Shown here piece by piece: positions 1 through 64,000 of a DNA stretch of 64,000 nucleotides (positions are counted from its first letter, which is position 1; every line of letters starts with the position of its first letter). Source of the stretch: Tridacna crocea (lineage: Eukaryota; Mollusca; Bivalvia; Cardiida; Cardiidae); the NCBI GenBank assembly GCA_943736015.1, contig OX031060.1, positions 24,071,231 to 24,135,230 of the forward strand, in the 5' to 3' direction. The notes beneath the pieces are model-generated. The model was not told where the DNA came from. It worked only from the letters and a program-made list of their open reading frames with translations, and did no database searches. The translations under genes were made by a program, and so were the position numbers.

Positions 1-980
1 ATGGGAAAAGTAACTATTTCAAGTTGAAAATTTCAAACTCTTGTTTACGCGTTAAAGTCTGCATTTGATATCCGATTTTTGTGAAACTTGCACAGTTTGT
101 TTATCTCATCAATAGCTTCGACCCTATTGATTTTGAGAAAAATCAAACAAACAGTATGGGGAAAGTAGCCATTTCAAGTTGAAAATTTCAAACTCTTGTC
201 TACAGGATTAAGTCCTCATTTGTAGTCAGATTTTCATGAAACTTGCACAGTTTATTTATTTCATCAATAGCTTCAATCCTATTAATTTTGATAAAAATCC
301 AACAAATAGTATTGTTGGAAAAGTAGCCATTTCAATTTGAAAATTTCAAATTCTTTTTTATGCAATAAAGTCTTCATTTGGTGGCAGATTTTCATGAAAC
401 TTGCACAGTTTGTTCATCTCATCAATAGCTTCAACTCTACCAGTTTTGAGAAAAATCCAACAAACAGTATTGGAAAAGTAGCCATTTCAATTTGAAAATT
501 TCATATTCTTGTGTATGCGATAGAGTCTTCATTTGTGGACAGATTTTCATGAAACTTGCACAGTTTGTTTATCTCATCAGTAGCTTCAACCCTATTGATT
601 TTGAAAAAAATCTAATAAACAATATGGGAAAAGTATCCATTTCAAGTTGAAAATTTCAAATTCTTGTTTACGCAATAAAATGTGCATTTGTAATCAAATT
701 TTCGTGAAACTTGCACAGTTTGTTTATCTCATCAATAGCTTCAACCCTATTGATTTCGAAAAAAATCCATCAAACATTTTGGGAAAAGTAGCCAATTCAA
801 GTTGAAAATCTTTTATTCTTGTTTACGTGATAAAGTCTGCATTTCTTGTCAAATTTTCTAGAAAATCACACAGTTTGTTTATCTTATCAGTAGCTTCAAA
901 CCAATTGATTTTGAAAAAGTTCAATAAACAATATCAGAATAGTAGCCATTTAAAGTTCAAAATTTCAATTTCTTGTATAT
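1..980. repeat. Tandem block, about 155-bp unit, at least 6 copies
   Basis: Units begin with GGGAAAAGTAGCCATTTCAA near 1, 157, 313, 470, 625, 780 and 930. Each contains CATGAAACTTGCACAGTTTG and ATCTCATCAATAGCTTCAA. Divergence is moderate. The array continues off the left edge, and two decayed units reappear after the insertion at 981-1439 (near 1460 and 1820). It lies in a DHX33 intron. Confidence 0.85.
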
Positions 981-1439
981 GTCGTAGTCCAAACTGGAAT
1001 CCAGGCAGATCCGGAATCTGCCTAGACCAAACTGGAATTTGTCTATAACAAATCAGGATCCCAGATTAGCTTTGCAGCTCTACAATCTGCCTAAACCAAA
1101 TTTTAATAATTTCTCGTTGAATATAGGGCATCTACATAATTATGAATCATCTTACTTTTAAACGTAAACCCCATAATAAGAAGTTTTAGTCAGAAATTCA
1201 GAGTAAATATAAATTTTGAATGCTTTGTACTAATAAAAAAGGTGGAAAAAAGAGCAATTGTGGAAAAATCATATAAAATGCTTTAAATAAAAATACCTCT
1301 CAATTGTAAACATGATTAAATCAATATATTTAAAAAAAATATATTAGAAAACAATGCATTTTTGGTTTACACAAAATTTGAATTCTAATTTGGTCTAGGC
1401 AGATTCCGGATCTGCCTAGATTCCAATCTGGCCTACGAC
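981..1439. mobile_element. TIR element of 459 bp inserted in the 155-bp array
   Basis: Starts GTCGTAGTCCAAACTGGAAT and ends with the inverted form (ATTCCAATCTGGCCTACGAC). TIRs of about 55 bp each hold an inner palindrome (GGCAGATCCGGAATCTGCC). The interior is AT-rich with no ORF. Flanks are TATAT on the left and ATATAT on the right, consistent with a TA-type target duplication. The repeat array resumes on the far side. It is a non-autonomous DNA transposon whose superfamily I cannot fix. Confidence 0.7.
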
Positions 1440-2239
1440 ATATATATATGCTATTAGGTCAGCAGTTTTGGTTGAATTTTCATGAAACTCGCACAGTTGC
1501 TTTTTGTTTTAATCAGCTTGAATCCTATTGATTTAAAAAAAAAAAATATGACATTCAGTTTTGGACATGTAACCATTCAATGTTGAAAATGTCCAATTCT
1601 TGTTCATGAATTCATAATGTATGCTATCATCAAAGCAAACTCTGTCAGTACAGCATATTCAGGCCCTTCAGGGCCTTCTAGTTGAGTTATGTTTGTCACC
1701 TGCAGCTGCTTTCAATTTGGACCAGTCAAAAATTTTGTGGTTTTGTAAAGAGTTAAGTTGTGTTCAATTGCTTCTGTGCTTTTCTTTCTACAGATAATAT
1801 ATATATATGCTATTAGGTCAGCAGTTTTGGTTGAATTTTCATGAAACTCACACAGTTGCTTTTTGTTTTAATCAGCTTGAACCCTATTGATTTAAAAAAA
1901 AAAAATATGACATTCAGTTTTGGACATGTAACCATTCAATGTTGAAAATGTCCAATTCTTGTTTAGGCAATGAAGTTCACAGTGTTGATCTAATTCTTTT
2001 GAAGATTCATCAAGGGATTGAATATCTAGTTTGTCTTTTTGCATCATGAATTCATAATGTATGCTATCATCAAAGCAAACTCTGTCAGTACAGCATATTC
2101 AGGCCCTTCAGGGCCTTCTAGTTGAGTTATGTTTGTCATCTGCAGCTGCTTTCAATTTGGACCAGTCAAAAATTTTGTGGTTTTGTAAAGAGTTAAGTTG
2201 TGTTCAATTGCTTCTGTGCTTTTCTTTCTACAGATAATT
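1440..2239 (+). repeat. Tandem duplication of intron end including splice acceptor
   Basis: 1440-1798 and 1799-2239 are near-identical (only a few substitutions seen), the first lacking about 80 bp present at about 1961-2045 in the second. Both end CTTTCTACAGATAAT, so the acceptor and first bases of DHX33 exon a were copied. Both also include a MITE end remnant (TTTGTAAAGAGTTAA). Confidence 0.85.
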
Positions 2240-2332
2240 GTAATGTCCGCGACCATGGACGTTGACCATTTTTCACAATATTTTAACAAAGCTCCTGTGC
2301 TGTATCTAGAGGGAAGACAATATCCAATACAA
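2234..2332 (+). CDS. DHX33: DHX33 exon a: motif III (SAT)
   Basis: Residues 1-33 of the visible part. Starts [17 protein letters not shown], where S-A-T is helicase motif III that couples ATP hydrolysis to unwinding, and ends LEGRQYPIQ before a GTAAGT donor. It starts and ends in phase 0. The acceptor is TTCTTTCTACAG, and the same acceptor is duplicated about 437 bp upstream. Confidence 0.95.
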
Positions 2333-5300
2333 GTAAGTCTTCAGTTGATGATTTCACCTGATTGATGAAAGTTATTGATAAACCTGGAAAATGGTGAACA
2401 AAATCCACCAGATTAGACTCCATAAAATGTTGCATTCTTAACAAATTTCTAGTATTTGACCTATACACTAGCAACACAGATACATGTATTTATCTGGAAC
2501 AAGAAATGCATATTTTGAGAATACAGGGAAACTCATGCTCCCATTATGCACAACATAAAGAATCTTCAGACTTTTTCTTCCTTGTATTGGAAGGAAAAAA
2601 GAAAAATGAAGATTTATTCAGACAGTAAAATAGGAAAGTGAAAAATTCTGTTTATTTACATCCCTCTCTGTGAAGGCTTTATAAAACATCCTTGATAGTT
2701 AACAAAAAAAGAAAATGCTGTAATTATAGCCCTTGTAAAACGAATGTTTTAGGTGGTATACTGGAATCTGCTTGTCTATCTGTCAGTCCGTTTGTCCATC
2801 TGTGTACAAAATACTAGTAATTTTGTGTCATGAACTCCTACAGTTTTGCTGCTATTGTATTGAAAGTTTGTCGATACATTGATCGTATAGTGAAGTTGTG
2901 CAAGATGCAGTTTTCAATCATCTATTCGATATGATTCAATGGTAATCTCCCCTTTAACTTTGATTTTCTTTTTTTTGTTAAGTTGCCTATTTCTGTCAAA
3001 GCCCTGGTGGGGGTACTAAGTCACATTCAGTGACAGCTCTAGTTTCTCCTACTTTTTCTGTGATGTTTTTCTATTCTTTCAAAGACATTATATCAACTGA
3101 GCTACATTTTTATAAGCCATTCAAGTTGGCTCATTGGTAAGCATATCTGAATCGTGACCTGGAGGTTGTGGCTTCGATACCTGGTTGCAGCAAACTTTCT
3201 TTCTGGCAGAGCTCCAGATAAGAGGGGGTGATGGCATTCTAAATCTGTTATTTCTCTTCCAAACCCTATGTTAAGGGTACACTTTAGAATGAGTAATGAG
3301 TAACCGTTCCAAAACTTCCAATACTTCAAACCCTATGTAAAGAGTACTCATTAGAATCGTCTCAATGAGACGATTCTAATGAGTTCCCATTACATAGGGT
3401 TTAGTGGAGAATAATTAATAATTCTAAATCAAAATCACTTCCTCTATCTGAGGTATTGTTCTGGCAGTCTTTCATCTCTCACCTCTGATGCATGTGAGAA
3501 AAGTAGGTAATGGCTTTGGAAAGAAAGTTTCGTCAGTACTGATGTGAGAAACCCCAGAAACACACGGATACATCACTGACTGCAATGATATGACCCAAGC
3601 TGTTAAAATGGTGTTGAACTCCAATTCAGACCAAACCAAACCATTTTCCTATTTCATATTCTTATTCCAGGTCATGTATACAAAAGACCAGCAATCTGAC
3701 TATTTGTTCTCCTCCTTGGTTACCCTTTTCCAAATACATAGAGTGGAACCAGCTCAGTAAGTAGTTGTTCGTTTATATATTGGATTCATGCTTGAACTCT
3801 TTACCAAACAAGTTATAGACTGGTCCAAATTGAAAGCATTTGCATGCAACAAAATAAATGTGACTGAAAAATTGCAATTTGATTTGGGAAGGGTAGGAAA
3901 CATTGTGGGAAAAGGAGAAAATGCTGGTTACCAGCATTTTCTTCTTTTTCCCGGCAATGTTTTTTCACAGGGCTGTTAAAAGTCGGAATTGTGTGGTAAA
4001 GGGTTAAAATAATAAACAGTTTGGGAAAAGGAGAAGTTATAGTTTCCAGCATATCTCCTTTTTCCATGATATTTTCAAAGTTTGTCAACCACAAGGTCGT
4101 TAACACATGATAAAATTCTAGACCTGTCCCAATTGAAGGCATTTGCAGACAACATATCGAATATTACCCAAAATGCACAATTTGTCATTCAAAGGGTAGA
4201 AAATATTATAAGAAAAATAGAAAATGCTGGTTACCAACATTCTCTCCTTTCCCTATAATGTTTCCAAAAGCCTTCTTCCTCAAGATTGGTAAAACTCAGC
4301 ATTGTGTGGAATAGTTTAAAGCCAGGACCATTGTGTGCAGGGTCAAAGGTAGACCTAACTCTACCAAACTGCAAAATGTTAGACCTGTACATGTTGAAAG
4401 CATTTGCAGACGACAAAAATTTAATTCAAGAATCTAAATTTGTTTTAAGGAATAACAGAAAACATTGTTGGAAAAGAAGAAAATGCTGGTCACCAGCATT
4501 TTCTTCTTTTCCTACAATGTTTTCAAAAGCTTTCCTTTCAAGGTCATTAAAACTGGGGATTGTGTGGTACAAGGTTAACTCTGTACCGAACGACAAATCT
4601 ATAGACTGGTCCAAATTAAAAACATTTGCAGACGGCAAAATAAATGTGACAGAAAAACTGAAATTTGATTTGAGAAGGGTAGAAAACATTGTTGGAAAAG
4701 AAGAAAATGCTGGTTACCAGCATTTTCCTCTTTTCCCACAATGTTTTCAAAAGCTTTCTTCTTCAGGGTCGTTAAAACTGGGGATTGTGTGCTGCAAGAT
4801 TAAAAGATTGAGATACAATCACTGTTGTCTACCACTGTTTTTTCAGGAAAGATGTCCTGATATTTCTGACTGGTCAAGATGAGATAGAATCAGCAGTGAA
4901 ATCTATTAAAGACATTGCTAAAAACCTCACCGGAGACGTCCCCAACTTGATAGTGTGTCCCCTATATGCAGCTTTGCCTTCACAACAGCAGCTCAAAGTC
5001 TTCCAACCTACACCAAAGGTATGTTAACCCATCACCACACGACAATATTTTAGACTGATCCAAATTGAAAGCATTTGTAGACGACAAAGTAAAAATGACT
5101 GAAAATTTGAATTTTGTTTAGTGAAGGGTAGAAAACATTCTGGGAAAAGGAGAAAATGCTGGTTACCAGCATTTTCTCCTTTTCCCACAATGTTTTCTAA
5201 AGGATTCTTCCTCAGGGGCGTCAAAAGTAGGGATTGTGTGGTAATGGGTTAAAGTTGATAAGGAAAAGGTAGATAGCTTTTGATCTTTATTGAACTCCTT

Positions 5301-8300
5301 GAAAGACTGTTCTTGTCTTGCAGTGATGCTATTTTAGTCCAAACTTGTCCAGATTGAAAGCATTTTGCAGACAACAAATAAATGTGAATTAAAAATTGAA
5401 AAATGACTAGAAGAGTAGAAAACATTCTGGGGAAAGGAGAAAATGCTGGTTACCAGCATTTTCTCCCTTTTCCACAATCTTTTTAGAAGGCTTCTTCCTC
5501 TTTCTTATAAAAAACAGGGATTGTTTGGTGAAGTGTCAATCTTTATCCTACAAAATAACTAACATGAAACTTTAGAGAGTGCAAACCCAAATTTGCTATT
5601 TCAAAAGTATTTTTTTTTGAGACTCCTTATTAGACAGTGTGGATCCAAGATTAGACTGCATGTTTTGTGCAGTCTGATCTTGATCAACACTGTTGGCAAC
5701 AGGTAAGTGAGTTTGGCCTGAGAGTTAAAAACATTTTAGCTAGAGGGAGAATTTGCTTATTTTGCCCTAACTTTTCATGAAAAATATCTCAACAGATGCC
5801 CCTATCTTTTATAATGTGTCCATTATTAACAGCTTCACCACATTACCTGAATCCTTTCCAAAATGACAAAGTTTACATCCTTCCAAATTTAAAGCATCTG
5901 CAGAAGTCAAATTTGAAGGTATTACAAATGAACTTAATTTTTTTTTGACAGGGTAGAAAACATTGTGGGAGAAGGAGAAAATGCCGGTATATGATCCTTT
6001 TCCCTCTATGTTTTCATAAGGTCTTTGTCTCAGGATGCTGTGTCCTGCGTCCATCGTTCTTACTGCATCGCCCATTATCAACTTTTACCTTTGTTTCAGA
6101 TATGGAAGTAGTTATAATTAGTAGTGGGTCCTGTGTGGCTCAGTGGTAAAGTGTAGGACTCATGATCTGGAGGTCCTGGGTTCAAGCCTCACTAGCTCCA
6201 CTAGGTTTTTTCACAGAAGTGTCCTTGGGTAAGCCTAGCCTAGTACTGGTGAAACCCAGGAAACATGAATATGTGAACTGTCGCTGTGATATGACTGAAA
6301 TAACGTTGAAAGCTGCATAAAACACCATTCAAAAGTTATAATTAGTATCTTTCTAAATCATTTCAGGGGTGCAGAAAAGTCATTGTATCCACCAATATAG
6401 CAGAGACATCTGTAACCATCAGTGGTGTGAGATTTGTCATAGATTCTGGCCGGGTGAAAGCAAAGTATGTCATTCTGATTATAGTATGTGAAGTTTATAT
6501 CAAGAAAACATCACATACAGTCCATTTGTAGGATCTTTTAACCTCAGCCTGTTCAGCATGACTCTAAGACCTTTTGCAGACAGTGTAGATTAAGATCAGA
6601 CCTCATTTAACATGCAGTTTGCTTTTGGATCTACACAGTGTGATACAGAGATATGTTTCCCCAAAATTTAACTTTGAAATCGCAACATTGGTGTTTCTGT
6701 TATCAGCCTGAAAGTTTCATTGCATTCATTTAGCAGGTCAACCCTTTACCACAAAATTCCAAGTTTTAACGACCATGAGAAGTAGGCCTTTTGAAAATAG
6801 TGTGGGAAAAGGAGAAAATGTTGGTAACCAGCATTTTGTCATTTTCCCGCAATGTTTTCTAGATTCTAATACAAATCCCATCATTTGTGCTACCTGTAAG
6901 CGCATTCAAAGTAGACCTATCTTAAATATAACCTTTGTGAAAGGGTTAAGGATTAGAGATATTTGTTAATAGAGTTTACCATATTTATAAGGAGGAAACA
7001 CATTGACTTGTCAGAGTGAAAGGTTTTATCTATTCTGAATTAACTTTCAGCTTTAGATAAAAATGCAACTTATCTTGAATATGATTCAAGCTATAAAAAT
7101 CAATTTCTTTTACCTGTTTTACTTAGAAAAAAAGAGGGAAAATAAACTTTGTGAACAGTATCTTTCTTGAATTTTTGCAGGATTGTAATGTGTATTGAAG
7201 GGAAAAAAATTCATTTAACCCGTTACCAAATGACAAAATTTTAGACTGGTCCAATTTGAAAGCATTTGCAGATGACAAAATAAAATTGGCCCAAAAATTG
7301 AAGCTTGTCTTGGGAAGAGTAGAAAACATTGTTGGAAAAGGAGAAAATGCTGTGAACCAGCATTTTCTCCTTTTCTCACAATGTTCTCAGAAAGCTTCTT
7401 TCTCAGAGTTGTTAAAAGTCTGGAATGTGTGGTAAAGGGTTAAAATGGGCATAAATCTTCCTTTCTTTTGTAGGATTTACAGCTCTCGGGGAGGGTTAGA
7501 CTTGATGAAGGTTGTACATGTTTCTCAAGCACAGGCTTTACAAAGGTCAGGTCGAGCAGGCAGGGAAGCTTCAGGGAAGTGCTATAGGCTCTACACAGAG
7601 GAACAGTTTTATGCATTTAGAAAAAATACTGTGCCTGAAATACAAAGGTAAGTCTGAGCAAATAGCAGATTGTGGATAAAGCCCAGTCTAGTAGCATTAT
7701 ACCAGTTTTTCACTTTTGGATTAAAATAGATCTGATCATAGACAAATACACACATGTTTGTCCCTTGGTTTGTCCTACTTTTCTTTCCTTTTCCTTTATT
7801 TCATGCTTTCCGGTAGGATATCAAGAAATAGCAGTGAAAATATTTTTCGATCTTACACCAGTGAAAATACCGATTTTCACGTTCTTGTTGCCTAGGTAAA
7901 TTGCGCGTGCCTAACAACCAGATGGGAAATATGACGTCATATACCTTACATTTCTCGTGCTTGACGTCACGTTGCTATGCGGGAGGGGTACGCCACGGGG
8001 AATGAGGGAAAAAAATTGTACGGAATTTTGATAAAGCTCCTCCCAGAAAGGGTTAAAAGCATAAAATAAATAGAATATTTGTTTTTTTCGATGTAAGATC
8101 GAAATTTATTTCATCTCGTGAACACCATCGGTAATATTTTCACTCGTGGCTGCACCACTTGTGAAAATATTACCGATGGTGTCCACTCGATGAAATAAAT
8201 TTCGATCTTACACTGAAAAAAACAAATATCCTCTATATATTGATAGAGATTTTGACCAGGGTTGACACTTTTCACAGTTCCCAGATGGTCCTTTTTTGCC

Positions 8301-9450
8301 ACAATTTGTCATAAATGTTTTTTTTTTTCTCACCAGGAAGTGTATTCACCATTTATTCTTAAGAAAATTCCTCTGTTTTATTCTTCAGAATTTTTTAAAT
8401 TTGAAGGTAACAGAACTTCTGATTGGCAAAAACCACTTGATTTAGCCAATCCAAAAGCTCTTTGTTATTTTCAAATTTAGAAAATCTCTGAGAACAAGAA
8501 AAGAATGTTCTTAAGAATGGTTGGTGAGTAAGGACCCTGAATACTCGGATAAAAAGCATACATACAAAAAGACAGTAATTGCTATAAAAAGGTTTGAATA
8601 GTAGTAGGTCTTGGTTTATGCAAGATACAGTTATGATACAGATATTGCTTTGTGTTTCTATGATCATTGAAATGTTAATAAAATAGAATCCTTAATCCAT
8701 TATAAGAAAATTTTTTCCCCACAAGTATTGCACAACAAGCAAAATGCTGTAGATACAGATTTATCAGCTCATTCAAACTGACCTCAGAACTACACCATTC
8801 TTTTCCTTACTTTTAGCGTGGCTGTTTTCAAAGAAAACAATGTGTTAGGGTCATAGTCCTTTCTCTGTTATAACTGAACATATTTACATCAAACTTGGAC
8901 AGGTTGTTAACTACCAAAAGGGGAACTTAAACAACGGGGGATACAACAGGGTCAGGTAACCATTGAAGTATTTTTGACACAAATATGCCGCTTTTCTTAC
9001 CTAGAAGTTTCACTGCAATGTTTTCAAAAGCCCTTTTCTTTAAGATAGTTGGGTAAGTTTGAAAAGGATTGAGGCAGTTGAATCCTTTACCAAACAGTCC
9101 CTTGTTTTTACGACCCTGAGATAGAAGCCTTTTGAAAACATTGTGGGAAAAGGAGAATTTTCTCCTTTTCACACAATGTTTTCTACCCCGCTTGAAAAAA
9201 ATTTTTTTTTTGAGCTATGTTTATTTTTGTTGTCTGCAAGTGCATTATAAGATTTTTTGGTGTGGTAAAGGGTTAAGAAGCACATCAATCTGTCCTTGTT
9301 TCTTTTTAGATGCAATCTAGCCAGTGTGGTGTTACAGCTGTTGGCTATGGGAATCACAGATATTGTGAACTTCGATTTTATGGATAAACCAGACTCTGAG
9401 GTTTGTATAGAATATAGACATTTCTATCCTGATTTAACTCTTTTACAAAA

Positions 9451-9497
<47 letters not shown>

Positions 9498-12400
9498 TTT
9501 TTACCCAGCATTTTATTCTTTACCTGTTAATTTTTCTATCAAGTCGAGGGCAAATCCGATCATTAGATATTGGAATTTTCGTCTTATAAAGCTTTCAGTG
9601 TAGACAAGTTGTAAATTTTGTTGCCTGATAAAGAGTTTAATGAGTTAACTTCTAAGTATGATTTATTCATATGATTACATTACAATATTATTGGTTTTTA
9701 GGAGAAAAGGTGAACATACCATTCGTTTTTGTTATCTGAAATGATATAGATATATAAATAATTGAATATGGTCAACATCAAGTTCCTTTCTGTAACTACA
9801 TAACATGTGACTGATTTCTAGATCGAACAATTCCTAGAAATACCAAGCATGTTATGAAATCTTGAATTGCATAAGAAGTCAAATAAAGTGTACCCCATTA
9901 AACTTGAGTGGATGTTTATTGCAAAAACAGAAAAACTTGCCAGGCATTTAAAAAAGGGTGAATATCAAATTTGAATGGAAAAGAAAAATTATATGAAGAA
10001 AAATTACAATGTTGAAAACCTATGTCATGTAATTGCATATTAACCCATTACCATACAATCCCTACTCTTGATAACCCTGAGAAAAAAGCCTTTTGAAAAC
10101 ATGGGAAATGGAAAAATGCTGATAACCAGCATTTTCTCCTTTTCCCTCAATGTTTTCTACCCTTCACAAGAAAAATTTCAAATTTTCAGTCACTTTTACT
10201 GTATTGTCTGTAAAGGCTTTCGATTTGGACAAGCCAAAGATTTTATTGTTTGATAATAAGTCAATAAATCTTTATACTTTTAGGCTGTGGTCAGTGCAAT
10301 AGAACAATTAAAACTTCTGAATGCTGTTGAAAATCAAACAGATCTGAAGGTATGATGGTACTGTTAATGATTCTAATATTAAAGAGATTATTGATTTTTT
10401 TTACAGTGGTGTAAGTTACAGAGGATGTTTGTTTTTTTCAATGAAAGATCGAAATTTATTTCATGGAGTGAACACCATCAGTAATATTTTCACGAGTGGC
10501 GCTTTCAGCCATTTCTGGGAGGAGCTTGATCAAAATCCAGTACATTTCTTTTCCGTTATTTCCTGTGGTGTATCCACATAGCAACGCATTATGATATTTC
10601 CTCAAGCACGAGAAATGTAAGGTATATGAAATCATATTTCCCATCTGGTTGTGAGGCACGCACAATTAACCTAAGCAACAAGAACATGAAAATAGGTATT
10701 TTCACGAGTAGTACCAGTGTAAGATTGAAAAGTATTTTCACTGCTGTTTCTTGATATCCTACAGGAAAGCATGAAATGAAGTAAATACTTGTTAATGTTT
10801 TTCTTTCCCTTGTTCTCTGATAGATGTACCAGTCTTACACAAAGAAAGGATAGCATAACAGACAGTTTAAATCTTTTATTTTTCCATCTATCTGTACTTT
10901 TCAACAAGGAAATAAAGAAATTACAGAATAATTTTGCATGAAGAAAAAAATATAGTTTAAATTACTCTTGTTTTTTACTGGGGATGTTCAGACATACCAG
11001 AATACTTTGTTCAATAAAAAATGTACATATATCACAATGATTAATTTCCTTAAAATATTTGAGCTTTAGCCTTGGAACAATGCTCACATTATCAGAGTAT
11101 TAGTTAATTCATTACCACATGACAAAACTTTTGGTTTGTCACAATCAAAAACATTTGTAGATGACAAAATATAAGTGACTGGAAATTTGAAATCTGTTTT
11201 GTGAATGATAGAAAACTTTGTGAGAAAAGGAGAAAATGCTGGTTACCAGCATTTTCTCCTTTTCCCACAATGTTTTCTAAAGGCTTCTTTCTCAGGGTCA
11301 TCAAAAGTAGGGATTGTGTGGTAATGGCTTAACATGTTATGAGAATCATGCAGATTTACCATTGTGTAGGCAAATGACCTAATTTAAAAGTGTATCTATT
11401 ATTGTTATGGCACATTGGCTTTCACATTGAACTCAAATATATTGTGTGGATAATACTGCCTCATTTCTGAGACATCTATTTTCCTGTATTATTGATATTG
11501 CATTTTCAGTTAACAAGTTTGGGCCGACAAATGGCAGCATTTCCTTTAGACCCTAGAATGTCAAAGGTTATATTGGCAGCTAAAGATTATCATTGTTTGT
11601 AAGTCAGAATTTCAGATGTTTTATTACTGTTTGTTTTCTAAATTTCTGGCTTGCTTCAATTTTTTCCAGGAAAAATTCTGACTACAGATTATTTCTTTAC
11701 TTTTTCTGTGTCTTTACCTTATCATTATTTCTGTTTTCAAATTTCTTTCATATCTGTCTATTGATTTTTCATCTTACTTTTGTTTAGTTATTTATCATTG
11801 TTTTTGTTAATTGTTATTCTAAAATTATTTTTGGCCTATTGAATTTTCTTTTTTTTCTTTTTTTTTTCTCTCTTTTTCTTAACCGTTTTACACACTAGCA
11901 GCTTACTTAACTCCTCACCAAACAACAAAGAATTTCGGTGAACAAAATTTATAACATTTTCAGATAACAAAAAGAAATTTGGCACATATGAAGGGGTTTG
12001 TAAATAAAAGGTAGAGACTTTCGTGGGGAAAAGAGAAAATGTGTATTTGCTGCGTTCTCTCTTTTTACATAAATATTTTCAAAAATTCCGCTTCCTCCAA
12101 GTTGTTAAAAACAAGATTGTTTCGTAGAGGTTTTACTCCTATTGTAAAACATGCAATGAATTGTCTTCATAAAGACCAGCTAGTGGCCAAAAGTATACAA
12201 TTTTGGGCTCAAACTGCATCAGCCTCGAACCCATAAGGTCCAAAGTTGAAGGCGCACAAGTGGGTGTCAACTTTCGGGTTGTTCATTGGCTCAATCATTT
12301 AACACAAGTACTTGTGTAATTTGCAAGAGGCAGGTTTGAGAGAGATTTGTGTAGAATATAAGAACTTGTTTCTCAATCAACATGAAATAAATACATTTTA

Positions 12401-15400
12401 CTCGATACCAAATTACAAAATTTTAGACTAACCCACATTCAAAGCATTTGCAGACAACAAACTAAAGGTGGTCCAAGTGACAAAAGAAGCCATTGATAGT
12501 TAGAAAAAATTGTGGAAAAGGATGAAATTGAAATGCAAGTTACCAGCATTTTCTCCCTGTTCCACATTGTTTTGGAAATCCTTCTTTCTCAGGGGTTTTA
12601 GAAATCCAAATTGTGTGGTAAAGAGTGAAACTGCAGACATATTCAATCATACCATGTAACCCTTTTGTTCTCATTGGAATCTATCAAAAATTCCAGAAAT
12701 AGCAGAAATGTGTGTTGTTAAACAGTAGAAAAGTTGGCAGCTATTGTACTGTTAGTTTTTAAAATATTGTCGGTTTACTTCAAAAACCTTGTAACTACAG
12801 CTTGAAAGAACCTGTAGTCATGAGGTTTTTGGAAGTAAACTGCCGATATGTTTGAACTCTTTACCAAACAACAATATTTTAGGCTTTCCAATTCGAAAGC
12901 ATTTGCAGACGACAAAATAAAAGTTACTGAAAATTTGAAATTTGTTTTAGGATGGGTAGAAAATATTGTGGGAAAAGGAGAAAATGCTGGTTACCAGCAT
13001 CTCCTTTTCCCACAGTGCTTTCTAAAGGCTTCTTTCTCAGGGTCGTTAAAAGTAGGGATTGTGTGGTAATGGGTTAATTGGTATGAATTGATCCTTATTC
13101 TGCTATACAAATGACATGAGACTTTTGTGCCGATTCCCAAATCATTTATTTTTCTTTTCAAGGGAATTTTCTGAGAAAAGATATCTCCTTAAAAGACAGT
13201 GTAGATCCAAGATCAGCCTGCATGTTCTGTACAATTTGATCTTGATCTACATTGTCTACAAAAAATCTTTGGGTCACACTGAGCAGCCCAAGGCTGAAAT
13301 TTGTATGCAGTGTAATTGCCAGATTGTTTACCTGTGGTGATCAAAGTACCTTTCAGTTACTTCTTGGCTACAAAGCAAAGAAAGGGAGATTGCAACAAAA
13401 AGGAAAATGTGAAGTAACTTATTTTTCATCTTTCATGCTATAGAAAAACACTTTTTTGCCTTTCAGAGAGGAGATTCTTACCATAGTGTCATTATTATCT
13501 GTAGATTCAGTATTGCATACTCCACAAAGTAAGGTGAGTTTTGTCATAAATACTGTGTGGAAATTTTTGCACTGTTGAGCATTTGAAAAATTCACAAACT
13601 TTTATGATTACATGCTTTACCACAAGTATATCAACAAATAACAAGTGTCATCAATTTGCAAACATTGCAAACTGCCAGAAATCAGTAAATCGCAAATTTT
13701 TCTTTCCTGCAGTAATAAGCTTTTGATAATATCAAATAAAAAGGGGCAGTATGCCGTTTCAAGAAATTAGTGATCTTTTTCTCAAGAGTTTTTAAATGAA
13801 ACGGTCCAACAAACAGAAATTTCCCTTTTTTTCATTTTTTTTACTTTTTGGCACATACCTAGCTAGTGTTATTTCAGCCTTTAGTTGATTGAAATTGAAA
13901 TTGGTATGATTATCACCGAGATTAGATTTGAGTGAATAAACTTTTATTCAGAAATTTGATAACAAAAGTCATATAGTTGTTCAGTTTAGTGTTCATGCAA
14001 ATTTGTGACATGTTCAATGTTTAAAAGTGTTTTGCTGGATTCTAGTAGTTTAAACCATCACCGCACAATCCCTACTTTTGACTACCCTGAGAAAGAAGCC
14101 TTTAGAAAACATTGTCAGAAAAGGAGAAAATGGTGGTAACCAGCATTTTCTCCTTTTCCAACAATGCTTTCTACTCTTCACAAAACAAATTTCAAATTTT
14201 ATGCCACCTTCTATTTGTTGTTTGCAAATGCTTTAATTTGGACAAATCTAAAATTTTCTTGTTTGGTAAGGGGTTAAACACTAGGCTTAATTATGGTCAC
14301 TTCACACTACAGACCTTCTGGTAGTAGCAAATTACAAGATCAATAACCAAACTTCACTTTTCTGCCTTAAAGATGTAAGAAGTAAAAAACTGTTTGTTTA
14401 CCTGTAAAGTGTTTTTTTTTTTTTAAACAAAAATAATCAATTTTTTTTTGTGGTTTTATCCTTTTCATAATTTTTTTCATTCGGTCAAATATTACTTAAT
14501 TTTACATCAAAACACAATGCTCATCATTATATTAATTATTTTTATATATCATTTTTTTTTCTTGCACATGTATTGTTATTTACAGAGAGATGTAGCATTG
14601 GCAGCTAGACAGAAGTTCATCTCCAGTGAGGGAGACCATATAACGTTTTTAAATATTTACAAAGCCTATCGGGGTGTCAATGGAAATAAGGTAATAACAC
14701 TCAGTTTTTACTTATTTTATAGTTCTATACTAGACAACAAAATTTTAGAATTCATCAAGGGTAAATCTTTATGAAACAATCCATGGTTTTCATGACTCTG
14801 TGAAAGAAACCTTTAGAAAATGTTGTGAGAAAAGGAGAAAATGCTGGTAACCCTACCAGCTGACCTTACATCTCACTTTCTATACTGCAATGTTTTACCA
14901 TTCTAACATGTAGTTAGCAAAATTTTTGTGTCATGGTCTCATGAATTGAGTATATTTTACCGAAAACTGATGTCAGACATTCAAGATATTTTTTATTCAA
15001 ATATGGATTTAAACACCTTCAAGGTGAGTAGCTATGCATGTTAAAAGCATTTTTTGGCAAAAGAAAATGACAAGACTTAGTGTGAGTTTTGACACTTCAT
15101 GATTTGCTTACCGGACAAAGGGATGGCACATTTTCACCCTGTGTTATTGTTTTAGAATGACAACCAACAATAATATACTAGTATGCAACTATATTCATCT
15201 ATTTTCAAAAGTTATTCATTCTTTCCCTAATAATGACATCTATGAATGGTAATAATATGGTGCAGGCTCTTCATTATTTGTCTTATGGGCGGAATGACAC
15301 AGCCTTTTTGGATTTTGTGTTTAAAGTGTAGCTATGTAATCAAAAGGGAAACTGGTTTTCCTGGATTATGCCAGTGTACAGCACTATATGTACAGAACAT

Positions 15401-18400
15401 ATTATTCAATCACCAGAATTTTGATTGCAGTATAGTAATGTTTTAATTGCCATTTTTACAAGAAAGTTTCACAATTATGCATATGGTGGATACAGGAAAA
15501 AGATTATGATTTGCATGTTCAATAACAGCATGCAGTCTTGTGATTACGTAATTCAACAGACATTGGGAAATAATCTGGGGGATTTTAAAAATATTCTGTG
15601 TCTTTTTCTCCAAGATTTTTTAAATTTGAAAGTAACACAACTCTGATTGGCTGAACTATTTTCTGATTGGCCAAGCCAAATGATTTAGCCAATCAGAAGT
15701 TGTGGTACTTTCAAGTTAGAAAATTGTGGAGAATAACACAAAGAACGTCCTTAACTCATTACCAAACAACAAAATTTTAAGGTTTGTCAAAATTGAAAGG
15801 AATTGCAGAAGACAAAATAAAAGTGACTGAAAATTTGAAATTTGTTTTGTGAAGGGTGGAAAATATTGTGGGAAAAGGAGAAAATACCAGCATTTTCTCC
15901 TTTTCCCACAATGTTTCCTAAAGGCTTCTTTCTCAGGAGCATCAAAAGTAGGGATTGTGTGGTAATGAGTTAAGAACGCTAGGTGAATACTGGCCCAGGT
16001 TTTTCTCCATGAAGAAAGTCTGGGTTTGTTTTAGTTCACCTGAGCACAACGTGCTCAAGAGGAGCTTTTAGGGTCACTGGGTGTCCGTCGTGCGTCTTCA
16101 ACAATTCTTTAAACATCAACTCCTCCGAAACCATTGGGCCAATTTGGACCAAACTTGGCAGGAATGTTCCTTGGAAGGTCCTCTTTAAAACTTGTTCACA
16201 GAATTTGATTTCGTCAAAAACTCTGGTTGCCATGGCAACCAAATGGAATTTTTTAGCAAATTCTTTAAAAATCTTCTCTGAAACCGCTGGTCTGATTTTG
16301 AAATTGTTTCACACATGTTCCTTGGGTGACCCTTTTCAAAAATTGTTCGTGAAATTTTGATCCGTCAAAAATTGTGGCTCTGGTGAATGGGGGCTACTTG
16401 CACTATACAGAAATCAAGGAATTCTTTAAAAATCTTCTCTTCTGAAACCGCTGGTCGGATTTTGAAATAATTTCACAGATATGTTCCTTGGGTGACCCTT
16501 TTCAAAAATTGTTCATGAAATTTTGATCTGTCAAAAAATGTGGCTCTGGTGAATGGGGGCTACTTGCAGTATACAGAAATGAAGGAATTCTTAAAAAATC
16601 TTCTCTGAAACCGCTGGTCAGATTTTGAAATAATTTCACAGATATGTTCCTTGGGTGACCCTTTTCAAAAATTGTTCGCGAAATTTTGATTGGTCAAGAA
16701 ACATGGCTCTGGTGAATGGGGGCTACTTGCACTATAGGGAAATGAGGAAATTCTTAAAAATTTTTCTTCTCTGAAACTGCTGGTCAGATTTTAAAATAAT
16801 TTTTAAAATAATTTCTCAGGGATGTTCCTTGGGTGACCCTTTTCAAAAAGTGTTTGCGAAATTTTGATTGGTCAAGAAACATGGCTCTGGTGAATGGGGG
16901 CTTCTTGCACTATAGGGAAATGAAGAAATTTTCAAAAATTCTTCTTCTCTGAAAGGGCTGGACAGATTTTGAAATAATTTCACAGAGATGATCCTTGGGT
17001 GACCCTTTTCAAAAATTGTTCACAAAATTTTGATCCGTCAAGAAACATGGCTCTGGTGAATGTGGGCTACTTGCACTATATGGAAATGAAGAAATTCTTC
17101 AAAATTCTTCTTCTCTGAAACCCCTAGTCAGATTTTAAAATAATTTGACAGAGATGTTCCTTGGATGATCCTTGCTCTTGTGAATGGGAGCTACTTGCAC
17201 TATATGGACATGATGAAATTCTTGAAAATTCTCTTTCTCTGAAACCCCTGGTCAGATTTTAAAAGAAATTTTCCGAAATGTTCCTTGGGTGACCCTTTTC
17301 AAAACTTGTTTGATCCATCAAGTAACATGGCTCTCGTGGATGGGGGATACTTGCACTTATACAGAAATGAAGGATTCTTAAAAATTCTTCTTTTTGAAAC
17401 TGATGGTCAGATTTCGAAATGAATTTTACAGGCAACCTTTTGAAAATTGCTTAGCAAAATTATAAATTTGGTTCCAATGTTTCATTACCTCAAAAAAAAA
17501 ATAGGCTATGGTCATCTCAAAAATTCAGGTGAGCGATCCAGGGCCATCTTGGCCCTCTTGTTTAAATTCAAATGTGTCTGAATTATCTTCTACAGGCTTG
17601 GTGTTATGAGAACTACATTAACATGAGAAATATGCAGACAGCTTTTGATGTTAGAAGACAGTTACATGAAATCTGTTTAAAACAGTGTCTCCCTCTAGAG
17701 TCCTGTGGTTTGAACACTACTTCTCTCAGGTTTGGCTTGTCTCATGATAATAGTTATCTCTTTACCAAACAACACAATTTTGGACTGGGCCAAATTCAAA
17801 GCATATGCAGGCAACAAATTAAATCATGTCGATCTGATGATTTTGACTTTGATAGGGTAGAAGATATTGTGGGAAAAGTAGAGAAAATGCTGGTTACCAG
17901 CATTTTCTTCTTTTCCAACAATGCTTTCTAAAGGCTTCTCTCTCAGGTGCGTAATGAGTCGGGATTATGTTGTAACAAGTTAAAGAATCGATTGTACATG
18001 TATTACAGTACCCTCTGAAATAAATTGGCTGCTGACGATTTTCATCCTACATTGCACAATCCAGAGTGTTAAAGACCCCAGGAAAAAAGCTTATTGAAAA
18101 CATTGTGGGGGAAAAAGATAATATGCTGGTTACCAGCATGTTTTCATTTTTCTACAATGTTTTCCTGGCAGGGTGGGGGGTAGAAAACCTCTTGGAAACA
18201 TTATAGGAAAAGGGGAAATTGCTGATAGCATGTTCTCCTTTACCTACAATCTTTCCTTCCCTGTCCAATCCAAATTTCAACATTTTAGTCACATCTAATG
18301 TGTAGTTTGCATTTTCTTTTTCAAATTTCACCATTTAAAGCTCTGTCATCAGGTATAGAAATGAAAACATTATGGTGATATACGGATAATGGATATGAAG

Positions 18401-21400
18401 TAAGCAAGTGATTGTTGCTTAACCGTTTACCCAACAATCCCTGGTGTTTATGACCCTTAGAAAGAAGCCTTTTGAAAACATTGTGGGAAAAGGAGAAAAT
18501 GCTGGTAACCAGCATTTTCTCCTTTTCCCACAATGTTTTCTATCTTGTTGGAAACAAATTTCAATTTTTGAGTTACGGTTATCTTGTTGTCTGCAAGTGC
18601 TTTCAATTTGAATCTGTCTAAAATTTTGTTGTATTGGAAAGGGTTAACTCAGTGCCAAGTGATAAAAGATTGTTCTACACTAAACACTGTAAACTGAAAG
18701 TATTGTGGAAATATCAGACCGTATGGTAAAGGATTTGGCCAATACATTTTGGAAAAAACTTGTAGCAGATGACTTTTGACCATCTACCAAACAATCCTGT
18801 GTTTTAATGATGCTGAAGAAGAAAACATTCTGAAATATGTTGGAAAAGATGAAAATATTGGTGACCCGCATTTTCTCCTTTTACAATAGGTTCTGTGCTT
18901 GTATACGTGAATCTTATATCTAGAAACATATAGGATTTGTCATCTGCAAATGTTTTCAGAGTGGACCAGTCTGAAATGTTGTTGTTTTTGATAAAGAGTT
19001 AAAGCAGACCTTATAGCTTTGGCTAAACAGCATAAACTAAAGTTTTATTCAGATACATACCAAAACATTGTTGTTGCATTGCCATGAAATGTTTCTCCTT
19101 TAACCCTTTACCAAACAATCCCGGGTTTTTATGACCCTGAGACAGAATCCTTCTGAAAACATTGTGGGAAAAGGAGACAATGCTGGTAACCAGCATTGTC
19201 TCCTTTTCCCACAATGTTTTCTACCCTGCTGGAAACAAATTTCAAATTTATAGTTACATTTCTTTTGTCATCTGCAGGGGCTTTCAATTTGGATCAGTTT
19301 AGAATTCTGTTGTTTGGTAAAGGGTTAACCACAATGTTGTCAGAGATCATTTTGTAATAAAAGTGGAAAGTTGTTAGAATGAACTTTTCAGTTAAGATTT
19401 ATAAATGATAATTCTAAGAAGGAAAGATTGTCCATTTAAAGTAGTACAATTATACTTATTTTTAATCATAGCAAATTTTGTAGGATAATATTATAGTGGG
19501 AATAGCTGTTTTACATTACAGGTCTACAACCTTAACCCATAACCAAACAATCCCTACTTTTGACAACCCTGAGAAAGAAGCCCATAGAAAACATTGTGGG
19601 AAAAGGAGAAAATGCTTGTAACCATCATTTCTCCTTTTCCCACAATGTTTTCTACTTTTTACAGAACAAATTTTAAATTTTCAGTCACTCTTATTTTGTC
19701 GTCTGCAAATGCTTTTGATTTCAACAAGCCCAAAATATTGTCGTTTGGTAATGAGTTAAATGACATTCCCATTGTTGTGACAGGAAATTACCCTTGCTTT
19801 TGGCTTACTGTTTTCTTGAGGCTGTTTCAATTAAATGATCTTTTTTAAACATTTTCAAATCTGCATAAACTTTGACATAATGTAATATATTGCTTGTTTT
19901 TTATAGGAAATGCTTGGCTGCTGGATTTTTTATGAACTCGGCTGAACTTCAAAGGGAAGGAGAGTACATATCAGTGAGTATTGTTTACTGCATTCTGTAA
20001 CAAACTCTTCACCACATATCAAACTTTTTAGACTAGTTCCAGCTGAAAGAATTTGTTGGTGATAGATTAGGTAAGGTTCAATTTAGGAATTGGTATCTGA
20101 AAGGATAGAAAAGATTGTGAGAAAAAGAGGAAATGCTTTTTTCCATTGTTCACAATGTTTTGAAAAGCCATCTTTTCTGGTTAGCAGCATTTTTTTCCCT
20201 TTTCTAACATTGTTTTCAAAAGTCCTTTTCTTTCAGGTTTTAAAATGGGACTGTGTGTTAAATAATTAACTATCCTTTCCAAATTGTAAGTCCAATGTAT
20301 ATCACAAGCCTTCTAATTGGTCAAAACATAATGTCTCAACCAATCAGATGGTTTGTTTTGCAATTTTGAAATTGACAGATTTTGATTAGTTTCTGAATCA
20401 TACTGCCCATCCTGTTGTTTGGTTTTAATATTCATAAGCCCAATTGGATAGCTCAGTGGTTTGTGTATCAGACTTGTGACCTGGTGGTTGTGAGTTTGAT
20501 ACCTGGTTGAGGCAAACTTTCTGCTGATTTTTTGCCTCTCATATGTAATGCATGTGAGAAAGTAGTCAGATACTCAGAAAGAAAGTTGTGTCAGTACTGG
20601 CTTGAGAAAACTTGGAAACATGAGTAGGTGCACTGACCACAGTGATATGACCTATGATGTTAAAACTGCATTAACTCATTACCAAGCGACCATATTTTTG
20701 GTTTGTCCAAATCAAAAGCATTTGCAGACAACAAAATAAAAAGTGACTGAAAATTTGAAATTTGTTTTTTGAAGTGTAGAAAACATTGTGGGAAAAGGAG
20801 AAAATGCTGGTTACCAGCATTTTCTCCTTTTCCCACAATGTTTTCTAAGGGCTTATTTCTGAGGGTCGTCAAAAGTAGGGACTGTTTGGTTATGGGTTAA
20901 ACTCAAATTCATTCAGTTATAATCAGTGTTAATCACAATGTGTTGGTTCAACTGAAATTACCTTATGCTGCTAACGAAACATATTTGTTGACACTATAAA
21001 ATGTATATGGGCTATGGGAAAAGAGACTTGATGCATCATTGTCAATCATATCATCATACAGTTATGTATCCTAAAATCTCATATTTCAGTTGTCTTCAAG
21101 AAAGACTGTTACAATACATCCATCTTCAGCTCTGTTTCACTGTAAACCAGCCTATGTGATATATAATGAACTGGTTCAAACTACAAAGTGCTATATGAGG
21201 TAAGTGTAGAGTTTTCAATAAATGGAGGCTTCACTGGGTACTATTTCACTGATGACTTGTAAGTTTTTAAAAACAAAATTTTGTTATTTAATGTCATACT
21301 TTTTGTAGTTTATTGAGATATACCAGTGAAATTTACTTATTTGATAACTGCCAATACTGAACCACTTAGAATCTTGCATTCTGCCATAATTCTGGTCCAT

Positions 21401-22627
21401 ACCAACAGTGCTCTCTTTGTGAACTGTTAAATTCATTCTCATTGTAATGCAATCTTATTTTGAGGGTACAACACGGGAAATTACCCAAAACAACTGTTTA
21501 ACAAAAACCAGGGGGCTAAAAGCATGAAATATACAGAAACTTTTATGGGAGGGGACTTGATTGATAAAAATTTATTTCATCGAGAAGACATCATAAAATA
21601 TCATTATAAAAAAACTGTACTTGTAGCTGTACAGTCATGATAACTGATAATATTCACTTAGTGCCACAAATTTCAATCTTGAACTTCCAGGCCCATTTCC
21701 TCTATTTACACCTAAATTCGGACATACAAAATTTTCAAATATAATCTAAATCTATTTAACATGTGTAACTTCATGAATTTGGTTAGGTAAATATTTAGGT
21801 AACTTTTCAATCAAACTAAGAAGGTTATAATTGCAACCAAAGTAAACAGTGTATCCTGTTCAACCTGAAGAAAATATGAAATAGTTTATGCTCATTCATG
21901 TTACAATTCAGATGCTATAAGTCAACTCATATATTAGCCTATTCTGTCGAATATTGTGAGTGTGAAGAAATTATAAATTGTTTTAAAGAGAAAAAGAAAT
22001 TGATGATTACTGTTGATTGCTGTGAAGATATGCTGATGTATTTATTCAAGATTCTTTCTTTTCAGTGACTGAGTGCCAAAAAATTACTCCATATTTTCCC
22101 TATTATCTTTCTTTCAAACTAAATTCTATATATCTGGTAACACAAAAATATAAGGCAAACAAGTTCATTATTACGGTACAATGCAAAACCTTGACATATG
22201 CTGAAACTCACAAAGTTTGCGGACTTTGCTTAAGTTCTTTGTTAAAACAGTTGATCATTTGGTTGACTGATAGAATGACTGACCGATCAACCATACCACA
22301 CAATTCCGACCTTCAACGACCCTGGGAAAGAGGCCTTTTGAAAACATTGTAGGAAAAGAAGAAAATACTGGTAACCAGCGAAATCAAATTTCAATTTTTG
22401 ATTCACATTCCTTTTGTCGTCTGAAATGTTTTCAATTTGGACTAGTCCAAAATTTTGTCGTTTGGTACAGACATAAAGTATTAATTATGGATGAGGCTAT
22501 AATTTAATCCTATGGTAAGGTGTTAAATGTTAAATTTGAATGTTGCAGAGATCTATGTGTTGTGGATGCAGAGTGGTTATATGAAGCTGCTCCGGCATAT
22601 TTCAAGAAGAAGAAACCAGGTGGATAA
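2234..22627 (+). CDS. DHX33: DHX33 DEAH-box RNA helicase, C-terminal 478 residues, 14 coding exons (5' part outside window)
   Basis: Joined exons: 2234-2332, 3671-3756, 4847-5018, 6367-6464, 7474-7647, 9310-9400, 10284-10349, 11510-11598, 13467-13533, 14586-14690, 17596-17729, 19907-19973, 21090-21199, 22549-22627. They total 1437 nt and every junction has AG/GT and matching phase. The product runs from helicase motif III (SAT) through RecA2, the winged-helix/ratchet (HA2) part and the OB-fold to the stop. From memory of the vertebrate protein (about 707 aa), order and length match DHX33 well: a 478-aa tail leaves about 229 missing residues, as expected. DHX33 is chosen over DHX40 and other DEAH paralogues by the GRQYPIQ, SSEGDH and C-terminal LYEAAP stretches. 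Family knowledge: ATP-driven RNA unwinding, nucleolar rDNA transcription, translation initiation and cytosolic RNA sensing. Introns are largely transposon. No promoter can be seen because the 5' end lies outside. Confidence 0.95.
2333..3112. other. Intron without recognised feature
   Basis: AT-rich DHX33 intron sequence. I see no coding exon, no MITE and no clear repeat here. Confidence 0.5.
3113..3625 (+). mobile_element. tRNA-derived SINE split by a palindromic insert
   Basis: The head (TTGGCTCATTGGTAAGC, A-box-like; GGCTTCGATACCTGG, B-box-like) is at about 3113-3200. The tail (ATGCATGTGAGAAAAGTAGG, then CAATGATATGACC) resumes at about 3475. The uninterrupted copy at 20431-20670 shows about 250 bp here is foreign. 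TCTGGCAG occurs at both sides of the insert and may be a target duplication. Confidence 0.65.
3328..3402. repeat. Hairpin, about 36-bp arms and 3-base loop
   Basis: Inner arms ACTCATTAGAATCGTCTC / GAGACGATTCTAATGAGT pair perfectly and outer arms AAACCCTATGTAA / TTACATAGGGTTT also pair. A partial direct copy of the arm lies at about 3253-3300. It sits within the insert splitting the SINE. Confidence 0.75.
3671..3756 (+). CDS. DHX33: DHX33 exon b: start of RecA2
   Basis: Residues 34-61, beginning [15 protein letters not shown] and ending with CA of a split codon before GTAAGT. It corresponds to the linker from RecA1 into RecA2, which reads VFYTK in vertebrate DHX33. The CCAG acceptor directly precedes GTC. 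Confidence 0.93.
3793..4007 (+). mobile_element. TTAA palindrome-MITE copy, + orientation
   Basis: L end ACTCTTTACCAAACAAG, GCATTTGCATGCAAC, central palindrome around GGTTACC, R end ending GGTAAAGGGTTAA. Confidence 0.85.
4019..4098 (+). mobile_element. Degraded MITE core fragment
   Basis: TTTGGGAAAAGGAGAA and a decayed right arm, then a CACAAGGTCGTTAAC remnant of the R end. It abuts the next copy. Confidence 0.5.
4100..4319 (+). mobile_element. TTAA palindrome-MITE copy, + orientation, diverged
   Basis: Begins TTAACACATGATAAAATTC, has GCATTTGCAGACAACA, a weak palindrome, and ends GTGTGGAATAGTTTAA. Confidence 0.75.
4355..4578 (+). mobile_element. TTAA palindrome-MITE copy, + orientation
   Basis: L end CTAACTCTACCAAAC. 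The palindrome has paired changes (AAGAAGAAAATG / CATTTTCTTCTT). It ends in the TTAA at 4575-4578 that the next copy also uses. Confidence 0.85.
4575..4803 (+). mobile_element. TTAA palindrome-MITE copy, + orientation, abutting the previous copy
   Basis: Begins TTAACTCTGTACCGAACGAC and ends GCTGCAAGATTAA. It shares TTAA 4575-4578 with its neighbour and ends 43 bases before DHX33 exon c. Confidence 0.85.
4847..5018 (+). CDS. DHX33: DHX33 exon c: motif IV
   Basis: Residues 62-119. Contains [13 protein letters not shown] (motif IV region) and [16 protein letters not shown]. The first base completes Gln from the previous exon; the exon ends in phase 0 with CCAAAG before GTATGT. A MITE begins five bases into the following intron, so its TTAA supplies the sixth donor base. 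Confidence 0.95.
5024..5252 (+). mobile_element. TTAA palindrome-MITE five bases inside a splice donor
   Basis: Begins TTAACCCATCACCACACGAC immediately after donor bases GTATG of exon c and ends GTGTGGTAATGGGTTAA. Well preserved, with an intact palindrome. Confidence 0.9.
5325..5540 (+). mobile_element. MITE copy, + orientation, degraded
   Basis: Contains CCAGATTGAAAGCATTTTGC, palindrome arms around GGTTACC, and GGGATTGTTTGGTGAAGTG at the right end. Confidence 0.7.
5618..5725. mobile_element. GATC-core palindromic element
   Basis: CTCCTTATTAGACAGTGTGG leads to a palindrome with core GACTGCATGTTTTGTGCAGTC and flanking GATC motifs. Same family as 41745-41872. Confidence 0.6.
5843..6045 (+). 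mobile_element. MITE copy, + orientation, degraded
   Basis: TGAATCCTTTCCAAAATGAC, GCATCTGCAGAAGTC, GGGTAGAAAACATTGTGGG, with a broken right arm and a GTCTTTGTCTCAGGATGC remnant. Confidence 0.65.
6125..6330 (+). mobile_element. tRNA-derived SINE
   Basis: A-box TGGCTCAGTGGTAAAG and B-box GGGTTCAAGCCTC lie 30 bases apart, followed by a tail (GAAACCCAGGAAACATGAA, GTGATATGACTGAAAT). The head resembles a tRNA but is not a foldable gene. Confidence 0.7.
6367..6464 (+). CDS. DHX33: DHX33 exon d: motif V
   Basis: Residues 120-151 plus two bases. Reads [20 protein letters not shown], the conserved motif V of DEAH helicases, then [13 protein letters not shown]. The donor is GTATGT. Confidence 0.95.
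6538..6655. mobile_element. GATC-core palindromic element, diverged
   Basis: CCTTTTGCAGACAGTGTAGA, AAGATCAGACC and GGATCTACACAGTGTG mark the two arms; the core has decayed. Confidence 0.5.
6738..6948 (-). mobile_element. TTAA palindrome-MITE copy, - orientation
   Basis: TCAACCCTTTACCACAAAAT at left, CCTTTTGAAAATAGTGTGGG, a palindrome with two arm mismatches, and AAAGGGTTAA at right. The L half is eroded. Confidence 0.75.
7215..7443 (+). mobile_element. TTAA palindrome-MITE copy, + orientation
   Basis: TTAACCCGTTACCAAATGAC to GTGTGGTAAAGGGTTAA, complete. It contains AATAAA on the sense strand of DHX33. Confidence 0.9.
7474..7647 (+). CDS. DHX33: DHX33 exon e: motif VI
   Basis: Residues 152-209 plus two bases. 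Contains [11 protein letters not shown], the arginine-finger motif VI, then [10 protein letters not shown] and TVPEIQR. A MITE ends at 7443, only 30 bases before the acceptor; its terminal GGGTTAAAATGGG merges into the pyrimidine tract region. Confidence 0.95.
7813..8236. mobile_element. Foldback-bearing element with CRE-like sites
   Basis: A repeat also present, reversed, at 10424-10790. It contains TGACGTCA (about 7932) and TTGACGTCACG (about 7961), ends in a 70-bp hairpin (8079-8227), and has GATCGAAATTTATTTCATC at both arm tips. No ORF. Confidence 0.6.
8079..8227. repeat. Long inverted repeat, about 70-bp arms
   Basis: Arms include GTAAGATCGAAATTTATTTC / GAAATAAATTTCGATCTTAC and ACCATCGGTAATATTTTCAC with its complement. 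Few mismatches; it is the end of the element at 7813-8236. Confidence 0.75.
8340..8530. mobile_element. CCAAT-core foldback element
   Basis: ATTCTTAAGAA at the left and TTCTTAAGAATGG at the right; the centre reads CTGATTGGC ... AGCCAATCC. Inverted throughout, AT-rich, no ORF. A related element lies at 15590-15750. Confidence 0.6.
8531..9077. other. Intron, only a faint MITE remnant
   Basis: CACTGCAATGTTTTCAAAAG at about 9011-9030 recalls an R half of the MITE. Otherwise I see nothing. Confidence 0.4.
9078..9276 (-). mobile_element. TTAA palindrome-MITE copy, - orientation, palindrome collapsed
   Basis: TTGAATCCTTTACCAAACAG to GGTAAAGGGTTAA. The central hairpin is shortened to AAGGAGAATTTTCTCCTT by loss of the palindrome tip. 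It ends 33 bases before DHX33 exon f. Confidence 0.85.
9310..9400 (+). CDS. DHX33: DHX33 exon f: winged-helix region
   Basis: Residues 210-240. [15 protein letters not shown] is the conserved start of the winged-helix domain after motif VI; it ends FMDKPDSE in phase 0. The donor GTTTGT is a less common form. Confidence 0.92.
9401..10039. other. Intron with (GA)n microsatellite at 9455-9494
   Basis: About 20 GA units follow exon f by about 55 bases; the rest is AT-rich sequence with no recognised feature. Confidence 0.6.
10040..10264 (-). mobile_element. TTAA palindrome-MITE copy, - orientation
   Basis: TTAACCCATTACCATACAAT to GTTTGATAATAAGTCAA. The left palindrome arm is partly deleted (CATGGGAAATGG). 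It ends 19 bases before exon g. Confidence 0.8.
10284..10349 (+). CDS. DHX33: DHX33 exon g: winged-helix region
   Basis: Residues 241-262, [20 protein letters not shown] then LK. It is short (66 nt) with both ends in phase 0. A reversed MITE ends at 10264, leaving only about 19 bases for the pyrimidine tract and acceptor (TTTATACTTTTAG). Confidence 0.9.
10424..10790. mobile_element. Reverse copy of the 7813-8236 element
   Basis: GATCGAAATTTATTTCATGG, ACCATCAGTAATATTTTCAC and CAAGCACGAGAAATGTAAGG correspond to the earlier element in opposite orientation. It is in the next intron but one. Confidence 0.6.
10791..11103. other. Intron without recognised feature
   Basis: AT-rich; nothing supportable seen. 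Confidence 0.4.
11104..11332 (+). mobile_element. TTAA palindrome-MITE copy, + orientation
   Basis: TTAATTCATTACCACATGAC to GTGTGGTAATGGCTTAA with a long, nearly perfect palindrome. Confidence 0.9.
11510..11598 (+). CDS. DHX33: DHX33 exon h: ratchet (HA2) domain start
   Basis: Residues 263-291 plus two bases. [19 protein letters not shown] matches the conserved T.LG..MA.FPL.P segment of DEAH HA2 domains, followed by [10 protein letters not shown]. The donor is GTAAGT. Confidence 0.94.
11907..12134 (+). mobile_element. MITE copy, + orientation, heavily degraded
   Basis: TTAACTCCTCACCAAACAAC at left, AAAGAGAAAATGTG in place of the left arm, and TTCCTCCAAGTTGTTAAAAA at right. Confidence 0.55.
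12397..12629 (+). mobile_element. MITE copy, + orientation, diverged
   Basis: TTTACTCGATACCAAATTAC, GCATTTGCAGACAACAAAC, weak palindrome, ending TTGTGTGGTAAAGAGTGAA. Confidence 0.7.
12767..12848. repeat. Inverted repeat, about 35-bp arms
   Basis: TCGGTTTACTTCAAAAACCT and AGGTTTTTGGAAGTAAACTG face each other with inner arms CTACAG / CTGTAG. It ends at the edge of the next MITE. Confidence 0.65.
12852..13077 (+). mobile_element. TTAA palindrome-MITE copy, + orientation
   Basis: TTGAACTCTTTACCAAACAA to GTGTGGTAATGGGTTAA. The right arm lacks a few bases of the tip. Confidence 0.88.
13165..13315. mobile_element. GATC-core palindromic element
   Basis: CTCCTTAAAAGACAGTGTAG, arms GATCCAAGATCAGCC / GATCTTGATCTAC, then CACACTGAGCAGCCCAAGG near the terminal half. 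Confidence 0.6.
13467..13533 (+). CDS. DHX33: DHX33 exon i: HA2
   Basis: Residues 292-314: [19 protein letters not shown] then QSK. EILTI.S.LSV is highly conserved in HA2. Its first base completes Leu; the donor is GTGAGT. Confidence 0.93.
13534..14049. other. Intron without recognised feature
   Basis: AT-rich; nothing supportable seen. Confidence 0.4.
14050..14277 (-). mobile_element. TTAA palindrome-MITE copy, - orientation
   Basis: TTAAACCATCACCGCACAAT to TTTGGTAAGGGGTTAA, complete. Confidence 0.88.
14586..14690 (+). CDS. DHX33: DHX33 exon j: HA2
   Basis: Residues 315-349, [20 protein letters not shown] then [23 protein letters not shown] is a strong DHX33 signature; most DEAH paralogues read F....GDH here. 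Both ends are in phase 0; the donor is GTAATA. Confidence 0.94.
14772..14862 (-). mobile_element. Truncated MITE, R half only
   Basis: ATGAAACAATCCATGG, AGAAACCTTTAGAAAATG, left arm to GGTAACC, then foreign sequence. Confidence 0.6.
14863..15589. other. Intron without recognised feature
   Basis: AT-rich intron sequence. The short open frames here have no supportable coding signal. Confidence 0.4.
15590..15750. mobile_element. CCAAT-core foldback element
   Basis: AACTCTGATTGGCTGAAC, TGATTGGCCAAGCC and TAGCCAATCAGAAG form inverted arms reaching TTTTTCTCCAAGATTTTTTA / TTAGAAAATTGTGGAGAA. It abuts a MITE. Confidence 0.6.
15751..15973 (+). mobile_element. TTAA palindrome-MITE copy, + orientation
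   Basis: TTAACTCATTACCAAACAAC to GTGTGGTAATGAGTTAA. The palindrome tip is lost (GAGAAAATACCAGCATTTTC). Confidence 0.88.
16033..17566. mobile_element. Element with about 8 internal tandem units of about 155 bp
   Basis: The head has a palindrome (CTGAGCACAACGTGCTCAAG). Repeated units contain GATGTTCCTTGGGTGACCC and ATGGCTCTGGTGAATGGGGG. The terminus reads AGGGCCATCTTGGCCCTCTT. No ORF. The type is widespread in molluscs to my knowledge; it is non-autonomous and the class is undetermined. It ends 30 bases before DHX33 exon k. Confidence 0.75.
17596..17729 (+). CDS. DHX33: DHX33 exon k: HA2 / OB-fold junction
   Basis: Residues 350-393 plus two bases. [20 protein letters not shown] then [15 protein letters not shown], the W(C/A)..N..N...M..A..(V/I)R.QL signature. 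The acceptor lies 30 bases after a large tandem-repeat element (16033-17566), and a MITE begins about 25 bases after the donor GTTTGG. Confidence 0.94.
17754..17983 (+). mobile_element. TTAA palindrome-MITE copy, + orientation
   Basis: TTATCTCTTTACCAAACAAC to TTATGTTGTAACAAGTTAA; begins about 25 bases after the exon k donor. Confidence 0.8.
18047..18164 (-). mobile_element. Truncated MITE, - orientation, core flipped
   Basis: ACATTGCACAATCCAGAG, AAAAAAGCTTATTGAAAAC, then a palindrome whose odd central base is T (GGTTACC) although the flank is reversed. Confidence 0.65.
18179..18316 (-). mobile_element. MITE fragment, - orientation
   Basis: AAACCTCTTGGAAACATTAT, weak arms, then CCAAATTTCAACATTTTAG as in L halves read backwards. 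Confidence 0.55.
18419..18647 (-). mobile_element. TTAA palindrome-MITE copy, - orientation
   Basis: TTAACCGTTTACCCAACAAT to GTATTGGAAAGGGTTAA with a perfect long palindrome. Confidence 0.9.
18776..19002 (-). mobile_element. MITE copy, - orientation, degraded
   Basis: TTGACCATCTACCAAACAAT to TTTTTGATAAAGAGTTAA; arms poorly matched. Confidence 0.65.
19099..19328 (-). mobile_element. TTAA palindrome-MITE copy, - orientation, paired arm change
   Basis: TTAACCCTTTACCAAACAAT to GTTTGGTAAAGGGTTAA. Arms read GGAGACAATGC and GCATTGTCTCC, a matched change from the usual AAAATG/CATTTT. Confidence 0.92.
19532..19758 (-). mobile_element. TTAA palindrome-MITE copy, - orientation
   Basis: TTAACCCATAACCAAACAAT to GTTTGGTAATGAGTTAA. 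Confidence 0.88.
19907..19973 (+). CDS. DHX33: DHX33 exon l: OB-fold start
   Basis: Residues 394-416: [20 protein letters not shown] then IS. It corresponds to R(R/K)CL..G(F/Y)F.N.A in DEAH OB-folds. The donor is GTGAGT. Confidence 0.93.
20001..20269 (+). mobile_element. MITE copy, + orientation, degraded with internal duplication
   Basis: AACTCTTCACCACATATC at left; the right arm and ACAATGTTTTGAAAAGCC occur twice (about 20150 and 20210); ends GGACTGTGTGTTAAATAATTAA. Confidence 0.6.
20280..20400. mobile_element. CCAAT-core foldback, diverged
   Basis: TTCTAATTGGTC and CAACCAATCAGATGG in inverted arrangement flanked by CAATTTTGAAATTGACAG. Confidence 0.4.
20431..20670 (+). mobile_element. tRNA-derived SINE, uninterrupted
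   Basis: A-box-like TAGCTCAGTGGTTTG, B-box-like GAGTTTGATACCTGG, tail with ATGCATGTGAGAAAGTAG and CAGTGATATGACC. It is the same family as 3113-3625 and the reference for its interruption. Confidence 0.7.
20671..20900 (+). mobile_element. TTAA palindrome-MITE copy, + orientation
   Basis: TTAACTCATTACCAAGCGAC to GTTTGGTTATGGGTTAA; perfect long palindrome; inserted at the SINE tail. Confidence 0.9.
21090..21199 (+). CDS. DHX33: DHX33 exon m: OB-fold core
   Basis: Residues 417-452 plus two bases. [20 protein letters not shown] then [23 protein letters not shown] is the hallmark of the OB-fold. The donor is GTAAGT. Confidence 0.95.
21200..22284. other. Last intron, mostly unrecognised
   Basis: AT-rich. 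21545-21660 (ATTTATTTCATCGAGAAGAC) looks like a fragment of the 7813-8236 element. Nothing else supported. Confidence 0.4.
22285..22470 (-). mobile_element. MITE copy, - orientation, right arm deleted
   Basis: TCAACCATACCACACAATTC, left arm to GGTAACCAGC, then directly AAATCAAATTTCAATTTTTG and GTCGTTTGGTAC. Confidence 0.75.
22549..22627 (+). CDS. DHX33: DHX33 terminal coding exon n
   Basis: Residues 453-478 then TAA (22625-22627). [18 protein letters not shown] then KKKKPGG. D...V..EWL.E.AP.(F/Y) ends the conserved part of DEAH helicases. A (GA)n tract starts about 25 bases after the stop. Confidence 0.95.
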
Positions 22628-22642
22628 TGAGAGAGACATAGT

Positions 22643-22702
<60 letters not shown>

Positions 22703-22824
22703 ATAGTGGTGTAGAGATTATATTCATTTTCATGGCAGCTAGATCATCTATCATTGTGTTTATGGAGTTCTTAAGCTAGTTCTATACACAATATTCTCCC
22801 TTAGCCTATGGCTACTTTTCCACA
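22628..22824 (+). other. Likely DHX33 3' UTR start with (GA)n tract
   Basis: The stretch after the TAA carries a (GA) run at about 22648-22698 and no AATAAA before the first MITE. The first AATAAA (about 22889-22894) lies inside that MITE, so the transposon may supply the poly(A) signal. The UTR call is inferred from position. Confidence 0.4.
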
Positions 22825-23009
22825 TTAACTTTTCACCAAATGACAAAATTTCGGACTACACCAGATTGAAAGGATTAGTAGACAACAAAATAAATTTGAA
22901 TCACAATTGAAAACTGTGTTGTAAGGGTACAAAATATTGTGGGAAAATGGTCTCCAGCATTGTGTCTTTTCCCCATAGTGTTTTCAGGACTCTTTCAAAG
23001 GGTCATTAA
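22825..23009 (+). mobile_element. MITE copy, + orientation, R end lost
   Basis: TTAACTTTTCACCAAATGAC, decayed palindrome, CTTTCAAAGGGTCAT, then directly the TTAA shared with the next copy. Contains the first AATAAA after the DHX33 stop. Confidence 0.7.
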
Positions 23010-23206
23010 CCCTTTACCAAACGACAAAATTGTACATTGGTCTAAATTGAAAGCACTTGCAGACGACAAAATAAACGTAACTCAAATATTGAAAATTGTT
23101 TCCAGCAGGGTGGTAAACATTGTGGGAAAAAGAGAAAATGCTGGTTTCCAGCATTTTCTCTTTTTCCCTAAATGTTTTCAAAAGGCTTTGTTTGGTAAAG
23201 GGTTAA
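23006..23206 (+). mobile_element. TTAA palindrome-MITE copy, + orientation
   Basis: TTAACCCTTTACCAAACGAC to GTTTGGTAAAGGGTTAA. Paired arm changes AAAAAGAG / CTCTTTTT; a deletion in the R half (AAAAGGCTTTGTTTGG). Confidence 0.9.
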
Positions 23207-23511
23207 AGTATGTGGTTGATTATGAAGGGAAAATACAATTCAGATGCTTTGCAAGGATTCTAGTGGAATGAACCCTATCACATTGTCCAATACTTGTTCT
23301 CGAAATGTTCATTTGAAATCCCAATATTATCAGCCTTAAACCTTTCACAGTGTAGGACCAGAAGTGTGCATTTTGTGCGAATTGGAATTCTGCACAGTGA
23401 AGATTTGTCACCTTGTGTTTAACTTGGAAATTTTCTGTCGTATAGTCTCCTGAGATCTACTCTTCTCTTTCAAGTGACTGTACAAATTTCTGTTCTAAGT
23501 GTAACTCATAA

Positions 23512-23585
23512 ATTGAAATTTGTTTCCAGCAGGGTAAAAAAAAGAATTGTGGGAAAAGGAGAAAATGGTGGTTATCGTTACTGTG
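23512..23585 (+). mobile_element. MITE fragment
   Basis: TTGAAATTTGTTTCCAGCAG and GTGGGAAAAGGAGAAAATG then unrelated sequence. Confidence 0.55.
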
Positions 23586-23720
23586 TGACCAAGTGACAAA
23601 TGATCCCTATATTGAATCTCAAGTCACATACAATTCATGCTTCCGATCCTACACAGTGTCCTTTTATCAGAAGACAAATTTTTAAACCTGTCCACATAAT
23701 AAGATTTGCTGGAGAAAAAA

Positions 23721-23925
23721 TTGACCCTTTACCAAACAATCCCTGTTTTTTTTTCGACCCTGAGATAGAAACCTTTTGAAAACATTTCTGGTAACCAGCA
23801 TTTCCTCCTTTTCCCACAATGTTTTCTCCCCTGCTCGAAACAAATTTCAATTTTTGACTGAGGTTTATTTTGTCATCTGCAAGTGCTTCCAATATGGAAC
23901 AGTCTATAATTTTGTAAAGAGTTAA
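23721..23925 (-). mobile_element. MITE copy, - orientation, left arm deleted
   Basis: TTGACCCTTTACCAAACAAT, AACCTTTTGAAAACATTTCTGGTAACC (arm missing), right arm intact, TTTGTAAAGAGTTAA. Confidence 0.8.
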
Positions 23926-24002
23926 TGTGATTCAACTGCTTGGCATTGTGGTTTGAGGTAAGAAGCTTATGGGAAGCACTAGCTTTTAAGTGGGACTACC
24001 AT

Positions 24003-24100
24003 ATTTCAGAGCCCCAGTCTAGTACCTGTGAAACCTAGCATAAACATGAATATTTGAGCTTTCAGCCTGATGTGACTGAAATGATGTTGAAAGCATTGTA
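24003..24100 (+). mobile_element. SINE tail fragment
   Basis: CCCCAGTCTAGTACCTGTGA, AACATGAATATTTGAGC, TGTGACTGAAATGATGTTGA: matches the tail of the 6125-6330 SINE. Confidence 0.55.
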
Positions 24101-24239
24101 AAATTCTGGTTACCAGCATCTTCTCCTTTTCCCATGATCTTGTCAAAAGTAAAAGGTCAAAAGTGACCAATGATATAAAGATTGAACATTCTTTCTGCAG
24201 AAGCACTTTAATTCACACTTAGCAGCCCAGAATTTTAGA

Positions 24240-24400
24240 CTTTTATAAAAAATTCTCGAGCTCTAATGACCTTGAGGCTATTGAAAACATTGTTGGAAAA
24301 GGAAAGAATTTTTTCTCCTTTTCCCGCTATGCTTTCTACCCTATCAGAAATATCTCAGTCTTTGATTAGCTTTGAATTTATCATCTGCAAAAAATTGTTA
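24240..24400 (-). mobile_element. Truncated MITE, - orientation
   Basis: CGAGCTCTAATGACCTTGAG, ATTGAAAACATTGTTGG, shortened hairpin GGAAAGAATTTTTTCTCC, then TTATCATCTGCAAA. Confidence 0.55.
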
Positions 24401-24516
24401 GATTGTCAGTTATAACAGCAAATTGTTGTACGAGATGTTTTACATATATCCTGTTTAAATAAAAGTATGTAGATGACATGATGTTTTTTGTATTACTGTT
24501 TTTTAACTCGCATGTT

Positions 24517-25561
24517 TTTTTCAGCACAACATGCTCAAGGGGAGCTTTTAGGATCACCTGGTGTCTGTTGTGCATCGTCAACAGTTCTTTAAACATCAAC
24601 TCCTCCTAAAGCGCTGGGCAAATTTGGACCAAACTGGAATGTTCCTTGGGAGGTCCTCTTTAAAAATTGCTCACAGAATTTGATTCTCTGTTTGCCTTGG
24701 CAACCAAATGGAATTTTCTAAGAAATTCTTTAAAAATTTTCCTCTCTGAAACTGTTGGGCAGATTTTAAAATAATTTCACAGAGATGTTCCTTGGGTGAC
24801 CCTTTTTAAAATTTGTTTGCGAAATTTTGATCCATCAAGAAACATGGCTCTGGTGAATGGGGGCTACTTGCACTACAGAAATGAAGAAATTCTTAAAAAT
24901 TCTTCTTCTCTGAAACTGCCACTCAGATTTTGAAATAATTTCACAAGGATGTAGTTTGAGTGACCCTTTTCAAAAATGGTTCTTGAAATTTTGATCCGTC
25001 AAGAAACATGGCTCTGGTGAATAGGGGCTACTTGCACTATAGGGAAACAAAGAAATTCTTAAAAATTATTCTTCTCTCAAACAGCTGGTCAGATTTTGAA
25101 GTAATTTCACAGCAACATTTCTTGGGTGACCTTTTTTAAAAATTGACCGTGAAATTTTGATTCGTCAAGAAACATAGCTGTGGTGAATGGGGGCTGCTTG
25201 CACTATATGGAAATGAAGAAATTCTTGAAAATTCTTCTTCTCTGAAACTGCCAGTCAGATTTTGAAATAATTTCACAGCAATGGCCCTTGGGTGACCCTT
25301 TTCAAATTTTGATCCGTCAGGAAACATGGCTCTGGTGAATGGGGGCTACTTGCACTATACGGAAACTAAGAAACTCTTAAAATTTTTCTTTTCTGAAACT
25401 GCTGGTCAGATTTTGAAATGACTTTTACAGGTGACCTTTTGAAAATTACTTTGCAAAATAATGATTTTGTTTCCAGTCTTTCAGTACCTCAAAAAAAAAG
25501 GCTATGGTCCGCTCAAAAAATTCATTTGAGCGATCAGAGCCATCTTTGCCCTCTTGTATTA
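24517..25561. mobile_element. Second copy of the 155-bp-unit element
   Basis: Head CAGCACAACATGCTCAAGGG, about 5 internal units with GATGTTCCTTGGGTGACCC, terminus AGCCATCTTTGCCCTCTTGT. Same family as 16033-17566 with fewer units. Confidence 0.75.
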
Positions 25562-26217
25562 GCTTACCTGAGTGCTCAAGTTGAGCTATTGCCTGGCATC
25601 CATCAACAATTTCTGTAAACATCCTTTTCTCCTAAACCAGCAGGCCAATCTTGATGAAATTTGGCAGGGATGTTCCTGGGATGCAGCTCTATCAAAGTTG
25701 TACAAAGAATTGAATCACACCTTTGAATCTGGTTGCCATGGCAACAAAAAGGAAAATGATATAGCAAAATCTTTGAAAATCATGTCTTCTGAATCTAGAA
25801 GGAGTGGAGATAGTTATTGGGTGTGTAGCATCTCCTAGTGGCCCTCTATCAAGTTTGTTCATATGATGCCCTTGGGGTCAAAACTGGTCCAGCACCAGGG
25901 TCACAAGTTCGAATAAAGGAACAAAGAAGGAATATTTTAAAATTCTTCTTCTTTGAAACTGGAAGGCATAGAGCTTTGAGTTTGGGTATGTAGTTTCTCT
26001 TCATTAACCTTGTTCATGTGATGCCCCAACCTAGGGGACACAAATTCGAACACATGAGCAAAGAGGGAAACTTTAAGATTCTTCTCTGAAACTTGAAGAC
26101 ATAGAGCTCTGAAATTTGATATCTAGTATCTCCTCATAGGCCTGTACCAAGTTTGTTCTTATGGATTTTACTTACTAGCCAGTGGAGCAATACAGGGCCA
26201 TTATGGCCCTCTTGTTT
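25562..26217. mobile_element. Related element, different unit
   Basis: Head CTGAGTGCTCAAGTTGAGC, GGTTGCCATGGCAAC, GATGTTCCTGGGATGCAGC, terminus GGGCCATTATGGCCCTCTTG. It lies end to end with the previous copy, so the two termini face each other in the same order. Confidence 0.65.
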
Positions 26218-26235
26218 TAATTGTGGTGAGTTGAT

Positions 26236-26735
26236 AAGGGATATGAAAATCAAGAGGAGTCGCGAACTTGTTTACAGCCATCAGGAATATGAAAATCAAG
26301 AGGAGTCGCAAACTTATTTAAAGCCACCAGGGATATGAAAATCAAGGGGAGTCGCAAACTTGTTTTAGGCCACCAGGGATAAGAAATTCAAGAGGAGTCG
26401 CAAACTTGTTTAAAGCCACCAGGGATATGAAAATCAAGAGGAGTCGCAAACTTGTTTAGCCACCAGGGATAAGAAAATCAAGAAGAGTCGCAAACTTGTT
26501 TAAAGCCACCAGGGATAAGAAAATCAAGAGGAGTCGCAAACTTGTTTAAAGCCACCAGGAATATGAAAATCAAGAGGAGTCTCAAACTTGGTATAAAACC
26601 ACTAGGGATAATAAAATCAAGAGGAGTCGCAAACTTGTTTAAACCCACCAGGGATTAGAAAATCAAGAGGAGTCACAAACTTGGTGTAAAACCACCAGGG
26701 ATAAGAACTCAAGAGGAGTCGCAAACTTGTTTAAA
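26236..26735. repeat. 46-bp minisatellite, 11 units
   Basis: Unit GCCACCAGGGATATGAAAAT then CAAGAGGAGTCGCAAACTTG then TTTAAA. Repeats start near 26240, 26287, 26333, 26379, 26425, 26469, 26515, 26561, 26609, 26656 and 26702. Two 48-bp variants carry GGTATAAAA or GGTGTAAAA. Confidence 0.92.
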
Positions 26736-27357
26736 GTACACATTATACTTTAAACAAATGAAACAAGACTCTCTATAGCAGAATACCTTTTCACATTTCA
26801 CAAATCTGACCAATTGCTGCTATTCAGATGCTTTATGCATATTCACAATGGCTAGTCACAACCACGTCTCTTTCTTGCAGCCCTGCTTTCGATCTTAGGA
26901 TAAGGGAGGTAATCCAAAGGTGAAACTGATTCTGTGAATTAGTTGTTTCCCTTGGTAAACATGCCAGCAATGAAACGCATTTAAAAGGTAGGATGGAGTT
27001 GGGTATTGAGCAGAGAAGAAGAACGCAAAAAAGATGTGAAGAGTACAGTCTTCATTGTCATGCCACGATATTCACCAACAATGTATTCACTGATGTAAAA
27101 TTCCTGGAGTTTTATTCAACAAAGGTATCCCAGAGACCCGTTACAGCATATTTCAAATGCCTGAAATGTATTTTATCATTGTATCAACATTTTTTACGTC
27201 ACTTTGTTTATTCACAGCGTTCACAAACGACATCTCAAGCAGTACTTGGATTATGGTTTGCATTCCATGACGCCAAGTGTTAAAACTAACATGCTACTAG
27301 ATGAAATGAAATTTTCAAGTTGATGGAAAAATTAACGCCTGGATCCAGGATAATCTG
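26736..27357. other. Intergenic, no recognised gene
   Basis: An open frame of 96 codons (26993-27283, +) begins MELGIEQRRRTQKRC. It has no recognisable domain and no splice or promoter context, so I do not call it. Confidence 0.4.
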
Positions 27358-27586
27358 TTATTCCTTTACCACACAGTCCCGACTTTTGACAACCCTGAGA
27401 TAGAAGCCTTTTGAAAACATTGTGGGAAAAGGAGAAAATGCTGGTAACCAGCATTTTTTCCTTTTCCCACAGTATTTTCTACCCTGCTCGAAACAAATTT
27501 CAATGTTTGAGTTAAGTTTATTTTGTCATTTACAAATGCTTTCGTTTTGAACCAGTCTAAAATTTTGTCGTAAGGTAAATGGTTAA
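27358..27586 (-). mobile_element. TTAA palindrome-MITE copy, - orientation
   Basis: TTATTCCTTTACCACACAGT to GTAAGGTAAATGGTTAA. Confidence 0.88.
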
Positions 27587-27858
27587 GGGAATACGGCCGA
27601 AAGTAAGATAGGATTATTATTATATTATCTATTTGTATCAGTCTCATTCATGTACAACAATTTTTACAAATGACATAAAAATATGAAGTACATGTACATT
27701 GTCATTCGATAACAATCTTATAAGAGACCAAATGATTTAAAAACAATGCAAAACATTCTACATAATTAACGTAAATGGTAAGATTCAGTTGCAGATTCAA
27801 CCATAACACATAATTCTTAAAACGTATCTCAAATTATTAATATCTAATTTCTTGTAGT

Positions 27859-28076
27859 TTAACCCTTCAATACCTGGTTTTTACGACCCCAAGAAAGAAG
27901 CCTTTTGAAAACATTTTGGAAAAAAGAAGAAAATGCTGGTAACCAGCATTTTCTCCTTTTCTAACAATGTTTTCTACCCTACGCAAGAAAAATTTCAGTG
28001 TTTGCATTAATTTTATAGTCTGCAAATGCTATCAATTTGGACGAGTCAAAATTTTTGTCGTTTGGTAAAGAGTTAA
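27859..28076 (-). mobile_element. TTAA palindrome-MITE copy, - orientation
   Basis: TTAACCCTTCAATACCTGGT to GTTTGGTAAAGAGTTAA; a few bases of the R end missing. Confidence 0.85.
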
Positions 28077-28291
28077 AAGTAGAACTGCTGGGACTGTATT
28101 CTGGGGTATTTGTTATGAAGTAGCAGCTGAATCCTGTAAAGGTAAATAAAAAGGAAAGAGCGTGAAAATAAAAGTATTGATATTTACAGAGAGAAAAGGA
28201 CCGTAGTTGAAGAATATTAATAAGGCAGGTTTTGGCACAAATTCCAGCAGGTATTGCTTTGATAACAAAAGACTTAGTTGATCTAATTTGC

Positions 28292-28512
28292 CTAACCCTT
28301 TCCCAAACAACAAATTTTAGACTCTTCCAAACCAAAAGAGTTTGATGCCGACAATTTTAAATTTGATGGCGGAAAATTATCCAGAAATTTAGAAAACTAT
28401 GGAAAAAGGAGAAATTGCTTGTTATAAGCAATTTCTCCTTTTCCCACTGTGTTTTCAGAAGATATTTACTGCAGACACGTAAAAACAAGGGCTTGTTTGG
28501 GGATGGGGTTAA
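28292..28512 (+). mobile_element. MITE subfamily B copy, + orientation
   Basis: CTAACCCTTTCCCAAACAAC to TTTGGGGATGGGGTTAA. The palindrome tip is of the AAATTGCT type (GAAATTGCTTGTTATAAGC), unlike the usual AAAATGCTGG. Confidence 0.85.
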
Positions 28513-29155
28513 AGATAAAAAAAAAAAAAGTCCGGTTGAACCTCTACTGCTTTTAAAAATAAATTGCTTCTGAGATCATTCTATACATTGCATTCCAATA
28601 AAACATGCGACTCATCCTCAACTTCACCACAAAAGGGGCATTTACGTTCGATATTGTGAAAGTTGTTCGTCTTTTCTATGTATGAGCTTCCAATAAGTCA
28701 TAAGTCAGTGCTCTTTTATTTCGGCAAGGCAAAGAAAAGCGACCTCAGAACAATACTTTTTTTTTTTTGTATGTGAGCCTATCAGGTTTTTTTTCTCGAA
28801 ATAAACCTTTTGTTCCGAGAAGAACAAACAATAAAGGAGGCAGGCTATTCTTTGCTATATCACTCACACTTGCGTTGAATAAAAAATGAATATTTAATTG
28901 TTTACACTACGGATTTGTATCCGTCCGCCTTTTTGTTTACAAGCTGTTGCCTAGGTAATGAAAATCTCAGTTAACAATGACTACTATAGAATGACACCCT
29001 CTAGAATGTATGTAAGGTCACGCCCCGTACATAAAACATATTTTCTTTTGATTTATGTTTCTTTAAACATATAGACTGGTTAAGATATTGGTAAATAGAT
29101 CAGAAAGAAAATTGAACACCAGTCGTCATTTAGAACGAATGCATTTAACCCTTAA
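28513..29155. other. Intergenic, nothing recognised
   Basis: AT-rich with homopolymer runs; no supported feature. Confidence 0.4.
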
Positions 29156-29269
29156 GATGCTAAGCGCGACTCCGGCTGACCTTTTGCGGACATTTGAAGA
29201 TCTAAGATCAGACAGCACATATCATGCAATATGATCTTGATCTTCACTGTCAGATAAAGAGATGATTAA
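29156..29269. mobile_element. GATC-core palindromic element with TTAACCC end
   Basis: Starts TTAACCCTTAAGATGCTAAG, then CTTTTGCGGACATTTG, GATC arms. A MITE begins at its right side (TTAA 29266-29269). Confidence 0.6.
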
Positions 29270-29494
29270 CCCTTAACCACACAATGACGACTTTTGACGA
29301 CCTTTGGAAAGAAGCCTTTTGAAAACATTGTGGAAAAAGGAGAAAATGCTGGTAACCAACATTTTCTCCTTTTCCCACAATGTTTTCTGCCCTATCACTA
29401 AACAATTACACCGTTTGAGCAACGTTGAAATTGTCCTCTGTAAATACTTTCAATTTGGACGGGGATAAAATTTTGTTGTCTGGTAAAGGGTTAA
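29266..29494 (-). mobile_element. MITE subfamily C copy, - orientation
   Basis: TTAACCCTTAACCACACAAT then GACGACTTTTGACGACC; ends GTCTGGTAAAGGGTTAA. Right terminal sequence ACACAATGACGA distinguishes this subfamily. Confidence 0.88.
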
Positions 29495-29544
29495 ATGATG
29501 AATAAGTGTGGTAAAGTGCAAATGCTCGTTTGCAAACATCATAG

Positions 29545-29610
29545 GTCAAGGTCAAATTTCACAGTCTGATCTTGGATCGACACCGTCTACTGTGTGATAC
29601 ATGTATATAT
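29545..29610. mobile_element. GATC-core element fragment
   Basis: CACAGTCTGATCTTGGATCG and ACACCGTCTACTGTGTG, one arm only. Confidence 0.45.
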
Positions 29611-29685
29611 AAATAAAAATTAAAATATTGTCTAACTGCAGCAGAAATCTAATTTCAGACTTGAAAACAAACGAGTTACTTTATA

Positions 29686-30197
29686 CCCCAGTCACACCAA
29701 ACTCGTTCTCGCTCCGTACCAAAATTTTTTGCTGAACGAACTTAAACTGTGTTCAGACGGAGTGGATGTAATAAGCAACATTTTACGATCTGTTTACGAA
29801 CTTGATGAACTAGTTAGTATGGGAAGGTGCTCCAGAATTTTTAGCCTGCTCAAAATTTCTTGCCGTCCAGACGGCGTTACAACGAACTTAAAACGAGATC
29901 GACGTACAATAAACGTAACTATACCGTCCTGTGATCCAAGTAAAGACGCGATGCAGTATGGCATCCATTGACATTGCTGTTTGCATATTACCGACCGAAA
30001 TTGCACGTCCTATCCTGACCGTCGCCCGTTTTACAACTTTGTTGACCGGGGTAAGACTTTCTAAGTACAGGTTTGGTGAGATAGGGGTTTCAGGCACTAT
30101 CAGGCCAAAATTACACGTTCTGCCCCGACCGTCACCCGTTTTCCAATCATGTCAGGACGGGGTGAGACGTTCCAAGATCTAGTGTGGTGTGGCGGGG
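29686..30197. mobile_element. GC-richer TIR-like element with internal duplication
   Basis: Begins CCCCAGTCACACCAAACT and ends AGTGTGGTGTGGCGGGG; the ends are about 14/18 complementary. An internal 115-bp unit is repeated (GACCGTCGCCCGTTTTAC at 30019, GACCGTCACCCGTTTTCC at 30128). Short frames here on both strands are not convincing genes. Confidence 0.45.
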
Positions 30198-30467
30198 CTT
30201 CAGATGATATCTAACGAAAGCTGTTACTTGAGACACGTTTAACAGTTCACGGATAATCGGTGTGTAGTTTCGTTTAAAATTCTCTTGATACAGAATTATG
30301 TTTTTTTTTATCCGTCCTCTTTAGTTTGCAAATTTGACATCTTAATAGGTCTTTACATAACATATTGCACATTGAATAGGTCCGTCTATACCGCTGTGTT
30401 TGTTTGCTTAATTTTGTAATTGGAAATTTAATGAACACGGCGTTACGTCAATAAATTGCACGCCCCC

Positions 30468-30714
30468 TTAACTCTTTGCCAGACGACAAACTTCAGATTG
30501 TTCAAAACTGAAAGAATTAACAGACGACAAAATATAAGTGACTCAAAATTGGAAATTTGTTTTGGGAAAGATAGAAAACGTTGTAGGAAAAGGAGAAAAT
30601 ACTGGTTACCAGCATTTTCTCCTTTTCCTACAATGTTTTCAAAAGATTTCACTGAGTCTTTTGACTCTTCACAGAGTCGTGAAAACCCGCAGGGATTGTT
30701 TGGTAAAGAGTTAA
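30468..30714 (+). mobile_element. TTAA palindrome-MITE copy, + orientation
   Basis: TTAACTCTTTGCCAGACGAC to GTTTGGTAAAGAGTTAA. Paired arm change GTAGGAAAAGG / CCTTTTCCTAC; the R half carries a small local inverted duplication (GACTC...GAGTC). Confidence 0.88.
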
Positions 30715-30814
30715 CTCAGCACCAGTTTACGCATCTATTATGTAATTACGAACATGTATCCTGCCGTTGACGACTCTCTCAGTCCGCCACTTCTAGACAT
30801 ACACATGTAGTTGC

Positions 30815-30870
30815 AAAATGAGAAATTGCTCATAACGAGCATTTTCTCCTTTTGGCACCATTTCTTTTCA
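30815..30870. mobile_element. MITE core fragment
   Basis: AAATGAGAAATTGCTCATAA and GAGCATTTTCTCCTTTTGGC. Confidence 0.5.
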
Positions 30871-31005
30871 GAGTACGTTTATTTAATATATATTACTATC
30901 ATTTTCTCTGGCTTATACATGTACATTAGTTTAGAATGCCTATCGTACACGAATTCATTGCCAAGGTTACTAGCCAACGGCTGGCCATCTGAAATTAAGT
31001 CTTTC

Positions 31006-31370
31006 TGAAGTCTTTCGGATGAGACTTTAACCCATTACCACACAATCCCTACTTTTGACGACCTTAAGAAAGAAGCCTTAGGAAAACATTGTGTGAAAAA
31101 AAGAAAATGCTGGTAACGAGCATTTTCTCTTTTTCCCACAATGTTTTCTACCCTTCACAAAACAAAATTGATTTCAAATTTTCAGTCACTTTTATATAAA
31201 AATTTGTCGTCTGCAAATGCTTTCGATTTGTACAAGTCTAAAATATTGTCGTTTGGTAGTGAGTTAAACAAGGTACCGTGTGACCGTGCTTTACACCAAG
31301 CACGTTAAAGAACCGTGTAACTTAGGATGGCTTTCGTCCTGCGTCCTGCACTATCTCCTGTAACAATGTT
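31006..31370 (+). mobile_element. SINE interrupted by a MITE
   Basis: GTCTTTCGGATGAGACT (31010-31026) and CAAGGTACCGTGTGACC plus GCACGTTAAAGAACCG (31268 onward) join across the MITE to give the SINE core seen at 32095-32145. Confidence 0.75.
31027..31267 (-). mobile_element. TTAA palindrome-MITE copy nested in SINE
   Basis: TTAACCCATTACCACACAAT to GTTTGGTAGTGAGTTAA. Removing it with one TTAA restores the SINE core, which establishes the TTAA target. Confidence 0.92.
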
Positions 31371-31375
31371 AACTT

Positions 31376-31596
31376 TTAACACACGAGAAAAATTTATACT
31401 GGTCCAAATTGAAAGCATTTGCAGACGACAAAATAAAGGAGACTGAAAAATTGAAATTTGTTCTTGGAAGGGTAGAAAACACTGTGAGAAAAGGAGAAAA
31501 TGCTGGTTACCAGCATTTTCTCCTTTTCCTACAGTGTTTTCAAAAGGCTTCTTTCTCAGGGGCGTCAAAAGTAGGGATTGTGTGGTAATGGGTTAA
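31376..31596 (+). mobile_element. TTAA palindrome-MITE copy, + orientation
   Basis: TTAACACACGAGAAAAATTT to GTGTGGTAATGGGTTAA. Arms pair ACTGT/ACAGT; the end reads ACACACGAG rather than TTACCAAAC. Confidence 0.88.
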
Positions 31597-32003
31597 TGTG
31601 GCATCGCCTATAAGGACAACCGCATGGGCACCATGTTTATAAACGACTGATATGGCTAAATATACATAGAATTCATGATAATTGCCTAAACCTTGAAGTT
31701 GTCTGCTGCAAATATTGTTTCGAGAGGTGATGAATGAAGGGTGGCTAGGGACTTTGCCATTATTGTTATTTTGTCTAAATAACTGTATTACTTTTTGTAA
31801 TTTGTGAGGGTGAGTTTAGAATTTCCTATTATCACACGATACATGCCGGCATGCATGCTGTCATGCAATAAAAAATTACGGCTCAGATTTCTGGGGTAAA
31901 CGTCTGGTACGGAGTGGTATGATGACACAAAAGAATTAGATTAATTCAGGAAACTGTAGATTTATTGGACAAAAACTGTGTGAACCCTTAAAAACTATCG
32001 ACC
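31597..32003. other. Intergenic, nothing recognised
   Basis: No supported feature apart from short palindromes (GCCGGCATGCATGCTG). Confidence 0.4.
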
Positions 32004-32200
32004 AGCCTGCATAGCTCAAATGGTCGAGCACAGAACTCGTGATCATGAGGGTGTGTGTTCGATCCCCACCGCTGGCCACCTAAGATTGCTAATAGTCTTT
32101 CGGATGAGACGTTGAACCGAGGTCCCGTGTGACGTTAAAGAACCAGGCGAAACTTAGGAAACAGCCTTCAGGGGCGCAATTGCAATTAAAAAAAAAAAAT
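32004..32200 (+). mobile_element. tRNA-derived SINE, near complete with A-tail
   Basis: Head AGCCTGCATAGCTCAAATGG (A-box) and GTGTTCGATCCCCACCGC (B-box), core GTCTTTCGGATGAGACG, GGTCCCGTGTGACG, TTAAAGAACCAGG, then (A)12. The tRNA part is too altered to be a functional tRNA gene. Confidence 0.8.
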
Positions 32201-32220
32201 CTGGAGTTTTATAAACTATA

Positions 32221-32308
32221 AGAAAAATAGTTTTTGAAAACATTGTTTGCAAAGGAGAAAATGTTGGTGACCAGCTTTTTTCCTCTTCTCCCAATATTTT
32301 CTACCCTT
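32221..32308 (-). mobile_element. MITE fragment, - orientation
   Basis: TTTTTGAAAACATTGTTTGC, degraded palindrome, AATATTTTCTACCC; abuts the next copy. Confidence 0.6.
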
Positions 32309-32528
32309 TTAACTCTACCAAATAACAAAATTTTAGACTTGTCCGAATTGAAAGCATTTGCTGACAACAAAATAAACGTAACTCAAAAAATGAAACGCAG
32401 AGTAGAAAACATTGTGGGAAAAGGAGAAAATGCTGGTTACCAGCATTTTCTCCTTTTCCCACAATGTTTTCAAAAGGCTTCTATCTCAGAGTCGTAAAAA
32501 GACTAGAGATTGTTTGGTAAAGAGTTAA
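32309..32528 (+). mobile_element. TTAA palindrome-MITE copy, + orientation
   Basis: TTAACTCTACCAAATAAC to GTTTGGTAAAGAGTTAA with a perfect palindrome. Confidence 0.9.
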
Positions 32529-32761
32529 AGAAAATTGTAACCATGAAAGCAGAATTTAATCTTACGTCTGCAAGTTCGCTCAGTTTGGTCATAGTAAAAA
32601 GTTAACATGTTTCTTCGAGCAGAAATCTGTTTTTGTCTTGAACAAGATCAATCATTTTGAACAGCATTGGGGCTAACATTATAACACAGGCAAATTTCTC
32701 CTGTAGCCTCAACGTTTTTAAGTCACGTAATCACTGTGACATGACTGGCGTTGATGAATGT

Positions 32762-32990
32762 TTAATTCATTAACACACGAGAAAATTTTGGACTGGTCCA
32801 AATTGAAAGCATTTGCAGACTACAAAATAAAGGTGACTGAAAAATAGAATTTTTTTCTGGGAAAGGTAGAAAACACTGTTGGAATAGGAGAAAATGCTGG
32901 TTACCAACATTTTCTCCTTTTCCAACAGTGTTTTCAAAAGGCTTCTTTCTCAGGGGCGTCAAAAGTAGGGATTGAGTGGTAATGGGTTAA
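32762..32990 (+). mobile_element. TTAA palindrome-MITE copy, + orientation
   Basis: TTAATTCATTAACACACGAG to GAGTGGTAATGGGTTAA. Paired change ACTGTTGGA / TCCAACAGT. The final TTAA is shared with the next copy. Confidence 0.9.
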
Positions 32991-33201
32991 CTCTTTACCA
33001 AACGACAAAACTTTAGACTTGTTCAAATTGAGAGCATTTGCAGACGATAAAAAAACGTGACTCAAAAAATGAAACTTGATTTTAGAAGAGTAGAAAAAAT
33101 TGTGGGAAAAGGAGAAAATGCTGGTTTCAGCATTTTTACCTTTTCCTACAATATTTTCAAAAGGCTTTTTCTTTTGGGTCGTAAAAACTAAGGATTGTTA
33201 A
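32987..33201 (+). mobile_element. TTAA palindrome-MITE copy, + orientation, sharing TTAA
   Basis: TTAACTCTTTACCAAACGAC; the end is truncated to AAGGATTGTTAA. Confidence 0.85.
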
Positions 33202-33737
33202 TACTGTCTTCACAAGCTTTACGAAGTCATCCTGTAGATATGTACATGTATACATCATCATAAGTAGTAAATTGATTGCGTGTCCTTCAGATGAAACGGC
33301 GTTGAAAATTTATTGGTACCAACCATGAGGTGTCAAGTGAAATTATTCCGATGTATGTAAAGATGTATGAAAGTAAAACACGAAAACTACCGCGGTATAA
33401 AAATCAAAGCATTGAGAACGCTGAAGTGGTATTTGTCAAGGAAACCAATATACGGAATCAATAATTTGAAAGAAAAGGAGAAATATTATTCAAAAATTGG
33501 CTTGAAAGTCGACCTGCTAATAAAATGAATTACCACATTTCGCCAGAGCATGACTCATTTTTCTTACAATTATATTCATTCTTTTTTTGGTTGATGTTTT
33601 GTTTTCTCGTATAAAGAATCTGTATAGCGGACTGATACCAGTCTTTGGAAAAAAGAAAAATCACAGAGCCTCTAATAGAGCAAGACACGTTTTCCTGAGG
33701 GTCGACCGGGTTTAGACGAATACACAGAAGTTCTCTG
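33202..33737. other. Intergenic, nothing firm
   Basis: GTCCTTCAGATGAAACGGCG at about 33283 faintly recalls the SINE core. Otherwise no supported feature. Confidence 0.35.
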
Positions 33738-33902
33738 TTTACTCTTTACCACATCACAAAAATGTAGACTTGTCCAAGCTGAAAGCATTTGTAGACAAGA
33801 ATTTAAATGTTGGTAACCAGCATTTTCTCCTTTTCCCATAATGTTTTTAAAAGACTTTTCTTCAGGGCCGTTAAAAATCGTGATTGCATGGTAAAGGGTT
33901 AA
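33738..33902 (+). mobile_element. MITE copy, + orientation, left arm lost, core flipped
   Basis: TTTACTCTTTACCACATCAC, AATTTAAATGTTGGTAACC (central base A though the flank is +), right arm intact, GGTAAAGGGTTAA. Confidence 0.8.
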
Positions 33903-34234
33903 AATGCTTCGAAAAGATCGATGAAATTGGAGTTATAAGTCAAGTTTGGAAAAATTCTGCATCTGATACAACAATCGTAGCACTACTGTCTTTCATTTCT
34001 TATTTTGTTTTCTTTTACCAATATTTTATGTACTTCAATAAACGCGTTGTCTTCAGTTTCACTAGGACCGTTAACATTAGGACAAAATTGGTTAAATTAA
34101 ACAGTCTGAATCTCCTTGTTTCAAAAATCCTCGTTTGAAATCAAACCGTAATCTAAGTAATTATATCGAAATCACTCAACACTTAAAATAAATGACGAAT
34201 ACCAAACAGACATTTTAGCATAAAAAGAAGGACA
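33903..34234. other. Intergenic, nothing recognised
   Basis: AT-rich; no supported feature. Confidence 0.35.
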
Positions 34235-34355
34235 CAAAATTCTAAGCCCTTTTGGTCATCGTATCTTTCTTAATATCAAAAAGTGTTGATCCAAGATCAG
34301 ACTGTACCTTCTGTGAAGCCTGAGCTTGATCTACACTGTCCGCAAAGACCCATGA
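34235..34355. mobile_element. GATC-core palindromic element
   Basis: GTTGATCCAAGATCAGACTG and TTGATCTACACTGTCCGC with a mismatched tip. Confidence 0.55.
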
Positions 34356-34679
34356 TGTAATTTTTAGCAAGGTGTATGTCCAGTTATCATTTGTTTGCAG
34401 TGTCTCTTCTTTACGTCTTAGAAAGGCTGGCATTTCAAATGCGTACAGGTTTCCACATTTATCATTCAATTCCTTTGAACGTTGGACAGTGGGCTAATCT
34501 GAGAAAGTGTTTACTTAAAGATAGCGTAAACCAGGTTAATTTAAGACCCATTATTTGGTATTTACAGGATTTAGCCGTATTTAGTAAATGATAAAACAAT
34601 TTTGCTCACTCACAATGTTCGGACTAACTGGCTTTAGAAATTGTTATCAATGTCTCGGCCCGTATCCAACATCCATTAT

Positions 34680-34805
34680 TTCTATACAATGGTCTAATTC
34701 TGAATTTTCCAAAACACAGTCTTTTGATTGGCTAAGATGAAATGCCTCATCCAATCAAAATGGTTGTCTTTGTTTAAAATTTTAGATGGTTTGGTAATTC
34801 GGACC
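34680..34805. mobile_element. CCAAT-core foldback
   Basis: GGTCTAATTCTGAATTTTCC, TTTGATTGGCTAAG and CATCCAATCAAAATGG, then GGTAATTCGGACCAC in inverted order. Confidence 0.5.
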
Positions 34806-35297
34806 ACAGTTTTTATACCTATACGACTTTTTGAATTTTGATATAATGAAAGTAGATCTGTGGCTTTATCAAATTTACGTCAATGATAAATATGGATAAG
34901 GAATGTGGTGTTATCTTAATCTAGAACGAGAAATTGCGGGGTCTTTTACTGATGGTGAACATCTTTACATGTGCACATATTTAATTAAGGTAAGAATAGA
35001 TGAAAATTTGAATAAATTTATACGTTTACTATCTTTTCTGAAGTGTTTCTTAGGGCAACACAATGATGGTCCTTCAAGTGCCCTTGAAAACTTTGGGACT
35101 AAACATGGTACCTAGTGCTATATTGGAATCACTTGCCGGCCGATCCATTTCATTTTGAAATCAGGGGTCATATAAATGAGATCAGATCCTTCATTGAAAT
35201 GATCCATGGACCAAGCAAGTCATCACATAATTATGGATTCATAATATCACACAATGGACTGAATCTGTCATACGGTTTAATTTAAAGCCTTATTCTG
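34806..35297. other. Intergenic, nothing recognised
   Basis: No supported feature. Confidence 0.35.
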
Positions 35298-35536
35298 TTA
35301 ACCTTTTCCCAAACGACAAAATTTTCGATTGGGTCAAATTGAAAGCACTTGCAGACGACAAAGTAAAATAATTTTAATGTAACTAAAAAATTGAAATTTG
35401 CTACCAACAGGGAAGAAAACATTGTGGGAAAAGGAGAAAATGCTGGTTACCAGCATTTTCTCCTTTTCCCACAATGTTTTCAAAAGGCTTCTATCTCAGG
35501 GTCGTAAAAACCAGGGATTGTTTGGTAAAGGGTTAA
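35298..35536 (+). mobile_element. TTAA palindrome-MITE copy, + orientation
   Basis: TTAACCTTTTCCCAAACGAC to GTTTGGTAAAGGGTTAA; among the best-preserved copies. Confidence 0.92.
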
Positions 35537-35604
35537 ATACAGTAAGTTGAAATGAAACTGCCATGCCGAAAGTGAAAACCCAAACGCTCCAATTACAATT
35601 TTCC

Positions 35605-35720
35605 TTTTTTTTAGAAAAGATTCTTCATATCGGACAGTATAGATCAAGATCAGACTGCACGTTCTGTGTCAACACAGTCAACCAAAATTCATTGAGTCGC
35701 GCGTAGCAGCCGAAAGGTGA
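35605..35720. mobile_element. GATC-core element, one arm plus end
   Basis: ATCGGACAGTATAGATCAAG, ATCAGACTGCACGTTCTGTG, then GCGCGTAGCAGCC in place of the usual second arm. Confidence 0.5.
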
Positions 35721-36192
35721 ACTGAGTGCTGCGATTCCTTTTATAGTGCTAGGTGTGCTTTGTATGTACTGGAGTGGCACTGTAGATTTTGCAAAATTTT
35801 CTTATGCTTTGTCATGATCATAGAACTTAAAAAAAAGTTGTAACTTGAGTGATCTAGTGTATACACTTCTAGCCTACAATAAAGTCAGTGATGCAAGCGA
35901 TACTTTTTATGTTGATCTGATGTCGCTTGTATCTAGGACAAACGTTTTTCTAATTGTCTTTGATCTTGTATTGAAGCTGTCGACATTATGGTTCGTAGTT
36001 CGTATGAATGCAGGTGAAATACAAGAATTCTTGAGAAAATATTGATACTGTTGGCTTTAAACATATATAACGGTCTTTTTTTTCTTTTTAAAAAGCGATG
36101 TTCTCGAAATAGTCTGTTGAAAAATGGCTACAGTGTGCTAAGTCAAGAGTTTAACGCATGCGTAAACCTATGTGCAGGCTTATGATTTCGAC
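35721..36192. other. Intergenic, nothing recognised
   Basis: No supported feature. Confidence 0.35.
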
Positions 36193-36368
36193 GTTATTTA
36201 CCAAACAATTCCTAGTTTTCACGACCCTGAGATAGAGGCCTTTTGAAAACATTGTGGGAAAAGGAGAAAATACTGGTAACCAACATTTTCTCCTTTTCCC
36301 ACAATGTTTTCCACCCTGCTGGAAACAATTTTCAAATTTTGATTATGTTTATTTTGTTTTATTTTTAA
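36193..36368 (-). mobile_element. MITE copy, - orientation, L end truncated
   Basis: TTATTTACCAAACAATTCC, intact palindrome, then GGAAACAATTTTCAAATTTT and loss of the terminus. Confidence 0.8.
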
Positions 36369-36419
36369 GAAATCGTTGTACATACATAGTTGCTTTCTGC
36401 GGACCGTGTTAGTAACGAA

Positions 36420-36480
36420 GTTCAAGATCAGAGACCTTGTCTAGATAAGGTCTGATCTCGGATCCTCGCTGGCAGATACT
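36420..36480. mobile_element. GATC-core element fragment
   Basis: AGATCAGAGACCTTGTCTAG then AAGGTCTGATCTCGGATCC, a short hairpin. Confidence 0.45.
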
Positions 36481-37047
36481 ATCTGTAATACTCTCATCAG
36501 TGCTCTATAATGTTCATGTAGATCTCACTTGAATATTTTTTTTTCTCCACGATATCCGAAATTAGAAACAACTGAAAATTAGAAAAGATGTTTATTCTTT
36601 AAAATCTGTACAGTCTGATCATGATCTATCCCGACCCAAAAAATTTCCTTCTTTCACCTTTGTAGTTAACAGTTATATCGATCTTCTTCATCGATTGAAA
36701 ATCTTTCTGCATTTATTGGACACATCAAGGGCGAACCTATAGCCCCATGAAGCAAAATTTGCACAGGACGAATTTGAAAGGGGAAAAAAAACTCTCTATA
36801 TAATACGAAAAAGAAAAATAACATATATCGCGGTTTTATACACATAACAGAAGTGAAGAATTTAGGAAATGCCCATTTCTATCTATTTCTCCTTTTGTTG
36901 TAATGAATTGCTATTTCTCCTTTTGTTGTCATGCTTTTAAAAGAATGGTCCGCTCAATGACGAAAACTATAGTCAAAGGTGGTATAATCTGTTACTTCAT
37001 AAAACATTCTTTTTAATGTGTTGCACCTTTTACTTTGTGTTACAGTA
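36481..37047. other. Intergenic with two MITE-arm scraps
   Basis: CTATTTCTCCTTTTGTTGT occurs twice at about 36880-36930. Nothing else recognised. Confidence 0.4.
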
Positions 37048-37275
37048 TTAACTCTTTACCTAATAACAAATTTTCAGACTTGTCCAAATTGAAAGCATTT
37101 CTAGATGACAAATCCAAACTGAACCGACATGTTGTCATGCGTCTTCAAAGGATAGAAAATATTGCGGGCAAAAGAAAAATTGCTGGTTACCAGCATTTTC
37201 TCCTTTTCCCACAATGATTTCAAAAGGGTTTTTTTCTGAGGTCATTAAGATCGGGATTGTGTGGTAAAGGGTTAA
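37048..37275 (+). mobile_element. TTAA palindrome-MITE copy, + orientation
   Basis: TTAACTCTTTACCTAATAAC to GTGTGGTAAAGGGTTAA; arms partly mismatched. Confidence 0.85.
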
Positions 37276-37415
37276 AGAGAATATCTAAACACAATAAAAA
37301 CTCGGAAAACTTCGAAATAGAAGGCCTAATTAATTGGACTACTTTTCCATTTTGATCGACCAAGTCTTTTCTTAGTAATCTTAAGGCGTTTCCTCATAGG
37401 CTAAATCGTCGTCCT

Positions 37416-37419
<4 letters not shown>

Positions 37420-37450
<31 letters not shown>

Positions 37451-38085
37451 GTCGTCGTCGTCGTCGTCGTCGTCGTTATCGTCGTCACCATCACCATCAT
37501 TATCGTCATCGTCGTCGTCGTCACTATCATCATCGTCATCGTCGTCGTCGTCACCATCATCATCGTCATCGTCGACGTCACCATCACCATCGTCATCGTC
37601 GTTGTCACCATCACCATCGTCATCGTCGTCGTCGTCGTCACTATCACCATCATCATCGTCATCGTTGTCACCATCACCATCGTCATCGTCGTCGTCACCA
37701 TCATAATCGTCGTCGTCGTCGTCACCATCGTCATCATCATCATCGTCGTCATCGTCGTCGTCACCATCACTTTCACCATCGTCATCATCATCATCACCAT
37801 CATCATCGTCATCGTCGTCGTCGTCACCATCACCATCGTCAACATCATAATCGTCGTCGTCACCATCACCATCTTCATCATCATCATCGTCATCGTCGTG
37901 GTCACCATCACCATCGTCAACATCATCGTCGTCGTCGTCACCATCGTCAACATCATCGTCGTCTTCGTCACCATCACCATAGTCGTCATCATCATCATCA
38001 TCATCGTCGTTGTCGTCGTCACCATCACCATCGTCATCATCATCATCATCACCACCACATCATCATCATCATCATTCAAGCTAGC
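37420..38085. repeat. Complex (ATC/GTC)n trinucleotide block, about 650 bp
   Basis: Almost every triplet is ATC or GTC, with ACC and rare ATA or TTC, arranged in imperfect higher-order units such as ACCATCACCATCGTCATCG. The long minus-strand open frame is only M, T, V and I and is a by-product of the repeat. Confidence 0.92.
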
Positions 38086-38375
38086 TTATTAACTTACGCT
38101 GCCTTGCTGATGTCGATAGCAAATGACACTTGGCAAAATTTTAATAAGTACAAGTTATTATAATGACGTACGCCCACATAATTATCATTTATCGTGTCGT
38201 CTTCGTTATTCTTCACTTTTCGTTTACATGTATCATCATTAAGTGTTCTGGTTTTTGCTTTTTGACCATAAAAAATGCTTAATCATTTTCTAGTATCTTC
38301 CCATTTTTACTTAAGTTTTTGTGTTTTAAATATCTTTAACATAGTTTCCTTCCATAACTCTTTCGCAGATAACTG

Positions 38376-38602
38376 TTGTACCAAACGACAAAATCCCAGA
38401 CCAGTATAAATTGAAAGTAATTACATACTGCATAATAAGTTTGACTCGAAAGTTGACACTCGTTTCTGGAAGGGTAGAAAACATTGTGGGAAACAGAGAA
38501 AATACTGGTTACCTGCATTTTCTTTTTTACCCACGTTTTCATTTTTTTTTTTTTTTTTTCATTAGAGTCGTTAAAAGTTGGGATTGTGTTGTAAAGGGTT
38601 AA
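38376..38602 (+). mobile_element. MITE copy, + orientation, diverged
   Basis: TTGTACCAAACGACAAAATC, GGGTAGAAAACATTGTGGG, a (T) run replacing part of the R half, GTTGTAAAGGGTTAA. Confidence 0.8.
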
Positions 38603-38684
38603 AGATTAAATTCGCTGTTCTTTTTCGACGACTGGAAAAAAACACATTTCAGTTTCAACCTAAAGGTTGGAGAAAATAGGCCGA

Positions 38685-38745
38685 GCGGTGTAGATCGAAG
38701 TTCGACAGCACATTTTGCGCTGTCTGATCTCATCTCGACAGGTGA
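38685..38745. mobile_element. GATC-core element fragment
   Basis: GGTGTAGATCGAAGTTCGAC, AGCACATTTTGCGCTGTCTG, ATCTCATCTCGACAG; runs into the perfect hairpin at 38740. Confidence 0.45.
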
Positions 38746-38808
38746 GTGCAACACTATTCTAAGTGCCTGTACATTGCACAGGCACTTAGAATAGTGTTGC
38801 ACTCACCT
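38740..38808. repeat. Perfect hairpin, 31-bp arms, 7-base loop
   Basis: Arm 38740-38770 begins AGGTGAGTGCAACACTATTC; loop ACATTGC (38771-38777); arm 38778-38808 is its exact reverse complement. No mismatch seen. Confidence 0.95.
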
Positions 38809-38831
38809 ATCTATCTGCTCTTTCCATGAAG

Positions 38832-39060
38832 TAAAGCCTTTACCACACAATACCAAAATTTATCGACCCTGTGGAAAAAGCCCTAAAAAAACATTGTAGG
38901 AAATAGGAGAAAGTGCTGGTTTCCAGCATTTTCTCCTTTTCTCACAATGTTATATACTCTATAACAGACAACCTCCATCATTTGAATGACATTCTAATTG
39001 TCGTCTGCAAATGCTTTCTATTCTCAGTAGTCTATATTTTTGTCGTTTGGTAAAGAAATT
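38832..39060 (-). mobile_element. MITE copy, - orientation, diverged
   Basis: AAGCCTTTACCACACAATAC, palindrome with tip GGTTTCC, GTCGTCTGCAAATGC, GTCGTTTGGTAAAGAAATT. Confidence 0.8.
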
Positions 39061-39384
39061 ATCAAATCAAACCTGTGCAATAAAGATCTGCTTCCCTTGC
39101 TTCCTTCAAGAAACTACGGTCTGGTCCAATGACATCCAGTGCTGCTTTTGTTTTGGTCTAAATTGTTCGCAAAATAACCCAAAGTTTTCTCCAAGGGGCT
39201 AAGGAAAAATATAAAGACTTAATCGCTGCGATTGTTGACAAAACATCTGGTATTTCGACATAAACATTGAAACTCGGTCCGATGTTAACAACAAATTAAG
39301 CAGCCATTTGCATGATAACTTGCAATTACTGCAGCCAAAATAACAGGTTTCGTAATACCTACTTCATTTAACACTGTACAATCT

Positions 39385-39470
39385 TCCGATCCTTTTGCGG
39401 ACATTAGAGATCGAAGATCAGATTGCATAGAACCTGCAGACTGATCTTGGATCTGAACTATCTGATATTG
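39385..39470. mobile_element. GATC-core palindromic element
   Basis: CCTTTTGCGGACATTAGAGA, GATCAGATTGCATAGAACC, GATCTTGGATCTGAAC. Confidence 0.55.
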
Positions 39471-39777
39471 CATATTCTGGTTAAAATGATGGTGGATTTG
39501 GAATTTCAGGGAATTTAACTAATTTAACATGGCCTTTTCACTTATGCAAAACTCAAAGAATTAATACAACGAAAATCTCAAACGCAAAAATATGCAGAGT
39601 AAGCAAGATTTAAGCTTGTCTTTACTTTTAGAATATTTTGATTAGTATCTACGAAAATATCCTCTTTTAGTGTCAGGATCGACACATTTTATCCCTCAAG
39701 AACTGCAGCCGTGATAGATAGTGCAGGCTGTATATCTTGTATGTTTGGTTACATCAGATCTGTATATGACATTATTA

Positions 39778-39905
39778 ATCCGTTGGCTGCTAAGAGCAAC
39801 CCAGGGACCCTTTTGCGGACAATGCAGATCAAGATCAGACTGCACAGAACGTGCAGTCTGATCTTGGATCTTCAATGTCTGTTAAGGACTTAATTTCGCT
39901 CCGAA
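39778..39905. mobile_element. GATC-core palindromic element, well preserved
   Basis: GGCTGCTAAGAGCAACCC, CCTTTTGCGGACAATGCAGA, perfect inner palindrome AGACTGCACAGAACGTGCAG with CTGATCTTGGATC. Confidence 0.7.
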
Positions 39906-39989
39906 AATTACTTTGGAATAACACAGTATTGGGGTATTTACAATCTGCCCGAGAGTTTCATTTGATACATATAGCAGGGCAAGACAATA

Positions 39990-40090
39990 CGTGCAAGAAA
40001 AATAAATTCAGTTTAGATTCCCAAGCCATTTCTGAATTGCCAATCCTGGTCCAGCCAATCAGGAATTGCGTTTCAGTCTTGTAAAATGTA
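39990..40090. mobile_element. CCAAT-core foldback
   Basis: CTGAATTGCCAATCCTGG and CCAGCCAATCAGGAATTGCG form the centre; flanks are weakly inverted. Confidence 0.45.
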
Positions 40091-40149
40091 TAAAACTCAA
40101 AAGAATTAAAATCAGCTCGTAACTTAAGGTTACGGCTTCTAACTCTCAA

Positions 40150-40562
40150 ACCAAGAGAAGGAAACTGGCGAGATTGGCCTAATAGCATTTACGATATGAA
40201 ACAATGAGTTAGTGAGTCTATGGTCCCTAGTCCCCAACCCCCCTCTCCCGTCCCATCAAAAGACGGAAGCTGCCGAGATTGACCGACTAGACTTTACAAT
40301 ATTTGCCAATGAGTTAGACAGTCTATGGTCCCTTACTCTCATATTAAAGGACGGAAGCTGCCGAGATTGGCTGACTAGCCTTTAAGATATTTGCTAATGA
40401 GTTAGACAGTCTATGGTCCCTTACTCTCATATTAAAGGACGGAAGCTGCCGAGATTGGCTGACTAGCCTTTAAGATATTTGCCAATGAGTTAGACAGTCT
40501 ATGGTCCCTTACTCTCATATTAAAGGACGGAAGCTGCCGAGATTGGCTGACTAGCCTTTAAG
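40150..40562. repeat. 88-bp minisatellite, about 5 units
   Basis: Three near-identical units start GAGTTAGACAGTCTATGGTC at 40311, 40399 and 40487. A diverged unit starts at 40206, and a partial one lies at about 40150-40205. Shared inner sequence GACGGAAGCTGCCGAGATTG. Confidence 0.9.
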
Positions 40563-41306
40563 AAAACGTCGGTGTAGACACGATATTTACTAGTGAATTA
40601 GGGGGCGTAAGCCTTAACATTGTTGATGATTTCTGACCGTTGTTGTCAATAAAACAGCGAATTGTATTCTAAGATTGAGGATTCTTTAGTTATTTCAATG
40701 ACGCAACGAATCTTAATTTATATAAATCTTTAGCGACTCTGATTTGTATAAACTCTCAGAATCATGAAGAGACGGTGTATTGCAGTTATGGATTTCGTTT
40801 TTTGAGCAAACTCTTGAAAGTTGTGTATTTACCCCCTCCTCTCTCTCTCTCTCTCTCCCTTTCTCTCTGTTCCTCATTCTCTCCCAAATGCTTTGCCTGA
40901 CTGTCTGTTTCCCCTCTTTCAGTGTCTCTCTCTGTTTCTCTTTCTCATTGCCCTAAACGACATCACCATAATGGAGGCGCTAAGTTTTTACACACAAACC
41001 TCCCAGGCGCCCTACCGCGGAGTGCAAGACGCGCTGTTAATATTTTCACGCACAGCTCGACCGACCATTAAACACCTTTGAACACAATAAGCCATGCAAA
41101 TTGCTAAGTAATCTTTGAGATTTATGGCAACAAGTCGTTATTGTTCGCTCCCCACGCTCTTGGACTCTAATGCTCGTAAACTTCACTCCTAAAGATTATT
41201 TTTGAAAAAAAAATGTAGCAAAACTTTGACGTTGCTTTCAGCTCATTTGCATATCACGGTATACTAAATATTTTAAGATCATTCATTTTTTTGTAAATCA
41301 TAGAAG
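40563..41306. other. Intergenic with CT-rich tract
   Basis: (CT)n at about 40840-40870 and a pyrimidine-rich stretch to 40950. Open frames there come from low complexity. No other feature. Confidence 0.4.
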
Positions 41307-41570
41307 CTCATTACCAAACGACAAAATTTTAGGTTTGTCCAAATCGAAAGCATTTACAGATGACAAAATAAAATTGACTGAAAATTTGAAATTTGTTTTG
41401 TTAATGGTAGAAAACATTGTGGGAAAAGGAGACAATGCTGCTTATCAGCATTGTCTCCTTCATTGACAATAATGTTTTCTACCTCTTCTCTAGGAGACAT
41501 ATTTATTTTGTCTTCTGTAAAGTGCTTCGAGATTGGACCAAGTCTAAAAAGTTTTCATCCAATCAGTTAA
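41307..41570. mobile_element. MITE fold-back form, left-left
   Basis: The left side is an L half (CATTACCAAACGACAAAATT, AAAGCATTTACAGATGAC). After the palindrome the right side is again an L half, inverted (TATTTATTTTGTCTTCTGTA, GATTGGACCAAGTCTAAAAA), ending TTAA. There is no R half. Confidence 0.8.
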
Positions 41571-41744
41571 CCTAACGTCAAACTCACGACTGTCATGTGT
41601 CTTTAAAAACGCTATTTTACGCTATTACATTAGTTTTATGTTTATAGGTGCGTCTGGTCTAACCCTTTTCCTGTTAAATAACTAAAATGATATTTTGATT
41701 TCGATAGTAAAGTCCAAAATATTGCTATTTTTAAAGTTATGTTT

Positions 41745-41872
41745 CGGGAAATAACATCTCCTTATCGGACAGTGTAGATCCAAGATCAGACTGCACGTTC
41801 TGTGCAGTCTGATCTTGATCTACATTGTCCGCAAAAGGTCAGCCAGTCACGCTCAGCAGCTTAAGGGTTAAC
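41745..41872. mobile_element. GATC-core palindromic element, type copy
   Basis: CTCCTTATCGGACAGTGTAG, then arms GATCCAAGATCAGACTGCAC / GTGCAGTCTGATCTTGATC, then ACATTGTCCGCAAAAGGTCA, ending GCTTAAGGGTTAA. The TTAACCC terminus suggests a TTAA target as in the MITE. Confidence 0.75.
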
Positions 41873-42182
41873 AATAGTTACAGGAGTTAAATAAATGGAC
41901 TGTGTAACACCTTGCTTCGTAAGGATATATGGAGCCACCACATGCGGCTTTTTAAAAATGTCGTACACATAACAGAGAAAGTGTTCGTAAAGAGTATCTT
42001 TCCCATTTGCTATAATGTTTCACTCTTTCTTAACCGTAGTTTTGACTATGTGCAATAGAGTTTCTTCCCTTTTCTTTATTTGACCGTAATTTTTAATATC
42101 TCGTGCATGTCTATATGTATACAGAGTTTATGTAGTGGTGGCACAGAACAGTACCTGACGTATCTGAGCATGCATCTGCGAA

Positions 42183-42237
42183 AAGTATCGACTCAGGTCA
42201 GCCTGCGCAGTACGCGCAGGCTGACCTGGGCCGATTC
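42183..42237. repeat. GC-core palindrome element
   Basis: GTATCGACTCAGGTCAGCCT then GCGCAGTACGCGC then AGGCTGACCTGGGCCGAT; near-perfect hairpin. Confidence 0.7.
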
Positions 42238-42574
42238 TTTCCGCTATTGGTCAATTTTCTGTAAGTCCAAGGACCAGTCTATCTATAGATTATGTCGCTT
42301 GTTACCAAAGGGGCTATTAATAGTATGGATTAATAATGTTACGATTCGATTGGTACCATGCATCACGAAAGAAACATTAAGCCCCCTTTTGCCAGAGGAT
42401 GTCACAAATATACATGTACTTTGATCATATTGTTGATTTTTTGACATGTTTTCCTTATTTTATCCACTCAAACATTTTGAACTTTCTTTGGTTAAATGAC
42501 AATAGTTCAAACACCTGAAGATTCCCAGCCCTATTCACGCACATGTACTATTCAAATTATTGTTTAAAATCAAA

Positions 42575-42660
42575 TTGCAAGACTAAACATCTGATTGGCT
42601 GACTCTTTCTGTCTCAACCAATTAAAAAGCTAGTCTTGGAATTTGAAAATAGGATTTAAA
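42575..42660. mobile_element. CCAAT-core foldback
   Basis: AAATTGCAAGACTAAACATC, TGATTGGCTGAC, TCAACCAATTAAAAAGC, AGTCTTGGAATTTG in inverted order. Confidence 0.5.
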
Positions 42661-42804
42661 TAAGCATGGTTGATATCTGTAAAACCAAAAGTAAGTTGAG
42701 AACTAATTTATAAAAGAAGAAGGGTTGAAGCGTTCAATTATGGTATTTCTTCGCGGACATCAATGGCGGATTATCCCAACAAAGGACGAAGACTCGTAAA
42801 TTTT

Positions 42805-42912
42805 AAACCTTAGGCTACTAAGCGTGACACAGTGAACTTTTGTGGGCAGCGTAGATCAAGACCAGACTGCACAGAACGTGCAGTCTGATCTTGGATCTAC
42901 ACTGTCCAATCT
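42805..42912. mobile_element. GATC-core palindromic element
   Basis: TTAGGCTACTAAGCGTGACA, GTAGATCAAGACCAGACTGC, ACAGAACGTGCAGTCTGATC, GGATCTACACTGTCC. Confidence 0.7.
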
Positions 42913-43011
42913 GGATATTATTTTTACCAAAAATACGTTTGATAAAGCAATGTTTGGGTTTTAACTATCAGCCTGAGAAGTTTGATTTTAACTGCTGTAG
43001 TAGGTTAAGTG

Positions 43012-43238
43012 CTCACCCTTTCCCAAACAAGCCCTTGTTTATACGTGTCTGCAGTACACGTCTTTTAAAAACACTGTGGGAAAAGGAGAAATTGCTCGTA
43101 ACGAGCAATTTCTCCTTTTCCCACAGTGTTTTCTACCCTTTTTAAGAACTTTTTGCCATTTTGTCCAAATCTAAAATTGTCGTCTGCAAACTCTTTCGGT
43201 CTGGAAGAGTCCAAAATTTGTTGTTTGGGAAAGGGTTA
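43012..43238 (-). mobile_element. MITE subfamily B copy, - orientation
   Basis: TCACCCTTTCCCAAACAAGC to GTTTGGGAAAGGGTTAA. Perfect palindrome with tip AAATTGCTCGTAACGAGC. The R half has its own short hairpin (ACGTGTCTGCAGTACACGT). Confidence 0.9.
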
Positions 43239-43464
43239 AATTTTTGACTATGGATGTTTTTCGAGGACCAGTAGCTAGGGAACTCGACAGTAACAAAAAG
43301 AGAATGTTATTCTTATTCAGATTTAGGAGAGAAAAATAAATACTTCGTGATAGAAGTCTTGTAAATAACCGATTGGAATAGTAAACGACGCCTCTTCAAG
43401 CAAACTGTGATTGGCGATTTAAAAAAGAAAACTGAATGTATCCTTCATGTTGCTATTTCTTTAG

Positions 43465-43710
43465 GTTGATCTACTCACTGCGCTGAGAAGAATGAATGGT
43501 TCAAAAATAAATGATGACGGACATTTCCAGATAAGGCGAAATTACATGTTCTGTTTACGCCATCGTGGCGCAAATGACTCCATAACAGTGTTCAAAGGTT
43601 TCGCGAAATTGCGCCCTCTTCAGCTAGCAGTTTCTTCTGAAATAACACAGAGCAAGTTGGCTTCTCTAAAAAAGAAGCCAGGAGAGGTCAGCATCAATGT
43701 TTTCAAATAG
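43465..43710 (+). CDS. Possible terminal exon or retrocopy 3' end, unrecognised protein
   Basis: After a good acceptor (TTGCTATTTCTTTAG) an open frame of 81 codons runs VDLLTALRRMNGSKINDDGH ... VSINVFK to TAG. An in-frame stop lies right before it (43462), so it needs splicing. Its composition (mixed, charged, GC above its surroundings) looks coding. AATAAA follows about 50 bases after the stop, then (A)11, which could be a poly(A) signal or the A-tail of a retrocopy. No domain recognised. MITEs lie on both sides. Confidence 0.35.
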   Translation, partial: VDLLTALRRMNGSKINDDGHFQIRRNYMFCLRHRGANDSITVFKGFAKLRPLQLAVSSEITQSKLASLKKKPGEVSINVFK

Positions 43711-44420
43711 CTCGTATTGGCTTTTAATTTCAATACATTTTGGTACATGTAAACAAACAAATAAAAAAAAAAACGCCGTGTAGAAACCTCATAATTGTAC
43801 TTTACATGACGGTCATTTGGCCTTCTTGTCGCTTTTTAAAGTCGCATAATCTTGTCCAGCAGTCTTCTTTCTCTTTTTTTTTTAACGAAATTGTTCTCTT
43901 TTTTGTGCTGCTTTGATTTATTTGCTTATAGAAAAAAATACTATTATTTGAGGGGTCATTTGCAGACATGGCACATTGATTTAACAAATATTTTTCTGAT
44001 AATCGTCATATAAAAATAAACTGCGCCTATTTCCTGTTTCGGTTTTATTCTTTCGCTTTATTTACAGAATCATGATGAAACAGACTGTGTATCAGTACAA
44101 TTTTGCACGAAAAATGGATTTAGACACCAAATTCTGTGACATTCTGCGTTTTAAACTCCACACCTCTCCAGTTATCAAATGTATCTTTTTCTCGATCAAT
44201 GCTTCTTACATCCGATTACTATAATTGGCTTGCAACAACTTTACGGCCACATTAATTAAATTTTGTGGTACAGTAGACCTGTGCAAAACAAAAAATAAAA
44301 TACACAAAATACATTGTTTTAAAATATTTGGCAGAGATATCTCACTTTTATCACATAGAGAAGGCCATAGATAACAATGCACGTCATGTGCTGATCTTCA
44401 CTGTCTGTAAAAAGGGGGGT
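43711..44420. other. Intergenic, nothing firm
   Basis: A GATC-element scrap (CTGATCTTCACTGTCTG) at about 44392. Otherwise no feature. Confidence 0.35.
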
Positions 44421-44649
44421 TTAAACCCATTACCGCTCAATCCCTACCTTTGACGACCCTGAGAAAGAGGCCTTGAGAAAACATTGTGGGAAAAGGAGAA
44501 AATGCTGGTAATCAGCATTTTCTCCTTTTCCCACAGTGTTTTCTACCCTTCACAAACAAATTTCAAATATTTACTCACTTTTATTTTGTCGTCTGCAAAT
44601 GCTTTCGATTTGGACAAACCTAAAATTTTGTCGTTTGGTAATGAGTTAA
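44421..44649 (-). mobile_element. TTAA palindrome-MITE copy, - orientation
   Basis: TTAAACCCATTACCGCTCAA to GTTTGGTAATGAGTTAA. Confidence 0.9.
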
Positions 44650-45017
44650 TGAGAATAGGAATTCTTATCTGACAGACAAAATCCTTAGCGTTTTTAATCA
44701 CCATATAAGGTAATATAGATATACAAGTAAGAAGAATATGAAAATAAAGAGGGCAAAGCAACGATGGACAACCATGTTCAATCAACAACATCTCTGAATA
44801 ATTAACATGGCGGTAAATTAGTTTACACTTTTAGATATCCTTCGTGAATTTTTTAGTCGTCCCATCTGGGCGGGCGTACTTTATTTATTGTATAATTCAG
44901 TAATACAATTTGCAAACATAAAAACTTGATTCAATAATACTTAGACAGATTCCGTCTATTTCATCCATGACCATGCATGCAGGAGGTATAGGCTTATACA
45001 TTTAGTTGCCATGAGTC

Positions 45018-45235
45018 TATCAATCCAACGCTTAAATGGCCCCGAGGAAGATGTCTTTCGAAAACATGTCTGGAAAAGGAGAATATACTGATAACTGGCA
45101 TTTTCTAGTTTTCCAAAAAATTTTTTTTTATTCCTAAAGAGGCAAAGGCCAAATTCTGAGCAACAACTAAGGTTGTCGTCAGCGATTGCTTTCAATTTGG
45201 ACATGTCGAAAAAAAAAATTTTTGAAAAGAGTTAA
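45018..45235 (-). mobile_element. MITE copy, - orientation, degraded
   Basis: TCAATCCAACGCTTAAATGG, TTTCGAAAACATGTCTGG, broken palindrome, GCTTTCAATTTGGACATG, AAAAGAGTTAA. Confidence 0.65.
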
Positions 45236-46158
45236 GACAAAATATTCACGATTTACTTCCGGTAAAGTTTAAAAGATATATCATTTTTCTTATAAACATA
45301 TACGTAGCTTGCATAGAAAACGAATCACAACTTGCACAAAGCAAAGGTTGGATGTCTGAAACAACAACTGATCGGATACAATCGAATGATTTGTGAACGT
45401 AAATGCTGCAAACAAAGACTTTATAAAGTAATCTTAGTTTGGGCAAATTCCAATCGATCGATGATATACTGGAGGTATTATGCGCGGCAGATAATCTTCA
45501 AGTATCATTAAATATTCAAAAACCTCCCCACGTAAACTTCTTTTGACGTTAAGTATGATGAAAAAGTATCAGAAGTCAAACGAGCAAGTACTTGACAGAA
45601 GTTTGACAGGAAGTGTGTAAACAGGCATGCTAAAATCAATGCAGTGCATGTCTATTTGACTTAAAAGAAGTAGTTCCCTGTATTTTTGCTCTTTTTTTTC
45701 TGAGAAGAAAATCGATGGATTCTAAATTAATTTTGTCTAAAAAAACATGTCATGCTTTCACCATCTCACTTTGAAGTAGGAAATTTTCAAACAAAGAGTT
45801 TTCCTATGATTTTTATCTGAGAATTCACGTATCTGTTGATGCGCCTTGTTTTCAAAGTACACTCGTGCCTTTAATCGGCTCCGAATTTTCCATATTCAAT
45901 TCATGCATAATCTAAAAGCCGGAAACCAAAAAATTAATTTGCCAATGTCCGATTGAAAGGATGGGCCCAGCTCAATCAAACTGAACATGGAAAATCCACA
46001 GGTCGCAAAGTTAATTAGCTGTACTTCAGTTTCCGGGTTACTATTCTATTCGAACAAATACGAGAAAATCCGATTTAATGAAAATTTGTCTGTCAACTTA
46101 AAGCTGACCATCTGTAGCAGTATTAACACTTCATAGTCCGCAGACATGTTTTTTCTTT
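45236..46158. other. Intergenic, nothing recognised
   Basis: About 900 bases with neither a MITE nor a recognisable gene, one of the longer repeat-poor gaps in the window. Confidence 0.4.
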
Positions 46159-46240
46159 CGCTTTTTGAAAACATGGCGACTAAAGGAGAAATTGCTCGTT
46201 ACGAGCAATTTCTCCTTTAGTCACCATGTTTTCAAGCCTT
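46159..46240 (+). mobile_element. MITE core, subfamily B type
   Basis: TTTTTGAAAACATGGCGACT, AAAGGAGAAATTGCTCGTTA, then CGAGCAATTTCTCCTTTAGT and CACCATGTTTTC. Arms carry a shared change (ACTAAAGG/CCTTTAGT) but the flanks are lost. Confidence 0.75.
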
Positions 46241-46454
46241 TTTATCTTGTAAATCTTTATTAATGTTGGTCATCTTTATTTTACAGGGATAAAGTCAGAA
46301 TGGTCTTCTCAAAATTTGTTAAAAGGTATAAAGGGTCAATCGGATTTCGGCAAAAACCAGTATGAGCACTTTCAAAGGTGTCAAATGGATTCTGTTTTAT
46401 TTTTTTTTTCAAGAATTAGTAAACTTGTTTGGTCTCTTTTATCCATTCATCTAT

Positions 46455-46822
46455 TTAACCCTGGAACAGGTGGCGAAAATTTTAGTCTCGACCAAATTGA
46501 AAACATTTCCAGACGACAAATTTGATGTGGCTAAGATAATAATGTTTGTCTCTAGGAAACATTGTGAGGAAAAGGAAAAAGAGAAAATGCCTGCTACCTA
46601 CTCTTTCCAATCTCACCCCTTAATCCTGCAACTAAATTTTAGTCTTGTCAATAATTGGAAGAGTTTGCTTGATAAAATGGCTGGATTATTTCTTTTATTA
46701 CGGGTTAAGAAATCATTGTGCGAAAAGGAGGAAATGCTGGTCACAGGCACGTTTTTTCTTTTTCTCTCAATGTTTTCAAAATTCCTCTTTCCATAAGTCG
46801 TTAAAACTCGGTAAATCCTCGT
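46455..46822 (+). mobile_element. Decayed MITE copies, interrupted
   Basis: TTAACCCTGGAACAGG, CCAAATTGAAAACATTTCC, GAAACATTGTGAGG (46455-46600) and a second core at about 46700-46800 (TTGTGCGAAAAGGAGGAAAT ... AAGTCGTTAAAACTCGG). Confidence 0.55.
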
Positions 46823-47051
46823 CTAACTCTTTATCAAACGACAAAGTTTTAGACCCACCGAAATTGAAAGCATTTGCAGACTACAAAACAACCGTTACTC
46901 AAAAACTAAAATTTGTGTCCAGCAGGGTAGAAAACATTGTGGGAAAAGGAGAAAATGCTGGTTACCAGCATTTTCTCCTTTTCCCACAATTTTTTCAAAA
47001 GGCTTCTACATCAGGGTCGTAAAAACCAGGGATTGTTTGGTAAAGGGTTAA
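46823..47051 (+). mobile_element. TTAA palindrome-MITE copy, + orientation
   Basis: CTAACTCTTTATCAAACGAC to GTTTGGTAAAGGGTTAA. Confidence 0.9.
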
Positions 47052-47157
47052 AAGGCATCGGTTTGAAAAAGAGCTTTGGAAATCATACTACGAGAAGGAG
47101 AAAATGCTAATAACTAGTATTTGCTCATTATTCCCTCACAGTGTTTACAACCTCTTT

Positions 47158-47285
47158 GACTCTTTGATTGCTAAGAGCGACTCGCTGGCTTATTTTTGGA
47201 CAGTGTTGATCAAGATCAGAATGTACAAAACGTGCAGTCTGATCTTTTATTCATACTGTCTGATAAGGACATATTACCGCCAAAA
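47158..47285. mobile_element. GATC-core palindromic element
   Basis: TTGATTGCTAAGAGCGACTC, TTGGACAGTGTTGATCAAGA, GTGCAGTCTGATCTTTTATT, TACTGTCTGATAAGGAC. Confidence 0.6.
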
Positions 47286-47363
47286 ATACCTTTGAAATAG
47301 AAAAAAAGTAGCTTCTAACAATAGACTTAAATATTTTATTTCTCTTATTTAGAAAGATAAGGA

Positions 47364-47591
47364 TTAAGCCATTACCAAACAATGTCTGGTTTTTACGACC
47401 CAGAGGAAGAAACCTTCTGAAACATTGTGGGAAAAGGAGAAAACGCTGATAACCAGCATGTTCTCCTTTTCCCACAATGTTTTCTATCCAGCTGGAAACA
47501 AATTTCAACTTTTGAATGATGTTTACTTTGTCATATGCAAGTGCTTTGAATTTGGACCAGTCTAAAATTTTGTCGTTTGGTAGAAGGTTAA
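47364..47591 (-). mobile_element. TTAA palindrome-MITE copy, - orientation
   Basis: TTAAGCCATTACCAAACAAT to GTTTGGTAGAAGGTTAA, sharing the TTAA at 47588-47591 with the next copy. Confidence 0.9.
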
Positions 47592-47816
47592 TCCATGACC
47601 ACACAATCCCTACTTTTGACGATCCTGAGAAAGAAGCCTTTAAAAAACATTGTGGGAAAAGGAGAAAATGCTGGTAACCAGCATTTTCTCCTTTTCCAAC
47701 AATGTTTTCTACCCTTCACATAACACATTTCAAATTTTCAGTTACTTTCATTTTGTCGTCTGCAAATGCTTTCAATTTGGACAAATCTAAAATATTGCCG
47801 TTTGGTAATGAGTTAA
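47588..47816 (-). mobile_element. TTAA palindrome-MITE copy, - orientation, sharing TTAA
   Basis: TTAATCCATGACCACACAAT to GTTTGGTAATGAGTTAA. The two neighbours belong to different sequence variants, so this is not a simple tandem duplication. Confidence 0.9.
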
Positions 47817-48646
47817 AGGGAAATCTCCGTGACCAGACTGAAGAAATTCATATTTTCAATATGGACAAATGAAAAAATTCGTTTTGTGGTAAAGACTAAA
47901 CTTCAGCGAACGACCTTCATCATCAAGTAACTGTACCTAATCATCCCTCTAATTAAAGCCGGAATTTAAGTCTTGAAATAACGATTAAAATGTCTTTCAA
48001 TACTTCAGTCGAGATTTGACCTGACGACCCCATTGTTATGACAGACATTGGGTTCAAGAGGCATTTATGCTGTCTGTAAAACGATCCACGTCAAACTAAA
48101 TTCCATCCTGTCTCTTAATCCCAGTTCATCTCGTTTGCACGACACATACAATTCGCCAGATTTACGTTGATATAGCAGATTAATGTAAACAATTAAATAT
48201 AAAAACTGCTGAATTAGTTGAAAGTTTAAAAAAAAAATACAGAAACCTTGAAATGTTTTCATTTTCAAGATTGTGAGGTTAAATTTCATCATATAGTTGA
48301 ATCCAGATTCCGCTTATAGGAGCATATAAATGTATCCATGTTTGTGAAGCGTTCCGACTTTGAAACGTCAATCTTTGCTGATTATGCTGTCAGTCTGACA
48401 CTTCACTTGGAGAATTGTAATCACGTGACAATCATCTTTGGCCACGGTCACGTGACTTCCTCAAGAAGACAGACATCTGTTGAAACTTGAAAGTGAAACG
48501 CTGAAAAAATAACGATGGGACACCAAACGATCCATCATTTGAAACCTTGGACCATTCTATAAGATGAACCAGTTAAAGGAATAGTAAAAACACGGTTGTT
48601 GGAACATACAACAATTTATATCACTGTCAGCCGGAATAGCTGAAGT
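47817..48646. other. Intergenic, nothing recognised
   Basis: About 830 bases without supported features. Confidence 0.4.
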
Positions 48647-48868
48647 CCAAACCCTTTACCAAACAGTCACTGGTTTTCAAGACTCTGGGAAGAAAAGCTT
48701 TTGAAAACATTGTGGGAAAAGGAGAAAATGCTGGTGACCAGCATTTTCTCCTTTTTACACAATGTTTTCTATCCTGCTGGAAATAAATTTCAATTTTTGA
48801 GTTATGCTTAACTTTTTGCCTGCAAGTGCTTCAATTTGGGACAGTCTAAACTTTTGTCGTGCGGTACA
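48647..48868 (-). mobile_element. MITE copy, - orientation
   Basis: CCAAACCCTTTACCAAACAG, AGCTTTTGAAAACATTGTGG, palindrome with tip GGTGACC, TTTTGTCGTGCGGTAC; the last bases have decayed. Confidence 0.85.
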
Positions 48869-48885
48869 GATTTCAGGACCGAGAA

Positions 48886-49318
48886 GTGTATGCAATGAGT
48901 TTCGGAATACTCTAGGAGTTTGTTCGATTCCCACGGCTGGTTAACCCTTTACCACACAATGACGACTTTTAACGCCCCTGAAAGGGAAGGATTTTGAAAA
49001 CATTATAGAAAAAGGAGAAAATGCTGGTAACCAGCATTTTCTCCTTTTCCCACAATGTTTTCTATCCTGTCAAGGAAAAATTATTTTATATGAGCCACAT
49101 TGAAACTGTTGTTAGCAAATGCTTCAATTATGATAGGTCTAAACTTTTGTAGTGCAGTAAAGGGTGAACAAAAAAAAAGAAGAACATATAAGTCCTTCGG
49201 ATTATTGAAAGTTACGTCCTTTGTGACTGTACAAAACACCGATGATGTTAAAGAACCAGGTGTAACTAAGGAAAGGTTTCATCCCGCGTCTCAAACTATC
49301 TCCACTACATGTACATGA
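48886..49318 (+). mobile_element. SINE interrupted by a subfamily C MITE
   Basis: TTTGTTCGATTCCCACGGCT (B-box, 48920-48938) stops at the MITE. After it come (A)9, GTCCTTCGGATTATTGAAAG and GTTAAAGAACCAGG of the SINE core. Confidence 0.65.
48941..49168 (-). mobile_element. MITE subfamily C copy nested in SINE
   Basis: TTAACCCTTTACCACACAAT, GACGACTTTTAACGCCCC, perfect palindrome, GCAGTAAAGGGTGAA. Confidence 0.88.
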
Positions 49319-49319
49319 T

Positions 49320-50384
49320 TAAATTCGTTTTGTGAGCATCAGCCGTATAAGTGACCGGTAGCAATGAGAAAAAAATACAAATTAAAATCTGTCGTCATTC
49401 TTTTTGCATCATATAGAGAAAACATTGTCTTTTTAAGGGGAGCCTTTCAGATTTCTATAATCATACAAAACTTTAAACATGTTTTATCACTATATCCAAT
49501 AAAGCCATGGTAACCATCTTTACATTAGAAAAAGAAGTGTAAGAAATAGTGGCATTTCATTTATGGGAAACACAGCATCTCAAAGCAGCTTCTACATTTT
49601 GCCCGTGAAGTTCGAAAAGGCTTGTGGAAAGGTCAGATCCTCCATACGAGCTTCTGTTGTTTAAGATCTTATTCAAATTAGCACGTTGACGTCACATCCG
49701 GACTAAAAACTATATATGCACACACAGAGTTGTCCATAGCCAAAAGCCCATCCTATAATTTAAAAGACCAAAAAGATTACATTTTTACAGCTTGTAAACG
49801 TCTACTTTCTGTGTGCTTGCAAAGGCAGATGAACCTAAGAGATGAACTATCTTGAAAGTAGGGTGTTCTCTAAATAGTTGCTGCTTTAAAATAAATTCTC
49901 TATAATAGACAATACAGCATGTATTCTTGTTGACTTACGAAACTTTTTGAGTAGATTCTTCTTTCGCAAAGTCAACATTTTTTCCCAAACGATAAATTTC
50001 TTGAATTGCTAAAAACGCAAAAATACAGCTGTTAGTGAAATGTCGCATGGATAAGAATGTTCTAATTTTCGATATTAAATTGCAACAAAGATGACATTAT
50101 CGCATATGTCATCAAAGTTTCAATTTAACATATTTTTTTGGCTATTTAAGGACGACAACGACAATGCTTTCTAAACGTTTTAGATGTTATCATAGAACCC
50201 GGCTTTGATCGCGGTGATAATTACTGCAATTATAGGCAGATAACCAGTTTAGTACGACAGATCATGCAATGTGGGATAGTATCAAAGTGACAATATGTCG
50301 GTAAAGAAGGCCGTATAGATAGAGATTCGGTTTCGTTGTATTTTTCTTCTGTTACGATTTCCTTTATCTTTTTTTTAGAAAAAA
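49320..50384. other. Intergenic, no gene supported
   Basis: About 1 kb. A 33-codon frame starting MGNTASQSS (49563, +) has an N-myristoylation-like start but nothing else supporting it. Confidence 0.35.
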
Positions 50385-50670
50385 ACTACAAAATATGTAG
50401 ACTTGTCCAAATTTAGAATATTTGCAGACAACAATTTAACCCTTTACCAAACTAAAAAACTTTAGACTGTTCCAAATTGAAAGCACTTGCAGACGACACA
50501 GTAAATGTAACCCAAAAATTGAAATTTATTTCCAGCAGGGTAGGAAACACTGTGGGAAAAGGAGAAAATGCTGGTCACCAGCATTTTCTCCTTTTCCCAC
50601 AATGTTTTCTAAAAGGCTTCTGCTTTTGGTTTCGTTAAAATTCGTGTTTTTTTTTTTTGTAAAGGATGAA
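50385..50670 (+). mobile_element. MITE inserted into an older MITE end
   Basis: An older L end (ATGTAGACTTGTCCAAATTT, TTTGCAGACAACAAT at 50394-50435) is cut by a newer copy starting TTAACCCTTTACCAAACTAA (50436) with an intact palindrome; the R end is altered by a (T) run. Confidence 0.8.
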
Positions 50671-51067
50671 GTACAGGGAAACAGTTGTTTAACTTTAATG
50701 TACTTTATCTATTTCTGTATAGTACATGTATATAACAAAATGTTTTGTCCATTTCCAACAGTAAACCAATTTAAAATGAACCCAAATTGATACAGCGCCC
50801 GTGTTTAACGTTTTAAACGCCCCTAGTGTCATATTCCTTCCCTGAAAGTAACTTACACCACAGACCTTAACCTTAACTTACTGATGACATCTCAATGCAA
50901 ATGCAATTTACATGTATATAGATGAAGATCAGGATACACTGGATATACAGTCTGACATAAAACCTACCAAACGTAGAGTAGTTAATTTTCTCTACTGCTA
51001 AAATTTGAAAAGTCATTATACTTTAGTTTTCGTTGATGAAAATTTTCGTTTTAACGACTGTAACAGC

Positions 51068-51299
51068 TTAACCCATTACCACGCAATCCCTACTTTTGAC
51101 GACCCTGAGAAAGAAGCCTTTAGAAAACATTGTGGGAAAAGGAGAAAATGCTGGTAACCAGCATTTTCTCCTTTTCCCACAATGTTTTCTACCCTTTGCA
51201 AAATAAATTTCGAATTTTCAGTCATTTTTATTTTTTCGTCTGGAAATGCTTTCGATTTGAACAGGTCTAAAATCTTGTCGTGTGGTAAAGGGTTTTAAG
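51068..51299 (-). mobile_element. TTAA palindrome-MITE copy, - orientation
   Basis: TTAACCCATTACCACGCAAT to GTGTGGTAAAGGGTTTTAA; well preserved. Confidence 0.9.
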
Positions 51300-51975
51300 G
51301 ATGCGTAGTTCTAGATAGTTTACGTTGAAGTCGGTAGACAGTGTGTCTGTTAGTAACAGTTACCTGATACTGCAGTGCAGGACCTACGAAAGCTGACCCC
51401 ATTTTATCTTGCCAATCATCGTATGGGCCTTTTCTTTGTTTAATGTGTTTTTGCTGCATCTTATATCTCAGTCATATCTAGGTAACAACTCACTTATGCA
51501 AGTGGTTCCTTGAATCCATTGCACCAAGCTACCGTAAGCTTGCGTACATTACTTCTATAAATAGTAAGAACTGCACCACTAGATGCTAGAGTGAAAGCGC
51601 TATAACTTGTTACTGCATAAGAAATATACGAGAGCTGACAGATAAAATGAAAGAATCACCATCAGTTGAAACATCTCTGGTACAAATTTGATTGATAAAG
51701 TTCTTAAGTCGCGTGGACTTGATGACTGAAAGTTAACATGAAAAGGACTTATTGTCTGGCCACTGGTGTATGCCTATATCATGGCAGTCACCAATCAGTT
51801 TGATTGGACGCTATATTTTGGGAAATATGTCATGTACATTGCACAAATTGGCTCACGTGTATCCTGTCTGAGAAAAAGTTGATATTTAAACTTCTGTATG
51901 GATAGCACTGGCAACTGTTTTGGCTTGCTTTACCCGAGGGCATTCGAAGACTGTTACAATCCTTTACTATATATA
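51300..51975. other. Intergenic, nothing recognised
   Basis: No supported feature. Confidence 0.35.
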
Positions 51976-52096
51976 TATTCATCTAACGTAACACCTTGAG
52001 ACTTGTCAACATTGAAACCACTTGCAGAGCATAGTTAAATTATGAAATCATTCTGCGAAAGTATAGAAAACTCGGGATTGTGTGATAGAGACTAAA
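51976..52096 (+). mobile_element. MITE remnant lacking the palindrome
   Basis: CTAACGTAACACC, GACTTGTCAACATTGAAACC, AGTATAGAAAACTCGGGATT, GTGTGATAGAGACTAA: both ends remain and the centre is deleted. Confidence 0.65.
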
Positions 52097-52494
52097 AGAG
52101 TGCCAGGCTCATTCGTCAATCTACAGGGCTTGAAAGCATGCGCGGAAAAAAAGAGGTCGTGATGTCGCATCGTCATCTCGCCCAATTTCTGTTCCAGAAC
52201 TGATGGTTGTCATTGCAACAGTATTCCTCTTTCATCGCTGATCATTTTTTCCACCTACTTATTTGCGGAAAAGCAGCAGTTGCTCTTGAAAAATATCGTG
52301 CAAAAAGCTGTTAAAACAAACTCCAGAAAAGCAGTGATGTGTGCACTGGCCGCTTACATATAACAGATTAGTATTAAAAACGTAGTTAAACGCCTTATAA
52401 ATCACAATAAAGATAATTGAAGAATTAAGGACCTAGATATGATCAGCGAAGAAGAAAGGTTTTGCTCTGGCTAGGAAGATGTCTGACTTTTTTT
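52097..52494. other. Intergenic, nothing recognised
   Basis: No supported feature. Confidence 0.35.
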
Positions 52495-52723
52495 TTAAAC
52501 TCTTTACCACACGAGAAAAATTTAGACTGGTCCAACTGAAAGCATTTGCAGACGACAACGTAAAAGTGACTGAAAAATTGAAATTTGTTCTGGGAAGGGT
52601 AGAAAACACTGTGGGAAAAGGAGAAAATGCTGGTTACCAGCATTTTCTGCTTTTCCCATAGTGTTTTCAAAAGGTTTCTTTCTCAGGGGCGTCAAAAGTA
52701 GGGATTGTGTGGTAATGGGTTAA
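52495..52723 (+). mobile_element. TTAA palindrome-MITE copy, + orientation
   Basis: TTAAACTCTTTACCACACGA to GTGTGGTAATGGGTTAA. Confidence 0.9.
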
Positions 52724-53979
52724 TTTGCCACTGTCTTTAAATGTAATCTACTGCAGATCTACATGCACAGATCACTTTATTTATATTTCAAGTATAGGCT
52801 ACAACCATCGCTTTACTAAAGGTCATACCTAAATGAAAAGGAGGAGCAAACACTGATTTAAATGACAAGATCCGACTTACGTTGACTATTTGATAGTATC
52901 GTAGAGACCAGATATCGGTCACGTGGTCGCAATTTGGTCTCATGTTGCACAAAAGGGTCGTTCAAGGTCATTTATTACCGGTGTCACCTTTAACATGTAT
53001 ACACACAGCAGGGAAAGCCATCTTCCCAACAGGGTAAATGATTTTACACATACAGTAGATTACCTTTGTTACAAAAAAAAAATTGGGCACCCCAAATCTG
53101 TCAAAAAAAAAGACAAAGGAAGAGATACTGGAATATGAATACTGAAACTCTTTTGTTATTCAATGTGAAGAAAAATACCTGTATTGAAAAGTATTTACGT
53201 GAATTGAAAAGTATTTACGTGTATTGAAAAGTATTTACGAATTGAAAAGTACCCATTGCCTCTTTTTTTCGTTGTTTTCCGTATTACCATAACCAGTTTT
53301 CAATTAGACATTTTCTTTTCATAAATAGATTTTAAATAGGGATGGCAATGGTTAATAAATTTGCTAACCGGTTAACCGTTCAATCTTTCGATCGGTTAAC
53401 CGGTTTTAATCCAACTCAGTCGATTGGCAAGGAGCAGTTGATGCTAAACATGTACATTAATAAGTTTTAGGGACACGCATAGAAGTATATCAAAAATCCG
53501 CTTTTTCTTTCCATCTTTGGCGCCCTTGCTATGATTAATACTTTCGATGTCTGAAAAATGCCCACTGAATCAATGGACGAAGTTACAAATTAAATGATCA
53601 AACTCTTTTGGAAAGATTCTGATAGAAAATTATGACTATGATTTCTTTTCTTTAAGTTGAGTAATTCGATTCAAAAACGGTATAGCGGTGAATTTCCATC
53701 GGTGAAATGTGCGGTGTATGTGCATATCAAGGTACATGATCCAGGGACATGAACGAAGGTTTGTCGAATGGCTTCGACTAGGTGGGATTATTCGAATATT
53801 TAAATGAGTACAATGAAATAATTTCTGTCTCATATACGGATTTCCTTGAGAAAACGACAATCATGTCATCAAAACGTCAAAATTTTACGTTTTTACCGAG
53901 TATATCATTCGAATTTCTACATAATTGTACAGAAATATAATTCTAGATGTTTCCTGTCTCGTTCTGAGAAAATTTTGAT
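52724..53979. other. Intergenic with short repeats
   Basis: Four units of about 21 bp (ATTGAAAAGTATTTACG) at about 53180-53250, and CCGGTTAACC palindromes at about 53360-53415. No gene supported. Confidence 0.5.
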
Positions 53980-54048
53980 ATGGGGGAAAAACAGAATCCA
54001 AATGAGCCAAAAGTAGGCTTTATGGATCCCCATGATGCAGAATACAAA
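53980..54048 (+). CDS. Possible first coding exon, unrecognised
   Basis: ATG then MGEKQNPNEPKVGFMDPHDA EYK, ending at an exact GTAAGT donor in phase 0. An in-frame candidate continuation lies at about 55086. Evidence is limited to a short open frame and donor, which can occur by chance. Confidence 0.2.
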
Positions 54049-54176
54049 GTAAGTCATCACGTGATTATCGGTCCACCTATCGATTAAGTTTAATGATTGC
54101 TTGTATCTGGAGGAAGAGTGGTTTTTTGAACATGCAAAAATTTGGCCAATAGTCAGTTGACCAAATAATTATCTGC

Positions 54177-54250
54177 AGAAAGTTTCGACCCATGTCAGCC
54201 TTCGCGAACTGCGCAGGCTGACTCGGGTCGATACTTTTTGTAGATGTATT
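54177..54250. repeat. GC-core palindrome element
   Basis: GTTTCGACCCATGTCAGCCT, TCGCGAACTGCGCAGGCTGA, CTCGGGTCGATAC. Confidence 0.65.
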
Positions 54251-54319
54251 GACTTCCCCTTTTTACAGAGTATGACCCATATATGGCTTGCAAAACACAA
54301 AAAGGATCATTCGGATATT

Positions 54320-54390
54320 TGTGTAAAGTGTCGTCTTGGATCAGCCTGCGCAGTCCGCGCAGGCTAATCCAAGACGCCAGTTTACGACTA
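54320..54390. repeat. GC-core palindrome element
   Basis: GTCGTCTTGGATCAGCCTGC, GCAGTCCGCGCAGGCTAATC, CAAGACGCC; near-perfect hairpin. Confidence 0.7.
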
Positions 54391-54439
54391 TATTAGAACT
54401 TGTCCAACAATAGACATGTGCATAACTGAAAATCACATG

Positions 54440-54515
54440 AAAACGGAAAGTGTCATTTCGTATTAGCCTGCGCGGATTGCGCAGGCTGAACCGACACGAA
54501 ACTTTTACAAATGTC
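54440..54515. repeat. GC-core palindrome element
   Basis: GTGTCATTTCGTATTAGCCT, GCGCGGATTGCGCAGGCTGA, ACCGACACGAAAC. Confidence 0.65.
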
Positions 54516-54589
54516 CGAATTCCCCGTTTGTCTTGTTGTAAGCCATATATCTATCAGACTTCCAACAAACAGCTTAATCATGCAGGCTT

Positions 54590-54680
54590 GACTACACCGA
54601 ATGGTATAGACCCAAGATCAAATTGGACGTTCTGTGCAGTCTGATATTAATCTATGCAATCCGTAAAACCCTTTATTTCG
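54590..54680. mobile_element. GATC-core element, diverged
   Basis: TATAGACCCAAGATCAAATT, GGACGTTCTGTGCAGTCTGA, ATCTATGCAATCCG. Confidence 0.5.
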
Positions 54681-55744
54681 CCTTTTCGGTTAATATACAA
54701 ATCATTAATGAATACCATTATTTTTTCGCCATTATCATCCAATTGAAAGCAGATGTCATAAATTTGTTGATATCGTTTAAGAAATTTTGAACAAATAAGA
54801 CCGGAGTTAAAGTAAACATGTTGTTACGTTTGAAGTGTGTATTTGCACAATGAATAGCAGTTTATGTGTCTATTAAGGTCGTAAAACAAAGGGAGGCGCC
54901 TTCGAATGAATCTTTTTGATACAAAATTACTACCACTGAAGTACATGTACTTCCATTAATTCCTTACAGTTTTGCCCCAATAATGTTAAAAACAGCTTTA
55001 TAGAGTTTTTCAGCTATTTCAAGACGATAGTTCACTTACACACGAGTTCCGTAAGTTTCACCAGAGCTTATAGCTAGTGTGTCAGCCAGTGAAACACATT
55101 GTCCACGTCACTCCCTGGCTAACGCAACTGCCGGAAGAAATGGATCGAGAACCCCTAAATTACAAATCTTGGGCTTCTCCTTCAGAGTTCTGGTGTTACA
55201 TTGACAAAACAAGCAGACGGTATAAAACCAAGAACATAATGCAGATTGATCTGATCTATTTTGTTAATACAATCCTATGTGTTTGCTTCAAGCTCCGAAA
55301 AGTTTACTTCAGCAAGGCCGAGTCCCTGTAGTCCTGTGACTGCGTCATAGTTGAAATGTCGTCGAAAATGTTGTAAAATACCAATCACGAAACAAGCTAC
55401 CAAATTTAGCAGGATTAATACTGATTCACGGTTTATTGCCAAGGCATTTTTAGCGTCTTTAAAAGCCAAATTCCAATTAATATCGATTGATGATTCATTG
55501 CAAAAGCTTTTTCCGCTTTTCCGCTATACCGAAATCTGTGGTGTCCACCCTTGCTGAGAATGTATTAAAAATCACGTTTGCTTAAGAAGCAGGTAGCTTA
55601 AGACGGATAAGCAGACGACATGTTTGCGTTCGGGCTGTGAACGTCGTCTAATATGTTTACAAAAGTCTGACAAATTATCTCAAGACAAATAGTAACAAAA
55701 TAAATTTTCTTCTCTTTGATAACCATTCTTTTCCTTTTTATAGC
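54681..55744. other. Intergenic, one weak exon candidate
   Basis: Apart from the candidate at 55086-55219 I see no feature. Confidence 0.35.
55086..55219 (+). CDS. Possible internal exon, Tudor-like fragment
   Basis: The frame begins PVKHIVHVTPWLTQLPEE and contains SWASPSEFWCYIDKTSRR. The SPSEFWC pattern recalls Tudor domains (SP..F(Y/W).Q), but the preceding acceptor tract (TAGCTAGTGTGTCAG) is weak. It may be a lone exon, a pseudogene piece or chance. Confidence 0.2.
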
Positions 55745-55975
55745 TCCGTATTTATCGACCCTTGAAAAGAAAGGCCTTTTAAAAACATAAGTCTAAAAAA
55801 GAAAGGCCGTTTAAAAAACCTAGAGGGAAAAGGAGAAAATGCTGGTAACCAGCATTTTCTCCTTTTCCCGCCATGTTTTAACCCTTTCAAGGCAAAAGCA
55901 TAGATACCATGGTCTGAAGTACATTTTTGTGGTTTCAGTTTGGACAGATCTAATATTTTGTCGTTCCGAGGTTTA
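55745..55975 (-). mobile_element. MITE copy, - orientation, with local duplication
   Basis: TCGACCCTTGAAAAGAAAGG, the GAAAGGCC(T/G)TTTAAAAA segment present twice, perfect palindrome, GACAGATCTAATATTTTGTC. Confidence 0.75.
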
Positions 55976-56128
55976 ATTCCGTTACTTTACGAATCCGAAT
56001 TTTCGGTCCTAGACATGGACGTGTTTGAAAAGAAAAATCTACAAGAAACTGTTCCTTTTGATTCGGTGATTTGGTCATGCAATTCAAAACGGGGGTTTCC
56101 ATTTTCTTCAAAATTCTGTTGTAAGTGA

Positions 56129-56729
56129 CACGCGCAATGGTGATAGATGGGTTAGAGTGAGAAAGTGCGGAAAGTGTAAATTTATTCCTTGCGTCACAAT
56201 TTTACCATGTCTTCGACGTCGGCGAAATAATAGAGAAAAGAAGCCAACAGAGAAACGTTTCAATCCTTAGAGATATTTGGTGACTTTTTCTATAGCCAAA
56301 GAAGTACAAATGTAGCTACTTAAACATTTTGCCCAGCATATAATTTATCAGTTTTATTTCAACATGGTTGTTATTGCGTTAACTGTGTTTGATGATAGGG
56401 GTATCCTAATCGCGGTCTGTCACTTAAAAGGGTAATTTAGATTGTTTTGCAACTTTGGTCATATTTAAATGTTTTATAATCAAGGTCTCTGAACGTATTT
56501 CAAGGAGTGATAAAGCTTTAAAGTTTTATTTTAATGCGTAAAATGGCGGCTTAAAAATCCGTGCAAACAGTTCCTGTAGGTTTTGGAATTCATGGTACCC
56601 TTTTCGTTTTGTACCTGCAAGTGGATCCTAGCCACTGGAACTTTAATCATTTACCCCATAAGGCATTTCTATGGTATCTCTAACTGACCCTAAATAACAG
56701 CAAGGATGAAGGCGTTTCTTATGTGTATA
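56129..56729. other. Intergenic, nothing recognised
   Basis: No supported feature. Confidence 0.35.
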
Positions 56730-56872
56730 TGACACCTTTTGATAGTGTAGAAAATATTGTGGCAAAAGGTGAAATTGCTCGTCACGAGCAATTTCACCTT
56801 TTGCCACAATGTTTTCCAAAGGCTCCTACAAGCAATGCGTAGAAATGAGTATCTATGGAGTTAAGGATTAAA
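56730..56872 (+). mobile_element. Diverged MITE with perfect variant palindrome
   Basis: Arms ATTGTGGCAAAAGGTG / CACCTTTTGCCACAAT with tip AAATTGCTCGTCACGAGC pair exactly despite several changes from the family; flanks are poorly conserved. Confidence 0.8.
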
Positions 56873-56892
56873 ACTTTATCCTGCTGAATAAG

Positions 56893-57123
56893 TTAACCCT
56901 TTACAACACACAATAGAATTTTAGACCTGTCCAAATCAAATGCATCTGCAGACAACCATAAAAATTATGGTAAACCAGCATTTTCTCCTTTTCCAACAAT
57001 GTTTTCAACCCTGATTGAAACAAATTTCATTTTTTTTTTAAGTTTCGTTATTTTGAAGTCGGAAAGTGCGTTCAATTTGGAGCAGCCTAAAAATTTGTCG
57101 TTATACGTCGTACAAAGAGTTAA
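56893..57123. mobile_element. MITE fold-back form, left-left
   Basis: Left: TTAACCCTTTACAACACACA, GACCTGTCCAAATCAAATGC (L half). Right: GTTCAATTTGGAGCAGCCTA, AAAATTTGTCG, ACAAAGAGTTAA (L half inverted). No R half; palindrome partly deleted. Confidence 0.75.
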
Positions 57124-57139
57124 AACACGTTTAATATTT

Positions 57140-57205
57140 TGTCTTCAATTGCTTTGAATTTTGGACTAATCCAAAACAATGTCGTTTGGTAAAGATGTAA
57201 CGCTT
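57140..57205 (-). mobile_element. MITE L-end fragment
   Basis: TTGCTTTGAATTTTGGACTA, ATGTCGTTTGGTAAAGATG. Confidence 0.6.
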
Positions 57206-57287
57206 AACAAAATCATAAATATTAGATCCATGCTCTGGTAAAAGGGGGCTTTAGGCACTTCACGATGTCCTGTGCAAATCAAGCCCA

Positions 57288-57503
57288 TTACGTCAAAAGT
57301 AACAAATTTCAAACTGTTCCAAATTGAAAGCAATTGCAGACGACAAAATAAAAGTAAGTCAAAAATTGACCTTTGTTCCCAGCAGGATAGAAATCGTGGG
57401 AAAAGGAGAAAATGCTGGTTACCAGCATTTTCTCCTTTTCCCATAATGTCTTCAAAAGGCTTCTATCCCAGGGTCGTAAAAACCAGGGATTGTTTGGTAA
57501 TCA
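57288..57503 (+). mobile_element. MITE copy, + orientation, terminus lost
   Basis: ACTGTTCCAAATTGAAAGCA, intact palindrome, TTCTATCCCAGGGTCGTAAA, GATTGTTTGGTAATC. Confidence 0.8.
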
Positions 57504-57589
57504 ACATTTACTTAGTTTCGGACAAGAGGTTAATAACCTACTGAATCATTAGGTAGCCAGATCCTTGTACATACACAAAATTGACTAAT

Positions 57590-57665
57590 GGCGAAAAATG
57601 TCGGCCTAGGTCAGCCTGCGCGGACTGCACAGGCTAACCTGGGTCGATACTTGTCACAGATGCAT
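57590..57665. repeat. GC-core palindrome element
   Basis: GTCGGCCTAGGTCAGCCTGC, GCGGACTGCACAGGCTAACC, TGGGTCGATAC, then ATGCATTAAGCCCC. Confidence 0.65.
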
Positions 57666-57758
57666 TAAGCCCCCTTTCCACACAGCACAGATGAATTATT
57701 TTAGTATGCTCTTATTGGTTGTTCTTTTTTTTTTTGCAAACGTCAAATGAAGTGTGTC

Positions 57759-57984
57759 TTAACCCATTACCACACAATCCCTACTTTTAACGACCCTGAG
57801 AAGGCTTTAGAAAACAATGTGGGAAACGGAGAAAATGCTGGTAACCAGCATTTTCTCCGTTTCCCACAATGTTTTCTACCCTTCACAGAACAAATTTCAA
57901 ATTTTCAATCACTTTGATTTTGCCGTCTGCAAATGCTTTCAATGTTGACAAACCTAAAATGTTGTCGTTTGGTAATGAGTTTAA
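57759..57984 (-). mobile_element. TTAA palindrome-MITE copy, - orientation, paired arm change
   Basis: TTAACCCATTACCACACAAT to GTTTGGTAATGAGTTTAA; arms AAACGGAG / CTCCGTTT changed together. Confidence 0.9.
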
Positions 57985-58004
57985 AAAAAAAAAAAAAATG
58001 GAAT

Positions 58005-58118
58005 CTGTCTTTGATGAGATAGAATGCATTGTTGGAATCAAAGTAAATGTTGATTATCTTCCACAATATTTGTCGTCTGCATGTGCTTTTAATTTGGACC
58101 AGTCTAAAATTTCGTTAA
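58005..58118 (-). mobile_element. Decayed MITE copy
   Basis: GAATGCATTGTTGGAATC, CTTCCACAATATTTGTCGTC, TTTAATTTGGACCAGTCTAA. Confidence 0.5.
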
Positions 58119-58990
58119 TGTTTGTCATAGTACTACCATGGAATATGGGTATTGGTTACGATACAGTTTTAGTTTTTAACAACGCGTTCAATTATGTCAA
58201 AACTTGTCAAAACCCTCAACTAAATTTTTAATTCCATTTACGATACAAAACATTGCAGGAAAAGACTAATAGTATTTAAATCACTCTCACATTTAAAGAT
58301 ACGTAAAAGAATGTCGACTTAGTTACTGAAATAACCTGTGAAATGATTCATTTTTTTTCAATATTTGTATATTGAAATATGTTATATTGCATGCTTTGTA
58401 CTATACTGCTATGACCATTAAGCTGCTTAGGAGTCAAAATAAAATTTCTGTTCTGTTCTGTTCAATATTTTCAGAAGCCCTCTTCCGCGGGATCGTTAAA
58501 CAATGGGAGTGATTTAAAACCCACTTAAATCGATGAAGATATATGAGGGCTGATTAATGTTCTTTGTTTGTCGAGGTTTAATTCGTCATAAATAACGTGG
58601 AAAAAAGGCGAGGGTGAAACTAAATAATCTCCTTGAATACACTATAGGATGACATGGGGAAAATCGTTGATTTTAGTTGTTTGCATGGGGTTTTCGGAGG
58701 CGGGGTTAACGCCGTTTTCAATATTATTGCGGTGGCCATGCATCCATCCGTACGTATAACTGAGGTATCTCTTAAATGCAGGACTTTGCAGGGCCGTGGG
58801 AACGGGAGGAAGAATATACGGGGAGGTGGAGGGGTGCGCTTTGTTCCCCCTACCTCCAGCTATATAGTTTTGGAAATATTTGGAAGCTTATCAATTTTTC
58901 AATTTTTATTATGGTTAATTTTTTTTAAACCCTTTTATTCAAAATTGTAAAAAAGCGGGAGGGGTAACTACAGAAATTGTAAAAAAGCGG
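58119..58990. other. Intergenic with a 32-bp tandem pair
   Basis: An R-half scrap at about 58465-58500. AAATTGTAAAAAAGCGGGAG then GGGTAACTACAG occurs twice at about 58940-59003. No gene supported. Confidence 0.45.
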
Positions 58991-58999
58991 GAGGGGTAA

Positions 59000-59065
59000 C
59001 TACAGTGCAAGCCTGCACGCTCCGCGCAGACTACTCCGAAAAGACACTTTCCGTTTTTATGGTAA
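59000..59065. repeat. GC-core palindrome element, diverged
   Basis: GCAAGCCTGCACGCTCCGCG, CAGACTACTCCGAAAAGACA. Confidence 0.5.
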
Positions 59066-59104
59066 TTTCTGTTTTGCTCAAGTCCACTATTCTGGTGTAG
59101 TAGT

Positions 59105-59180
59105 AAAAAGTCGTGTCGGATTAATCTGCGCAGACTCGGTGCGCAGGCTGCTCCGAGACGACACTTTACGCAAATGTCCG
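59105..59180. repeat. GC-core palindrome element
   Basis: GTCGTGTCGGATTAATCTGC, GCAGACTCGGTGCGCAGGCT, GCTCCGAGACGACAC. Confidence 0.6.
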
Positions 59181-59504
59181 AACGCCGCTTTTCGCGTGTT
59201 GGCCATATGTGATTGATACTAAGTCACATGATTTTTCTTCGGCAGCATAATCTGAAACTACTTTCTACGGGGATGCTTTGCACACGTTCTTTTCAAGCTA
59301 TTGACTGCTTTCTCACAGAATCATTGTTCTCTACATTTTATGGTGGACGGGTTGAAAAAGTTGTCGACCGGTGAAGGCTTGAAAAATTTTACAAGCATCA
59401 GACCGTGGCTCTGAAGCGCTTTCTTCTTAAAAGGGCTTTGTCCACTTGACTAGCGACGTCAGAAGGAATCGAACCAGAGTTTCCTGATAAAAAATTCACA
59501 TCTT

Positions 59505-59670
59505 AACTCTTTCCCAAATAATCTATGGTTTTCTGGACCTTGAGAATGAAACCTTCCGAAAACATTGTGGGAAAAGCGTGATCAGCATTTACTCATTTTT
59601 CCAATAATGTTTTCAAAAGGCTTCTATTTCAGGTTCGTGAAAACCATGAATTGTTTGGGAAAGGGTGAAG
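59505..59670. mobile_element. MITE fold-back form, right-right
   Basis: Left: AACTCTTTCCCAAATAATC, ATGAAACCTTCCGAAAACAT (R half inverted). Right: ATGTTTTCAAAAGGCTTCTA, GAATTGTTTGGGAAAGGGTG (R half). No L half; the palindrome tip is decayed. Confidence 0.75.
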
Positions 59671-60154
59671 AAAGTAGGCAGAGGTTTGAGAATAATATTG
59701 CACGAAGTATATACGGGTGAAAAGAATTACAGTTAAACATGAATTGCTGCACTGGCTGCAACGTTATAATTAAAATAATGATGATGAAAACGTCCTTAAA
59801 CACCATACAACTACACGAAAAGCTGCAACGGCTGTCGCAATATAAATGAAATAATGTTGAAGGCATTAAACATCATAACAAACAAACAAATAGAAAACAA
59901 AAAAAAAAACAAACAAAAAGAAAAAACAATTTTCAGACTGATTCTACATTGAAAACATGGGCTTTTTATGTGTTTACTGCCATATTCAACATTATTTCAG
60001 TTAAATATCTCGGCGGCCAGTACCTCTATCCATGTTTTCCCCAAACCCGTTCTTCGCACAACATACTTCTTTCCGAGCGACTGGCTGCTTTCCTTCATGA
60101 GGAAGGTTCGATACACGATAAAGCTGGGAAAGGGCAACGGATCTTGGCTTAATG
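59671..60154. other. Intergenic, nothing recognised
   Basis: AT-rich with A-runs; overlapping short frames are not supported. Confidence 0.35.
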
Positions 60155-60482
60155 ACCATCACAATCCTGGAAAAGAGTTGGGCAATGTTTGGAATCGAAT
60201 CAGTATATATACACGAGGTCTTAACCCTTTACCAAACAATCCCCGTATTTTACGACTCTGAGATAGAAGCCTACTGAAAACATTGTGGGAAAAGGAGAAA
60301 ATGCTGGTAACCAGCATTTTCTCCTTTCCCCACAATGTTTTCTACCCTGCTGAAAACACATTTCAATTTTTCAGTCACGCGTTTATTTTATTGTCTAAAA
60401 TGCTTTCAATTAGGACAAGTCTAAAATTTTGTCGTTTGGTAAAGAGTTTAGCCCTGTGCGTTACCGACTGAGCTACCGGCCA
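60155..60482 (-). mobile_element. tRNA-derived SINE (minus strand) interrupted by a MITE
   Basis: On the minus strand GGCCGGTAGCTCAGTCGGTA then ACGCACAGGGC (A-box, 60451-60482) is separated by the MITE from ACTGATTCGATTCC (B-box, about 60190-60205). Confidence 0.65.
60221..60450 (-). mobile_element. TTAA palindrome-MITE copy nested in SINE
   Basis: TTAACCCTTTACCAAACAAT to GTTTGGTAAAGAGTTTA, complete. Confidence 0.9.
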
Positions 60483-60844
60483 TGTCTTCCCCCCCCCCCG
60501 TCTCTCTCTCTAAATGACATTTTAAGAAGAAAAAAAAACCATGAAAAACTCTCAGTTTAAAGCTATGCATACGGACATACTAGATTGATCGTTAGGGATT
60601 GAACATTGCTGATAACGTAGTGTATGTATGTGTCAGGTTTTTATAGTGATAGATAGCCATGTTCGAATGTGATAGATGAGCGAAAGATCTTTGGGTCATA
60701 TGACCTATCGAGACCCACGTGACTCATCAATCATCACGTGACTAACAGTCTATTCATGCGTTCGTTTTGTAAGCTTGTCTTGTACAGGCGTTATTTGATA
60801 GTAAATCGAACACAATTTCGTCTAGATAGCTTACAAAAGCTGTC

Positions 60845-61005
60845 ATGAGACAATCCGTTATTTTTCGATCTCGAGGAAAAGGGAATTTGAAAACTTTGAG
60901 GGAAAAGGAATAAAAACCAATGCTTGATAAAAGCATTTTCTTCTCGTCCTGCAATGTTTTTTACACGTTCACAGATAAATGCTTTCAATTCAATGTTTAG
61001 GATCA
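60845..61005 (-). mobile_element. MITE copy, - orientation, degraded
   Basis: GAGACAATCCGTTATTTTTC, GGGAATTTGAAAACTTTGAG, broken palindrome, ATAAATGCTTTCAATTC. Confidence 0.6.
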
Positions 61006-61054
61006 ATACAATCACACAGAATCAAATAGCGAGATAAGATTAAGAATTCGATTC

Positions 61055-61145
61055 ATCAAGGGTTCATGGTAATGGAAAACACAAATAGGCGAGTTGTTGC
61101 TGTGATATGACTGCAATACCGATGAAACTAGAACAAAACATCGTT
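61055..61145 (+). mobile_element. SINE tail fragment
   Basis: AAACACAAATAGGCGAGTTG, CTGTGATATGACTGCAATAC, AACAAAACATCGTTAAACC. Confidence 0.55.
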
Positions 61146-61262
61146 AAACCTTAGGCTGCTAAACGCGACACAAGCTCCGTTAACGAACATTGTAAATTAA
61201 GGTCAGTCTGCACAGAAAAGGCAGTCTGATTTTGGATCTACCTTGACCGATGAGAAGATATT
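61146..61262. mobile_element. GATC-core palindromic element
   Basis: CCTTAGGCTGCTAAACGCGA, CAGTCTGCACAGAAAAGGCA, GTCTGATTTTGGATCTACC. Confidence 0.6.
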
Positions 61263-61267
61263 TTTCT

Positions 61268-61496
61268 TTAACCCATTACCACTCAATCCCTACTTTTGAC
61301 GCCCCTGAGAAAGAAACCTTTAGAAAACATTGCGGGAAAAGGAGAAAATGCTGGTAACCAGCATTTTCTTCTTTTCCCACAATGTTTTCTACCCTTCACA
61401 AAACAAAATTCAGATTTTAAGTCACTTTTATTTTGTTGTCTGCAAATGCTTTCAATTTGGACAAGTCCAAAATTTTCTCATTTGGTAATGGGTTAA
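61268..61496 (-). mobile_element. TTAA palindrome-MITE copy, - orientation
   Basis: TTAACCCATTACCACTCAAT to TTTGGTAATGGGTTAA. Confidence 0.9.
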
Positions 61497-61550
61497 AAGA
61501 TAAATTTGAAATAACAATTAAGATTTTTACTGTCAGCTTCAAAGTTTTAT

Positions 61551-61774
61551 TTAACCCTTTACCACACAATGACGATTTTTACACCCTGAAAGAGAAGGCT
61601 TTGGAAAACATTGTGGGAAAAGGAGAAAATGCTGGTTACCAGCATTTTCTCCTTTTCCCACAATGTTTTCTTCCCTTTCAAAGAAAAATCATTTCATATG
61701 AGCCACATTGAAACTGTCATCAGCAAATGCTGTCAATTCGGACAGGTCTAAAATCTTATGTGGAGAGGGGTTAA
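61551..61774 (-). mobile_element. MITE subfamily C copy, core flipped
   Basis: TTAACCCTTTACCACACAAT, GACGATTTTTACACCC; perfect palindrome with central T (GGTTACC) although flanks are reversed; ends GGAGAGGGGTTAA. Confidence 0.9.
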
Positions 61775-62109
61775 ATTATTTAACAGAATAAAGGTGAACG
61801 TGTTTTCTCATAGAAACTTCAGGTTTTTTACTGTAAGAGCTAAGAAACAAAACCAACGGAAACAAATGAAAAGAAAACTCGAATGTGTTTCGTGATGGGT
61901 TCAAGCTAACCGGTCGATAGATCACAAAACGCGTAACAATACATCAATGTCAGCGAATATGTGAAATTAATTTCAATTTTATCAAATCAAGTAGTTTGTC
62001 TTTCTTCGAAGATAAACCTTTGTAGTGTTGAATAGATGAAATTTACATGTTTAGTCAGTATTAAAGATTCATTTATTGCGATATAGAAGTTGCTTTTGTC
62101 AGTTTACCT
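61775..62109. other. Intergenic, nothing recognised
   Basis: No supported feature. Confidence 0.35.
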
Positions 62110-62205
62110 GGCGAATAGGCAGGCAGTGTAAGTTCATGATCAGACTGCACGTTCTGTACAGTCTGATCGTGATCTTCACTGTCCACAAAAGCACTTGAAT
62201 TTGGA
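62110..62205. mobile_element. GATC-core palindromic element
   Basis: GGCAGTGTAAGTTCATGATC, AGACTGCACGTTCTGTACAG, TCTGATCGTGATCTTCACTG. Confidence 0.65.
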
Positions 62206-62404
62206 TGGATCACGACGAGGGTTCAGACAATACACAACGGGCAAAAAGGAGAAACATGTACAGCTGTACATGTAAATTAGGACTATTTTTATCAACTTAA
62301 ACTATTTATAATGATATGTAAATCGAAAATTAGAAAGAAATATAGGATAACTTTCCTTCCAATGAAATTAAAGATGAACTGAATGCGTGGTTTAGGTACT
62401 GTAT

Positions 62405-62530
62405 ACAGAGAAAGAGAGAGAGAGATAGAGAGAGAGAGAGAGGTGCAGGCAGGTGACAGACAGACAGATAGGTGGACGGACGGACACACGTACAGACACA
62501 CAGACAGAAGGACAGACAGACAGAGGCATG
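62405..62530. repeat. (GA)n and (GACA)n microsatellites
   Basis: GA run at about 62408-62442, then imperfect CAGACAGA / GGACGGAC tetranucleotides to about 62523. Confidence 0.85.
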
Positions 62531-62546
62531 TCTTATCCGTGCATTT

Positions 62547-62793
62547 TCTAACCCTTACTAGAAGAAAAACCTTGTCGAAATTTGAATTATTTACCTACAA
62601 CATTAGGTCATTATCTAATTTAGCTCATCTTCACATGGCCTCTAAAAAGGTAGGAAACTTTGAAAACATGATTGAAAAGGGATAAAAATGCTGGTCTTCC
62701 AGCATTTTCTTCTTCTTTTTGTTTTATTCATAATATTTTCAAAAAGCATTCGCCTTCAAGGTCGGAAAGCATGTAATTGTTTGGTAAAGGTTT
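62547..62793 (+). mobile_element. MITE copy, + orientation, diverged
   Basis: CTAACCCTTACTAGAAG, CTTTGAAAACATGATTG, tip CTGGTCTTCCAG, TTGTTTGGTAAAGG. Confidence 0.65.
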
Positions 62794-62889
62794 TTGTGCA
62801 CCAACGCGACTGTTAAATTTTAACTTGTTAAAGTTGTTTTTCTTGGCTTTCCCAAAGACAAGATAGATTGCGGTACAGCTGATAAAACG

Positions 62890-63114
62890 TTAACCCTTTA
62901 TCATGTTACAAAATTTGAGATTTTTCCAGTTCAAAGGCATTTGTAACAGATCAATTCAAATTGGTTTGAATAGTAGTAGAGCCTGTGAAAAAGAGGAAAA
63001 CAATGTGGGAAAAGGAGAAAATGCTGGTTACCAGCATTTTCTTCTTTTCCCACAATGTTTTCCAAAGCCTCCTTCGGTGGTGTTAAAAGGTAGTTTTATG
63101 TGGTAAAGGGTTAA
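62890..63114 (+). mobile_element. TTAA palindrome-MITE copy, + orientation
   Basis: TTAACCCTTTATCATGTTAC to ATGTGGTAAAGGGTTAA; palindrome intact, flanks diverged. Confidence 0.88.
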
Positions 63115-63737
63115 AACTTTCCCATTCATTTTGCTTTTTATCATTTATTCTTTTTACCTGCCAGACATCTTCGATCAGTTTTTTATAAAGTGTACAAAGA
63201 ACACTGTCACCAGTCTTGTACAGTTTAAATAATTAATGGCGAAATGAACATTCGAAAGACCTCTTGTCTTGCCAAAACTTGCATTATTTAAAATACTTGG
63301 ACATGTTTTAGTTGATTTATAAACGAATACTTTTAGGGCCGAAACAAGCATTTTTTAAAAAAAAAATCTTTAGAAAAGAACGACCGTTTTTTTCTCATTG
63401 TCTCTCTCCAAAAATCATTATTCTTAAACCGTAACAGTTTCTTTTGCAGCAAATATTTACACGGTAATAGCTTTGCATCGTCTGCACTGATCTTTTTATG
63501 TCCAGAAATGAGCATAAAAACTTAGATGAAATTGGAAAATAGTCATGTCAAGTAATAAAAAAAATCTGGGTGCAAAACAAACAAACAGCATTTCAGAACT
63601 ATTGAATCGATTTTTTTCAAAAATTCTTAATAGAATTTCTTATATATACGAGTGCGTCTTGACGTGAAGTCCGCAGTTTCATCCATCTCTGTCTCATCTT
63701 CTTCCGCCCCGATTTCTTTGCCCTCTCATCCATCCAT

Positions 63738-63774
<37 letters not shown>

Positions 63775-64000
63775 GCTCTTGTCAGCTTCATGTTCTTTCA
63801 CACATATTATCTTCCTCATAGACGTTCTGTTTCTTCCTATCTTCCCTCTATTACAAGCCCTTCAAGCTCCTCCTCCGTCTCATCCATTTTCAACTGCTCT
63901 TGCCACCTACCCTTTCTAGTCTGATATACTCGTTCATTTTCCTTATACGTGCTGCTTACCTGTTTACTCCTCTGTTCAAGTGCCCAACCTTACTTTTCCT
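63115..64000. other. Intergenic with (CATC)n at 63727-63770
   Basis: About eleven CATC units (one CGTC), followed by a pyrimidine-rich stretch to the window end. No MITE and no gene supported. Confidence 0.6.

Follow-up and report, generated by a model that had tools for sequence, protein, structure and literature searches.

The near-perfect palindrome that recurs through this part of the Tridacna crocea genome appears to owe most of its pairing to shared descent. In the account that we favour, and hold with moderate confidence, the mobile lineages of the element stay paired, rare hairpin-templated copying from arm to arm seeds new pairs, and resident copies decay mostly by changes in one arm. 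We analysed a window of 64,000 nucleotides (contig OX031060.1, positions 24,071,231 to 24,135,230) together with sampled regions of the same genome. A sequence-only reading of the window had proposed that the hairpin is a template for its own repair or, alternatively, that the variants are old subfamilies with paired arms. Subfamily inheritance proves to be the larger part of the explanation, and efficient repair within each copy fails on an excess of one-armed changes.

The palindrome, of 67-71 bases, is the core of a non-autonomous element of about 229 bp with TTAA target-site duplications (TSDs) and CCC...GGG ends. The consensus of the aligned window copies (229 bp) starts with TTAA-CCCTTTACC and ends with GGTAAAGGG-TTAA. 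These end sequences and the TTAA duplications fit a piggyBac-type MITE, an assignment made from sequence. Kolobok was also considered; its ends are given as 5'-RR...YY-3' in PMC9587614, and it is excluded by the CCC start and GGG end of the consensus. In the 132 copies that retain both ends intact, the TSDs deviate from TTAA at 71 of 1054 sites. Two sites stand out in family A: the left TSD departs from TTAA at its second T in 11.7% of usable copies and the right TSD at its third A in 14.9%, compared with 2.6-8.3% at the other six sites; some family A insertions were perhaps made into non-TTAA sites. The 33-nt arm gave no match in a scan of IMG/VR, and none of the titles and abstract openings listed by literature searches on such elements describes this one.

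The element is abundant. The exact 49-bp core has 68,413 matches in the genome (1.05 Gb in 31 contigs). With up to 20 mismatches allowed, the window holds 55 cores. Twenty regions of 10 kb, the positions of which were chosen regardless of the element, together contain 139; 19 of them hold at least one, and a crude extrapolation from this sample gives about 0.7 million copies.

Changes in both arms had been claimed for six copies, and all six are present in the sequence. A family A element on the forward strand at 19100-19328 (core 19155-19221; the end is placed by indel-free projection onto the 229-bp consensus) carries the paired variant 25C:45G and no unpaired pair. Three family A cores lie on the reverse strand: 23111-23181 (palindrome 23115-23177) with paired 20A:50T and four unpaired pairs, 30572-30642 (palindrome 30574-30640) with paired 13A:57T and two unpaired pairs, and 32867-32937 (palindrome 32869-32935), where the lineage-linked pair 9C:61G is accompanied by a scattered pair, 13T:57A, and by two unpaired pairs. 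The core at 56748-56818 (palindrome 56750-56816, reverse strand) belongs to family B and has one unpaired pair. The sixth, at 57808-57878 on the forward strand, is a family A core with 35-nt arms, paired 19C:51G and one unpaired pair. These six are selected examples, and five of them carry unpaired pairs beside the paired change. The 47 usable copies of the window contain 21 paired-changed pairs and 135 unpaired ones, a ratio that refutes the suggestion that each copy efficiently templates its own repair; seven of the 47 lack any unpaired pair. Between 19099 and 57984 there are 28 usable copies, with 15 paired-changed pairs and 63 unpaired ones.

Of the other cores in the window, two are perfect, with 35-nt arms and the TAG form of the palindrome (20777-20847, reverse strand, and 51121-51191, forward strand). 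One on the forward strand at 43065-43135 has paired 9C, 27T and 32C, an arm state intermediate between families A and B, and the core at 46165-46235 is that of another palindrome element, which is more distant and has dissimilar flanks. The copies at 9132 and 15857 have deletions at the centre of the palindrome, as is expected for unstable palindromes. Three further near-perfect palindromes of unrelated sequence (38737-38811, 3328-3402 and 8063-8241, with arms of 37, 37 and 87 nt) are perhaps the cores of other elements. The window also holds tandem arrays of a related unit of about 166 bp (16258-17173 and 24720-25419; also found in the sampled region L025), a CAT-type triplet array with several open frames on both strands (37420-38075), and GCGCAGGCT-type inverted repeats (54197-54505 and 42178-42244), a type familiar from bivalve genomes.

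For tests of pairing, copies were located solely from their flanks, with no part played by the palindrome in their selection, and the search was repeated after more regions had been added. The 234 copies found in this way were reduced to 223 by dropping 11 obtained via a variant match, and to 168 usable copies by dropping 55 with more than eight gaps or an insertion in the palindrome. An earlier set of 158 copies was used for the shuffles and the nearest-neighbour substitution. The 168 copies contain 67 paired-changed cells, 36 of them at the lineage-type states 9C, 15C, 22T, 27T and 32C, and 18 cells in which both partners have changed to non-complementary bases. Single-arm changes number 446, including 36 inside these 18 cells.

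That pairing exceeds chance, as the sequence-only reading supposed, is borne out: 64 paired cells were observed in the 158 copies, compared with a mean of 10.8 and a maximum of 26 in 500 shuffles. When the right arm of each copy was replaced by that of its nearest flank neighbour, 42 paired cells were still obtained, from which we conclude that most of the pairing reflects shared history. Drawing the right arm at random from the 3, 5 or 10 nearest neighbours gave 35, 31 and 22 paired cells, respectively. Among 69 arm variants in the 168 copies, the six that are strongly linked to the flanks (p < 1e-6) are both members of the pairs 9:61, 27:43 and 32:38. In the flanks the same threshold is reached by 61 variants out of 354, which occupy 53 of 150 columns; this count may be favoured by testing each flank column with neighbours set by the remaining flank columns. 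Four of 12 paired variants are linked to lineage with p < 1e-13, one of them being 1A, a change that extends the 33-nt arms to 35 nt; the best of 71 one-armed variants reaches p = 0.0044, unremarkable for 71 tests.

The comparison of families gives a similar picture. The arms of families A and B differ at eight sites, which form four pairs (15, 22, 27 and 32), and at the centre, while the flanks agree at 35 of 56 alignment columns and, on the right, at 57 of 111. Family B is represented by 17 copies in the sample, two of which are from a sister family. Six of the 17 carry 56T, one-armed in five and paired in one; this is probably a shared variant, commoner than decay alone would give, and pairing of the source would then not be absolute. 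The terminal inverted repeats also co-vary (73 pairs, compared with a shuffle mean of 37.7 and a maximum of 50), and pairing at the lineage level is therefore not unique to the palindrome. For family A we regard the existence of paired, lineage-linked variants as firmly established.

Two of the named variants were followed through the genome. The exact core with 25C:45G, the change in the copy at 19153, occurs 92 times, and the off-partner control 25C/46G not at all as an exact core. Seventeen of 20 carriers fetched from the 92 fall in one flank lineage, marked by -29G/79G; 15 of these 17 also have 70G, compared with one of 18 background copies of the same lineage. 70G is missing from the copy at 19153 itself, which has flank distances of 0.13-0.17 from six siblings that lack 25C:45G and of 0.15 to 0.34 from the 20 carriers; the siblings were picked by likeness to this copy, and the distances fit either an early branch or a separate origin. 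With the family B copy at 56748 and the lineage-linked 9C:61G of the copy at 32867, this variant upholds the old-subfamily reading for part of the examples.

The variant 19C:51G of the copy at 57808 behaves differently from a subfamily marker, and paired variants are not all confined to subfamilies. It is found in five exact 49-bp cores genome-wide, compared with about 0.4 expected under independence (from the one-mismatch listing and the perfect-core count). The five carriers differ from each other by flank distances of 0.17 to 0.40, random copies being about 0.28 apart. For the closest carriers, one in region L029 and the window copy (0.17 apart), the sample holds copies without the variant that are nearer still, at 0.14 and 0.10, respectively, and we therefore read at least four separate origins. 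The off-partner control 19C/52G has no exact core in the genome, where its expectation is likewise near zero.

The 19:51 site is also prone to double changes of other kinds. It has 410 one-mismatch matches, and the 95 listed, tallied by hand, comprise 43 changed on the left only, 35 on the right only, seven non-complementary doubles, nine paired with one extra change and one strand duplicate. Scaled from seven of the 95 listed to the 410, non-complementary doubles number about 30 genome-wide, more than the five complementary exact cores, so that pair-specificity is not demonstrated by this site alone. Four of the seven listed doubles are of the class 19C/51A, which may be a small lineage. CpG decay was considered as the source of this class and rejected, as the mirror class 19T/51G is absent among the 95 matches listed of 410.

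The sample as a whole also bears on events in individual copies. With lineage states masked, the 168 copies have 31 paired cells, whereas 1000 permutations stratified by mutational load average 14.4 and never exceed 26; non-complementary double cells number 13, compared with 11.6 expected. Cells with both members changed number 44 for the true partner and 8-29 for partners slid by 1 to 6, with the peak at +1. The excess of scattered pairs leads us to infer arm-to-arm copying, which we regard as probable: about 17 paired cells, set against about 410 strictly one-armed changes, correspond to about 4%. Some of the scattered pairs may be small lineages outside the sample. We found no excess of inversion at the centre, where A>T, A>G and A>C number 10, 12 and 4 of 155 (one-armed changes in the arms: A>T 76, A>G 68); the set found by palindrome, with 25 T and 23 G among 210, likewise has no inversion excess. 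A self-comparison for duplicated insertions did return long repeats, the longest being a recent tandem repeat in the sampled region L028.

The competing explanations differ in how much they leave to the individual copy. Chance double mutation as the source of the paired variants is very improbable. G>A hot sites do raise the likelihood of some double hits and the load-matched null is as high as 14.4 cells, but its maximum falls below the observed 31, the scattered paired A>C changes number four against 0.08 expected, and the lineage-linked arm variants form exact pairs. We give just as little credence to efficient self-repair, in which every copy mends one arm from the other. In its favour, AT sites of the arms diverge by 3.6% and TSD sites by 6.7% in the same 132 copies, although the TSD figure comes partly from two hot sites; against it, one-armed changes far outnumber paired ones, which means that copies are not efficiently self-repairing, and symmetric correction should by simple reasoning yield as many paired as reverted changes. 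A strong suppression of arm divergence was considered and rejected: the contrast between 5.5% in the arms and 16-18% in the flanks includes subfamily divergence in the latter, and the TSD comparison yields about twofold at most.

Ectopic gene conversion between copies, which would move whole paired cores to unrelated flanks without the arms templating each other, seems unlikely to be the main process, though it has several points in its favour. Identical cores are abundant, 19C:51G is found on differing flanks, and arm divergence falls towards the centre, from 2.8-4.7% in three outer bins to 2.1-2.3% in two inner bins at AT sites and from 7.2-11.0% to 5.2-6.6% at GC sites; a minimum beside the centre, as in the family A sample, is what ectopic conversion started by a centre break would give. 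Frequent conversion should, however, wipe out one-armed decay, which is plentiful. A more serious competitor, to which we would nevertheless give well under an even chance, is inheritance alone: every pair would derive from a paired source, with no copying in resident copies, and the scattered pairs would be unsampled small lineages together with chance double hits. The 42 paired cells still obtained with neighbouring arms, against the 64 observed, the concentration of 25C:45G mostly in one lineage (among the 20 of 92 carriers read) and the frequent non-complementary doubles at 19:51 all speak for it; the five differing flanks of the 19C:51G carriers and the 31 scattered pairs, above the permutation maximum of 26, speak against it.

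The combination of paired lineages and rare arm copying would work as follows. Elements that found new copies nearly always have paired arms, and the common arm changes are therefore the paired ones that mark a subfamily or family, as is seen within family A and between A and B, with the one probable exception in B. After insertion, copies decay mainly by ordinary one-armed mutation, as the counts above show. A few percent of one-armed changes would be copied to the opposite arm, for which template switching or hairpin copying in replication is the simplest route; these rare events would provide the paired variants, and a part of them would then be amplified. That founders are paired fits either an aid to mobility from pairing or frequent correction in active lineages. 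We lean towards selection acting on founders that were seeded by rare arm copying. A more specific version, which we advance tentatively and judge possible but short of probable, is that mobility requires the palindrome in cis: new lineages would be founded only by fully or nearly fully paired copies, the arms would evolve through paired steps seeded by rare hairpin copying, and the palindrome would be a functional core held in common and longer-lived than the sub-terminal sequences of its carrier elements.

The genome offers a natural record of palindrome maintenance. Given the 68,413 perfect cores, and one-step variants that run to hundreds at one base pair, the rate of arm-to-arm copying could be measured in a living genome, and the element family could show whether dependence on an internal palindrome is possible for mobile elements.

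The element resembles piggyBac-superfamily MITEs in its TTAA duplications, short inverted ends, length of about 229 bp and high copy number. It differs from them in its long near-perfect central palindrome, which is better conserved between families than the sub-terminal sequence. The copying process that we suggest has its closest parallel in quasipalindrome correction and short-range template switching (PMC8604942, PMC8794818, PMC7954356). In yeast, template switching homogenizes the arms of inverted repeats and the same paired change recurs (PMC8604942), features that would be common to both systems, and arm homogenization by template switching has been discussed for RNA hairpins (PMC8794818). 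Here, such copying would be at most a minor layer above inherited pairs, lacks an excess of spacer inversion and is spread over many resident copies of one element. REPINs provide a further comparison. Like the element here, these are small, mobile and palindromic; according to PMC3116915, they are bacterial units in which compensatory changes across the hairpin are common, and they are linked to RAYT transposases. In contrast to that bacterial, RAYT-linked system, the palindrome described here resides in a 1.05-Gb genome as part of a TTAA element and is internal to separate inverted ends.
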